64,000 nt of DNA from Mytilus galloprovincialis (lineage: Eukaryota; Mollusca; Bivalvia; Mytilida; Mytilidae): assembly GCF_965363235.1 (NCBI RefSeq), contig NC_134841.1:53217078-53281077 (forward strand). The letters are read 5' to 3'. The notes under the pieces were generated by a model that was given only the letters and a program-made list of their open reading frames with translations, had not been told where the DNA came from and searched no databases. Below, piece by piece: positions 1-64,000 of the stretch. The translations under genes were made by a program, and so were the position numbers. The number at the start of each line of letters is the position of its first letter. Position 1 is the stretch's first letter.

Positions 1-215
1 TATATTAAGAGAAATGATGGAATGACAGCAAATACAATTGCAATTTCTAATATAATGTGTCCGTACGATAACAGTTTTATAGAAATTTGGCAAGAATTGT
101 ACACTTGAAAAATCTGATTAACCATACGGACCGAAAGGACAGACAGAGGAATGAACATGCGATATTTCATGTACCCTGCAATGTGTCACGCTTTGGTGAA
201 AAAACATATATGTAG

Positions 216-395
216 TTATTTACCAAAGAAATTATGCATAGGTAATATGTCCAGTCCTCTCGCTATTAATTCAATCGTTTTTGCGAAATCCAAAAATTTC
301 AAAATATGGTCTGGTTTATCTCTCTGGACAAAAGCATCCTTTAGCATATTCCTTGATAATATTTTGTTTTTGTTTTCTGACAGATATGGTATAAT
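216..395 (-). other. Unassigned reading-frame end, possible exon or repeat fragment
   Basis: On the minus strand an open frame of about 60 codons ends in a stop at 216. It has a protein-like composition (for example KDAFVQRDKPDHILKFLDF and ELIARGLDILP). The upstream part of the frame (from about 381) runs into a SINE-like repeat, so any true coding piece is the 216-380 portion. I do not recognise the family. It could be the C-terminal exon of a host gene or a piece of a transposon. Confidence 0.2.
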
Positions 396-516
396 TTTCA
401 ATGAGACAACTCTTAACAAGAAACAAACATGCCACAGAAATTAACAACTATAGGTCACAGTCTTCAACAATGAGCAATGCCCATACCGCATAGTCAACTA
501 TAAAAACTGAACTTAA
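381..516 (+). repeat. SINE-like mussel repeat, family R1, partial copy
   Basis: This shares the core of the R1 family seen at 20237 and 32247: a GATATGGTAT head, AATGAGACAACT, then ACAGAAATTAACAACTATAG and GCCCATACCGCATAGTCA. It is a truncated, diverged copy. Confidence 0.6.
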
Positions 517-1592
517 AAATATTTAGGAGCCTCCCAATTTTATTCAATTGTAATTATTGATCAGAATAAAAGTTAAATTTTATGAATAAATGTGAAATTC
601 TAAAAAGTGATTACTGAAACGTGAATAGAAGGATTTAAAGCCAAAGGAGTATTGTAATGAAATATCAGCCAACCAAACCAAACCAAAAAAAAAAAAAAAA
701 AACAACATCTATCGCTCAGGGGTAAAATATTTGTCATAAAGGGCCAACCCGTGGTAAAATCACGATATATTCAAGCCCCCATGAATTATTTCTTAATTTT
801 CAGAAACACTTTATTGCTATATTTTTTGGAATAAAAAAAATCCCACTTTGAGCATCTGGTTCGCAATTTCAAGCAAAGCTTGAAAATTTGTATAGTCATT
901 CGCGTAGGGATTTATTTTTTTCCTTATTGTCACTTATCACAGCTTCAAATTGAACCCGATCTTAATAATTTACGACAAAGAATATTTGCTCCAAAAAATT
1001 TATAACATTGTTTAACTTTTTTGCAAAATTGCACAAATCCCCAATTTTCTCTAAAACGAGCACGGTGACCTATGTTTTATTTTGTGTTTTATTTTATAAC
1101 TCGCCAAGGCCTACAACATATTTAAAAATTAAGGAAATGACATTTTATCGAGAAACTGTATCGGATGCCCTTAACTTGTAAAACAGCCTATTATTGATAA
1201 TTATTAACCAACTAACTACATTATGTATAGAAATGCCCATGTTTTATAAAAGGAAAATTTCAACAACTGGTCATTATGAATGAAGAATTAGCTACAGACA
1301 TGCATTAGAAAATCACAGCTATGCATTATAATTAACACGAATGAAACATTGATTGAATCAAAATGTCGCTTAAATAAGTAGCAACTTTTTTTTTTTAACT
1401 TAATATCATATAAAGAAAGTTTAAATGATGTTCAGTGTTTTGTAAGGTCTAATGACTTGTAATGGAAATCTGTGATTTAGTAATGCACATTAGTCTCAGG
1501 TCCAATACAGCTAACCTTGAATCTAAAACAGGGCCAGTGCAGAAACAGCTTAATAACACTATAATATTTAACACTGTTTTCTTCTATTTCAG
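517..1592. other. AT-rich non-coding stretch
   Basis: I see no gene here. The stretch is AT-rich with an A-run near 685. It probably represents intron or intergenic DNA upstream of the exon at 1593. Confidence 0.4.
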
Positions 1593-1700
1593 GATTTTAT
1601 CAATCCAATCAGTGACCATTCCCAACTACACACTTTTAAATTTGTCCTTGGAGATGATGGAAAATCAAAATTCTTGTACAAGAAATGGGCAAATGATAAA
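1593..1700 (+). CDS. Candidate penultimate exon of an unrecognised host gene
   Basis: A polypyrimidine tract and CAG precede 1593, and GTAAGTGATG follows 1700, a strong donor. The 108 bases stay open in phase 0 and read DFINPISDHSQLHTFKFVLG followed by DDGKSKFLYKKWANDK. The frame continues in phase into the exon at 2174. The composition (K, D, W, F, well mixed) is protein-like. I do not recognise the family. Earlier exons were not found in the window, so this is the 3' end of a gene that starts upstream or has unrecognised exons. Confidence 0.5.
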
Positions 1701-1745
1701 GTAAGTGATGTATAACTGTATTAAGGTTTTCCATGGTATAGGCCT

Positions 1746-1852
1746 GCTGACTGTCTAAAAGGGGGCCAAGCTAGCTTCGGCCATGCTTCAGTGATTCCCT
1801 ATAAAATCAACCAAATTTTTTCCAGGTAAGGGCCCCCCTCTAACTTGCCTCT
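1746..1852 (+). mobile_element. Fragment of GGCGGATCCAG MITE, subfamily A
   Basis: The fragment holds the diagnostic interior of subfamily A (CTGACTGTCTAA, CATGCTTCAGTGATTCCCTAT, AATCAACCAAATTTTTTCC) but lacks both terminal repeats. Complete copies lie at 34602 and 37791. It sits in the intron between exons 1593-1700 and 2174-2299. Confidence 0.55.
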
Positions 1853-2055
1853 GATAATGAATAAGTAAAAGAAAACAACAGTGCAAAGCTTGAAGCGGAT
1901 AATGTACCATTACACAAAGATGTTTTCATTATTTATGTTATAAATAAAACTCTATGGAAACATTTTGTCTTAGCAGAGAGTTTTTACAGTCAGTAGCTTT
2001 TTTACAAATAATAATATAATTGATGCAATTTGACAGTGAAATACCACACTTGCAA

Positions 2056-2121
2056 GTATAAAAAAGAAGATGTGGTATGATTGCCAAAGAGACAACTGTC
2101 CACAAAGAGACCAAAATGAAT
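2056..2121 (+). repeat. SINE-like R1 fragment
   Basis: This is the 5' head of the R1 family (AAAAAAGAAGATGTGGTATG, GACAACTGTCCAC, GAGACCAAAATGA), truncated after about 65 bases. Confidence 0.6.
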
Positions 2122-2173
2122 TTTTTAATTTAAATTTTGCAATTGTTTGATTTATCAACTGTTTATTACTTAG

Positions 2174-2299
2174 GTTTGGCTTGAGTGTAATGGTTCTGAA
2201 AGAAATATACTGAAGGCTATTCCAAACACATGTCCATCAACTGATCAGAATCTTAATAAAGGGGAGATAACTTTACTTTATCTACATAAACCAACATAA
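2174..2299 (+). CDS. Candidate last coding exon of the same unrecognised gene
   Basis: TTACTTAG precedes 2174. In phase with the 1593-1700 exon the frame reads VWLECNGSERNILKAIPNTC and ends ...GEITLLYLHKPT before a TAA at 2297-2299. Joining the two exons gives a 77-residue C-terminus with no internal stop. No clean polyadenylation signal follows closely. Function unknown. Confidence 0.45.
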   Translation, partial: VWLECNGSERNILKAIPNTCPSTDQNLNKGEITLLYLHKPT

Positions 2300-2625
2300 T
2301 AAGCATTATGTTCTAAATTCACTGTGTTCAAACGAACATAAAGTATTTATGTGCTAAATCTCTCTAGGTTTTTGTAAAGCATACATATCTGAGCACATTT
2401 AGATATGTACCTTTATACGATAAAGTCATAATAGAAAACTAAATACATATTTAGGTATTGTTAGGCGCAATGACCATCTCGACGCACAAAGAAAGCAAAC
2501 TTGACATTAAGTACATATCATATACCAAGATTTTGAGATACTGACAAACGCTTCTGTAAACTTTCTAATACATAGCCATCTTTAGCTTGATCTGATTTCC
2601 ACCAACCATGCATTTTAAATAACCT
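2300..2625. other. Non-coding spacer
   Basis: AT-rich sequence between the plus-strand gene end and the minus-strand DIRS-like fossil. No feature recognised. Confidence 0.4.
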
Positions 2626-4077
2626 ATCTTAAATATTGTTTTGAGCGGCAGCTGTAGCACCACCTGATCTAAAACTATGTAGACCAAAATCTTTAGAGTT
2701 ACAACCAATCTCTGATAATGCACATTTAATCAATTCTCTCGCTCTGGTATATGACAAACTATAGTTTTTCTTCCGAAGAACAAAAGTCTGTGATTTTTTC
2801 AAGAATGACAAAGATCTCAAAATATCATATCAGAAGATAAGTGAATATTTGCTTCTCTTAAATAGCAGTCTAATATTGTACATGGACATTGTGGAGTGTC
2901 AAGCTTTGATATCAATACATGTCTTGTCTGTTTTACTCTTCTCAATAAAAATGTTTATATATTGATTACAAACTGTAATGTGCTTTGCTTTTATACTACA
3001 AAGTTCTTGATACCTTAGAAATCCGGTATAAGATAGTGCACACATTGTTAATAGGCGTAAATCTTTAAGAGAACGACCAACTGATATGTACCCCAGCAAG
3101 ATTATGTGCCCATTTCATTCCATAAAAAGCGGATTTTATAACGCTATAATGATTATCTGATTGCATTAAATTTTGTAAATATAGACCTACATATAAATCT
3201 TGACAGGGTAAAACACATTTAATTTCAGAGTATTTTCCAGTCCATTTAACGAATCTCTGAAAATATCCAGCATATTTTTCTACTGTAGATTTTGCACGAG
3301 CATCAAGTACACCTTGTCATAATTTGAGTAACATTTCCAATAGCTGGTGAAAAAGAAATTATTTTTCCACATAATTTAGCTAATAACCTAATTTTAACTT
3401 TAAAAGCTTTTCGACAGAATTACATCAATCAAATTTATAAAATTTTCTTTTTTAATTAACGGCAACTCCATCAAAGAACTTTTCAAAATTTCAAGTGAAA
3501 CCAAGCCTAACTAAAGTTTGAACAGGTGTCCATAAAACACTTGTCCTTGTTAGGAACAAAACCTGACAATGTTAAATCGTTTTTGACCATCACAGATTCT
3601 TTACTGCTCTGCCATCAGCTGCCCGAATACGCTTCTCATCCTCAGAGTCACTAGCAATGTCATCATTCAAATACTCGTCGACAGTTTTCCACCCACCTTC
3701 AGATTTATCCGCTCTACGAATCAGCTTATTCCTTTTCTTCAAAGATTCCCCGATTCTTTCAGCACTTTGACAGCCTTCTCATATCTCCTGTGCTCTATAC
3801 AGTCTACAGCAATATCAATATTGTCCAACATATCAGAATTTAAGTCAAACTGAACTTTGTTACCCTTGAACTTGAAGGAACTCTCAGATTTCTGTACCTT
3901 TCGTGCAAGATCATGTGTGGTATCTGCAAAATTTCTCTCCATTCGTGTCAACTTTCTGGTAAAATAGGTTTTCATCAACGACAACAAATCAACATTTGTA
4001 ATTTCATCAGAATCAGCTTGACAAGGCAGCTCTACACCTTCCATATCAGGTAGGTTATCAGGCTCGATATCAGACAT
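2626..4077 (-). mobile_element. DIRS-like (tyrosine-recombinase) retroelement fossil, partial
   Basis: Reading the minus strand, the parts appear in this order. First comes a Gag-like N-terminal region with the FKFKGNKVQFD motif and, near 3600-3740, an SEGGWKTVDEYL motif typical of this lineage in invertebrates. A short remnant of the RT/RNase H tail follows (around 3330-3400). Last comes a tyrosine recombinase with an N-terminal core-binding part, a GFLRYQELC arginine box (about 3020) and a GLHSFRSGGAT H-x-x-R box (about 2680). The element is clearly broken and incomplete, with several breaks, and looks considerably older than the DIRS-like copy at 8398. It belongs to a different lineage from that copy. 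Terminal repeats were not located. Confidence 0.7.
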
Positions 4078-4119
4078 AATGAAATTAAACTTCAATACAA
4101 AAGAAACGTACGACAATGA

Positions 4120-5268
4120 TCACTACCCAAACCTTGATAGTTAAATCTCTTGCAAACTTTCATTATATAATGACTCCCAAAACTGGTTTACAACCATTTT
4201 GAAAACACAATAGAATAAATTACATACTTCAAAAATCATACACGAACCGCACATAAATATATTTAAAAACTGTGTATCTGCTTAAAAATGACATTTTGAT
4301 CTGATGTCACAGCAATTCAAGACTGGATAATTTTTAAAGAAAATGTTGATAGGTGCTTTATTTCTATTGAATTTTGATTGAGACCTCCTTCTATCCCTTA
4401 ATAGTGTGACAATAGTTGGTCTCTTTTTCAGTTTACTACCCAGTGCTTTGATGATATTGGATCAACATACCAAATATCATTAAGTTCTGTATCCAGTCCC
4501 TGAGATAGAACAATGTATTTGAAATCAATAACACCATCCATCTGACAACAGTGCATTCAGCAGATTAGTATCATCTTATTCAACACCAGTTTACAGTAAT
4601 ATTGTAGGTATACTTAAAATTATTATAGCTTTTCCACTATTTTACAAAGAGATTATGCGCTACCAGTACATTTGAATTCTAATATCATTTTTATTAATAC
4701 ATTTTTATGCAAATCTTTGCAAACGAAGCAAATTAATTAAGTTTGGATTACTTATACCCCAAAAATAAAATTAAATGAATACTACATCATGATTTATGAA
4801 AAAAAATGAAGTATGGGATATTAAATTAAATGTTATTTTGAGAATAACTGATGTCAAGATATAAACTTCTATATTACGGTATAAACACATGCAGTTGTCT
4901 TACAAGCATCAACCTTTCTAAATACATATAGTGTAATGATATGATATTTCACATTTCTAATTCGCTAATTCTATTTAAATCTCCCAGTATTTAGCCTTAA
5001 GGTATATGTAGAGCATGGCTCCTGGCATTACTCTCAGTACCAGTACCAGAGTACAAAATTTGTGCTCCAAACACTAAATCAATTTGGAATTTGTCAGAAA
5101 ATTGTTTTTTTATTTGCTTTTTCTTTTAGAAAGACACAATTTAAAAAAAAATATAATTTTTATGAGCTACAATTTTAGATAAAAGTAATATATGGTTTAA
5201 TAGTCACAAATTACTTTTTCCTCATATATAGGTGTTCTATGTTACCTGTTTTATATGTTTTACTTCAG
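4120..5268. other. AT-rich non-coding stretch
   Basis: No reading frame or repeat family is recognised here. It is probably intron or intergenic DNA. Confidence 0.4.
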
Positions 5269-5464
5269 TGGAGCCCTCCTGGTGTCTACGTATCCCAATC
5301 AAAGTACAAACCTCAGCTTTCAAACCAAAAACTTCTGAATCAATAAAGACAACCAGCTCTTTCAATCATAGATATAACCCAGAGACAAGATCACTTGGCG
5401 GAACAGAGGACACTGAAGGTTATTTGATAGAGGAAGCAGAGGCTGTGACATTTAGTTCACTTAG
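5269..5464 (+). CDS. Candidate internal exon, unrecognised host gene
   Basis: TTTTACTTCAG precedes 5269. One frame stays open for about 65 codons and reads like protein (EPSWCLRIPIKVQTSAFKP ... TRSLGGTEDTEGYLIEEAEA), to a possible AG/GTCATG donor at 5465. The donor is weak and the following poly-T makes the end uncertain. It may be an early exon of the DEP-containing gene further downstream, but continuity cannot be shown because a large retroelement lies between. Composition is acidic and serine/threonine-rich, like a linker. Confidence 0.35.
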
Positions 5465-5674
5465 GTCATGTTTTTTTTTTATATTAAAGCATATTGTCAG
5501 AGTGAGAAAAGCTAAAAATAGCACAAACTCAAGTTTTAGACTCTAAATTTGCAATATGTGACATTTTGCCCCCAAAAAGATTGAAATGTGGCTTCTATTA
5601 TTTCAAATTATCAGTTAAGACAAAAAAAAAATCAATTGTTTTCTGAATTTGATGTTTCACTGCATTTCGCTTAA

Positions 5675-6722
5675 AGGTGTTACACCACCAATTAAAAGTC
5701 CCTATCTGTTCAACCAAATTTTGCAATTTTCACAGCTTTCTAAATATTTTACCTTAAGTTTAACTCCATAGAAACTAGGTATATCCTGAATTGTACAGGT
5801 GTCACCTTTCTGCATGCCAAGTTTCAACATACATTCAAAATCATATAAGAAAGAAGAGAGCTCCCGTAAAGAAGGTACCACTAAAAATAACCCCTGGTTT
5901 TCTGGAAATCTTAAATTAGTATACCATGGAGCGCATTAATCCTCAATTTTAAATGCAAACTCCTAGACAGGTAAAAGGAGTAGGTCCAGTAAGACCCCTT
6001 TTTGGCCCCAAAATATAGCAGTTTTACAAAATTATTAAAATGTAAACTTTTAGTTATTCATTGGACAGTAGAATGCTTCTGCTACATAAATTTGGGCTGA
6101 TTTTGACAATACAATGCCCATATATCGGGTACTAGCACCATTAAGTCATGCTAAATTACTGAAATCTTCACAATTCTAGCATTTTAGTTAAATTTTAGAC
6201 GGGTTTCGTGTTAAACGAAAGTGGCCGCATTCGTGTTCATCATTAATATTGAAATGTAAGTTGTATTTTATGATAATACATAACATATATAAAGGTTGAG
6301 GATGAACAGATGGGTCCACTTTCATTTTTGACAAAAACCACCTGAAAAATGACATTTTTCGGCAGATTTGGTAGATTTTTCATATTTCAACTTGAATCCG
6401 TGCGTTTTTTTTGACTAAATCAGTTGAAATCTTTCACATAAACTAATTGATTCAAATAAAATAGACACTTAAGTGTTTAAAAAGTGGTCAAAATCTTTCG
6501 TCAGATGAACATGAAATTTGAGGCCAAAATCCATCCTTACCGGACCTACTCCTTTGGCTCGAAATGGTCTAAATATATTTCACTTTCAACAAAAGTTTCA
6601 TTTCTGCAAATTTGTTGGTTAGTTTAGGTGAACAATGACATCAAATGCTCTATTTTTTGTCCGAGTAGGCCTACTTTCACATATGTTCTAAATTTGAGGG
6701 AGTAATTGGTGGTATAACACCT
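5675..6722. mobile_element. TIR element, TTAA-type, carrying a nested element
   Basis: The ends are inverted copies, AGGTGTTACACCACCAATTA at the left and the reverse complement (with one change and a small indel) at the right. TTAA stands at the left flank and TTAC at the right, consistent with a decayed TTAA duplication as in piggyBac-type elements. No transposase is present. A second TIR element is nested at 5974-6555. Confidence 0.6.
5974..6555. mobile_element. Nested TIR element with AAAGGAGTAGGTCC ends
   Basis: The left end reads AAAGGAGTAGGTCCAGTAAG and the right end is its near-perfect reverse complement (CTTACCGGACCTACTCCTTT). The interior is AT-rich and non-coding. A second copy lies at 31926-32795, sharing several hundred bases of interior. 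Non-autonomous. Confidence 0.65.
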
Positions 6723-6749
6723 TTACATTACAATTGGTTGTACATTTTT

Positions 6750-7956
6750 AGCTCACATGACCATCTAGGTCATGTGAGCTTTTCTCATCACTTGGCGTCC
6801 ATCGTCCGTCTTCCGTAAACTTTTACAAAAATCTTCTCCTCTGAAACTACTGAACCAAATTTAACCAAACTTGGCCACATTCATCATTGGGGTATTTAGT
6901 TTAAAAATTGTGAGCGATGACCCTGCCAACCAACCAAGATGGCTACCATGACTAAAAATAGAACATAGGGGTAAAATATAGATTTTGGCCTATAACTCTG
7001 AAACCAAAGCATTTAGAGCAAATCTGACATGGGTTAAATTGTCCATTAGGTCAACATCTATCTGCCCTGAAATTTTCAGACAAATCGGACAACCCGTTGT
7101 TGGGTTGCTGCCCCTGAATTAGTAATTTTAAGGAAATTTTGCAGTTTTTGGTTATTATCTTGAATATTATTATAGATGGAGATACACTGTAAACAGCAAT
7201 AATGTTCAACAAAGTAAGATCTACAAATAAGTCACATGACCAAAATTGTCAGTTGACCCATTAAAGAGTCATTGCCCTATATAGTCAATTTTTAACCATT
7301 TTTCTGAAGTTTTAGTATTCTTTTAAAAAAATCTTCTCCTTTGAAACTACTTGGCCAAATTTAACCAAACTTGGCCACAATCATCATTTGGGTATCTAGT
7401 TTTAAAAATGTGTGGCGTGACCCTGCCAACCAACCAAGATGGCCTCCATGGCTAAAAATAGAACATGGGGGCGAAATGTAGATTTTGGCTTATATATCTG
7501 AAACCAAAGAATTTAGAGTAAATCTGACAGGGGTTAAATTGTTTATCAGGTCAAGATCTATCTGCCCTGAAATTTTCAGACAAAACAGACAACCTGTTGT
7601 TGGCTGCCCCAGAATGAGTAAACAGCAATAATGTTCAGCGAAGTAATATCTACAAATAAGTCAACATGACCAAAATGGCCAGTTTACCCCTGAAGGAGTT
7701 ATTGCCCTTTATAGTATCTTTTTTTTAACAATTTTCATAAATTTTTAGAAAATATTTTCCACTGTAATTACTAGGCCAAGTTCATTATAGATAGAGATAA
7801 TTGTAGCAACAAGAATGTTCAGTAAAGTAAGATCTACAAACACATCACGACCACCAAAACACAATTTTGTCATGAATTTATCTCTGTCCATTGTTTTTAA
7901 ATATGCGCATTGACCAAGGTGAGTGACACAGGCTCTTGAGAGCCTCTAGTTTGAGG
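6750..7956 (+). repeat. Bivalve tandem-unit dispersed repeat, block 1
   Basis: The block opens with a perfect hairpin (AGCTCACATGACC / GGTCATGTGAGCT). It contains about two and a half units of a roughly 480-550-bp repeat (marker strings CTTCTCCTCTGAAACTACT, CCAACCAACCAAGATGG, TCTATCTGCCCTGAAATTTT, AGTAAGATCTACAAATAAGT). It ends with a small palindrome AGGCTCTTGAGAGCCTCTAG. A second, larger block lies at 23680-26020. Short frames inside it are not genes. Confidence 0.75.
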
Positions 7957-8397
7957 AAGCACACACATGAGTTATATTACAACCTTATAAGAAGCAGTAC
8001 AGCCGACAGGTTAAAATCAGAGAGAATCCAGTTTGTCATTTATAGTTCTAATAAATTGTCTCAATTCAGTGATGGTCAATATAGCCGGATCCAGTGATTT
8101 AATAATATTTTTTATATACCAAAAGTGGGACTATATGGCATCCATCTTGTTTGTCTGTTTGCCCATACCAAACTTTAAATTATGAGTGGGGGATGCGTAG
8201 TGTGCATTCTTGTTTATTTTTTATCCTATTCAAATCAGATATTTCCTTTAGATTTCTTTTGATGATAGCATTCAGGAACAAAAAGTACATTGCAAATCTT
8301 GCATGTCTTGTTATTTCTATGCGATAAAGAGCTTAAATGGCTGAAGAATTGAACTTTTCAGCAGGTACTGTGGGTTCATTTATTTTCATGTGAACCG
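7957..8397. other. Non-coding left flank of the DIRS-like element
   Basis: No feature recognised. The flank ends ...GTGAACCG immediately before the element. Confidence 0.4.
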
Positions 8398-8412
8398 ATT
8401 TTATATGAATTT

Positions 8413-8573
8413 GGTTAAATATACTTACCATGAGTTACTATTATAAATATAGAATACGTTCCGCGTTTTAGTATGTTCCCAATCGCAAAAACATCGAGGA
8501 GACCGAGATCTTTAAACATCCGGTATGTTATGAAATCTACTCACTCGATTCAAGGTAAGATCAGTTTTATTTT
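8413..8573 (+). repeat. Left inverted terminal repeat of the DIRS-like element
   Basis: It starts GGTTAAATATACTTACCATG and is mirrored by 13912-14072 without a visible mismatch. It probably contains the promoter of the element, since the Gag-like frame starts about 90 bp downstream. Confidence 0.9.
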
Positions 8574-8663
8574 TTGCGTTCAATTGAACGGATGTTCTCA
8601 TCGTAATTTAATATATATTAGTATAACTCTTCAAAGTTTATAATTACATCGTTTTTCAACGAT

Positions 8664-10349
8664 ATGGACGGGTCTTCATTGTACGAAGACACGCAGGATA
8701 GTATTACTATGGAGCCTGTTTCACCAATGTCGGTAAGGACAAGAAAAGAGTCCGTGAAAACAACAGGTAAAAAGAAAAGAGTGTCAAAATCGGAAAAATT
8801 GCAGTCCGAATATGACAAGAAACTCCAAAGTATGGAGGAGAACTTTAATTGCAAATTGGACAAACTTTTTGGTTTGTTAGCAACAAACAATCAGAATAGG
8901 GAACAATTGCTCAGATCTGATTGTGTGAATATTGGTAATCTTCCGCCTGGGGAGAATAGACCATTAAATTCACTAGAACGAAATATTGGTAATCTTCCAT
9001 CTGGGGAGAATAGACCATTTATTTCACTAGAACCAAACTTGGACCAAAATCTGGGGTCGCCAAGAGTTTCTAGAAACCAAGATTTTGATAATAGATCAGA
9101 AATATCCATACATGTACAACAAACTGAAAGGCATGATTTAGATATGAGATCAGAATATGATAGTGGGTCTGGAGGTAGTCCAGTTAGACAACCCGATGAT
9201 GATTGTATTCTTCAAAATGACATTGTAAATAATCGTAAATGTGAACGATTTATAAAACATGTAGTAAACTCAAATGAAGGTTTTTCATTGAATGACAATA
9301 TTGAGTCTGAACAAGGGCAGGCAGTCAATAAGAATGTTAACTTTTTATCGAAAATATTTAAGGAAGATATTGCTAAAGAAAAATCTAGTCTTGGTTTAGT
9401 ATTAGACCAGACACAGGTAGACATTTTAGAAAGTTCTTGGCGTTCAAAAAACCCAGAAAGAATTTCTACTTATAAAGAGGAATACAAGAGTGTTTTCCCT
9501 ATTCATGATAGTTCAGTTGAGTTTTTGCAAGTTCCAAAGTTAGATGACTTACTTGAACCCATGTTAAGACAGACACATGGTGAAAAAGCAGTTAAATCTT
9601 GGGACAATCACAGGCAACTGCATACACAACCTCTAAGACAGATAGAGAAATTGGGTTTTCAAGGGCAACTCAGTGCAAGAATGAACATTATTTCTGTTCT
9701 ATACATGCAGCAAGCTTTAGGTTCACTTGTACAAACTCTTGAGAGTGATGACTTCGAGAAAGATGAAGTTTGTCAAACTGTAAAAGATGTTTTTGCCATG
9801 TCAACTAAAACACTTGACCAAGCAGGCCGTACAGGTGCCTTTTTACATTTGGTCCGTAGGCAAGCTTCAGCTCAAGATTCAGGGTTAACAGGCTTGAAAG
9901 ATATGAGCAATAAATGCCAATATTTGCCACTAACAAATGATGGGGTATTTGGTAAAGGTCTAGAAATCGCGTTAGAAAAACGCAAAGAGCAAAAAGAGCA
10001 ACTTTCTGATCTGTTACCAGAGTTCAACAGAAAGAGAAAACTTGAAAACAATGCTCGTGAGAAGGGAAACAATAAGGTTTCCAGATCTAGTTCATCAGGT
10101 GGGCAAAACATTAAGAAAAATAATTTTAATGTGAAATCAAATTCTAATGCAACTAGTACATTTCCAAACTATAGGAAACCTGCACAGAATTTTCAGAAAG
10201 AGAAGTCAGCAGCAGCACCTAGACAGAGTGGGCAAGATGCAAACAAGACCGGCTTCAAGACCGGCTTCAAGTCTGGCTTCAAGTCTGGCAAGAGTGCTAC
10301 ACAGTCCTCATGGGGTTCTTTTCGGAACCCCAAGGGAAGAGATAGCTGA
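8664..10349 (+). CDS. Gag-like protein of the DIRS-like element (561 aa)
   Basis: This is the first reading frame after the left terminal repeat. The protein is charged, with a short lysine/arginine-rich stretch (KTTGKKKRVSKSEK), a possible coiled-coil region near residues 45-75, and a tandem duplication of an 18-residue unit (NIGNLPPGENRP / NIGNLPSGENRP) around residues 91-125. The middle part (about 290-430) is more regular and helical-looking, and probably the conserved domain. The C-terminus is basic, ending in TGFK/SGFK repeats. No CCHC zinc knuckle is visible. The frame overlaps the RT frame, as is common in DIRS elements. The assignment as Gag-like rests mainly on position and composition. 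Confidence 0.75.
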   Translation: MDGSSLYEDTQDSITMEPVSPMSVRTRKESVKTTGKKKRVSKSEKLQSEYDKKLQSMEENFNCKLDKLFGLLATNNQNREQLLRSDCVNIGNLPPGENRPLNSLERNIGNLPSGENRPFISLEPNLDQNLGSPRVSRNQDFDNRSEISIHVQQTERHDLDMRSEYDSGSGGSPVRQPDDDCILQNDIVNNRKCERFIKHVVNSNEGFSLNDNIESEQGQAVNKNVNFLSKIFKEDIAKEKSSLGLVLDQTQVDILESSWRSKNPERISTYKEEYKSVFPIHDSSVEFLQVPKLDDLLEPMLRQTHGEKAVKSWDNHRQLHTQPLRQIEKLGFQGQLSARMNIISVLYMQQALGSLVQTLESDDFEKDEVCQTVKDVFAMSTKTLDQAGRTGAFLHLVRRQASAQDSGLTGLKDMSNKCQYLPLTNDGVFGKGLEIALEKRKEQKEQLSDLLPEFNRKRKLENNAREKGNNKVSRSSSSGGQNIKKNNFNVKSNSNATSTFPNYRKPAQNFQKEKSAAAPRQSGQDANKTGFKTGFKSGFKSGKSATQSSWGSFRNPKGRDS

Positions 10350-12405
10350 CTCAGAAGTAAGTTTTTTAATGTGTCCAGAGATACCTGTAGGAGGTCGATT
10401 ACAAAAATTTCTTCAAAATTGGGAGAAAATAACATCAGATCAGTGGGTTCTCTCAATTGTAAAAGAGGGATACAAACTAGAATTCATTCAAAAACCTCTT
10501 TGGACAGGGATAAAACAGACTTTTGTACAAAAAGACCATTTAGGTATTTTTATGCAAGAAATAAATGCTTTATTGGAAAAAGACGTAATAGAAAAGGTTC
10601 ATTTTCCACATTATGTAAAAGGTTTTTACAGCACCTTATTTCTAGTCCCAAAGAAAAACGGGAAATTAAGAATGGTGACAAATTTAAAACCTCTAAACAG
10701 TTATCTCAAGAAAATTAATTTCAAAATGGACACTATGCCAAAAGTAATAAATTTAGTGAAACCGAACGATTGGGCAATATCTCTCGATCTATCGGATGCA
10801 TATTTTCACGTCCCAATTTTTCAAGGTCACAGACAGTACATGAGGTTCTGTGTTCAAAACCAATGTTATCAATGGAAAGCAATGTGTTTTGGTCCAACCT
10901 GTGCACCACGAATTTTCACAAAAATTGTATCAGTGGTGGCAGCATACCTCAGAGCTCAGAATGTGAGAATGGTGGTATATTTAGACGATTGGATGATTAT
11001 CAATCAGGACAAAATTCAATTATTAAAAGATCGAGAGAAATGTCTCAATCTGATAGTTTCACTAGGTTTCATAATAAACAGAGAGAAATCAAGTTTAATT
11101 CCAAGTCAATCAGTGACTTACCTAGGGGGAGTTTTTCATCTACAAAAGGGAATAGTAGTTCCTACATTAGAGAGAATTCAAAAGTTACAAATGTTAATTC
11201 AGAACATGCAGAATGGGAAGACAATAGCTTTCGATTTTCTTCGCATTCTGGGTGTGATGGCATCATGTATAGAGTTGATTCCAAATGCACGTCTACACAT
11301 GAGACCAATACAATTACATCTTTTAAGTTTTTGGAATCCAATTTGCAAAGATATGACATTGGAAATTCCATTTACTCAACATCTAAAATTTCATCTATTA
11401 TGGTGGACAAATTCAGTGAACACGCTGAAAGGCCGATCTTTAGTATCTCCAATATCCATTGTAACAGTCACAACAGATGCTTCCAAAAGCGGTTTTGGGG
11501 GTTATGTTGGGAATCAAATATTCCAAGGGGAATGGAGTCCACAACAGAAAGAGTGGCATATAAATTGCTTAGAAATGAAAGCAGTTTACTTGACAATGAA
11601 ACATTTCATAAGTCTGTTAACGAACAAGTGTGTTCTCATCAGAAGCGACAATACAAGTGTTGTCCAATATATAAATCGCCAGGGAGGGACAAAATCAACC
11701 AGTCTTTGTCTTTTAACTTGGGAGTTGTGGCAGATGGCCATTCAGAACAAGATAGTTTTGAAGGCAGCACATATAATGGGCAAGAAAAATGTGTTGGCAG
11801 ATCAATTAAGTCGAGTAAAAATACGCCAAACAGAATGGACATTGAACAAGACAATTGTCAATCAAATATTTCATCTTTGGGGTTCCCCAATGATAGATCT
11901 ATTTGCGTCCTGGGAGAACAGACAAACAGAGGTTTTCTGTACTTGGATTCCTCATCCCAATGCACTAGCTTTGGATGCATTAACAATTCCATGGGAGAAC
12001 ATGTTTGCTTATGTGTTTCCTCCAATTTGTCTGATTCCGAAGATATTAAGATATATGAGGCAGTTCTACTGTCAGATTATCTTAATAGCACCTCAGTGGC
12101 CACGGAGACACTGGTATCCGGAAATTATACAGTTATTGATAGCTCCTCCTATCAGACTTCCACAGTGGGAAAAGTTATTGACACAACCCAAAACCCGAAT
12201 TTGCCATCCAAATCCTCAAATGTTGAATTTAGCTGCATGGCTCCTCTCGACAGAAACTTCAAAGCAGAAGGATTTTCTGAATCGGCTAGAAACTTGCTCA
12301 ATGCATCTTGGCGAAAGGGTACTCGAAAAGACTATATTACAAAATTCGAAAAGTACAATAGCTGGTGTAGTGGGAAACAAATTGATCCCTATACAGCTAC
12401 TTTAA
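10147..12405 (+). CDS. Reverse transcriptase and RNase H of the DIRS-like element
   Basis: The frame is open over 752 codons. Recognisable homology begins around residue 84 (RLQKFLQNWEKI), so the true start may be internal or by read-through from the Gag frame. The RT palm shows LDLSDAYFHVPI (residues 213-224), GPTCAPRIF, and the DIRS-type catalytic box YLDDW (278-282). The RNase H domain follows, with VTTDAS (D444), LEMKAV (E476), SDN (D501) and NVLADQLSR (D552). Beyond it is the DIRS-typical IDLFAS...CTWIPHPNALALDAL and APQWPRRHWYPE region. The recombinase frame overlaps its 3' end. Confidence 0.9.
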   Translation: MQLVHFQTIGNLHRIFRKRSQQQHLDRVGKMQTRPASRPASSLASSLARVLHSPHGVLFGTPREEIADSEVSFLMCPEIPVGGRLQKFLQNWEKITSDQWVLSIVKEGYKLEFIQKPLWTGIKQTFVQKDHLGIFMQEINALLEKDVIEKVHFPHYVKGFYSTLFLVPKKNGKLRMVTNLKPLNSYLKKINFKMDTMPKVINLVKPNDWAISLDLSDAYFHVPIFQGHRQYMRFCVQNQCYQWKAMCFGPTCAPRIFTKIVSVVAAYLRAQNVRMVVYLDDWMIINQDKIQLLKDREKCLNLIVSLGFIINREKSSLIPSQSVTYLGGVFHLQKGIVVPTLERIQKLQMLIQNMQNGKTIAFDFLRILGVMASCIELIPNARLHMRPIQLHLLSFWNPICKDMTLEIPFTQHLKFHLLWWTNSVNTLKGRSLVSPISIVTVTTDASKSGFGGYVGNQIFQGEWSPQQKEWHINCLEMKAVYLTMKHFISLLTNKCVLIRSDNTSVVQYINRQGGTKSTSLCLLTWELWQMAIQNKIVLKAAHIMGKKNVLADQLSRVKIRQTEWTLNKTIVNQIFHLWGSPMIDLFASWENRQTEVFCTWIPHPNALALDALTIPWENMFAYVFPPICLIPKILRYMRQFYCQIILIAPQWPRRHWYPEIIQLLIAPPIRLPQWEKLLTQPKTRICHPNPQMLNLAAWLLSTETSKQKDFLNRLETCSMHLGERVLEKTILQNSKSTIAGVVGNKLIPIQLL

Positions 12406-13395
12406 ATCAGGTTGCTGATTTTCTGGCTTATCTGTTTGAATTAGGTCTACAATACAGAACAATATCTGGGTATCGCTCTATGTTATCAGCAGTGTTACCA
12501 CCAATTGATAATTATCAGATTGGTCAACATCCTTATATTTCAAGGCTGATAAAAGGAGTTTTTCATTCTAGACCTCCCAAGGTTAATTTATTGCCTGAAT
12601 GGGATTTAGAGATGCAGGGGTTTCATTATCTTTCATGTTGACTGGTACTTTCCACGTTTCTAGGTGGTACTTTTCAATTTATTCCATGAATATCTTATAT
12701 AAAAATTCCTACATTTAGGCGGTACTTGTCAATAGCATAGGAGGATAAAAGTACCGGGTACCGCCTCCTAATGAATGGCCTGGAGATGGTTCTTAACGCC
12801 TTAGAGAATGAACCTTTCGAACCTTTATCTGATGCATCTTTAAAGTTTGTTACATTTAAAACAGTGTTTCTTATTGCTATAACAACTTTTAGAAGATGCA
12901 GTGACCTACAAAGTCTTAGAATTGATAAAGAGTCTATGAGGGTTCAGGACAAAGGTATAACTTTCATTAGACATGGTCTGTCAAAACAAGATAGACAAAG
13001 TCATTTTGGGGCCAAAATTAATGTACCTCATTTCAAAGAAAGAGAGTTTTTAGATCCAAAAAAGGTCAATTACTATTTATTTGGATAAAACCAAGGAAAT
13101 AAGACAGAAGTTAGATGCAACTGACAAAGTCAAATTATTTTTAGCAATGAAAGAACCTCATAAACCAGTAACAGCAGTGACAATTTCTAGTTGGATTGTC
13201 CAAACAATCAGGTCTGCTTACTCAAATGACAAATTAAAAGTTAAAGGTCATTCCACAAGAGCAATTGCTCCGAGTTGGGCTCTATATAAGGGAGCTTCTA
13301 CAAAATCGATTTTAGATGCGGCAGATTGGTCATCTGAATCAACTTTTGTAAGATTCTATTTACGAGATATAGATTCTGACAAAGTATTACAATAG
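12240..13395 (+). mobile_element. Tyrosine recombinase region of the DIRS-like element (broken)
   Basis: The region shows a SAM-like core-binding part (KDYITKFEKYNSWCSGKQID, LAYLFELGLQYRTISGYRSM) and a catalytic part with the arginine box TTFRRCSDLQSL (near 12890), the GHSTRA H-x-x-R box (near 13250), a tryptophan (ADWSSEST) and the nucleophile-type tyrosine in VRFYLRD (near 13350). So the R, H, R and Y positions of the tyrosine-recombinase family are all present, but the gene is not one open frame. In the family this enzyme integrates the circular DNA made by the RT. Confidence 0.85.
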
Positions 13396-13726
13396 AATTG
13401 TTTTTAAAGAAATTATTGTATATAAAGACGAAAATAGTTTCACATAATTTTTATTTATAAAATTGATATGTTATTGATACAATTTTATTTAGGGACAAAT
13501 GTATATAGAGCATGTATACAAAGTTTCACATAATGTTTATTATATAATTTTTTCAGGATGATGACTAGTAGTATCCTGTAAATAGTTGTTTGTTTTTTGG
13601 TGGAAGTTTTTAATGTATGACAGTATTTTAAAAAGAAACTGTTTTTTGGTGTTTTCTGAGGAATGTTTTTATTCATATCCAAGAAATTTATCCTCCACCT
13701 GCAAAGAACTGCTTGTTAATCAGTGA

Positions 13727-13849
13727 GTATTCTATATTTATAATAGTAACTCATGGTAAGTATATTTAACCAAATTCATATAAAATGGTAATTTTTGAAA
13801 TCTCAAGAAGAGATTTTATATGAATTTATAGGGTTAAATATACTTACCA
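13727..13849 (+). repeat. Internal complementary region (ICR) of the DIRS-like element
   Basis: Its two halves meet at 13786/13787. The left half mirrors 8398-8457 and the right half mirrors 14054-14116, so it is the complement of the joined element ends. In DIRS elements this region templates closure of the circular intermediate. Confidence 0.88.
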
Positions 13850-13911
13850 GGAACCACCGCCACCCCAAATAAATTTCTTTTTGGTGTATATTGGTTTTCC
13901 AATTAAACGCC

Positions 13912-14072
13912 AAATAAAACTGATCTTACCTTGAATCGAGTGAGTAGATTTCATAACATACCGGATGTTTAAAGATCTCGGTCTCCTCGATGTTTTTGCG
14001 ATTGGGAACATACTAAAACGCGGAACGTATTCTATATTTATAATAGTAACTCATGGTAAGTATATTTAACCC
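13912..14072 (-). repeat. Right inverted terminal repeat of the DIRS-like element
   Basis: Mirror of 8413-8573. A right-end extension to 14116 (with a small AAATCTC/GAGATTT palindrome) is copied in the ICR. Confidence 0.9.
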
Positions 14073-14116
14073 TATAAATTCATATAAAATCTCTTCTTGA
14101 GATTTCAAAAATTACC

Positions 14117-14688
14117 ATTTTTGTGGATTGAATTTGAAGAAAAACTGTATTTTCTTGGTTTTCTGATTTAGAGATTTTGTAGAAGTTTGCTTATAAGCCT
14201 ATTGAAATTTTTATTTCATTGAACATTTAAATTATTGTTCAACTATATCCAGGAAATCTCTGAAAATTAGTATTCCACGATCCAGGAATAATAATGAATC
14301 TACAGTATCATCAATTAGGAGTTAACTGTATTGTATGTTTAAGCTCAAACAGCATCAATTAGTGATTTGATGGTTTCAAATTGAGTTTAATGGTGATGCT
14401 TTAGTGAAGCCAGTAAACTGGTATTTGCGACCATCAAATGCAGTCAGAGCTTAAAATACAATATTGTTATCTCAATTCTGATGAAATTGACAGAAACAAT
14501 GTTAAATCATACATTTAAAATCTGTCATACGTCGTCTGCGGTTGTGCGTACTTTTTCAAAGGGCCAAAAACACCATGAAAGTTATTGAAGTTATCCAATC
14601 AAAATGAATGTTACAATGTTGTTGCATTAGAATGGATTATGGTTTGATTAAAAACGAGGTTCAGAGTTAGTTTCTGTACACAAATGTA
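14117..14688. other. Non-coding right flank of the DIRS-like element
   Basis: AT-rich, probably intronic. No feature recognised. Confidence 0.35.
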
Positions 14689-14825
14689 CAGGAGCGGATC
14701 CAGCCCTTTTAAAAAGAGGGGGGGGGGGGGGGGTCCAACTATATGTCCCCATTCAAATGCATTGATCGGCCAAAAAAAGGGGGTGTTCCAACTCTCAGGA
14801 ACCCCACCCCTGGATCTGCCAATGA
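14689..14825 (+). mobile_element. GGCGGATCCAG MITE, subfamily B
   Basis: The terminal repeats are GAGCGGATCCAG at the left and CTGGATCTGCC at the right. The interior has a long G-run and CATTCAAATGCATTGATCGG, diagnostic of subfamily B (also at 43268). AATGTA occurs at both flanks and may be part of the target duplication. Confidence 0.7.
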
Positions 14826-14848
14826 ATGTATATGTTTTATAATTTTAG

Positions 14849-14994
14849 TTAATGGATGACTTGCAAACGATGAAATCAAAAGACATTATCTGGGGATGTC
14901 GTCATAATCTGTCTGGCCAGAAAGATTGCTTCCATATATTATCTAAAGTAAAGCAGAGTTGTTGAGTGATCAGTATGAACCTGTTACTAAGGAT
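14849..14994 (+). CDS. Candidate exon of the DEP-containing gene, with a frame conflict
   Basis: AATTTTAG precedes 14849 and GTAAGACA follows 14994. The first two thirds read LMDDLQTMKSKDIIWGCRHN and on to HILSKVK. The last third is open only in another frame (ELLSDQYEPVTKD). A single-base indel near 14954 would explain this, either a true mutation or a residual long-read error. Placement in the DEP gene is inferred from strand and order only. Confidence 0.4.
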
Positions 14995-15673
14995 GTAAGA
15001 CATTTATTGAATTTTAAGATTTGAATTAGATAACAAATAAAAATTTTGAAAAACACTTTTTTGATATATTTATGGGTATTTGTGAAAAAAAGATAATAAG
15101 AAGATAAACTAATTGCTAAATAGGAGCATACCAATAATAGTTGTACTCAAAATTAATCAGTGATTTTGTCTGTGCTGAAAACAATTTTTCAAAATGACTA
15201 AAGTGTTCTGCTGATTTATGTGTGAAAACTGCTAATTGTTGACTTTTCTTTAAACTTTATGGCTGCCAAGCAGAACTGCTGGACAACCTAAATAACAAGC
15301 TCCAAATTATTGCTATAGAGTAAAATTCTTTATTTCTGAAATAAGTTTCTGAATAGATCTAAAGAGTAAATAAAACAAAAGAAAATATAGTGGAATTGAA
15401 TATGATACAATATATTGCTTAACATTAATTTTTTACTCTATTCACTTACAAGTTTAAAAATGAAAACTATTTTTTGCTTGGATTTCTGTAATTCAGAACT
15501 TAAGCGTTTTAGGACCAATTGAATACAGGAATATTTGTATTTTTTTTTATTGTATGTTTACTTTGTAGATGTGTTCTAGGATTAATAATGTGTTCATGCT
15601 GTTGGAATGTATAGATGTCTGTTATAAAAGATTAGGAAACATTTATAAAGTGTCAACAGAAGTCACACATAGA
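14995..15673. other. AT-rich intronic sequence
   Basis: No feature recognised between the candidate exon and the minisatellite. Confidence 0.35.
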
Positions 15674-16699
15674 TCACAGCAACAGAAAAGCACAGATATA
15701 TTGTAATTTAAGGCTTTGTATAACCCTGTTTCACAGCAACAGAAAAGCACAGGTATATTGTAATTTAAGGCTTTCTATAACCCTGTTTCACAGCAACAGA
15801 AAAGCACAGGTATATTGTAATTTAAGGCTTTGTATAACCCTATTTCACAGCAACAGAAAAGCACAGGTATATTGTAATTTAAGGTGGCTCGGGCCTATTC
15901 GAAGTTTCTATCAGAAGTGCGGTATTTTTGGTTATTTTATTCTTTAAAGAAAATGAATCAAATTGGTCGAAAAAAAATAGGGGGTCACGGACCATTTAAG
16001 ATCAAAATTTTACTTTTAAACAGGTATGTAAATGGGACCATTTTCAATGAAATGATAGGGAAAATACAGGTGTTGACATATTTTTATCGGAATATCAAAA
16101 AAACGTTCTATGACAATTTGTCCAAAACTGTTATATGAAAAGCTGGAATATAGCTTCAAAGAATGAGCCAATAAAAAACATAGGTCACCGATAAGGAAAA
16201 AAAAATATTTTGCCTTAAAAACCCAAATTTTGGCGGGAAAATGGTGAAAATGGGTGAAATGGCATTTTGACCCTTTAACAAATACGGATAATAACAAAAA
16301 TATTCTATAAGTCACATAACTACAATGATTTAACATTTCTAATCAATCAAAATATTTAAAAAAAATATATCGAATTTACGACAAATACTTTTGTAATTCA
16401 TGCGTGAAATTATGCGCAGTCGAATAGTCCCGAGCCACCTTAAGGCTTTCTATAACCCTGTTTTGTATAACCCTGTTTCACAGCAACAGAAAAGCACAGG
16501 TATATTGTAATTTAAGGCTTTGTATAACCCTATTTCACAGCAACAGAAAAGCACAGGTATATTGTAATTTAAGGCTTTCTATAACCCTGTTTTGTATAAC
16601 CCTGTTTCACAGCAACAGAAAAGCACAGGTATATTGTAATTTAAGGCTTTCTATAACCCTGTTTCACAGCAACAGAAAAGCACAGGTATATTGTAATTT
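15674..16699 (+). repeat. 57-bp minisatellite array, interrupted
   Basis: The unit is 57 bp (starts CACAGCAACAGAAAAGCACA and ends TATAACCCTGTTT). Nearly four units lie at 15674-15882 and about four more at 16444-16699, some with a duplicated TTTTGTATAACCCTG. The array is split by a TTAA element (15883-16439). A last trace resumes at 18337-18365 beyond a second insertion. Confidence 0.9.
15883..16439. mobile_element. piggyBac-like MITE (TTAA target duplication)
   Basis: The ends are GGTGGCTCGGGCCTATTCGA and its inverse TCGAATAGTCCCGAGCCACC. They are flanked on both sides by TTAA (15879-15882 and 16440-16443), and the target is the TTAA inside a minisatellite unit, so boundaries are exact. Length 557 bp. 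It has no transposase; short frames inside are not credible genes. Confidence 0.85.
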
Positions 16700-16708
16700 T
16701 AGCCAGGT

Positions 16709-18336
16709 CAGTGTTCTCCCCAGGCTGATATGACCCTGCGGTGCCGCAGCACCTTCATAATATTTTCGTAAATCCAGCAGCATCTTAATTTGCCGCTGTC
16801 CCTCAATACTTGATCCCGCAGCGTGAATATTTTCACATTTCCATAATAAATGTTGGTTAAAATTGTCAGGTTGCTGATCATCGCTGAGAGGTCGGTCAGT
16901 GTTATGCAATATCTGATAATTAGTTTTACCTGAGCCACGCTAATCTCAGCCTTATCGGACTCTGTTATCATGTAATAACGTAAATGATCATCAAGAAGAT
17001 AGATATTTTTAGAAGAAAATATAAAAATTTAAAAACTTTAGTGCAGAAATTGAAGAAATAGATCGCAAAATACATTGTATCTACACATTGTGTATGTGAT
17101 TACTTGACCGTTTAAATAACGAATTTTTTTCATTGGTCGAGAAGAAGAATCTATTTAAACACGACCAATGAACGTGTTCAATACACGTGATAAATTTGAT
17201 TACACATTGCTAAAGATATTTACGATGAAAATTATGAATGAGAGTATTTGTAGTTAAAAAAAATTAAAATAAACTTTGATTTACGATAACAAGGAGTGAT
17301 TTATTCTAATTGAAAGTGAAAAATGTTGCTTGCAAGGTAAATTCGTCTCAAACTGTCATATTTTTAGAAATAAAATGATCTTTGAACATCGATCGTGAAT
17401 CCGTGCGGGAAATATGTGACAACCAACACGGGTATGGAATCGCCGCAGCTTCTGTATAATGTCACCAGTAAATACTTTGAATGGTCTTAACTTTAACGAA
17501 GTTTCGTTTATATCTACCTGCCAAAGATAGGTTTTAACAATAATGCACACGGAAGCGTAAATAAATGTCAAACTACGGAAAATGGTCAGCTTTTCATTAA
17601 AATATTTTTGTTTTAAAAAGTTGTATACCAAATATTTTAACCATATTATACAATTTTATTAATTCTGAATGAACATGCTCTCTGCAAATAACAAAGGGGT
17701 GAATTTTAAGCAAAAGGTAGATGATGAAAGTAGAAGTATTTTTTCAGACCAATGACTTCTAATGAAAAGGGAACTACACCTCTGATCCGTCTACACTCAG
17801 CTGTCAGTATACGCAGATATTATTGCTTCCCCTAATCCCAACCGAGCTAAAGTTTAGCGAGTGATAAAAGCAAGCACCATGTTTCTGGTTTCAGTGACAA
17901 GTGGCTGACTGAGTTTTCATGGCTAAGAAATGTTAAAGGGGGTTTAAGCAAAAGTTATTGTGAGAGGGGTTTTTCAACCCCTAAAGACAAATGAAAGAGG
18001 ATAAAGACAAAGTTGAGGAACAGACTGTCCAACAAAATAACATTATCTTGAAACAATATCCCTAGAAGGAGTAGAGAGTACAGAGATGAATATTTTTATT
18101 TTGACATCTTTAATGGACTGAATATAAATAACTTTTGTGTTTAAATCAATTTGTTTCATATATATTCTTGTAATTCATTAATACTTTGCATTATTAAACA
18201 CACAACACAAAGCATTATAACTCATATTGCATGTCATGATTTATGACTGATTGATTCAGATCACAAAAGTTCACTATAAAAAAGAGTTACGCACCCTTGA
18301 ATTTTGCACCTTAGAAAAATCCTGGGGAGAACACTG
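16709..18336. mobile_element. hAT-like non-autonomous element
   Basis: A perfect 16-bp terminal inverted repeat CAGTGTTCTCCCCAGG lies at the left and its complement at the right. The CAGTG start is hAT-like, but I could not define a clean 8-bp target duplication. Interior 1.6 kb, with small frames of low credibility. It sits between the minisatellite array and its last remnant. Confidence 0.65.
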
Positions 18337-18777
18337 CAGCCTTTGTATAACCCTGTTTCACAGCAGGTCTTACATGTAAGATAACTGTTTAAACTTATTT
18401 TGATAACTATCAATAGCTAATACTTCAATTTTTCCATTGTTTACATGTATGTTCCAATCTTCGTGTTGGAAACAATCTGAAGGATAAGGTTTTATAATGA
18501 AGGACTATTACTTTATAGAATATGGGGAGATTTCAATTCAAAAATATGGATCAATTTTTCACTGCGTTATCCAATAAGGGGAAATATTAATTTTCCAGGA
18601 GAAAAATTACTTGTTAGGAAAACTTAATTAAAGACTTTTTGAAAATCTAATTGAGACTGGAGATAGATCACAAAACTATTCATTGAAATCTCAGCAGATT
18701 AAGATTTACAACTACATGTATATCTTAAGTTATTTAATGCATTATGAAATTTTTTCTACTTTCCCATATTTATCCAG

Positions 18778-18875
18778 ATAGTGATGATTGGAAGGAGCAG
18801 ACGTCCCAGAATCCATCATATTTCTGTCATATATCACATGTTGTTAGTGTATTGTGTCGCATTTTGGCAAACAGG
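18778..18875 (+). CDS. Candidate exon of the DEP-containing gene
   Basis: TTTATCCAG precedes 18778 and GTAATTATC follows 18875. The frame that ends in phase 0 reads DSDDWKEQTSQNPSYFCHIS then HVVSVLCRILANR, and continues in phase into the exon at 19109. A second frame is also open, so the frame choice rests on continuity. Confidence 0.45.
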
Positions 18876-19108
18876 GTAATTATCTTAGAAAGGTTTAAAC
18901 ATTGTAAACATATCATTGACAGACAAAAGCAAGGTCATTATAGAATTAATTTGTTCCTTAATTCAAAAGGCTGGTATCTGGTGGTGAGTTGTTTCATAGG
19001 CAATCATACCATATTTTTTTTTATATTTAATCAAATCCTCTAAGAATAAAAACTATATCATTTCTTGGAAAGTCGACAAATTATCCTGGTATTATTTGTT
19101 TATTATAG

Positions 19109-19287
19109 ATCAATTTATTAGTGAATGATGCAGTGACTGTATTACTATCCCTGAAGAGACTATTGGTACCTGTAGAAGTATGTCTATTACCATTAACACA
19201 GTTCCTACAGTCTTACATTAACTCATTACAAGAGTGGTTATACAGAAGCTGTTACTCATGGAATTTCTCTGGATTTTTATAGTCTGG
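19109..19287 (+). CDS. Candidate exon of the DEP-containing gene, 3' part unclear
   Basis: TATTATAG precedes it and GTAAGTCAAA follows. Phase 0 gives INLLVNDAVTVLLSLKRLLV ... FLQSYINSLQEWLY, a leucine-rich helical stretch. Near the 3' end this frame stops, while a neighbouring frame reads EAVTHGISLDFYSL. This is either a one-base indel or an earlier donor. The phase of the next exon (20821) is 0, which neither simple solution fully satisfies. Confidence 0.45.
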
Positions 19288-19930
19288 GTAAGTCAAACAT
19301 AAAAAATCACAGACATTTAGTTCACTCAATGGCATAATAATAAACATTATTGTTTAAGCACCAGCTAAAGCACAGATCTGGCTGTTTCTGCTCTTTTGTT
19401 GGGTAGTTGTCTCTTTGACACAACCACCTTTTCTATTTGCTATTCTTTTATGTATTAGCCTTTCTCAAAAGGAGGACAATGTTGAAATGAATAAGAAAGT
19501 ATTAAATCATTTTCTCTTGGTTTGTCTTTAGAAATGGGAAAGATAAGATTTTTTTTCTATACAATGTACAAAAATCAGGCAGTATTTAGTAATGGGGAGT
19601 CCATCTGTGAGTTATTTTCTTCGTCTGTCTATTCACTTGTCTGTTCAACTTTTGAATATCAGCAACTTCCCCTACATTGAAAATTTCTCAGAATGTTCAC
19701 CATAAACATTTTGCATTGCATTGCTATTTTTCTTTCTTTTTTTTTATCCAAATTATTTTGGGGGTTTCCATAAGCAAACTCATGGACCTTGCAAAGGGTA
19801 GTGTACCATTTTAAGCTCACATTAAGCTTGATTTTATCCGATTGCTTAGCAACACCTTGTCAAAACATAATAGTTCCTAATCATTATGAGTTTTCTTGAA
19901 ACTTTGTCAATTTTAGATTATGAATTCTTA
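19288..19930. other. Intronic sequence
   Basis: No feature recognised before the R2 repeat. Confidence 0.35.
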
Positions 19931-20130
19931 GATATAGGAAGATGTGGTGTGAGTGCTTATGAGACAACTCTCCATCCAAATAACAATTTATAAAAGTAAA
20001 CCATAATAGGTCAATGTACGGCCTTCAACACAGAGCTTTGGTTCACAATGAACAACAAGCTATAAAGGGACCCAAAATTATTGGTGTAAAACCATTCAAA
20101 CAGGGAAAACCAAAGGTCTTGTTTAGATAA
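19931..20130 (+). repeat. SINE-like mussel repeat, family R2
   Basis: It starts GATATAGGAAGATGTGGTGT, then GAGACAACTCTCCATCCAAA and GGTCAATGTACGGCCTTCAA. Other copies lie at 27875 and, inverted, at 33720-33917. Confidence 0.7.
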
Positions 20131-20236
20131 ATTGTTCAAAAGTTTTCCTTATTAAAAACCCAATTTAAGTATGACACTTTTTCTGTTATAAATAATCAAT
20201 AAAAACTTGGGTTCTTTCTTTTATCTACTGATATAA

Positions 20237-20785
20237 TATAAAAAAAGAAGATATGGTATGATGGACAATGAGACAACTGTCCACAAGAGACCAAAATGAC
20301 ACAGAAATTAACAACTATAGGTCCTCATACGGCCTTCAACAATAAGCAAAGCCCATACCGCATAGTTAGCTATAAAAGGCCCTGAAATGACAATGTAAAA
20401 CAATTCAAACGAGAAAACTAATGGCCTTATTTATGTACAAAAAATGAACAAAAAACAAAAATGTAACACATTAACAAATGACAACCACTTAATTACTGGC
20501 TCCTGACTTGGGACAGGCACATACATACATAATGCGGCGGGGGTTAAACATGTTAGTGGGATCCCAACCTCCCCCTAACCTGGGACATTGGTATAACAGT
20601 ACAACATAAGAACGAATTATAAAAATCTGTTGAAAAAGGCTTAACTCATCAGATGGACAAAAATTCAAGTGGATGTGGCCGGGTACTTGTACATCCCAAC
20701 AACAAAAAGAAACTAGGAACAGATCTGATAGTACTTGCAGTTATCTGACAGCTAGTTCAAAGCCACTAACTAATAAAAAAAGGTC
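20237..20785 (+). repeat. SINE-like mussel repeat, family R1, near full-length
   Basis: This is the longest R1 copy in the window, about 550 bp. It starts ATAAAAAAAGAAGATATGG and includes GACAACTGTCCACAAGAGAC, CATACCGCATAGTTAGCTAT and GACTTGGGACAGGCACATAC. Confidence 0.7.
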
Positions 20786-20820
20786 TTTTTGTTAGTCATA
20801 TATTGTCTTTTTTATTCTAG

Positions 20821-20904
20821 AATTTTGAGAAACAAGTGTTTGAGGTACTTAAAGGAGATGATGGTTCTGTAGAATATGCTCAGCTCTTGATACAAGCCTT
20901 TACG
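20821..20904 (+). CDS. Exon of the DEP-containing gene (28 codons)
   Basis: TTTTATTCTAG precedes it and GTATGTTAAA follows. The 84 bases are open in phase 0: NFEKQVFEVLKGDDGSVEYA then QLLIQAFT. It joins in phase to the exon at 21876. Amphipathic helical composition. The protein family is not recognised from this piece. Confidence 0.6.
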
Positions 20905-21875
20905 GTATGTTAAAACCAATGAAAATGGTAAAAGGGTATCTTTTTTTATTTTTCATTTGCATTTTATGAAGAAAAAAAATTGAAGAATATGGGAAAACAT
21001 AGACTAAACATTCTAATGCAGTATCCCATTATTTAAGGTAAACAGAATTTGTTAACTATTGAATGTAAAGGAATGGTTTTGATCATTGTTGGATACATGA
21101 AAATGAGGATTTTGTTTTTAGTTTTTATGCTCAACCTAGGGGCATTATGTTTCACGATCAGTTGGTCTGTTTGTTTGTTCATTTGTTCGTTTGTTTGTTT
21201 GTTTGTCCGTCTGTCTTGCTTCATGTTGAATGTTTTTAGTCAAGGTAGTTTTTGATGAAGTTGATGTCCAATCAACTTGAAACTTTGTACCTTACACATG
21301 TTCCCTACAAAATTATCTATAATTTTAATGCCAAAATAAATTTTTTACCCTAATAAATATCTATTGAATTATAAAAATGTATGTTTAAGATATTTTTGCT
21401 AACTGTCAAATTTTAATTGCATTTGATCAGAGTGAAAATTGAAAATTTACTTTTATTGAAAATGTTCCTTCATCCAAGCATATCTTGGATGTGCAGGATG
21501 AAGGTCATTCTTAGAATATGAGCCTGAGGCTCGAAAGTAATTAATTCCCACCCTAGGGATTATCAGTCAGACCCACCCTTTTCCAATGGGTTTTATATTT
21601 GGTCGACACAAACTTGCTTTAAATTATGACAAGTTATTATGGAATAGATGCTTATATACTAGGGTCAAGGTCACTGGCCAGCTATGGTCTGATGGTTATA
21701 GCTTGTTTCTTTAAACAGAGATATTACATGTAAGCTTCACCCCTCATAGAGAAGTTAAGCTAATTCATTACTTGAGACCGAAGGCGAAATATGAATAAGA
21801 ATGTGATAACTAATTTGTCATCTTGTTATATTAATTTAAATCCAATTAAAAGTGTTCAGATATTTGTTTTTCCAG
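20905..21875. other. Intron with (TTTG)n-like simple repeat
   Basis: TTTG/TTCG repeats lie near 21165-21205. The rest is AT-rich with a diverged repeat around 21270-21800. No gene. Confidence 0.4.
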
Positions 21876-21941
21876 CATCTAATGAAGTTTATGACAGAAC
21901 AGAAGAGAACCATTAGGGTATCGCTACTCTTACCTGAAGCT
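21876..21941 (+). CDS. Exon of the DEP-containing gene (22 codons)
   Basis: TTTTTCCAG precedes it and GTAAGTTTAT follows. Phase 0 gives HLMKFMTEQKRTIRVSLLLP then EA. Its 3' half and donor are the apparent source of the adjacent 91-bp tandem repeat. Confidence 0.6.
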
Positions 21942-22260
21942 GTAAGTTTATCTATTTGGCTGATTATCTCCCCTTGAATTTAGAAAATGGGGGAAGGGAA
22001 CCATCAGGTCATCACAACTTCTTTCTGTAGCTTTAATTTTATCTATTTGGCTGATTATCTCCCCTTGAATTTTGAAAATCAGGGAAGGGAACCATCAGGT
22101 CATCACAACTTCTTTCTGTAGCTTTAATTTTATCTATTTGGCTGATTATCTCCCCTTGAATTTTGAAAATCAGGGAAGGGAACCATCAGGTCATCACAAC
22201 TTCTTTCTGTAGCTTTAAGTTTATCTATTTGGCTGATTATCTCACCTTGAATTTCTGAAT
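21942..22260 (+). repeat. 91-bp tandem repeat derived from the exon/intron boundary
   Basis: The marker TCTATTTGGCTGATTATCTC recurs at 21951, 22042, 22133 and 22224, a constant 91-bp period. Each unit carries GGGAACCATCAGGTCATCAC and CTTTCTGTAGCTTTAAT. These align with the upstream exon end (AGAACCATTAGGGTATCGCT ... CTGAAGCTGTAAGT). The later units are more alike than the first. Confidence 0.8.
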
Positions 22261-22389
22261 CATGGAATAGAAAAATCAGGGTAGCTATACTATCAAACGA
22301 GAAGATCTCATTTTGTGTGATGCTTCTCTTCCTCCCACAATAAATTAATCATCATACTCTATGTCCTATAGGTACCATGCATAGTCGCA

Positions 22390-23680
22390 TTTGTCATCCA
22401 TTCTTATGAGTATTCAGTTTGGGTTATTTTGGGAGAAAAATGAAAATAAAGGCGTCCGGATACATACATATTATCGCTTATCCCGGCTGACCCAGCCGCT
22501 TGAACTTTTGACGCATACAACAATCACTTTTCCATTGTGGCGTCCGATATTTTGTTTTATGACGTCAAAATTTTTACGGAAACCTGTGTGATATTCAGCA
22601 ATGGCAGACTAATAGCGATAAGGTGTATTGTTTCCAACATCTGATTGACTTTTAAGACAGACATGACTACCGGTTTTAACACTGAGAACCAATTGTATGA
22701 TAGATCAATAGATAAATAAGTCAATCAGAGCATGATATCGTGGTATTTAGATCGTAAGAACCACTACTATTAAACCTCGGTTTCACTTACACATAATTTT
22801 CATAAGTACTCGGACGGATACAGGACAATTATTTCGCCATTATCTTCATGTATACTATGATTAGTATACTACTATAATATAAAGGGACTTTCTATATAAT
22901 ATAGCAGTGATCGCTATGGAGAAGAAACTTAGAATTAATAGTTTATAGAAAATTGAATACACTTTAATATTTATGATATAGATAGGTATGTTCTTAGTAT
23001 ACAGAGACGTGAAAATAATGGACTATAACAGAAAATAAAATAATCACAGACTTTGAAAAAAAGAGAGAGAGCATAAAAATATTGTCCTGTCTCCATGTAC
23101 CTATATGACTTTTGATATCATTTCTTAAATTCTCCAGACAAAATCTTTTACAAAAAATCAACCTAAAATAGTTAACATACTTTCAACCAGTAGCTTAAAA
23201 TGCCTGCAATTTCCCTTTTTAGTCAAACATGACTTCCGGTTTTAAACTTGAGCAAAAATTTCATAAGAGTACTCAGGGACAGGACAATAATTATCGCTTC
23301 GATGGAAACTCTCTATATAATATAGCAGTGATCGCTTAGGAGTCGAGAAGAAATTTAAAATTGATAGTTAATAGCAAATTACTTTATTTATAGTATACGT
23401 ATGTTAAAAGTGTACAGAAAAGTGAAAATGATAGAATTTAACAGAAAAAAAAAAATAATAACGAATGTTGGAAACAAGAGAGAGGGCTGAAACTGTTTTC
23501 AAGTACCTATGAATTTTGATAACTTTTTCCAAAATTCTCCAGACATGCAATCTTTTACTGAAATTCTCCAGACTCAAAATCTTTTACAAAAAAATCTCCC
23601 TACAACAGTTTACATTACTTTTAACCCAGCTCTAATTCCCGCGATTTCGCGGGTGTGTTCTAGTCATTAATGATTTTATC
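22390..23680 (+). repeat. Dispersed repeat with an internal duplication
   Basis: Two related segments (about 22880-23170 and 23300-23610) share CTATATAATATAGCAGTGAT, a GAGAAGAAA stretch, TTCTCCAGAC and AATCTTTTACAAAAAA. The block ends with CGCGATTTCGCGGGTGTGTT. The interior contains a small frame of no recognised family. Probably a non-autonomous mussel repeat. Confidence 0.45.
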
Positions 23681-23689
23681 CTCACTTTG

Positions 23690-26020
23690 CGTGCGTCGTC
23701 GTCGTTGTCCAGCATCGTCTGTTAACTTTTACAAAAATCTTCTCCTCTGAAACTACTGGGCCAAATTAAACCAAACTTGGCCACAATCATTATTGGGGTA
23801 TCTAGTTTAAAAAATTTGTCCGGTGACCCGGCCAACCAACCAAGATGACCACCATGGCTAAAAATAGAACATAGGGGTAAAATGCAGTTTTTGGCTTATA
23901 ACTCAAAAACCAAAGCATTTAGAGCAAATCTGACATGGGGGTTAAATTGTTAATCAGGTCAAGATCTATCTGCCCTGAAATTTTCAGATGAATGGGACAA
24001 CCCGTTGTTGTGTTGCTGCCCCTAAATTGGTAATTTTAAGGAAATTTTACTGTTTTTGGTTATTATCTTGAATATCATTATAGATAAAGATAAACTGTAA
24101 ATAGCAATAATGTTCATCAAAGTAAGATTTACAAATAAGTTGACCCCTTTTGGAGTTATTGCTCTTTATAGTCAATTTTTAACCATTTTTCGTAAATCTT
24201 AGTAATCTTTTACAAAAATCTTCTCCTCTGAAACTACTGGGCCAAATTAATCCAAACTTTGCCACAACCATCATTGGGTATCTAGTTTAAAAAATGTGTG
24301 GCGTGACCCTCCCAACCAACCAAGATGGCCGCCATGGCTAAAAATAGAACATAGGGGTAAAATGTAGATTTTGGCTTATAACTCTAAAACCAAAGCATTT
24401 AGAGCAAATCTGACATGAGGTTAAATAATCTATTAGGTCAAGATCTATCTGCCCTGAAATTTTCCGACAAATCGGACAACCGGTTGTTGGATTGCTGCCC
24501 CTGAATTAGTAATTTTAAGGAAATTTTGCAGTTTTTGCTTATTATCTTGAATATAATTATAGATAGAGATAAACTGTAAAGAGCAATAATGTTCAGCAAA
24601 GTAAGATCTACAAATAAGTTAACATGACCAAAATTGTCAGTTGACCCATTAAGGAGTTATTGCCCTTTATAGTCAATTTTTAACCATTTTTCTAAAATTT
24701 TAGTATTCTTTTAAAAAATCTTCTCCTCTGAAACTACTGGGCCAAATTAAATCAAACTTGGCCACAATCATCATTTGGGTATATAGTTCAAAAAATGTGT
24801 GGCGTGACCCGGCCAACCAACCAAGATGGCCGCCATGGCTAAAAATAGTACATATGGGCGAAATGTAGATTTTATTTCTCTGAAACCAAAGCATTTAGAG
24901 CAAATCTGACAGGGGATAAATTATTTATCAGGTCAACATCTATCTGCCCTGAAATTTTCAGACAAAATAGACAACCTGTTTTGGGTTGCTGCTCTAGAAT
25001 TAGTAATTTAATGTTCAGCAAAGTAAGATCTAAAAATAAGTCAACATGACCAAAATTGTCAGTTTACCCCTTAAGGAGTTATTGCCCTTTAGAGTCATTT
25101 TTTAACAATTTTTCATGAATTTTTTGTAAATTTTTGTAAATTTTTAGAATATATTTTCCACTGTTATTACTGGGCCAAGTTCATTATAGATAGAGATAAT
25201 TGTAGCAAGAATAATGTCCAGTATAGTAAGATCTACAAACACATCATAATCACCAAAACACAATTTTGTCATGAATTTATCTGTGTGGTTTAATATGCAC
25301 ATAGACCAAGGTGAGCGACACAGGCTCTTGAGAGCCTCTAGTTAACCAATTTTTCGTAAATCTTAGTTATCTTTTACAAAAATCTTCTCCCCTGAAACTA
25401 CTGGGACAAATTAATCCAAACTTGGCCACAATGATCATTGGGGTATCTAGTTTAAAAAATGTGTGGCGTGACCCGGCCAACCAACCAAGATGGCCGCCAT
25501 GGCTAAAAATAGAACATAGGGGTAAAATGCAGTTTTTGGCTTATAACTCAAAAATCAAAGCATTTAGAGCAAATCTGACAGGGGTTAAATTGTTCATCAG
25601 GTCAAGATCTATCTGCCCTGAAATTTTCAGATGAATAAAACAACCCGTTGTTGGGTTGCTGCCCCTGAAATGGTAATTTTAGGGAAATTTTGCTGTTTTT
25701 GGTTATTATCTTGAATATTATTATAGATAGAAATAAACTGTAAACAGCAATAATGTTCAGCAAAGTAAGATCTACAAATAAGTCAACATGATCAAAATGG
25801 TCAGTTGACCACTTTAGGAGTTATTGCCCTTTATAGTCAATTTTTAACCATTTTTTGTAAATCTTTGTAATCTTTTAGAAAAATCTTCTCCTCTGAAACT
25901 ACTGGGCCAAATTTAACCAAACTTAGCCATAATTGGGGTATCTAGTTAAAAAAAATGCTTCCTTTGTTTAATATTCACATAGACCAAGGTGAGCGACACA
26001 GGCTCTTTAGAGCCTCTAGT
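23690..26020 (+). repeat. Bivalve tandem-unit dispersed repeat, block 2
   Basis: The same family as 6750-7956, with about four to five units. Marker strings CTTCTCCTCTGAAACTACTG, CCAACCAACCAAGATGGCC and CTATCTGCCCTGAAATTTTC recur. Two family ends (GGCTCTTGAGAGCCTCTAGT) occur, at about 25342 and 26020. This suggests one copy followed by a shortened second one that lacks the hairpin head. Short frames inside are repeat-derived. Confidence 0.75.
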
Positions 26021-26434
26021 TAAAGGAGTTATAGGAACTTTTTGCTTAATTTGGCTGTACTTTCATGTAAGCAAAGACCTTATGAATGATTTATAAGTAA
26101 CATTTCAATATCATTAAGTGTTTTCCTAACATAGCTAGAAAATGGTACTGTCAAGGCACATCAACCAATGAGATCTTATTATTGCGATACTTAACCAGTC
26201 TTAACCATAATATGCAATAATAAAAAGCCTGCAATAGTTTCTGAAATTAACGTAACTCAAAAGATTTGTTTGTTCCTATGTCGATTGAATATAAACACAA
26301 AAACCTCTGTTCCTTTGAAATTATGCATCTCATATTTTATTTTTAAATGATTTTCAGGTTTCCCAGAGCAAAGCAAACACTTCTGAAGCGAAGTTATGTT
26401 TTTATTAGTGTTGTTAAATCGTACTGTTTTTCAG
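26021..26434. other. Intron before the DEP exon
   Basis: A second acceptor-like TTTTCAGGTTTC occurs at 26352, 80 bases before the one used at 26435. A small exon starting there (VSQSKANTSEAK) is possible but lacks a credible donor. Confidence 0.3.
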
Positions 26435-26509
26435 GTTTCAGCGGATCAGAGTTTGTCAAGTGGATAATGGAGAACCATAACTTGATTAAACCACCGAGTT
26501 CACAATTAG
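26435..26509 (+). CDS. DEP-like domain exon 1
   Basis: TGTTTTTCAG precedes it and GTAAGTCAAG follows. The frame reads FSGSEFVKWIMENHNLIKPP then SSQL, matching the start of a DEP domain (aromatic-x-G-x-x-hydrophobic-V-x-W-hydrophobic). It splices in phase to 28828. DEP domains mediate membrane targeting or protein contacts in signalling and mTORC1-pathway proteins. Which DEP protein this is remains undecided. The upstream exons do not match Dishevelled, DEPTOR, DEPDC5 or GPR155 as I remember them. Confidence 0.6.
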
Positions 26510-27087
26510 GTAAGTCAAGCAGTGGTCTCAGATTTTCTCACTCATCTATATTTTGTTGGTTGTGGTATATAAATTATTACCGTATATAAGATTTTTCATG
26601 TGTTGGCTTTTTTTCACAATTTGATGGCAGGTTAAATTTTCACTGCATACAAATTTCACTGAATGGGAAAATACATGAGATAAAATAACTGTATTGAATT
26701 GTTAAAGTTGTAATCAACATAAACTTACTTTAAATCAAATGAAACTTCAAATAAAAAAAAATTATGAATACATTTTTAATTTAAGGAATATATAACTATC
26801 ATATTTTTTCTGTCTATGAAGAAATAACTTCAAAAATGTGGTGTACACTGAATAACCTGCACTCAATATCCATGCTTCTTTTTTGATTGTTTACTATAAG
26901 GTGACAATCTGTACACCTCAGCCTCAAAACACGACAATTAATTAGCTGCCATATTTTCAAATCATAACAGATCGTGAGAAATTTTTATTGACGATTATAT
27001 TTTATATGGATCCTTAAAAAATTATAAAATCATGCACAGAATACTAAATTTATGATATATAAATGCATTGGTTCAAGAATTGGATAA
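26510..27087. other. Intronic sequence
   Basis: AT-rich with no recognised feature. Confidence 0.35.
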
Positions 27088-27253
27088 ATATAGATTCCTA
27101 CACTTCAACAAGTGTATTACGATATTTCTCCACTCGAGACAGTTAAATTTTATTATTTAAAGCGCGAGGCTTGCCGAGCTCTTTAAATAACTAAAATTTA
27201 ACTGTCGAGAGTGGAGAAATATCGTAATACATGAGTTATAGTGTCGGAATCTG
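27088..27253. repeat. Long inverted repeat (hairpin, ~80-bp arms)
   Basis: The left arm runs from AGATTCCTACACTTCAACAA through GTATTACGATATTTCTCCAC to GTTAAATTTTATTATTTAAA. The right arm is its inverse with a few differences, meeting at GCGCGAGGCTTGCCGAGCTC. It is probably a small foldback MITE. A structured RNA is possible if transcribed with the host intron. Confidence 0.6.
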
Positions 27254-27874
27254 TTTCTCTAATGATTTTTATCCTTCTTTTTCAAAGATTTTCAGAAACT
27301 TGTGTTCTTTATATGCGACGTCACCAGGCATGGTCGCCTTTTTTCATGACGTCACAATAGAAGAATTCTGAAGAAAACAAAACATTTAGACGTCATAATC
27401 AAATTTCGACTAATCATTTGCCGAGAACAGATTTTTCACTAGTGAGGAGAAATATTTTTCTCACACCGGTCAGGAAACGTGAAAATAGCTCAAAAATTAG
27501 AGAAACATTATTTTTCACCAGTCACTCGTTTCATATGACTTTAACTAACAGTTAATCAATATCAAATAAATGAGTGCCACAAATGAAAAAAAACACTTTC
27601 AAGGACATTAAAATTTTCACATTGGAGTATAATAAAGTTGAAGGTTTTGAACATTACAGACACAAGGTATACTAATATATGTGTAAATGTCTTCTTTTTT
27701 TTTTTAAATTACATGCAAAACGTTAGGGTGATGACAATAATCAATGGAACGCCATTAAAAAACATTTTTAACCAGTCAATGATTGCTGTGTTGACATTAT
27801 GAAAACATGTTTTTATGAAGTATACATACTCTTGTGATCTCTGCAATCAACACAAAAGACATAATAATTAAAAA

Positions 27875-28130
27875 GATATAGGAAGATGTGGTGTGAGTGC
27901 CAATGAGACAACTCTCCATCCAAATAACAATTTATAAAAGTAAACCATTATAGGTCAATGTACGGCCTTCAACACAGAGCCTTGGCTCACACCGAACAAC
28001 AAGCTATAAAGGGCCCCAAAATTACTAGTGTAAAACCATTCAAACGGGAAAACCAACGGTCTAATCTATATAAAAAACCGAGAAACACGTATAAATTACA
28101 TAAACAAACAACAACTACTGTACATCAGAT
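27875..28130 (+). repeat. SINE-like R2 copy
   Basis: It starts GATATAGGAAGATGTGGTGT and aligns with 19931-20130 but extends further 3'. A 66-codon frame inside is repeat-derived. Confidence 0.7.
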
Positions 28131-28827
28131 TAAAAATCTTTCAAACAGCCATAAATGATAGGATATGCAAGGAAATATATGTGGAGTCAAATTTTGGCGT
28201 TTCTTTAGATGCCAGGAGTAAAGTGAAAAAAATTTATATACAGTATTATATACTTAGAAGAAAATACATGTAAATTGTATGTGGAATACAATCAATGGCA
28301 ATTGTACTGTATCAATCATCCATGTTGAAGGTATGATTGCCAAAGAGACAGCTATCAATCAGAGTTCAAATGAAGTGGATGTAAACAATTAAAGACCACT
28401 GTTACAGCCTTCAAGTTTACTGAGATCAACAATGCTTCCTTATTTTGAAAAAACAAAACAATTTAAAAACAAGGTAGACTGATTGAAATTTTATGTTTAC
28501 CATTGATTGTGAGTGAGCATAGAAAAGCACATTTTCTACCAGATTGAAAGTTTAAACGAAACTCCCGAAGATAATGATAAAGGATGAAAAAGGTCGAAAG
28601 TACAAAAAATCCTTAGATATTATTTGTCGTATTTTCTACGATGTCAAATATGGATCTTATTTTGTAACTTTTCTATAGAGACACTTATAATCTTTTAAAA
28701 TGGGGTATGGTTAATAAACTTCAAAGTTTCATACAATTGTAAGTCTCTCTCAACTTTTAGAAGTCTAGGAATAATTTAAAAGAATGATGGACAGAAACTA
28801 ATGTTTTTTTTTTATTATCTATTTTAG
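28131..28827. other. Intron with a diverged R1-like fragment
   Basis: 28321-28450 contains GGTATGATTGCCAAAGAGAC and CAGCCTTCAAGTTTACTGAG, a weak R1 relative. Nothing else is recognised. Confidence 0.4.
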
Positions 28828-28947
28828 TTCCAGGTTTGCCTACAGATTATATTCTTATAACTAAAGAAATAGCAGCATTAATGGGTAGGAGATTTGTGGA
28901 AAGTAACCTGATAGTAGATGCAGAAATTTATGATAAACATGATCAAG
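28828..28947 (+). CDS. DEP-like domain exon 2
   Basis: TCTATTTTAG precedes it and GTATAGCG follows. In phase with 26435-26509 it reads VPGLPTDYILITKEIAALMG then RRFVESNLIVDAEIYDKHDQ. The LMGRRFVESNLIVDAE segment fits the later helix of a DEP domain (typically ...LGQ-hydrophobic-LLExGLI). Confidence 0.6.
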
Positions 28948-29684
28948 GTATAGCGTATGGTTCTTTTCATCTTAAAAAAATGCTTGCTACAAATTGATGA
29001 CCTACAATCACCCCCTGCATATGACATCTTTTCAATCAGAATCCCATCTACATACCTACTATAGAGTGAGTCTCAAAATGTTTGCTCTTTGTCCTAGTCA
29101 ACACCCCTGGGAAAACCTACTGTTTTAAAAAAAAAAACCAAAAAAACACTGTTTTGAATATGATTGAAATATTTGCAACTTGACATTAAACAAACTATTC
29201 TCAATCAGCGATAAATATCATATTGTTTCTGTGGAAAACAATGTATAAACTATGATAAGTTAAAATGATCTACTTTTAAATGTAAAAACAGGGAAAAATG
29301 TGTATGCTTCTATGAAACCTATTGTTTCAAGAATAGACAGATATCTCTACAAAATATCAAGCTCTTGCTTTAAGTTGAGATAAGAATCAGCTTATTTTAT
29401 GACATTCCATATAGTCATAAAAGTTTGTATTTACTGTAATTATAAGATATTAATTTCAGGAAACATGAAAACCTTGATGTAAACAACCTTTTTTTTTTTT
29501 TAAATATTTAGTGAATAATCTATAGACTGAATATATTTTCGTTATTGTAAACTTTTCTTAAGCAGATATGATTGCTAGAATTCCCTTTTCCAAAAAAATA
29601 GTTTATATCATGTGCTATAGTCTTTCAGTCTTTTCTTGTTACAGCATACAATATGTACCTACGTCTATACATGTATATTTGTAG
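28948..29684. other. Intronic sequence
   Basis: AT-rich; no feature recognised. Confidence 0.35.
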
Positions 29685-30016
29685 ATAATAGACTGGACCT
29701 GGATACAAGCTTTTATGCAACAAATTATCCTCAATTGAGCATCATGGAAAATAAACAAAATAACAGAAAGGGAGATAACTCATCAACTAATAGTGATGCA
29801 ACACCAAGTGATACATATCCAAAAACTCAGTATCAGGTACATGGCAAAACTTTAGTGTCACCTGTGCAGCTACCAAGACAGGCAAACAGAAGCTTTAATA
29901 AACCAGTCTTTCAATTATCCTGTGATACACCAATGTCTTTCAGTATTTATTCACCGAGAGTGATGGCCCTATTTTTGAAAATTGTGATGATCATTTTTAC
30001 TACATTGCTACCATGA
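29685..30016 (+). CDS. Last coding exon of the DEP-containing gene, with a frame conflict
   Basis: TTTGTAG precedes 29685. In phase with exon 28828-28947 the frame reads DNRLDLDTSFYATNYPQLSI, completing the DEP fold. A polar tail (NKQNNRKGDNSSTNSDATPS) follows, and the frame runs to a TGA at 30014-30016. Its last 20 residues are unusually hydrophobic (VMALFLKIVMIIFTTLLP). An alternative frame from about 29950 reads ESDGPIFENCDDHFYYIATM and ends ENHEPPSELDI at a TAA near 30069. The alternative looks more protein-like. A one-base indel near 29940 in the assembly or the allele is therefore likely. Confidence 0.55.
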
Positions 30017-31240
30017 CAACTCTCCACAATGCAGAAAACCATGAACCTCCATCAGAGTTAGATATTTAAGTGGACAAATGTTTCCAAAGTCATGTTTCAA
30101 ATGTTTCTAAAGTCATGTTTCTTCCAATTATTTACTGCATATTATTTATAGTCGTAGAAAGTTTTATTCTGGCGTCTTAGTTTCTATTTTATTTACTAAT
30201 GGCGATTTGTATTTGTAAAATACTGGAAGAATTAAATATATGTGATTATATGTTACCTTTGGAAACTATGACATCTAAAGTATCTTGAAAAATTGTTTAA
30301 ATTCTGTTTTTTAAGATATATCAATTGCCAACAAACGCCAATGGGCGAAGGTCAAATGACCTTACTAGGAACTCTTCAGATTTTATCGTGAGTGTATTCG
30401 TAACCAAAGCTCTCGACAATATTTTAAGAAAACACACGATACATTATTGTGTATATGACCTTTGTTTTTCCTGTTTCAAATTTATATTCCGCAAAGATTC
30501 AAGTTTTTTTTTGTTTCTTAATTAAATACTAATAATCAAGATTAAAAAATGAAAAGACAAAATTTTTAAAATTCAATAAAACAGATCTATGGAAACTGTG
30601 AATGGCAAAATTTCAAACTTTGGTTGCCCATTTCAACCAGCTGAAGCCGGCTCGGCAGTACGAGTAAGTTCTCTTTTGAAAACGAAAAAAAAAAAACACT
30701 AAAAGATTAAGATCTTTAAGTAAGTATATATTTTTTTTTGGAATTTAATTTCTTTTCATATTGTTCATCAAAAATATTTCACTGAATAAGGTCCAAAAAT
30801 GAAGGTAAAGATAGAATTTTAGTGTCAGTTTAAAATTTTAGATGTTCAGGACGTATTAATGTTGAAAATATGCCACACACCGCTATATTTTGACCTTGAT
30901 AAAATAGTACTACTAGAACTAGTCAAAGCCGCAAAGCAGCTTGTACCTTATACAAACAGTCACTTTCTTAAATTGTGGTTGAACTAATTAATGTTTAACA
31001 ATGATTAAAGCTCTTGCTCTTGTAAAAACTGTGCTTTATATGTTTATTTAAAATCATGTTCTCTTGTGACATTTAAACAAGTGTGCTTTAACTGTTGTGT
31101 AAAATAACTTGTTGATTTAGTGCTTTAGTATAAACATTATAAGAAACATTCAACATAGGGACTATTGTTTGAAATTTTATATTGTTCTGTTATTGTAACT
31201 TGTTATTACATATCTTAAAATATATATGATGAATAAAAAT
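30017..31240 (+). other. Probable 3' UTR region with polyadenylation signals
   Basis: AATAAA occurs at 30575-30580 and 31232-31237. No further exon of the DEP gene was recognised. The candidate exon at 30589 may belong to a new gene, in which case the 3' end lies at or before 30575. Confidence 0.35.
30589..30663 (+). CDS. Candidate first coding exon of an unknown gene
   Basis: An ATG at 30589 opens 25 codons (METVNGKISNFGCPFQPAEA then GSAVR) to a strong donor GTAAGTTCTC at 30664. ACAG just upstream means it could also be an internal exon. No downstream partner exon was identified. Confidence 0.3.
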
Positions 31241-31925
31241 TTGAAATCCCCTTATCTTCTATTATTATCAAGTAAAAATGGCTATACAGATGTCTGAAGG
31301 TATGGAATCAGTTCTTTTTACAAAAAAAGGAAGATATGCAGTTTCAACACACAAAAAACATTGGGTACGCCAAAAAAAATTGATAAAAAATCCCCAGTTA
31401 TGAGACCCAAACTGTTGTGGCTTGACAACTCTGTCACATGTCTGTAGAAGTGCATATACACTTTCCTTTCTGTGATGTTATTTTTCAAGAAACTTCCTAG
31501 TAAAAGTGTTACAGTTTTAGCTGCAAAGGTCCAAGTTCCTATGGCAAATTGCATTGTCTATATTTACAGAATTGCAACCTATAGTTTCTAAAAAACAGGC
31601 TTAACCAAGAAAATGAAAATTGACCAATGAACCATGAAAATGTGGTCAAGGTCAGATTAACCATGCCAGGCAGACATGTACAGCTTACATTTCTTCCTTG
31701 CAACAAATATATCAGACCTATTGCTTGAAGTCTAAGAAAAACAGACCAAACCACAAAAACCTAACACTGAGCAATGAGCCATGAAAATGAGGTCAAGGTC
31801 AAATAAAACCTATGATACTGACATGTTCATCATAAAATATTTCCATACACCAAAGTGACCAAATATAGTTGACCTATTGCATATACAGTAGTAGTATAAG
31901 AAAAAAGTCAAAAACTCAAAAACTT

Positions 31926-32795
31926 TAAGGAGTAGGTCCAAAATTATAGCAGTTTTACAACATTATTAAAATGAAACCTGTTAGTTATTTATTGGAAAGT
32001 AGAATGCTTCTGCTACATAAATATGGGCTATTTTTGACAATTCAATGCACATTTCTTGTGTACTAGCATCATTGAGTCATGTTAAATTACTGAAATTTTC
32101 ACAATTTTAGCATTTTAGTTGAATTTTAGACGGTTTCTGTCTTAAATGATAGTGGCCACATTTGTGTTCATTCTTAATATTGAAATGTAAGTTGTATTTG
32201 ATGATAATACATAACATGTATAAAGGTTGAGGATGAGCACAGATGCTATAAAAAAGAAGATGTGGTATGATTGCCAATGAGACCACTATCCACAAAAGAC
32301 CAAAAATGACACAGACATTAACAACTATAGGTCACCGTACGGCCTTCAATAATGAGCAAAGCCCATACCGCATAGTCAGCTATAATAGGCCCCGATAAGA
32401 TAATGTAAAACAATTCAAACGAGAAAACTAACGGCCTTATTTATGTAAAAAAATGAACGAAAAACAAATATGTAACACATAAACATACGACAACCACTGA
32501 ATTACAGGCTCCAGACTTGGGACAGGCACATACATAGATAATGTGGCGGGATCCCAACCCTGCGTCCACTTTCATTTTTGACAAAAAACATCTGAAGATA
32601 ATTTTTATAGATTTTTCATATTTCAGCTAGAATCAGAGCGCTTTTAATGATTTTAAAAATCAGTTGAGATCTTTCACTTAAACTAATTGAATCAATTGAA
32701 ATGGTCTCTTTTAAAGTGTTTAAAAAGTGTGCAAAATCTTTGTCAGATGAACCTGAAATTGAGGCCAAAATCAGCACTTACCGGACCTACCTTTT
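31926..32795. mobile_element. Second copy of the AAGGAGTAGGTCC TIR element, carrying a SINE
   Basis: The ends are AAGGAGTAGGTCC and CTTACCGGACCTACCTTTT. The interior aligns with 5974-6555 on both sides of an R1 insertion (32247-32562). It lies inside the ~150-bp tandem repeat. Confidence 0.65.
32247..32562 (+). repeat. SINE-like R1 copy inside a TIR element
   Basis: It starts TATAAAAAAGAAGATGTGGT and ends in CAGGCACATACATAGATAAT ... ATCCCAACC. The uninterrupted TIR copy at 5974 shows the empty site (GATGAACAGATGGGTCCACT). Confidence 0.75.
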
Positions 32796-33380
32796 GACCA
32801 CTGAAACATGAAAATGAGGTCAAGGTCAAATGACACCTGCCAGCCAGCTAGACATATACACCTTGCAATCATTCTATGCACCAAATATGATAGAACTTAG
32901 TCACTATAATAATTGCATAAAGTATAAGAAAAACAGACCAAAACACAAAAATTTAACTATAACCACTGAACCAAGAAAATTAGGTCAAGTTCAGATGACA
33001 CCTGCCAGTTGGACATGTACACCTTACAATCCATTCATACACCAAATATACTAGACCTATTGGTTATAGTATCTGAGATATGGACTTGACCACCAAAACT
33101 AAACCTATTTCACAGACTCATGAACTGAGGTCAGGGTCAAGTGAAAAAAGTTTGACAGGCATGATGACCTTGCTAGGTACACACATACCAAATATTGTTA
33201 TCCTATCTCATAATAAAAGACAAACTAACATTACAAAAACTCAACTTTTTTTTCAAGTAGTCACTGAACCATGAAAAAGAGGTCAAGGATAATGGACATG
33301 TAAAAGAGGGAACATAAGACATCTATATACAAAGTATGAAGCATCTAGGTCTTCCACCTTCTAAAATATAAAGCTATTAA

Positions 33381-33719
33381 TAATTTAACTAACGCTACCC
33401 AGATCACTATCCCTATGTCGAGCTTTCTGCGACAGAAGTCTACAAAAACCATAAAAAATAGACCTTAAACTGCATTCGATGATCCACAATAGTGTATACA
33501 ATTTCAAAGGATTGGGTCAAAAGTAAAATCACAAAAACCACAAGTGGGACTAAAACTATCGCCCAGAAATATGTGAAATACCATTTTCAAAGGCAAGCCA
33601 CAACTCTTAAACAATTATTGTAAAAAAATCTGACTTGACCAGTATTTTTAAGCGCCTATTATAGCGTTGCTGCATTTGTTTGCACCTGTCCATAGTCAGG
33701 AACCTGATGTTCATTGTTT
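33381..33719. other. Non-coding spacer
   Basis: No feature recognised. Confidence 0.3.
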
Positions 33720-33917
33720 GTTGATGTGGTTCATAAGTGTTTCTCATTTCTCGTTTTTTATATAAATTAGAGTTGGTTTTCCTGTTTGAATGGTATTTCA
33801 GCAGCCAAGGCTCTATGTTGAAGGCTGTACTTTGAGCTATAATAATGGTTTACTTTTACAAATTGTGACTTGGATGGAGAGTTGTCTCATTGGCACTCAT
33901 ACCACATCTTCTTATAT
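33720..33917 (-). repeat. SINE-like R2 copy, inverted
   Basis: It reads GGATGGAGAGTTGTCTCATT ... CACATCTTCTTATATC at its right edge, the reverse complement of the R2 head. Confidence 0.7.
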
Positions 33918-33965
33918 CTAGTTACTATAACTTCTACCCCTAAAATATTTAGGCTTAAACAAATC

Positions 33966-34516
33966 AAATAATATAATAAACAATCTTTATTGCCATATAA
34001 ACAAATGAAACACGTTTGTGACAAACTAAAACAAAAAAAACTAACATACACTCATGCATCATGTATATATACTAGTATATATATATATATCAATTGTTGC
34101 AAGTATAAAATATAGTGACAAGTCAAAATACCAATAACAACATAATAATATAACACAAAACTTTTAACCCTGGTATATTAAGAGTCCCCTGACCTCAGTT
34201 CCATTGACTGTTTTAAAAAGGAACCTAAACTTTGTACATGTTGAAAATTTGATGGATTAAGTATATATTGTATAATGTATAACAAAATTCCACCACATTG
34301 ACGTTTAGCTTATTTATTCTTTTTTCTTACTGTTGAAAAGGAAATGTAACCTCAAATTTGTGTTTCTTTACTATCCCCTTTCCATGTTTCAAATGATATA
34401 TTAATATCACCTTTAACCTTTTTTGTAAAAAATTATAATCAATTTTGTCTGCAAGACCACGAACATTCCAAGATGATATTCTGATTTTATTGCAAACAGT
34501 GTTATTCATATATTTG
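33966..34516 (-). mobile_element. Internally deleted LINE remnant
   Basis: On the minus strand a frame starts MNNTVCNKIRISSWNVRGLA, the opening of a LINE APE-type endonuclease. After about 25 endonuclease residues (to LQKRLK) the sequence switches to a 3'-UTR-like AT-rich tail, with AATAAA (complement at 33986-33991) followed by GATTGTTTATTATATTATTT. RT and the rest of the endonuclease are absent, so it is a short derivative rather than a simple 5' truncation. Confidence 0.55.
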
Positions 34517-34601
34517 TATAATGTATTGTAAACATAGTGATACTACACTCATAAGCATATCTAATTTTTTCTTTAAAGCAAGAATTTATAGTATAAACAG
34601 T

Positions 34602-34758
34602 GGCGGATCCAGAACTTTTCCTAAGGGGGGGCCCACTGACTGACCTAAGAGGGGGTCCGCTCCAGTCATGCTTCAATGATTCCCTATATAATCAACCAAA
34701 TTTTTCCCACAAAAGGGGGGGCCTGGGCCCCCAGGGACCCCCCCCCCCTGGATCCGCC
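34602..34758 (+). mobile_element. GGCGGATCCAG MITE, subfamily A
   Basis: TIRs are GGCGGATCCAG and CTGGATCCGCC. The interior has CCCACTGACTGACCTAAG, TCATGCTTCAATGATTCCCT and ATAATCAACCAAATTTTTCC. ATAAAC is present on both flanks and may be part of a 7-8-bp target duplication, as for hAT-type MITEs. Confidence 0.8.
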
Positions 34759-35075
34759 TATGATAAACATATATAAGCTTGACATATTTATTATGTCTAT
34801 TCAAATAAGCTTTTCATTTCAAGTATTTTGAGAAAAAAGTAATTCAGTGAAGAAATAAACATCTTAATTTATTTACATGGCAAAATTCACCGTTATGATT
34901 AATTAACAGACAACATTCTTTTATTTACTACACTTTATAGTTTCTTTCCTGTTGAAAGGGAAACAACTCTGTCATTATATTATATTTTTCTATATTATCT
35001 AAAGTTACTGATAGATGAACATATAATGGCATAAATGATATTATTCAAATATAAAATACTGCTTTTTCTGTACAG
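34759..35075. other. Non-coding spacer
   Basis: AT-rich; nothing recognised. Confidence 0.35.
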
Positions 35076-35346
35076 TTAAGGTGGTACCAAACACCTTAAC
35101 TAAAATTAATTTGGCTCGTTTAATTTTCATAAAATTTTGACAAAGTATTTACTTTGACCCTTTGACAAAAATATAAAAATTTCAAAAAATTTGAACCAAC
35201 CGTCTTATCAGAAAAATTACACTGGTTATATAGCAGTTTGACAAGCACTTATTTTGATAATCAAGCAGCTTAATATTCCCTTAACAACACAACGTAATTT
35301 AAATGTTTACAGAGTTATCTCCCTGTAGTGTTAGGTACCACCTTAA
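35076..35346. mobile_element. Small TTAA-type MITE
   Basis: TTAA lies at 35076-35079 and 35343-35346, flanking inverted ends GGTGGTACC / GGTACCACC. Near the left end is a second small inverted repeat (GTTAAGGTG ... CACCTTAAC). Length without target duplication 263 bp. No coding capacity. Confidence 0.75.
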
Positions 35347-35689
35347 TATAGTAATCAACTTCAGTTTTATTCAACTCTTTGTATGTCACTAATTTGGTTA
35401 AAGTTTTTTACATCATAATGTTCTATCAATTGTCTCTCTTAGTATGTGTTACTTATGTGTTGAATGTATTGAGTTAAAAAAATATGTTAATAAAGTTGCA
35501 AAGTTTTCAAAATAATACAATTTAGAAATTAAAATATCATTGTCCACTGTTTTCCACTGGTGAAGATGTTATATATTCCTCATACTGTTACTTGTGCCAT
35601 TCAATTATTCTTCAATTATTACTGGTATTTTTTTATAACTACTGGTAGTCTGGTATGTATGTTCTTCTTCCACTAAATAGCAGTAGTGG

Positions 35690-36028
35690 TTTGTACTGTA
35701 TTTCTGCAATCCTGCCGTTTCAACACATATTACATCGTCATCTTAATCTTCAGGATTGCTGAGGTGTAAGTATTCTCTGTCAGTACATCTAAGGTTGATT
35801 TTTCTGGTGTCTTTTATATGTTAACCAGAGTTTAGGCTGGGTATTTAGATGGTGCTGCTACGATTCTAAATTTTGGCTATTGGTTCTGCTGTGGCTTTAG
35901 GTCAGAGTTGCCATTTTCTCCATGAAGTCTGTTGTTGTTGTGCATACACAAAAATTGTCTGAATTACATTGTATTTTTGTTATAGTTATCCACCACAAAC
36001 CTTTTATGCAGCCACAGTAGAAGTTACC
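35690..36028 (-). ncRNA. Candidate terminal exon (UTR or non-coding RNA), minus strand
   Basis: An acceptor (TTTCTTTTTCAG on the minus strand) ends at 36029. The following sequence has no long frame. It is the fourth member of a chain of splice-consistent exons (38135-38049, 37333-37257, 36995-36932). The 3' limit is arbitrary. Confidence 0.3.
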
Positions 36029-36415
36029 TGAAAAAGAAATATAGATTCTTAAACATATCTCAGTCAAAACTATACAATTGAAACACTATTTAATGCAAGA
36101 GAATAATTATCTGGACATAACAATAAGAATAATATATATACACATAACTTTTCTTTTCCTTTTTTTTTAAATGGTTTGGTGGCATTATTAACTGTTAAAA
36201 CACCAGTCTTTATTAGCAAAATAGGATGAACAACAAGTTATTTGATGTCTGACATTAAATATAATGTTTTTCTTTATAATTGATTTATCATTCATCAGGC
36301 CATTACGCTTCTCATTTTTTCATGTTGTGGACTTTTATAGTTAACAATACAGTATAGGTTTTTTTCTCATTGTTGAAGGTGGTAAAGTGATATGAGTTGC
36401 TAAAATCTTTGTCAT

Positions 36416-36817
36416 ATGTGTCAACAATCTAATTAAAAACCGATCTCTCATCGCTCCTGTTTCTGATATGTCGCGTGGGAGATCTAACGAAACCCGCTTT
36501 GAGGTCACATGTGAGTGACCTCGTAGGTGTGTCTTTTTCGACCAATGAAATTGAGTCTTCCACGATTTTGTAAGTTTAACGTAAGGCAAAGGGATGGAAC
36601 TCATTTTATTTACGACGAAATTGTCAGTCAAAATAATTCATAAACTTTTTTCATTGGCTTATAAATAGGTCGTCTACTCATTTGCATATCTTTATAAATT
36701 CACGACTTCTAGTTCACTCACATGTGACCTCAAAGCGAGTTTCGTTAGATCTCCCACGCGACATATCAGAAAACGGGAGCGATGAGAGATCGGTTTTTAA
36801 TTAGATTGATGTGTCAA
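36416..36817. mobile_element. Mutator-like (MULE) MITE with long TIRs
   Basis: Long inverted repeats of about 90 bp (outer end CAATCTAATTAAAAACC, then GATCTCTCATCGCTCC, ATATGTCGCGTGGGAGATCT and a TGAGGTCACATGTGA inner part) bound a 384-bp element. A perfect 9-bp duplication ATGTGTCAA lies at 36416-36424 and 36809-36817. Long TIRs with 9-bp duplications are the Mutator signature. The interior contains TTATAAAT and ATTTGCAT. Confidence 0.8.
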
Positions 36818-36931
36818 TTGACTCATTGCATTGGCAATCACACTGCATCTCTTAATTTTATCATAGTGGTAAAAATCAACATTGACATGCTATTAGATAA
36901 ATAGTTCATAAATCTGTCTCCTGATTCTCAC

Positions 36932-36995
36932 CATAAAGGTCAGCTCCAGTGGCTATTGCCAGCCTCTATCCTTATGGACAAGCTGTGATGCTAAC
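36932..36995 (-). ncRNA. Candidate exon 3 of the minus-strand transcript
   Basis: On the minus strand, TATATTTTAG precedes 36995 and GTGAGAATCA follows 36932. It has no long open frame in phase with the previous exon, so UTR or non-coding is more likely. It lies just outside the palindrome stretch visible in this window. Confidence 0.3.
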
Positions 36996-37256
36996 CTAAA
37001 ATATAAAATGCTTCATCATCAAAAATTGGTTTATAGTATATAAAGGTAATACATGTTGAGAATATATGGATAAGACAGCTATCCAGCAACACAGCAATTA
37101 CTTATGCAATTAACAAATATCCTTTAATTTACTCATGTAGTGGTACTGATAAATGAGAGTAGACTTCTGACCAACTCTTATATTCCTAGAGCAATAAAGA
37201 AATTTTATAAAAAAATTGATATATTTTTTTTAACAAAATAACAGACTGGTACATAC

Positions 37257-37333
37257 CTTTGTATACTTTGTATAAGCTGTATAAGACAACCAAGTTTATT
37301 GCCAACAACATGAAAACATCTCACTGAAAGAAC
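37257..37333 (-). CDS. Candidate exon 2 of the minus-strand transcript (left-arm copy)
   Basis: On the minus strand, TTATTTTTAG precedes it and GTATGTACCA follows. In phase with exon 38135-38049 it reads GSFSEMFSCCWQ and then a stop, so it would carry the protein C-terminus. The mirror copy is at 63827-63903 (plus). Confidence 0.35.
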
Positions 37334-37790
37334 CTAAAAATAAAATAAAATGGATACATTAAATATTTTACAAATCCATTTCACTTGTCAAGATAACATT
37401 TACTAAATATTGTTTTGATTTCTTACTACATAAATCAGATTAGTATTATATCAACACTTAAGTTTGTAAAATTCCTATAAAGATGTAATACAAAAAAGAA
37501 GTAAAAGAATAATGACTTGATTTCAACTGCACAAAAATCTCAATAATTTACTGAGTTATCTCTTATTGAATAAACAAATCTTGGTTGAAATTGTCTCCCC
37601 TTGGAAGTAATATTTCAATCTGTAGGCTTACTTTTTATAATTTTAATAGTAAATCTTGTTGATATACCTGGTACACGTATCTTTAAATATTTAACAGGTA
37701 AAATAATTCAGTGTTTTGCATGTAGAAAATAAAGTTTTGTTTCTTGTTTCCCGGTAAGTTTTACACTCCTAACTAGGAGTCTTCTCCCCA

Positions 37791-37954
37791 TAGGCGGATC
37801 CAGTGGGGCCCTGGGGGGCCCGGGCCCCCCCTTTCGTGGGAAAAATTTGGTTGATTATATAGGGAATCATTGAAGCACGACTGGAGCCCCCCCCCCCCCC
37901 CCCCCTTAGGTCAGTCAGCGGGCCCCCCTTAGGAAAAGTTCTGGATCCGCCACT
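37791..37954 (-). mobile_element. GGCGGATCCAG MITE, subfamily A (left arm)
   Basis: Complete TIRs with subfamily A interior in reverse orientation. The C-run is 19 long here, against 11 and 12 in the mirrored copies at 52624 and 63214. Confidence 0.85.
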
Positions 37955-38048
37955 GCTCCTGTATTCGGAAGAAGAATAAGAAGTTTCTTAATTTTTATCA
38001 AATATTACTAGAAAATGTATAGAAATTGTTAGGCTTAAATAAACTTGC

Positions 38049-38135
38049 CTTTCTTATTTTCTTGGTAAAGCTGCAGAATTTCTGACTTGGTTGAAGATTT
38101 CTTTAACCATCTTCCATGGAATAATGCTCTGCTGG
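38049..38135 (-). CDS. Candidate exon 1 of the minus-strand transcript (left-arm copy)
   Basis: On the minus strand, TTCCATATCGCAG precedes 38135 and a GC-type donor GCAAGTTTAT follows 38049. The open frame reads SRALFHGRWLKKSSTKSEIL then QLYQENKK, basic and protein-like. Mirror copies are at 52443-52529 and 63033-63119. The function is not recognised. Confidence 0.4.
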
Positions 38136-38139
38136 CTGC

Positions 38140-38929
38140 GATATGGAAAAACTATTTGAGAAAAATAATTGAAACAATATTTAATGCAAAAGAATAATTA
38201 ACTGAGCATTACAATAATGATGTACAGTATATAACATTTCTTTACTTTGCTTTAAGTTGACATGTTAACATATCTTTTAAACTACCAGTCTTTGTTGGTA
38301 CAAAACCAGGGCAGCAGTCCTTTTGCGCCAATTACTGTTTTTCAGTCACCAGAATATCCCAAACTATCTCCCAATATCTTTTTTATCCAACCATGGCAAC
38401 TGGAGTAGTAAAATACAAATAATTTATTTAATTCAGACAAAAATACCATATATGATTTTAAACTTTCAAAATTTAACAAAAAGTGTAGTACCCCACAATT
38501 TCTACCACCCCTTACACTTTTATTAAGATGTACTAGAACACCCCTGCGATATCATGGGTTTGTGACTGAATTTCAGTATATAACTATGTATAGCCTTATT
38601 TTAGCCTGAACTTTTAGTATTTTTTTGGTATTGTCATCTGATAAAGTCATGCTGATTATAAGATACAGTTTTCTTAGCTTTTAAAATATTTCGTAAAAAC
38701 TGTGAATCAAAGAATTCAGCTTTATTTATAACTAACATAGGACAATGCCGTTGATTAAAAAATACTCAATTCTGGACCCTTTCATTTTGAAATGATTAAT
38801 ATTACTTGAGTGTTATGAATTAAGTTCCAGGTCGACAAGTTCAGTCTAGTAATGAGGGTAGTAATGCCTTTTGCCGTTAGACGTCAAATGGTCCTTTTCG
38901 GCTAGCATAAGGGTAAAATTGGAAAGCAT
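38140..38929. other. Non-coding part of the left arm
   Basis: AT-rich, with a short frame at 38323-38526 of no recognised family. It may include the 3' UTR-like tail of the adjacent retroelement remnant. Confidence 0.3.
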
Positions 38930-39680
38930 TTAACCATGATTCTTTAAATAGTTATCAAAGGTACTAGGATTATAATTTAGTACGCCAGACATGCGTTTCG
39001 TCTTTAAAATATTCTTAACGTGATCCTTCAGAAGTCTCAAAAGAGGGGCGAAAGATACCAGTGAGACAGTCAAAAACCAGCAGTAATAACGGTGCTCTGA
39101 AAGGATAAGCAGAAGGTCGTGTTGTTCATTTAAACCTGGTAATAGTTTAATTGGATAGGTCACATATGTAAAAAGGGAAGGGGATTGTAGTAATGACATA
39201 AGGAACATTTCTGATATCATCTGTAAAACGGTTATTCCATAAAAAAAGGTGAACCAAATTGTGATGGCATCCAGAAAATTTATGAAGGGATGATCTCAAC
39301 TTCATTATTTGGAACTCTTATTTGATAGCTTCCTTGTGAGCACCAGCCCTCTATCAAGGCAATCATGATAGGAAATACAAGCCAGGGAATATGGCATCAA
39401 TTGGAAGATGTACTCTGTATGCAGGCACTGCTGGAATGTTGCTACATAGAAATGGAAAGTTCACAATTGGGAAGCTGAAATCATCTCTTTTCATGCTTTT
39501 GTCGTAAAGTTTTGTTTTCAACCAACCCTCTTTGTCAATTTCTAGATGTAAGTCAAGATATGAGGCAGACGTAATTGTATCTGTTGTATCCTTTATCTCT
39601 AGTTCAATGGGATAGATGCTTTCAACTTAATCACCACATTTTGAGTTATTTAGTGTAAGATCATCATCAACTAACTCTTG
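38930..39680 (-). pseudogene. Reverse-transcriptase remnant, Penelope/LINE-like (left arm)
   Basis: On the minus strand, translation in changing frames gives a decayed catalytic box (LVDDDLTLNNSKCGD, compare YIDDVLSLNN), then IYPIELEIKDTTDTITSASY, LDLHLEIDKEGWLKTKLYDK, and DDFSFPIVNFPFLCSNIPA. A tail with HVKNILKTKRMSGVLNYNPS follows. I recall these motifs from a bivalve RT family usually placed with Penelope-like or non-LTR elements. It is a 3' fragment, decayed. Mirror copies lie at 50900-51647 and 61490-62237. Confidence 0.6.
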
Positions 39681-40983
39681 AAATCCCCAGGTTCCTTAAA
39701 AGGATAACAGTCAAAACTAAACAAAATTTAAACTTAAATTTAAAACTACTTGGTTTAATAATTCTAATTGTTTGCAATTCTTGAAAACTGTTGGAAGTCT
39801 TAAAAGGAATCCCTGTAATAATGAAAGCATTCAAATTATTTTGGACTCTTATGGACTCATGAGAAACTACTTCAACTAAAGTATGATCCCTATTAAAAGT
39901 ATGGCAATCAGATTTCTGTTGGATTGGCCAGCAATTTGATGTATTACTAAATGGTATTTCAAATATAATAAACTCATCATAGATACCAGGTTCAAAATAT
40001 TATATTTATACAAGAGCATGTTTCGTCTAAAAAAGATTCATCAGTTACGCTCGAATCAAACAATGTTTATAAGGCCAAATAGAGGACAAAGTTTAAGAGC
40101 ATTGAGAACCAAAAATTCCTTCAAGTTTTGCTAAATACAGCTAAGGTAATCTATTCCTGAGGAAGAAAAGCCTTAGTTTTTCAAAAGTTCCAAGTTTTGT
40201 TAACAGTTAATGACACCTTAAAAATACCTCGAGACCAAATACCCTTGTCTAGCGGCTCGGAAAATTTAACAGTCCCTCAAGTTATAACTAATATTTTTTC
40301 GCAAATACCCCCATAACATGATATATGTGTTTACAATTTTTATGTATTTATTATATTACAAATTTGCTTTAAATAATGATGGAAAGGTTATAAATATTAG
40401 TCGCAACAGGTTTTCTTTCCAGTTTTGTAAAATTTAAAAAAAAATTCCCTTTGACCAATGCAGACAATTAGCACAACCTTCACACCAAAATTTTATCATT
40501 TTTCTGGAATGGAATTTTCATTTCCCTCAAAATACCTTCTATATTTAAATGCTCATAACTTTTTTATTAGTGCAAGTTTTTGGAAAAACTAAAGTGTTTG
40601 TTAAAGTAAAAACACTGATGAAATTAAATCAATAATAAAATTCCAAAAGAAGAACACATCATTGTGTAATTAAGGTTACTTTTCTAAATTCATTTCAAAT
40701 CACATAAATTCCTACCCAGATTATTTGAGAAAAATCAATGAAAAGTTCAAAACTCAACCTACAGTTTTCAGAATTGCATCCTTGGCTGTCATAACATTAC
40801 TATCCTACAAATGGACGAAAAAGAAAAGTTGTTACTACAAGAGATCTTGAGAATGAAGCTTAGCGAAGATGCAATTAGTAGTATGAAGCTTTACAACACC
40901 ACCAACAACACAGGTCTTTGAGTGTAAATTTACCTAAGAATGTATGTAACCTTCTCAAGAGGCATGGAGGCCAGATGGTATCA
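39681..40983. other. Left-arm sequence with retroelement 3'-end motif
   Basis: Around 39990-40110 is a motif (TTGATTCGAGCGTAACTGATGA in mirror orientation, with an AGACGAAACATGC box) commonly found beside this RT family in bivalves. The rest is AT-rich. A short frame starting at 40812 (MDEKEKLLLQEILRMKLSED) is intriguing but unplaced. Confidence 0.35.
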
Positions 40984-41677
40984 GGTCCGTTCGCGCCCAA
41001 TATACTTTCGCACCCTACACGTTCGCACCTCGCACATTCGCACCCAAGGTCCGTTCGCACTCTACACGTTCGCGCCCAATTTAAATTCAAATTCCAGTTG
41101 AATATTTGGAAAATCATGATTGTTGTTTTTAATTGATTTGATGTAAATACTGAATGTATTTATAGCTTGGTATGAGTAAAAGATTGAATATTTTAACTGA
41201 AAAACCCAAAAGATAATTGTTTTTAACAGCTTGGTCCGATCTGAAACAATGAAATGATAAAATATAGCAATACACTATTATATAAACTAAAACATGATAA
41301 AATTTATTCAACTCACAAGAAAAAAATCGTAGTCAGAATCTCACTTCATTTTAAAACAAATCAATGAAATAAAGTTATAGGCAATACACTAAACAAAAGT
41401 TAAACATGATTAAGTGTTATCCAACACAAAATAAAACGTTGACAGATTCCCACTTAAATTAGAAAGGAATATTATTATTTTAAACAATACACTCTCAAAA
41501 ACATGATTAAGATTTATTCAACACATACAAAATTGCAAAGTTATTAAATACAAAACCAATTAGAATTGGGCGCGAACATGTAGGGTGCGAACAGACTTTG
41601 GGTGCGAACATGTGGGGTGCGAAAGTGAAATGGGGCGAACATGAGTGGGTGCGAACGTGAATGGGCGCGAACGGACC
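40984..41677. mobile_element. Foldback element with GTTCGCACCC-type terminal repeats (left arm)
   Basis: The left terminus is about 100 bp of degenerate decamer-like units (GTTCGCACCC, GTTCGCGCCC, CATTCGCACCC). The right terminus is the inverse of the same units. Outer ends are GGTCCGTTCGCGCCCA and its complement. The interior (~500 bp) is AT-rich. No clear target duplication. Mirror copies lie at 48899-49593 and 59489-60183. Confidence 0.7.
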
Positions 41678-41966
41678 CGGATTCAGGCCAGATTGGCATC
41701 TGGAATTCACAGAAACAACATGCCAGAAACTCAGCAAAGCATGGACAAACAGTTTACCTACAAGCAAGACTATGAAAAAAAACCTGAAGTTAAACATAGA
41801 TGTCTTACACATTGTTACACAGAGTGGGGAAAAAATAGTGGAACATAGAGAGGCCAAGCTAAAAAGTAAAGAGCAAGATGTTTACAGAAAAGGACAGTTG
41901 GACCCAGTACCTGCCTTTCTTAGCCATAGTACTAACTGCAAGAGAAAACTATTACCAGCACCATAG
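41678..41966 (+). other. Unassigned open frame beside the foldback element (left arm)
   Basis: One frame reads FRPDWHLEFTETTCQKLSKA ... TQSGEKIVEHREAKLKSKEQ and stops at 41966. An overlapping second frame is also open (SGIHRNNMPETQQSMDKQF). The composition is protein-like, and part of it may be the last exon of a host gene cut by the foldback element. No family recognised. The arms differ by one base here (near 41787). Confidence 0.3.
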
Positions 41967-42729
41967 ATGAGACAGTAACCCAGCAACTCATGCAACCAAA
42001 GGTCCTTTTAAGGACCACCCAAATCCTTCAAAAAGATATGTGAAATTGGTGTTTACACCAATTAAATAAAGTAAACATTTAATCTAATATTACTTAGGGG
42101 CAGTTTTTTCTTGTAATTTTGCTCAATATTTTGGAATAAGTCCTTTAAATGAAATATTTCTTATCAGAATGAGTAGGAATTTGCCCAAAACAGAAAAATT
42201 ATGAGCCCCTAATTTGAGATTTGCCGCAAAAGTTTCAACATATAAACTTAACAACCCCAAAATATGGTAAAATAGGCATCAAAAATTATTTTTCAATCAT
42301 TTACTATGAATTAACAATGAAATAAATATCTTTGCATTTCAAATTTGAAGCAAATGGTGCAAATTAGGGGACCAAAACGTCCATAAATTTGTCCTATAAA
42401 GGCCGGAGAACACAGTTATTTTCCCTTAATTGTCTATCAAAACATAATGACAATTAAAAAAAAAATCCACCTGCTCTTTTCCGATAAGGCTTGGTGTGCA
42501 TAAAGTTTGACTTTTATCCCAAAACATACCAAAAATTCAGAAAACTCTCGCTGCTCATTTTCAAACTTTTAGGACACCGGTATTGATAAAGCCAGAGAGC
42601 TTCCGAGAAGGGGAAATTCCACCTTTATTTTCGATTAGGGCAAGGTTCCGGTGCAAAAAGTTGACATGCATGTGTCTGGACACATGGACACAACGAATTA
42701 CAAATATTGAAGTCTTATCTTTCACCTAA
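41967..42729. other. Non-coding part of the left arm
   Basis: No recognised feature. 42398 is the position equivalent to the first base after the N gap. Confidence 0.35.
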
Positions 42730-42941
42730 GGCAACAACCATTTTCTTATCGAGGGGGGGGGGGGGCTGGGATTTTTATTATGTTCATAAATATTTTTTTC
42801 GGAACCTAAGCTTCCTCCGATGATTTTTTTTCCTATAATGTGGAACAGAAATACATTCTATTTTTCTCAAAACCATAAAATTTACATATTAATTCATTTT
42901 AATTTTTTAATTGATGTAAAATGTAAACTGCATGGCTCTGT

Positions 42942-43124
42942 CTATATCCTGGCATTGGCTGTTGTCTCTGTTGTTTTTTTTAGCCCACTTTCTACATAAT
43001 GATATTCTCTGAGTCCGTCATACAGGTACCACAGTCCTTGAATTTTAATACTGCAATTGAAGTGGCCACCATTGCCATATGTAAGAGTGAGTAGCTCCAA
43101 ATTATAAACATCCACTGTTTCCAA
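42942..43124 (-). CDS. Small USP-like frame inside the PIF-like element (left arm)
   Basis: 60 codons, reading METVDVYNLELLTLTYGNGG then HFNCSIKIQGLWYLYDGLRE. The G-G-H-F-x-C followed by W-Y-x-Y-D resembles the histidine box of ubiquitin-specific proteases (peptidase C19). ATCATAG just upstream would serve as a splice acceptor, so it may be the last exon of a captured or host gene. Cys box not present. Identical in all four arm copies. Confidence 0.35.
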   Translation of the reverse strand: METVDVYNLELLTLTYGNGGHFNCSIKIQGLWYLYDGLREYHYVESGLKKTTETTANARI

Positions 43125-43267
43125 CTATGATAATTGATATTCCATTGAAAAAAGAGGTATAAAAAATGATACAGAATGATACAAAGGAAAATACACAATC
43201 AGGGCTACTTTAAAAGACTGCTTTAATATGATACCATATCTATCCCTGTTATAAAATGACCATATCA

Positions 43268-43419
43268 GGGGCGGATCCAGCCATTTTAAAAAGGGGGGTT
43301 CCCAACCCAGAGTAATGGGGGGGGTTCCAGCTATATGCTCCCATTCAAATGCATTGATCGGCCAAAAAAAAGGGGGGGGGGGTTCCAAACCTGGAACCCC
43401 CCCTCTGGATCCGCGCCTG
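43268..43419 (-). mobile_element. GGCGGATCCAG MITE, subfamily B (left arm)
   Basis: Ends GGGGCGGATCCAG and CTGGATCCGCGCCTG. A 7-bp direct repeat CATATCA lies at 43261-43267 and 43420-43426, fitting a hAT-type duplication. Interior G-runs differ in length between arms. Confidence 0.85.
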
Positions 43420-43837
43420 CATATCATGTTTATAATAGTTGCAGTTTTAAGTATGTCTTAATCTAGTAGCATACATGTACATGCGGGAGATTTGGAATGC
43501 TTTTAAATATTTCTGGATCAAACACTTACAGGAAAATACAAAAAGTAATAAGGTATAAATATAAATCTTAGCTTAATCTGTAGACTGGACAGATGTTTAT
43601 AATCTGCTGTTTCACTGTCTCAACTGTTGTTATTTTCACTATTCTCAAATTCAGCAGTGCAAAATTTTTTTTCAAGCAGGTGACAGCATAATTTTTTTTT
43701 CAGCTACATTGCAAAACATAAATTTTTTTTTCAGCTACAGTTTAAAACATAATTTTTTTTCGTTCATCTAGGCCATTAAAATATTTTTTTCAAAAAAATC
43801 CCAGGCCCCCCCAGATAATAAAATGGTTGTTGCCTAA

Positions 43838-45207
43838 ATACAAACAAATAGTAAAAAAATTAAGAAAGAAAACATTCCAGGATAGTCCAAATGTAACAAA
43901 TATAGACCCCCCTTATTTTTACTGAAAAATCAAGTGTAGAAAATACATTTGTCTGTCTGTAAGTATATCCTCAGAACAAGAAAATCTTCATCAAACATAG
44001 CTGTGAGAACAGAGCTAGGGAGATACCCACTAGAGATGCATATAAAAACTCAAAGTATACTTTACTTTATATCAAGATTACCAAATTCTGAAATTAATCC
44101 ATTATTATATGAATCCTTTTTACTTTCTATAAGTTTAGATAATTCAGGTTGCTATACCTGGTTTACATATGTTAAAAATATTTTGAAAGAGGTAAACATG
44201 GACATATCCATTCTTGAGGGAAACAAAAGAAAAAAATACTGAAATTTAAAAAAAAAACAACCTTAAAACATCAATTATTAAATTTCTACACAAATATATT
44301 TTAACAAAAATTTGAAAAAATAGATAAAAAAAGTAAATTGTATTTATATAAAAGTTTAAAGCAAAATTTTAAAATGGAAAACTACTTAAACTGTAAATCT
44401 TTTGAAAAGAGAAGTAACATAACAAAAATGAGAATTACAGTACGCCCAAGGAGTTTGTAATCCCAAACTCCATACTCCGATATTTTTCCTGGTGTAACAC
44501 CAGGAAACTCCGACATCCCTCCCAAAATTCTCGGAGAAATTTGGGAGTATTCCCTCCGACTTCCGCGTAAATCCGCTACCTTTTGTTTATTGTATTAGCG
44601 ACATCTCTCCCAGTCTGGTGTGACGCGGTGTGACACCAGGTAATTAATTGCCCTAATCCGTCTGATCTATGCCGGCACGCGACAGTCAAGGTATGTGAGA
44701 TTTCTAATGTAATTAAACAATTGTATTTCCTGTCTATTGATTATCAGGTTATATCTGATTGCTTGAAACAAATGAAAGATTAAAATAAAAAGCAAAACGT
44801 TGTTGTTAATTCTTTCAATTACTCTGTACATTTTAATCAAGTTTTTAAACAACTATATTTGATTTTGACTTCCGTTTTTTTATCAGTAAATAAATATTTA
44901 ATTTACTGAAAGAGATATAATTGTGCAACAATAAACGGAGACTAACGCTGAATAAATGAGGGCAGTTTAAAGAAAAATTACACGTCTCAAAGTTGTTTAT
45001 ACTACAAGTAAAAAAGAAAATATTATTCCTTATCTGTTATGCTAATAATTCTACGCCATTTCCATTTTACGATTACAAAATAAAAGTTTTAAAATCCAAA
45101 ACGTTGTTGTTAATGCTTTCAATTGCATTAAAGTTTTATAAAAAAAATCTATATTTGATTATGACCTCGTTTTTTATTTATCGGTAATTGATATAACTTA
45201 CGAAAAC
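43838..45207. other. Inner part of the left arm
   Basis: It includes a 97-codon frame at 43949-44242 (LGRYPLEMHIKTQSILYFIS, LLYESFLLSISLDNSGCYTW), which resembles the hydrophobic C-terminal part of transposon-borne host-like proteins but is not identified. It also includes the hairpin cluster at 44450-44640. Two ~100-bp imperfect direct repeats share AAAACGTTGTTGTTAAT (near 44813 and 45099). Confidence 0.4.
44450..44640. repeat. Cluster of small perfect stem-loops
   Basis: There are successive palindromes: GGAGTTTG-TAATC-CCAAACTCC, the perfect TTCCTGGTGTAACACCAGGAA (20-base stem plus one), CTCCCAAAATTCTCGGAGAA closing with TTTGGGAG, and CTGGTGTGACGCGGTGTGAC closing with ACCAG. Conserved in all arm copies (mirror near 45932-46122). 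Confidence 0.6.
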
Positions 45208-45364
45208 AGTGGCGGATCCAGAAATTTTCATAAGTGGGGGCCCACTGACTGACCTAATAACGATTGGTTGCTTATATAGGGAATCACTGAAGCGTGACTG
45301 GAGCGGGCCCCCTCTTAGGTCAGTCAGTGGGCCCCCACTTATGAAAATTTCTGGATCCGCCACT
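45208..45364. mobile_element. Palindrome centre: folded-back subfamily A MITE
   Basis: Both outer ends read AGTGGCGGATCCAG going inward. The arms match to 45257 and from 45315. The 57-bp spacer (45258-45314) is the unbroken continuation of a subfamily A MITE read from the right side (CTCCAGTCACGCTTCAGTGA, TTCCCTATATAAGCAACCAA on the minus strand). After CAACCAA the sequence flips to the opposite strand of the same MITE end. Frames crossing it are artefacts of the symmetry. Confidence 0.9.
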
Positions 45365-47152
45365 GTTTTCGTAAGTTATATCAATTACCGATAAATAAAA
45401 AACGAGGTCATAATCAAATATAGATTTTTTTTATAAAACTTTAATGCAATTGAAAGCATTAACAACAACGTTTTGGATTTTAAAACTTTTATTTTGTAAT
45501 CGTAAAATGGAAATGGCGTAGAATTATTAGCATAACAGATAAGGAATAATATTTTCTTTTTTACTTGTAGTATAAACAACTTTGAGACGTGTAATTTTTC
45601 TTTAAACTGCCCTCATTTATTCAGCGTTAGTCTCCGTTTATTGTTGCACAATTATATCTCTTTCAGTAAATTAAATATTTATTTACTGATAAAAAAACGG
45701 AAGTCAAAATCAAATATAGTTGTTTAAAAACTTGATTAAAATGTACAGAGTAATTGAAAGAATTAACAACAACGTTTTGCTTTTTATTTTAATCTTTCAT
45801 TTGTTTCAAGCAATCAGATATAACCTGATAATCAATAGACAGGAAATACAATTGTTTAATTACATTAGAAATCTCACATACCTTGACTGTCGCGTGCCGG
45901 CATAGATCAGACGGATTAGGGGAATTAATTACCTGGTGTCACACCGCGTCACACCAGACTGGGAGAGATGTCGCTAATACAATAAACAAAAGGTAGCGGA
46001 TTTACGCGGAAGTCGGAGGGAATACTCCCAAATTTCTCCGAGAATTTTGGGAGGGATGTCGGAGTTTCCTGGTGTTACACCAGGAAAAATATCGGAGTAT
46101 GGAGTTTGGGATTACAAACTCCTTGGGCGTACTGTAATTCTCATTTTTGTTATGTTACTTCTCTTTTCAAAAGATTTACAGTTTAAGTAGTTTTCCATTT
46201 TAAAATTTTGCTTTAAACTTTTATATAAATACAATTTACTTTTTTTATCTATTTTTTCAAATTTTTGTTAAAATATATTTGTGTAGAAATTTAATAATTG
46301 ATGTTTTAAGGTTGTTTTTTTTTTAAATTTCAGTATTTTTTTCTTTTGTTTCCCTCAAGAATGGATATGTCCATGTTTACCTCTTTCAAAATATTTTTAA
46401 CATATGTAAACCAGGTATAGCAACCTGAATTATCTAAACTTATAGAAAGTAAAAAGGATTCATATAATAATGGATTAATTTCAGAATTTGGTAATCTTGA
46501 TATAAAGTAAAGTATACTTTGAGTTTTTATATGCATCTCTAGTGGGTATCTCCCTAGCTCTGTTCTCACAGCTATGTTTGATGAAGATTTTCTTGTTCTG
46601 AGGATATACTTACAGACAGACAAATGTATTTTCTACACTTGATTTTTCAGTAAAAATAAGGGGGGTCTATATTTGTTACATTTGGACTATCCTGGAATGT
46701 TTTCTTTCTTAATTTTTTTACTATTTGTTTGTATTTAGGCAACAACCATTTTATTATCTGGGGGGGCCTGGGATTTTTTTGAAAAAAATATTTTAATGGC
46801 CTAGATGAACGAAAAAAAATTATGTTTTAAACTGTAGCTGAAAAAAAAATTTATGTTTTGCAATGTAGCTGAAAAAAAAATTATGCTGTCACCTGCTTGA
46901 AAAAAAATTTTGCACTGCTGAATTTGAGAATAGTGAAAATAACAACAGTTGAGACAGTGAAACAGCAGATTATAAACATCTGTCCAGTCTACAGATTAAG
47001 CTAAGATTTATATTTATACCTTATTACTTTTTGTATTTTCCTGTAAGTGTTTGATCCAGAAATATTTAAAAGCATTCCAAATCTCCCGCATGTACATGTA
47101 TGCTACTAGATTAAGACATACTTAAAACTGCAACTATTATAAACATGATATG

Positions 47153-47308
47153 CAGGCGCGGATCCAGAGGGGGGGTTCCAGGTTTGGAACCCCCCCCCTT
47201 TTTTTTGGCCGATCAATGCATTTGAATGGGAGCATATAGCTGGAACCCCCCCCCCCCCCATTACTCTGGGTTGGGAACCCCCCTTTTTAAAATGGCTGGA
47301 TCCGCCCC
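47153..47308 (+). mobile_element. GGCGGATCCAG MITE, subfamily B (right arm)
   Basis: Mirror of 43268-43419, flanked by TGATATG on both sides. Its C-run is 14 where the left arm has 8. Confidence 0.85.
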
Positions 47309-47451
47309 TGATATGGTCATTTTATAACAGGGATAGATATGGTATCATATTAAAGCAGTCTTTTAAAGTAGCCCTGATTGTGTATTTTCCTTTGTATCAT
47401 TCTGTATCATTTTTTATACCTCTTTTTTCAATGGAATATCAATTATCATAG

Positions 47452-47634
47452 TTGGAAACAGTGGATGTTTATAATTTGGAGCTACTCACTCTTACATATG
47501 GCAATGGTGGCCACTTCAATTGCAGTATTAAAATTCAAGGACTGTGGTACCTGTATGACGGACTCAGAGAATATCATTATGTAGAAAGTGGGCTAAAAAA
47601 AACAACAGAGACAACAGCCAATGCCAGGATATAG
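47452..47634 (+). CDS. Small USP-like frame (right arm)
   Basis: Identical protein to 42942-43124. See that entry. Confidence 0.35.
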   Translation: METVDVYNLELLTLTYGNGGHFNCSIKIQGLWYLYDGLREYHYVESGLKKTTETTANARI

Positions 47635-48898
47635 ACAGAGCCATGCAGTTTACATTTTACATCAATTAAAAAATTAAAATGAATTAATATGTAAATTTTA
47701 TGGTTTTGAGAAAAATAGAATGTATTTCTGTTCCACATTATAGGAAAAAAAATCATCGGAGGAAGCTTAGGTTCCGAAAAAAATATTTATGAACATAATA
47801 AAAATCCCAGCCCCCCCCCCCCCCTCGATAAGAAAATGGTTGTTGCCTTAGGTGAAAGATAAGACTTCAATATTTGTAATTCGTTGTGTCCATGTGTCCA
47901 GACACATGCATGTCAACTTTTTGCACCGGAACCTTGCCCTAATCGAAAATAAAGGTGGAATTTCCCCTTCTCGGAAGCTCTCTGGCTTTATCAATACCGG
48001 TGTCCTAAAAGTTTGAAAATGAGCAGCGAGAGTTTTCTGAATTTTTGGTATGTTTTGGGATAAAAGTCAAACTTTATGCACACCAAGCCTTATCGGAAAA
48101 GAGCAGGTGGATTTTTTTTTTAATTGTCATTATGTTTTGATAGACAATTAAGGGAAAATAACTGTGTTCTCCGGCCTTTATAGGACAAATTTATGGACGT
48201 TTTGGTCCCCTAATTTGCACCATTTGCTTCAAATTTGAAATGCAAAGATATTTATTTCATTGTTAATTCATAGTAAATGATTGAAAAATAATTTTTGATG
48301 CCTATTTTACCATATTTTGGGGTTGTTAAGTTTATATGTTGAAACTTTTGCGGCAAATCTCAAATTAGGGGCTCATAATTTTTCTGTTTTGGGCAAATTC
48401 CTACTCATTCTGATAAGAAATATTTCATTTAAAGGACTTATTCCAAAATATTGAGCAAAATTACAAGAAAAAACTGCCCCTAAGTAATATTAGATTAAAT
48501 GTTTACTTTATTTAATTGGTGTAAACACCAATTTCACATATCTTTTTGAAGGATTTGGGTGGTCCTTAAAAGGACCTTTGGTTGCATGAGTTGCTGGGTT
48601 ACTGTCTCATCTATGGTGCTGGTAATAGTTTTCTCTTGCAGTTAGTACTATGGCTAAGAAAGGCAGGTACTGGGTCCAACTGTCCTTTTCTGTAAACATC
48701 TTGCTCTTTACTTTTTAGCTTGGCCTCTCTATGTTCCACTATTTTTTCCCCACTCTGTGTAACAATGTGTAAGACATCTATGTTTAACTTCAGGGTTTTT
48801 TTCATAGTCTTGCTTGTAGGTAAACTGTTTGTCCATGCTTTGCTGAGTTTCTGGCATGTTGTTTCTGTGAATTCCAGATGCCAATCTGGCCTGAATCC

Positions 48899-49593
48899 GG
48901 GTCCGTTCGCGCCCATTCACGTTCGCACCCACTCATGTTCGCCCCATTTCACTTTCGCACCCCACATGTTCGCACCCAAAGTCTGTTCGCACCCTACATG
49001 TTCGCGCCCAATTCTAATTGGTTTTGTATTTAATAACTTTGCAATTTTGTATGTGTTGAATAAATCTTAATCATGTTTTTGAGAGTGTATTGTTTAAAAT
49101 AATAATATTCCTTTCTAATTTAAGTGGGAATCTGTCAACGTTTTATTTTGTGTTGGATAACACTTAATCATGTTTAACTTTTGTTTAGTGTATTGCCTAT
49201 AACTTTATTTCATTGATTTGTTTTAAAATGAAGTGAGATTCTGACTACGATTTTTTTCTTGTGAGTTGAATAAATTTTATCATGTTTTAGTTTATATAAT
49301 AGTGTATTGCTATATTTTATCATTTCATTGTTTCAGATCGGACCAAGCTGTTAAAAACAATTATCTTTTGGGTTTTTCAGTTAAAATATTCAATCTTTTA
49401 CTCATACCAAGCTATAAATACATTCAGTATTTACATCAAATCAATTAAAAACAACAATCATGATTTTCCAAATATTCAACTGGAATTTGAATTTAAATTG
49501 GGCGCGAACGTGTAGAGTGCGAACGGACCTTGGGTGCGAATGTGCGAGGTGCGAACGTGTAGGGTGCGAAAGTATATTGGGCGCGAACGGACC
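48899..49593. mobile_element. Foldback GTTCGCACCC element (right arm)
   Basis: Mirror of 40984-41677. Confidence 0.7.
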
Positions 49594-50899
49594 TGATACC
49601 ATCTGGCCTCCATGCCTCTTGAGAAGGTTACATACATTCTTAGGTAAATTTACACTCAAAGACCTGTGTTGTTGGTGGTGTTGTAAAGCTTCATACTACT
49701 AATTGCATCTTCGCTAAGCTTCATTCTCAAGATCTCTTGTAGTAACAACTTTTCTTTTTCGTCCATTTGTAGGATAGTAATGTTATGACAGCCAAGGATG
49801 CAATTCTGAAAACTGTAGGTTGAGTTTTGAACTTTTCATTGATTTTTCTCAAATAATCTGGGTAGGAATTTATGTGATTTGAAATGAATTTAGAAAAGTA
49901 ACCTTAATTACACAATGATGTGTTCTTCTTTTGGAATTTTATTATTGATTTAATTTCATCAGTGTTTTTACTTTAACAAACACTTTAGTTTTTCCAAAAA
50001 CTTGCACTAATAAAAAAGTTATGAGCATTTAAATATAGAAGGTATTTTGAGGGAAATGAAAATTCCATTCCAGAAAAATGATAAAATTTTGGTGTGAAGG
50101 TTGTGCTAATTGTCTGCATTGGTCAAAGGGAATTTTTTTTTAAATTTTACAAAACTGGAAAGAAAACCTGTTGCGACTAATATTTATAACCTTTCCATCA
50201 TTATTTAAAGCAAATTTGTAATATAATAAATACATAAAAATTGTAAACACATATATCATGTTATGGGGGTATTTGCGAAAAAATATTAGTTATAACTTGA
50301 GGGACTGTTAAATTTTCCGAGCCGCTAGACAAGGGTATTTGGTCTCGAGGTATTTTTAAGGTGTCATTAACTGTTAACAAAACTTGGAACTTTTGAAAAA
50401 CTAAGGCTTTTCTTCCTCAGGAATAGATTACCTTAGCTGTATTTAGCAAAACTTGAAGGAATTTTTGGTTCTCAATGCTCTTAAACTTTGTCCTCTATTT
50501 GGCCTTATAAACATTGTTTGATTCGAGCGTAACTGATGAATCTTTTTTAGACGAAACATGCTCTTGTATAAATATAATATTTTGAACCTGGTATCTATGA
50601 TGAGTTTATTATATTTGAAATACCATTTAGTAATACATCAAATTGCTGGCCAATCCAACAGAAATCTGATTGCCATACTTTTAATAGGGATCATACTTTA
50701 GTTGAAGTAGTTTCTCATGAGTCCATAAGAGTCCAAAATAATTTGAATGCTTTCATTATTACAGGGATTCCTTTTAAGACTTCCAACAGTTTTCAAGAAT
50801 TGCAAACAATTAGAATTATTAAACCAAGTAGTTTTAAATTTAAGTTTAAATTTTGTTTAGTTTTGACTGTTATCCTTTTAAGGAACCTGGGGATTTCAA

Positions 50900-51647
50900 G
50901 AGTTAGTTGATGATGATCTTACACTAAATAACTCAAAATGTGGTGATTAAGTTGAAAGCATCTATCCCATTGAACTAGAGATAAAGGATACAACAGATAC
51001 AATTACGTCTGCCTCATATCTTGACTTACATCTAGAAATTGACAAAGAGGGTTGGTTGAAAACAAAACTTTACGACAAAAGCATGAAAAGAGATGATTTC
51101 AGCTTCCCAATTGTGAACTTTCCATTTCTATGTAGCAACATTCCAGCAGTGCCTGCATACAGAGTACATCTTCCAATTGATGCCATATTCCCTGGCTTGT
51201 ATTTCCTATCATGATTGCCTTGATAGAGGGCTGGTGCTCACAAGGAAGCTATCAAATAAGAGTTCCAAATAATGAAGTTGAGATCATCCCTTCATAAATT
51301 TTCTGGATGCCATCACAATTTGGTTCACCTTTTTTTATGGAATAACCGTTTTACAGATGATATCAGAAATGTTCCTTATGTCATTACTACAATCCCCTTC
51401 CCTTTTTACATATGTGACCTATCGAATTAAACTATTACCAGGTTTAAATGAACAACACGACCTTCTGCTTATCCTTTCAGAGCACCGTTATTACTGCTGG
51501 TTTTTGACTGTCTCACTGGTATCTTTCGCCCCTCTTTTGAGACTTCTGAAGGATCACGTTAAGAATATTTTAAAGACGAAACGCATGTCTGGCGTACTAA
51601 ATTATAATCCTAGTACCTTTGATAACTATTTAAAGAATCATGGTTAA
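50900..51647 (+). pseudogene. Reverse-transcriptase remnant (right arm)
   Basis: Mirror of 38930-39680, with one substitution near 51423 (TYPIK versus TYRIK in the tail frame). Confidence 0.6.
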
Positions 51648-52442
51648 ATGCTTTCCAATTTTACCCTTATGCTAGCCGAAAAGGACCATTTGACGTCTAA
51701 CGGCAAAAGGCATTACTACCCTCATTACTAGACTGAACTTGTCGACCTGGAACTTAATTCATAACACTCAAGTAATATTAATCATTTCAAAAATGAAAGG
51801 GTCCAGAATTGAGTATTTTTTAATCAACGGCATTGTCCTATGTTAGTTATAAATAAAGCTGAATTCTTTGATTCACAGTTTTTACGAAATATTTTAAAAG
51901 CTAAGAAAACTGTATCTTATAATCAGCATGACTTTATCAGATGACAATACCAAAAAAATACTAAAAGTTCAGGCTAAAATAAGGCTATACATAGTTATAT
52001 ACTGAAATTCAGTCACAAACCCATGATATCGCAGGGGTGTTCTAGTACATCTTAATAAAAGTGTAAGGGGTGGTAGAAATTGTGGGGTACTACACTTTTT
52101 GTTAAATTTTGAAAGTTTAAAATCATATATGGTATTTTTGTCTGAATTAAATAAATTATTTGTATTTTACTACTCCAGTTGCCATGGTTGGATAAAAAAG
52201 ATATTGGGAGATAGTTTGGGATATTCTGGTGACTGAAAAACAGTAATTGGCGCAAAAGGACTGCTGCCCTGGTTTTGTACCAACAAAGACTGGTAGTTTA
52301 AAAGATATGTTAACATGTCAACTTAAAGCAAAGTAAAGAAATGTTATATACTGTACATCATTATTGTAATGCTCAGTTAATTATTCTTTTGCATTAAATA
52401 TTGTTTCAATTATTTTTCTCAAATAGTTTTTCCATATCGCAG

Positions 52443-52529
52443 CCAGCAGAGCATTATTCCATGGAAGATGGTTAAAGAAATCTTCAACCAAGTCAGAAAT
52501 TCTGCAGCTTTACCAAGAAAATAAGAAAG
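52443..52529 (+). CDS. Candidate exon 1, right-arm copy
   Basis: Identical to 38135-38049 with the same GC-type donor. Its downstream exon falls beyond the N gap in this contig. Confidence 0.4.
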
Positions 52530-52623
52530 GCAAGTTTATTTAAGCCTAACAATTTCTATACATTTTCTAGTAATATTTGATAAAAATTAAGAAACTTCTT
52601 ATTCTTCTTCCGAATACAGGAGC

Positions 52624-52778
52624 AGTGGCGGATCCAGAACTTTTCCTAAGGGGGGCCCGCTGACTGACCTAAGGGGGGGGGGGCTCCAGTCGTGCTTCAA
52701 TGATTCCCTATATAATCAACCAAATTTTTCCCACGAAAGGGGGGCCCGGGCCCCCCAGGGCCCCACTGGATCCGCCTA
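52624..52778 (+). mobile_element. GGCGGATCCAG MITE, subfamily A (right arm)
   Basis: Mirror of 37791-37954, with an 11-base G-run. Confidence 0.85.
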
Positions 52779-52887
52779 TGGGGAGAAGACTCCTAGTTAG
52801 GAGTGTAAAACTTACCGGGAAACAAGAAACAAAACTTTATTTTCTACATGCAAAACACTGAATTATTTTACCTGTTAAATATTTAAA

Positions 52888-52987
52888 NNNNNNNNNNNNN
52901 NNNNNNNNNNNNNNNNNNNNNNNNNNNNNNNNNNNNNNNNNNNNNNNNNNNNNNNNNNNNNNNNNNNNNNNNNNNNNNNNNNNNNNN
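52888..52987. other. Assembly gap of exactly 100 N
   Basis: A run of 100 N, the conventional size for a scaffold join of unknown length. The flanks belong to the same 10.5-kb sequence (see findings). Confidence 0.99.
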
Positions 52988-55847
52988 AAAGGCCGGAGAA
53001 CACAGTTATTTTCCCTTAATTGTCTATCAAAACATAATGACAATTAAAAAAAAAATCCACCTGCTCTTTTCCGATAAGGCTTGGTGTGCATAAAGTTTGA
53101 CTTTTATCCCAAAACATACCAAAAATTCAGAAAACTCTCGCTGCTCATTTTCAAACTTTTAGGACACCGGTATTGATAAAGCCAGAGAGCTTCCGAGAAG
53201 GGGAAATTCCACCTTTATTTTCGATTAGGGCAAGGTTCCGGTGCAAAAAGTTGACATGCATGTGTCTGGACACATGGACACAACGAATTACAAATATTGA
53301 AGTCTTATCTTTCACCTAAGGCAACAACCATTTTCTTATCGAGGGGGGGGGGGGGCTGGGATTTTTATTATGTTCATAAATATTTTTTTCGGAACCTAAG
53401 CTTCCTCCGATGATTTTTTTTCCTATAATGTGGAACAGAAATACATTCTATTTTTCTCAAAACCATAAAATTTACATATTAATTCATTTTAATTTTTTAA
53501 TTGATGTAAAATGTAAACTGCATGGCTCTGTCTATATCCTGGCATTGGCTGTTGTCTCTGTTGTTTTTTTTAGCCCACTTTCTACATAATGATATTCTCT
53601 GAGTCCGTCATACAGGTACCACAGTCCTTGAATTTTAATACTGCAATTGAAGTGGCCACCATTGCCATATGTAAGAGTGAGTAGCTCCAAATTATAAACA
53701 TCCACTGTTTCCAACTATGATAATTGATATTCCATTGAAAAAAGAGGTATAAAAAATGATACAGAATGATACAAAGGAAAATACACAATCAGGGCTACTT
53801 TAAAAGACTGCTTTAATATGATACCATATCTATCCCTGTTATAAAATGACCATATCAGGGGCGGATCCAGCCATTTTAAAAAGGGGGGTTCCCAACCCAG
53901 AGTAATGGGGGGGGTTCCAGCTATATGCTCCCATTCAAATGCATTGATCGGCCAAAAAAAAGGGGGGGGGGGTTCCAAACCTGGAACCCCCCCTCTGGAT
54001 CCGCGCCTGCATATCATGTTTATAATAGTTGCAGTTTTAAGTATGTCTTAATCTAGTAGCATACATGTACATGCGGGAGATTTGGAATGCTTTTAAATAT
54101 TTCTGGATCAAACACTTACAGGAAAATACAAAAAGTAATAAGGTATAAATATAAATCTTAGCTTAATCTGTAGACTGGACAGATGTTTATAATCTGCTGT
54201 TTCACTGTCTCAACTGTTGTTATTTTCACTATTCTCAAATTCAGCAGTGCAAAATTTTTTTTCAAGCAGGTGACAGCATAATTTTTTTTTCAGCTACATT
54301 GCAAAACATAAATTTTTTTTTCAGCTACAGTTTAAAACATAATTTTTTTTCGTTCATCTAGGCCATTAAAATATTTTTTTCAAAAAAATCCCAGGCCCCC
54401 CCAGATAATAAAATGGTTGTTGCCTAAATACAAACAAATAGTAAAAAAATTAAGAAAGAAAACATTCCAGGATAGTCCAAATGTAACAAATATAGACCCC
54501 CCTTATTTTTACTGAAAAATCAAGTGTAGAAAATACATTTGTCTGTCTGTAAGTATATCCTCAGAACAAGAAAATCTTCATCAAACATAGCTGTGAGAAC
54601 AGAGCTAGGGAGATACCCACTAGAGATGCATATAAAAACTCAAAGTATACTTTACTTTATATCAAGATTACCAAATTCTGAAATTAATCCATTATTATAT
54701 GAATCCTTTTTACTTTCTATAAGTTTAGATAATTCAGGTTGCTATACCTGGTTTACATATGTTAAAAATATTTTGAAAGAGGTAAACATGGACATATCCA
54801 TTCTTGAGGGAAACAAAAGAAAAAAATACTGAAATTTAAAAAAAAAACAACCTTAAAACATCAATTATTAAATTTCTACACAAATATATTTTAACAAAAA
54901 TTTGAAAAAATAGATAAAAAAAGTAAATTGTATTTATATAAAAGTTTAAAGCAAAATTTTAAAATGGAAAACTACTTAAACTGTAAATCTTTTGAAAAGA
55001 GAAGTAACATAACAAAAATGAGAATTACAGTACGCCCAAGGAGTTTGTAATCCCAAACTCCATACTCCGATATTTTTCCTGGTGTAACACCAGGAAACTC
55101 CGACATCCCTCCCAAAATTCTCGGAGAAATTTGGGAGTATTCCCTCCGACTTCCGCGTAAATCCGCTACCTTTTGTTTATTGTATTAGCGACATCTCTCC
55201 CAGTCTGGTGTGACGCGGTGTGACACCAGGTAATTAATTGCCCTAATCCGTCTGATCTATGCCGGCACGCGACAGTCAAGGTATGTGAGATTTCTAATGT
55301 AATTAAACAATTGTATTTCCTGTCTATTGATTATCAGGTTATATCTGATTGCTTGAAACAAATGAAAGATTAAAATAAAAAGCAAAACGTTGTTGTTAAT
55401 TCTTTCAATTACTCTGTACATTTTAATCAAGTTTTTAAACAACTATATTTGATTTTGACTTCCGTTTTTTTATCAGTAAATAAATATTTAATTTACTGAA
55501 AGAGATATAATTGTGCAACAATAAACGGAGACTAACGCTGAATAAATGAGGGCAGTTTAAAGAAAAATTACACGTCTCAAAGTTGTTTATACTACAAGTA
55601 AAAAAGAAAATATTATTCCTTATCTGTTATGCTAATAATTCTACGCCATTTCCATTTTACGATTACAAAATAAAAGTTTTAAAATCCAAAACGTTGTTGT
55701 TAATGCTTTCAATTGCATTAAAGTTTTATAAAAAAAATCTATATTTGATTATGACCTCGTTTTTTATTTATCGGTAATTGATATAACTTACGAAAACAGT
55801 GGCGGATCCAGAAATTTTCATAAGTGGGGGCCCACTGACTGACCTAA
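52988..55847 (+). repeat. Left arm, second assembled copy (inner part)
   Basis: Matches 42398-45257 at an offset of 10590 with no difference noticed, including the arm-specific base near 44650/55240. It carries the PIF-like element (53320-54424), USP-like frame (53532-53714, minus), subfamily B MITE (53858-54009) and hairpin cluster (about 55040-55230). Confidence 0.95.
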
Positions 55848-55954
55848 TAACGATTGGTTGCTTATATAGGGAATCACTGAAGCGTGACTGGAGCGGGCCC
55901 CCTCTTAGGTCAGTCAGTGGGCCCCCACTTATGAAAATTTCTGGATCCGCCACT
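55798..55954. mobile_element. Second assembled palindrome centre
   Basis: Identical to 45208-45364, with spacer 55848-55904. Confidence 0.9.
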
Positions 55955-57327
55955 GTTTTCGTAAGTTATATCAATTACCGATAAATAAAAAACGAGGTCA
56001 TAATCAAATATAGATTTTTTTTATAAAACTTTAATGCAATTGAAAGCATTAACAACAACGTTTTGGATTTTAAAACTTTTATTTTGTAATCGTAAAATGG
56101 AAATGGCGTAGAATTATTAGCATAACAGATAAGGAATAATATTTTCTTTTTTACTTGTAGTATAAACAACTTTGAGACGTGTAATTTTTCTTTAAACTGC
56201 CCTCATTTATTCAGCGTTAGTCTCCGTTTATTGTTGCACAATTATATCTCTTTCAGTAAATTAAATATTTATTTACTGATAAAAAAACGGAAGTCAAAAT
56301 CAAATATAGTTGTTTAAAAACTTGATTAAAATGTACAGAGTAATTGAAAGAATTAACAACAACGTTTTGCTTTTTATTTTAATCTTTCATTTGTTTCAAG
56401 CAATCAGATATAACCTGATAATCAATAGACAGGAAATACAATTGTTTAATTACATTAGAAATCTCACATACCTTGACTGTCGCGTGCCGGCATAGATCAG
56501 ACGGATTAGGGGAATTAATTACCTGGTGTCACACCGCGTCACACCAGACTGGGAGAGATGTCGCTAATACAATAAACAAAAGGTAGCGGATTTACGCGGA
56601 AGTCGGAGGGAATACTCCCAAATTTCTCCGAGAATTTTGGGAGGGATGTCGGAGTTTCCTGGTGTTACACCAGGAAAAATATCGGAGTATGGAGTTTGGG
56701 ATTACAAACTCCTTGGGCGTACTGTAATTCTCATTTTTGTTATGTTACTTCTCTTTTCAAAAGATTTACAGTTTAAGTAGTTTTCCATTTTAAAATTTTG
56801 CTTTAAACTTTTATATAAATACAATTTACTTTTTTTATCTATTTTTTCAAATTTTTGTTAAAATATATTTGTGTAGAAATTTAATAATTGATGTTTTAAG
56901 GTTGTTTTTTTTTTAAATTTCAGTATTTTTTTCTTTTGTTTCCCTCAAGAATGGATATGTCCATGTTTACCTCTTTCAAAATATTTTTAACATATGTAAA
57001 CCAGGTATAGCAACCTGAATTATCTAAACTTATAGAAAGTAAAAAGGATTCATATAATAATGGATTAATTTCAGAATTTGGTAATCTTGATATAAAGTAA
57101 AGTATACTTTGAGTTTTTATATGCATCTCTAGTGGGTATCTCCCTAGCTCTGTTCTCACAGCTATGTTTGATGAAGATTTTCTTGTTCTGAGGATATACT
57201 TACAGACAGACAAATGTATTTTCTACACTTGATTTTTCAGTAAAAATAAGGGGGGTCTATATTTGTTACATTTGGACTATCCTGGAATGTTTTCTTTCTT
57301 AATTTTTTTACTATTTGTTTGTATTTA

Positions 57328-58437
57328 GGCAACAACCATTTTATTATCTGGGGGGGCCTGGGATTTTTTTGAAAAAAATATTTTAATGGCCTAGATGAAC
57401 GAAAAAAAATTATGTTTTAAACTGTAGCTGAAAAAAAAATTTATGTTTTGCAATGTAGCTGAAAAAAAAATTATGCTGTCACCTGCTTGAAAAAAAATTT
57501 TGCACTGCTGAATTTGAGAATAGTGAAAATAACAACAGTTGAGACAGTGAAACAGCAGATTATAAACATCTGTCCAGTCTACAGATTAAGCTAAGATTTA
57601 TATTTATACCTTATTACTTTTTGTATTTTCCTGTAAGTGTTTGATCCAGAAATATTTAAAAGCATTCCAAATCTCCCGCATGTACATGTATGCTACTAGA
57701 TTAAGACATACTTAAAACTGCAACTATTATAAACATGATATGCAGGCGCGGATCCAGAGGGGGGGTTCCAGGTTTGGAACCCCCCCCCTTTTTTTTGGCC
57801 GATCAATGCATTTGAATGGGAGCATATAGCTGGAACCCCCCCCCCCCCCATTACTCTGGGTTGGGAACCCCCCTTTTTAAAATGGCTGGATCCGCCCCTG
57901 ATATGGTCATTTTATAACAGGGATAGATATGGTATCATATTAAAGCAGTCTTTTAAAGTAGCCCTGATTGTGTATTTTCCTTTGTATCATTCTGTATCAT
58001 TTTTTATACCTCTTTTTTCAATGGAATATCAATTATCATAGTTGGAAACAGTGGATGTTTATAATTTGGAGCTACTCACTCTTACATATGGCAATGGTGG
58101 CCACTTCAATTGCAGTATTAAAATTCAAGGACTGTGGTACCTGTATGACGGACTCAGAGAATATCATTATGTAGAAAGTGGGCTAAAAAAAACAACAGAG
58201 ACAACAGCCAATGCCAGGATATAGACAGAGCCATGCAGTTTACATTTTACATCAATTAAAAAATTAAAATGAATTAATATGTAAATTTTATGGTTTTGAG
58301 AAAAATAGAATGTATTTCTGTTCCACATTATAGGAAAAAAAATCATCGGAGGAAGCTTAGGTTCCGAAAAAAATATTTATGAACATAATAAAAATCCCAG
58401 CCCCCCCCCCCCCCTCGATAAGAAAATGGTTGTTGCC
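57328..58437. mobile_element. PIF/Harbinger-like element (second right arm)
   Basis: Same as 46738-47847. It contains the USP-like frame at 58042-58224 and the subfamily B MITE at 57743-57898. Confidence 0.65.
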
Positions 58438-59488
58438 TTAGGTGAAAGATAAGACTTCAATATTTGTAATTCGTTGTGTCCATGTGTCCAGACACATGCA
58501 TGTCAACTTTTTGCACCGGAACCTTGCCCTAATCGAAAATAAAGGTGGAATTTCCCCTTCTCGGAAGCTCTCTGGCTTTATCAATACCGGTGTCCTAAAA
58601 GTTTGAAAATGAGCAGCGAGAGTTTTCTGAATTTTTGGTATGTTTTGGGATAAAAGTCAAACTTTATGCACACCAAGCCTTATCGGAAAAGAGCAGGTGG
58701 ATTTTTTTTTTAATTGTCATTATGTTTTGATAGACAATTAAGGGAAAATAACTGTGTTCTCCGGCCTTTATAGGACAAATTTATGGACGTTTTGGTCCCC
58801 TAATTTGCACCATTTGCTTCAAATTTGAAATGCAAAGATATTTATTTCATTGTTAATTCATAGTAAATGATTGAAAAATAATTTTTGATGCCTATTTTAC
58901 CATATTTTGGGGTTGTTAAGTTTATATGTTGAAACTTTTGCGGCAAATCTCAAATTAGGGGCTCATAATTTTTCTGTTTTGGGCAAATTCCTACTCATTC
59001 TGATAAGAAATATTTCATTTAAAGGACTTATTCCAAAATATTGAGCAAAATTACAAGAAAAAACTGCCCCTAAGTAATATTAGATTAAATGTTTACTTTA
59101 TTTAATTGGTGTAAACACCAATTTCACATATCTTTTTGAAGGATTTGGGTGGTCCTTAAAAGGACCTTTGGTTGCATGAGTTGCTGGGTTACTGTCTCAT
59201 CTATGGTGCTGGTAATAGTTTTCTCTTGCAGTTAGTACTATGGCTAAGAAAGGCAGGTACTGGGTCCAACTGTCCTTTTCTGTAAACATCTTGCTCTTTA
59301 CTTTTTAGCTTGGCCTCTCTATGTTCCACTATTTTTTCCCCACTCTGTGTAACAATGTGTAAGACATCTATGTTTAACTTCAGGGTTTTTTTCATAGTCT
59401 TGCTTGTAGGTAAACTGTTTGTCCATGCTTTGCTGAGTTTCTGGCATGTTGTTTCTGTGAATTCCAGATGCCAATCTGGCCTGAATCC

Positions 59489-60183
59489 GGGTCCGTTCGC
59501 GCCCATTCACGTTCGCACCCACTCATGTTCGCCCCATTTCACTTTCGCACCCCACATGTTCGCACCCAAAGTCTGTTCGCACCCTACATGTTCGCGCCCA
59601 ATTCTAATTGGTTTTGTATTTAATAACTTTGCAATTTTGTATGTGTTGAATAAATCTTAATCATGTTTTTGAGAGTGTATTGTTTAAAATAATAATATTC
59701 CTTTCTAATTTAAGTGGGAATCTGTCAACGTTTTATTTTGTGTTGGATAACACTTAATCATGTTTAACTTTTGTTTAGTGTATTGCCTATAACTTTATTT
59801 CATTGATTTGTTTTAAAATGAAGTGAGATTCTGACTACGATTTTTTTCTTGTGAGTTGAATAAATTTTATCATGTTTTAGTTTATATAATAGTGTATTGC
59901 TATATTTTATCATTTCATTGTTTCAGATCGGACCAAGCTGTTAAAAACAATTATCTTTTGGGTTTTTCAGTTAAAATATTCAATCTTTTACTCATACCAA
60001 GCTATAAATACATTCAGTATTTACATCAAATCAATTAAAAACAACAATCATGATTTTCCAAATATTCAACTGGAATTTGAATTTAAATTGGGCGCGAACG
60101 TGTAGAGTGCGAACGGACCTTGGGTGCGAATGTGCGAGGTGCGAACGTGTAGGGTGCGAAAGTATATTGGGCGCGAACGGACC
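59489..60183. mobile_element. Foldback GTTCGCACCC element (second right arm)
   Basis: Same as 48899-49593. Confidence 0.7.
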
Positions 60184-61489
60184 TGATACCATCTGGCCTC
60201 CATGCCTCTTGAGAAGGTTACATACATTCTTAGGTAAATTTACACTCAAAGACCTGTGTTGTTGGTGGTGTTGTAAAGCTTCATACTACTAATTGCATCT
60301 TCGCTAAGCTTCATTCTCAAGATCTCTTGTAGTAACAACTTTTCTTTTTCGTCCATTTGTAGGATAGTAATGTTATGACAGCCAAGGATGCAATTCTGAA
60401 AACTGTAGGTTGAGTTTTGAACTTTTCATTGATTTTTCTCAAATAATCTGGGTAGGAATTTATGTGATTTGAAATGAATTTAGAAAAGTAACCTTAATTA
60501 CACAATGATGTGTTCTTCTTTTGGAATTTTATTATTGATTTAATTTCATCAGTGTTTTTACTTTAACAAACACTTTAGTTTTTCCAAAAACTTGCACTAA
60601 TAAAAAAGTTATGAGCATTTAAATATAGAAGGTATTTTGAGGGAAATGAAAATTCCATTCCAGAAAAATGATAAAATTTTGGTGTGAAGGTTGTGCTAAT
60701 TGTCTGCATTGGTCAAAGGGAATTTTTTTTTAAATTTTACAAAACTGGAAAGAAAACCTGTTGCGACTAATATTTATAACCTTTCCATCATTATTTAAAG
60801 CAAATTTGTAATATAATAAATACATAAAAATTGTAAACACATATATCATGTTATGGGGGTATTTGCGAAAAAATATTAGTTATAACTTGAGGGACTGTTA
60901 AATTTTCCGAGCCGCTAGACAAGGGTATTTGGTCTCGAGGTATTTTTAAGGTGTCATTAACTGTTAACAAAACTTGGAACTTTTGAAAAACTAAGGCTTT
61001 TCTTCCTCAGGAATAGATTACCTTAGCTGTATTTAGCAAAACTTGAAGGAATTTTTGGTTCTCAATGCTCTTAAACTTTGTCCTCTATTTGGCCTTATAA
61101 ACATTGTTTGATTCGAGCGTAACTGATGAATCTTTTTTAGACGAAACATGCTCTTGTATAAATATAATATTTTGAACCTGGTATCTATGATGAGTTTATT
61201 ATATTTGAAATACCATTTAGTAATACATCAAATTGCTGGCCAATCCAACAGAAATCTGATTGCCATACTTTTAATAGGGATCATACTTTAGTTGAAGTAG
61301 TTTCTCATGAGTCCATAAGAGTCCAAAATAATTTGAATGCTTTCATTATTACAGGGATTCCTTTTAAGACTTCCAACAGTTTTCAAGAATTGCAAACAAT
61401 TAGAATTATTAAACCAAGTAGTTTTAAATTTAAGTTTAAATTTTGTTTAGTTTTGACTGTTATCCTTTTAAGGAACCTGGGGATTTCAA

Positions 61490-62237
61490 GAGTTAGTTGA
61501 TGATGATCTTACACTAAATAACTCAAAATGTGGTGATTAAGTTGAAAGCATCTATCCCATTGAACTAGAGATAAAGGATACAACAGATACAATTACGTCT
61601 GCCTCATATCTTGACTTACATCTAGAAATTGACAAAGAGGGTTGGTTGAAAACAAAACTTTACGACAAAAGCATGAAAAGAGATGATTTCAGCTTCCCAA
61701 TTGTGAACTTTCCATTTCTATGTAGCAACATTCCAGCAGTGCCTGCATACAGAGTACATCTTCCAATTGATGCCATATTCCCTGGCTTGTATTTCCTATC
61801 ATGATTGCCTTGATAGAGGGCTGGTGCTCACAAGGAAGCTATCAAATAAGAGTTCCAAATAATGAAGTTGAGATCATCCCTTCATAAATTTTCTGGATGC
61901 CATCACAATTTGGTTCACCTTTTTTTATGGAATAACCGTTTTACAGATGATATCAGAAATGTTCCTTATGTCATTACTACAATCCCCTTCCCTTTTTACA
62001 TATGTGACCTATCGAATTAAACTATTACCAGGTTTAAATGAACAACACGACCTTCTGCTTATCCTTTCAGAGCACCGTTATTACTGCTGGTTTTTGACTG
62101 TCTCACTGGTATCTTTCGCCCCTCTTTTGAGACTTCTGAAGGATCACGTTAAGAATATTTTAAAGACGAAACGCATGTCTGGCGTACTAAATTATAATCC
62201 TAGTACCTTTGATAACTATTTAAAGAATCATGGTTAA
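61490..62237 (+). pseudogene. Reverse-transcriptase remnant (second right arm)
   Basis: Same as 50900-51647. Confidence 0.6.
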
Positions 62238-63032
62238 ATGCTTTCCAATTTTACCCTTATGCTAGCCGAAAAGGACCATTTGACGTCTAACGGCAAAAGG
62301 CATTACTACCCTCATTACTAGACTGAACTTGTCGACCTGGAACTTAATTCATAACACTCAAGTAATATTAATCATTTCAAAAATGAAAGGGTCCAGAATT
62401 GAGTATTTTTTAATCAACGGCATTGTCCTATGTTAGTTATAAATAAAGCTGAATTCTTTGATTCACAGTTTTTACGAAATATTTTAAAAGCTAAGAAAAC
62501 TGTATCTTATAATCAGCATGACTTTATCAGATGACAATACCAAAAAAATACTAAAAGTTCAGGCTAAAATAAGGCTATACATAGTTATATACTGAAATTC
62601 AGTCACAAACCCATGATATCGCAGGGGTGTTCTAGTACATCTTAATAAAAGTGTAAGGGGTGGTAGAAATTGTGGGGTACTACACTTTTTGTTAAATTTT
62701 GAAAGTTTAAAATCATATATGGTATTTTTGTCTGAATTAAATAAATTATTTGTATTTTACTACTCCAGTTGCCATGGTTGGATAAAAAAGATATTGGGAG
62801 ATAGTTTGGGATATTCTGGTGACTGAAAAACAGTAATTGGCGCAAAAGGACTGCTGCCCTGGTTTTGTACCAACAAAGACTGGTAGTTTAAAAGATATGT
62901 TAACATGTCAACTTAAAGCAAAGTAAAGAAATGTTATATACTGTACATCATTATTGTAATGCTCAGTTAATTATTCTTTTGCATTAAATATTGTTTCAAT
63001 TATTTTTCTCAAATAGTTTTTCCATATCGCAG

Positions 63033-63119
63033 CCAGCAGAGCATTATTCCATGGAAGATGGTTAAAGAAATCTTCAACCAAGTCAGAAATTCTGCAGCTT
63101 TACCAAGAAAATAAGAAAG
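63033..63119 (+). CDS. Candidate exon 1, second right-arm copy
   Basis: Same sequence as 52443-52529. Here the following exon (63827-63903) is also present. Confidence 0.4.
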
Positions 63120-63213
63120 GCAAGTTTATTTAAGCCTAACAATTTCTATACATTTTCTAGTAATATTTGATAAAAATTAAGAAACTTCTTATTCTTCTTC
63201 CGAATACAGGAGC

Positions 63214-63369
63214 AGTGGCGGATCCAGAACTTTTCCTAAGGGGGGCCCGCTGACTGACCTAAGGGGGGGGGGGGCTCCAGTCGTGCTTCAATGATTCCCT
63301 ATATAATCAACCAAATTTTTCCCACGAAAGGGGGGCCCGGGCCCCCCAGGGCCCCACTGGATCCGCCTA
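63214..63369 (+). mobile_element. GGCGGATCCAG MITE, subfamily A (second right arm)
   Basis: Same as 52624-52778, with a 12-base G-run. Confidence 0.85.
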
Positions 63370-63826
63370 TGGGGAGAAGACTCCTAGTTAGGAGTGTAAA
63401 ACTTACCGGGAAACAAGAAACAAAACTTTATTTTCTACATGCAAAACACTGAATTATTTTACCTGTTAAATATTTAAAGATACGTGTACCAGGTATATCA
63501 ACAAGATTTACTATTAAAATTATAAAAAGTAAGCCTACAGATTGAAATATTACTTCCAAGGGGAGACAATTTCAACCAAGATTTGTTTATTCAATAAGAG
63601 ATAACTCAGTAAATTATTGAGATTTTTGTGCAGTTGAAATCAAGTCATTATTCTTTTACTTCTTTTTTGTATTACATCTTTATAGGAATTTTACAAACTT
63701 AAGTGTTGATATAATACTAATCTGATTTATGTAGTAAGAAATCAAAACAATATTTAGTAAATGTTATCTTGACAAGTGAAATGGATTTGTAAAATATTTA
63801 ATGTATCCATTTTATTTTATTTTTAG

Positions 63827-63903
63827 GTTCTTTCAGTGAGATGTTTTCATGTTGTTGGCAATAAACTTGGTTGTCTTATACAGCTTATACAAAGTATACA
63901 AAG
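63827..63903 (+). CDS. Candidate exon 2, right-arm copy
   Basis: TTATTTTTAG precedes it and GTATGTACCA follows. In phase with 63033-63119 it adds GSFSEMFSCCWQ and a stop. Mirror of 37257-37333. Confidence 0.35.
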
Positions 63904-64000
63904 GTATGTACCAGTCTGTTATTTTGTTAAAAAAAATATATCAATTTTTTTATAAAATTTCTTTATTGCTCTAGGAATATAAGAGTTGGTCAGAAGTCTA

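Follow-up and report, generated by a model that had tools for sequence, protein, structure and literature searches.

A long palindrome inside a DNA transposon of the mussel Mytilus galloprovincialis, probably a recent inverted duplication made in situ

Human fold-back inverted duplications have been described with single-copy spacers of 766-70,466 bp, and the junctions reported for that series carry homologous repeats in 3 of 21 cases, microhomology in 13 and inserted bases in 5 of 21 (PMC3907307). In the account given of ODIRA, the inverted repeats involved lie 40-80 nt apart and the process primarily yields an inverted triplication that has two palindromic junctions (PMC10766186). In yeast, inverted duplications primed by fold-back are described, as is the stabilisation of broken dicentrics via repeats (PMC10622511).

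Here we describe an event of this already known kind whose history is unusually clear at one site of the M. galloprovincialis genome. The palindrome found there is probably a real, recent, in-situ inverted duplication, made by fold-back or sister fusion at a MITE (MITE2) and followed by MITE-mediated rejoining. The window, by which we mean the whole stretch of 64,000 bp that was analysed, is C4:53217078-53281077 (C4 being NC_134841.1) in a genome of 1.38 Gb and 331 contigs; positions are in window numbering, which is also used for flanking DNA past its ends. Myticins are mussel peptides, and Myticin-prepro (PF10690) has 17 matches in this genome, all above cut-off, at C10:43.9-51.9 Mb and C1:94.6 Mb, and none in 14 control genomes. 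Judged by titles and the starts of abstracts, none of the listed matches in the open-licence literature has a mussel palindrome of this kind as its subject.

Layout of the palindrome and the contig join

Self-comparison of the window returns inverted repeats with two centres, near 45286 and near 55876. Between them lies a 100-N gap (52888-52987), the sole run of N in 214 kb of examined sequence, which separates contig A from contig B; the 10,490 bp before the gap (42398-52887) recur as the 10,491 bp after it (52988-63478), the two differing by a 1-bp indel in a G run. The most economical reading of these sequences is that contigs A and B form an unmerged overlap, and that a single palindrome has had its centre printed twice, so that the contig join calls for caution here. 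The first-pass annotation had taken 37160-64000 as the extent of the palindrome; that stretch contains the centre twice, around the gap, and the right arm runs on to 66562, which is 2,562 bp past the end of the window. Its left arm start, 37160, merely pairs with the last base of the window, the actual start being 34598 (34596 in the alignment). What it had said of long, near-identical inverted arms around a spacer of 57 bp holds good, and self-comparison places that spacer at 45258-45314.

Collapsed to one copy, the palindrome measures about 21.4 kb, with arms of about 10.66 kb and the 57-bp spacer, and extends from a left boundary at 34596-34598 to a right boundary at 66562-66564, outside the window and reached by including flanking DNA in the comparison. 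Contig A holds the complete left arm (34598-45257, + strand), the spacer and, up to the end of the contig, the right arm that is its inverted match (45315-52887, - strand). Contig B starts with a second printing of the inner left arm (52988-55847, + strand, equal to 42398-45257), followed by the second printing of the spacer (55848-55904) and by the right arm (55905-64000 within the window, - strand).

Within the 10,644 aligned bases, 3 substitutions (0.028%) and 6 indel places separate the arms, which amounts to an identity of 99.97% outside indels, and the outermost 3.2 kb of the arms are free of differences; larger mismatch counts from BLAST include the spacer aligned to its own reverse complement. 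Chance cannot produce arms this long. Most of the indels sit in homopolymers. This position of the indels, together with that of the palindrome at a contig join where 10.49 kb is printed twice, speaks for an artefact, whether from a fold-back read, from an inverted chimera or from faulty scaffolding, an origin of the palindrome that we consider decidedly unlikely. All 9 difference places are present whether the right arm is taken from contig A or from contig B (one C-run indel measures 8 bp in A, against 7 bp in B), which argues against such an artefact to the degree that overlapping contigs, which may have reads in common and fall short of full independence, can do so; the flanks, described below, argue against it as well.

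The outer boundary of both arms is the 5' terminus of a 165-bp MITE, MITE1 in the left arm (34598-34762, + strand), which has an ATAAA target duplication. Further inward lie a self-inverse dispersed repeat (36425-36808), absent at this point in relatives, and MITE4 (37789-37955, - strand), a member of the same MITE family as MITE1 that is found also in four relatives of the block described below. The inner end of the arm is formed by the 5' part of a transposon that we call E1 (bases 1-772 at 44436-45206, + strand; 99.35% identical to the E1 copy on C14, eight copies having been compared) and by bases 1-51 of MITE2 (45207-45257, + strand). The first-pass annotation had listed exons, MITEs, a foldback element and a reverse-transcriptase (RT) remnant as shared by the arms; the MITEs and the foldback element (the self-inverse repeat) are indeed there, and the exons and the RT remnant found no backing in a Pfam scan of 10 stop-to-stop arm frames, picked from about 72, which returned no family. 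A tandem-repeat scan of 44400-45250 returned nothing. Elsewhere, the segments 6809-7951 and 23715-25954 form direct repeats with a similarity of about 86-90%, of which further copies stand outside the window, near -2900 to -1180 and 156250-157510, and a 1,964-bp stretch past the window (114203-116166) is 96% identical to its own reverse complement and is perhaps a fold-back element.

The ancestral site and the age of the palindrome

The arms belong to a paralogous block with at least nine core relatives, one at about C10:24.97 Mb and the others at about C4:36.55, 50.87, 54.50, 57.88, 58.02, 58.16, 59.93 and 97.21 Mb, a count that is a lower bound since at most 40 candidates were scored per search. 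Among the matches listed, further places on C4 match the outer part of the arm at 79-90%, and most block relatives lie within some 10 Mb of C4 (about 50-60 Mb), a segmental-duplication cluster. Outside the palindrome, the left flank continues the block as in the C4:57.88-Mb relative, which is without MITE1 and has its ATAAA target in a single copy.

E1 is a TA-flanked DNA transposon of 2,630 bp with 34-bp inverted ends, and the longest frame of the copy examined is at most 93 aa. Directly beyond the right arm, positions 66563-66697 are the last 135 bases of E1, which the C14 copy sets at 2496-2630; matches to this tail elsewhere, at 99-100%, contain it in full to within a base or two in 37 of 39 cases and nearly in full in the rest, among the matches listed. 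The block resumes from 66696, as judged by matches at C4:57.88, 58.01 and 59.93 Mb, and the sequence of the C4:59.93-Mb relative, when read, has both sides of the block joined without E1. Unrelated DNA was rejected as an account of the right flank, this being E1 tail and block. Because the left side keeps E1 bases 1-772 and the right side bases 2496-2630, with 1,723 bases missing between them and the block then continuing as in the relative free of E1, the flanks of the palindrome are, by their sequence, the two sides of one E1 insertion, and the inverted copy was placed in situ inside E1.

That the flanks are two halves of one E1 site supports the scaffold join too, and it weighs on the artefact considered above: a fold-back read would produce a single false junction, with identical flanks to either side, whereas here the flanks differ and belong to a single insertion, and such a read leaves the second, correctly returning outer junction unexplained. 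Just after the right flank of the palindrome begins a tandem array of 29 kb (66909-95922, past the window), its unit about 88 bp long, and similar units occur at the same place in the C4:59.93-Mb relative.

The nesting of the elements gives the order of events: duplication of the block, then E1, then MITE2, then the palindrome. The arm core differs from four block relatives by 0.42-1.43%, and the E1 part of the arm lies 0.26-0.78% from eight further copies of E1; the low divergence of E1 therefore makes the palindrome young regardless of conversion. An old palindrome in which gene conversion between the arms has preserved their likeness, on the model of the palindromes of mammalian sex chromosomes, would agree with the near identity seen here, and conversion of such a kind has been described in mammals (PMC8981503). 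We nevertheless regard this history as very improbable, for the arm contains E1 at the small distances just given, and the palindrome probably does not predate the E1 burst. Among the three origins first proposed, then, a recent inverted duplication stands, gene conversion between the arms is possible and not needed, and a library or assembly chimera is unlikely in view of the E1 3' end and the block beyond the right arm.

The centre and the outer junction

Six complete copies of the MITE family concerned were checked; they are 155-167 bp long, and their 5-bp target duplications agree at 5 of 5 bases in five copies and at 4 of 5 in one. At the centre of the palindrome, MITE2 runs through bases 1-51, after which come TAACGA and, in inverted orientation, bases 102 to 1; the spacer accordingly comprises a 6-bp filler (45258-45263) plus the inverted MITE2 bases 102 to 52 (45264-45314). 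Among the matches listed, the entire centre is matched solely by the two printings of the locus itself and 38 other places match one half each, and the four copies of the MITE2 subfamily that were fetched are ordinary MITEs, none of them fold-back. An ordinary MITE insertion was rejected as the centre on both these grounds, and by its sequence the centre reads as a fold-back junction inside MITE2. One MITE lies on both sides of the spacer by construction, with the filler at the join and no clear microhomology. The MITE part of the spacer runs on into the right arm and not into the left arm, which bears the original flank; joining of sister ends, at bases 51 and 102, fits this a little better than fold-back priming from the left side, and both are possible.

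At the outer junction, the 5' end of MITE1', the right arm's copy, which equals MITE1 in 165 of 165 bases, stands against E1 base 2496; AA is common to both flanks, and the junction lies 0-2 bp from the terminus of the MITE. The flank, when read outward from the MITE, is GTTAA, and AA also ends 5 of the 6 MITE targets checked; this suggests that an earlier MITE, MITE3, may once have stood there, one that is absent from the present sequence at the junction. Every MITE compared equals MITE1 over at least the first 17 bases, and a short exchange at the MITE terminus therefore fits. Given that MITE1 and MITE1' agree over 165 bp, an exchange between MITE1 and MITE3 would have been confined to the first 17-33 bases, unless its traces were overwritten afterwards.

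A junction at a MITE terminus, with a flank that resembles MITE targets, is also what a transposase might leave if it had cut the 5' end of MITE1 and inserted it into E1 by one-ended or alternative transposition, the latter being on record for maize Ac (PMC3744419). Equal 5-bp duplications were found neither around the inserted stretch (GAAAA on the left, TTAAC on the right) nor around the whole palindrome (ATAAA and TTAAC), and the centre lies inside a MITE, not at a MITE end; we consider this origin unlikely. A macrotransposon bounded by MITEs was rejected for the whole structure, equal target duplications being absent.

The inverted duplication that we favour would have started from the block carrying the 2.63-kb E1 with MITE2 inserted in it, and probably with MITE3 in opposite orientation near the 3' end of E1. 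A break or a stalled fork at MITE2 would have led to fold-back or sister joining, the ends being joined at MITE2 bases 51 and 102 with the 6-bp filler, and 10.66 kb of the left side would have been continued as its reverse complement. The inverted copy would have extended as far as the MITE1 5' terminus, where it would have been rejoined to what was left of the E1 3' end, 1,723 bp of E1 being lost. The sequence itself establishes the structure, its ancestral site, the nesting and both junctions; we infer the origin in a break or fork, the presence of MITE3 and the part of MITE-terminus homology in the reconnection. Against this account stand the absence of MITE3 from the present sequence, the full identity of MITE1 and MITE1', the filler in place of clear inverted microhomology at the centre, and a spacer much shorter than those of the human fold-back series. 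Such a structure can be expected to be unstable. Palindromes that are long and have short spacers are regarded as unstable, and intact young palindromes with a readable ancestral site should, on that presumption, seldom be caught. Should reads confirm the locus, it would be a natural case in which one MITE family shaped both ends of an inverted duplication.

A second palindrome on C10 and comparison with known systems

The block relative on C10 is itself a palindrome (24966676-24972097 and, inverted, 24973046-24978467), with 5,422-bp arms that are 100% identical, a spacer of 948 bp and no N within 24967790-24977353; it matches the C4 arm at 98.6% over 4.2 kb. Its centre lies at block positions 41825 and about 42765, with a filler of at most 11 bp beside a G run, and since this differs from the centre on C4 it marks a separate event. 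Its right arm ends at the start of a dispersed repeat, where 36 of 39 other matches to the flank begin within one base of the boundary, among the matches listed, and no palindrome sequence resumes in the 2.5 kb fetched beyond the repeat on that side. In the other block relatives no opposite-strand partner was found among the matches listed. Palindromes thus account for 2 of the 10 loci with core matches of at least 90% among the matches listed, on two chromosomes and with different centres, and both have near-perfect arms, with an outer boundary that coincides with an end of some mobile or dispersed element. It is possible, as a tentative suggestion, that the block is a recurrent maker of palindromes and that in this genome the ends of mobile elements serve again and again as starting and closing points of inverted duplications; the C10 palindrome makes recurrence testable.

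On C4, the transposon halves, the target duplications and the relative free of E1 fix both the order of events and the two junctions, and they allow comparison with described systems. Arms that are large and more than 99% identical are shared with mammalian sex-chromosome palindromes as described in PMC8981503 and PMC6790999; unlike those, the mussel palindrome has no gene recognised in the 10 frames scanned, and its recent origin explains the identity. The locus resembles ODIRA in having a template-switch junction with a short loop, 40-80 nt there and 57 bp here; it differs in its product, the collapsed locus having two arms and one centre against the triplication with two palindromic junctions described for ODIRA (PMC10766186).

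With the human fold-back duplications both mussel loci share an inverted copy that adjoins the original across a single-copy spacer, of 57 bp on C4 and 948 bp on C10, and some junctions in that series likewise have repeats or inserted bases. The C4 spacer is far under the 766 bp at which the reported human range begins, the C10 spacer falls inside that range, and the arms measure kilobases here against megabases there (PMC3907307). Terminal deletion or translocation is described in the human series (PMC3907307), and a fold-back duplication is expected to pass through a dicentric intermediate that loses its distal part, whereas on C4 the distal side is retained, the ancestral E1 3' end and the block both being present. 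As in the yeast cases, an inverted duplication near a break would have been followed by repair through repeats; there, as described, the outcome is capture of a telomere through translocation or loss of a centromere, and here the original distal side appears to have been rejoined at the end of a MITE (PMC10622511).
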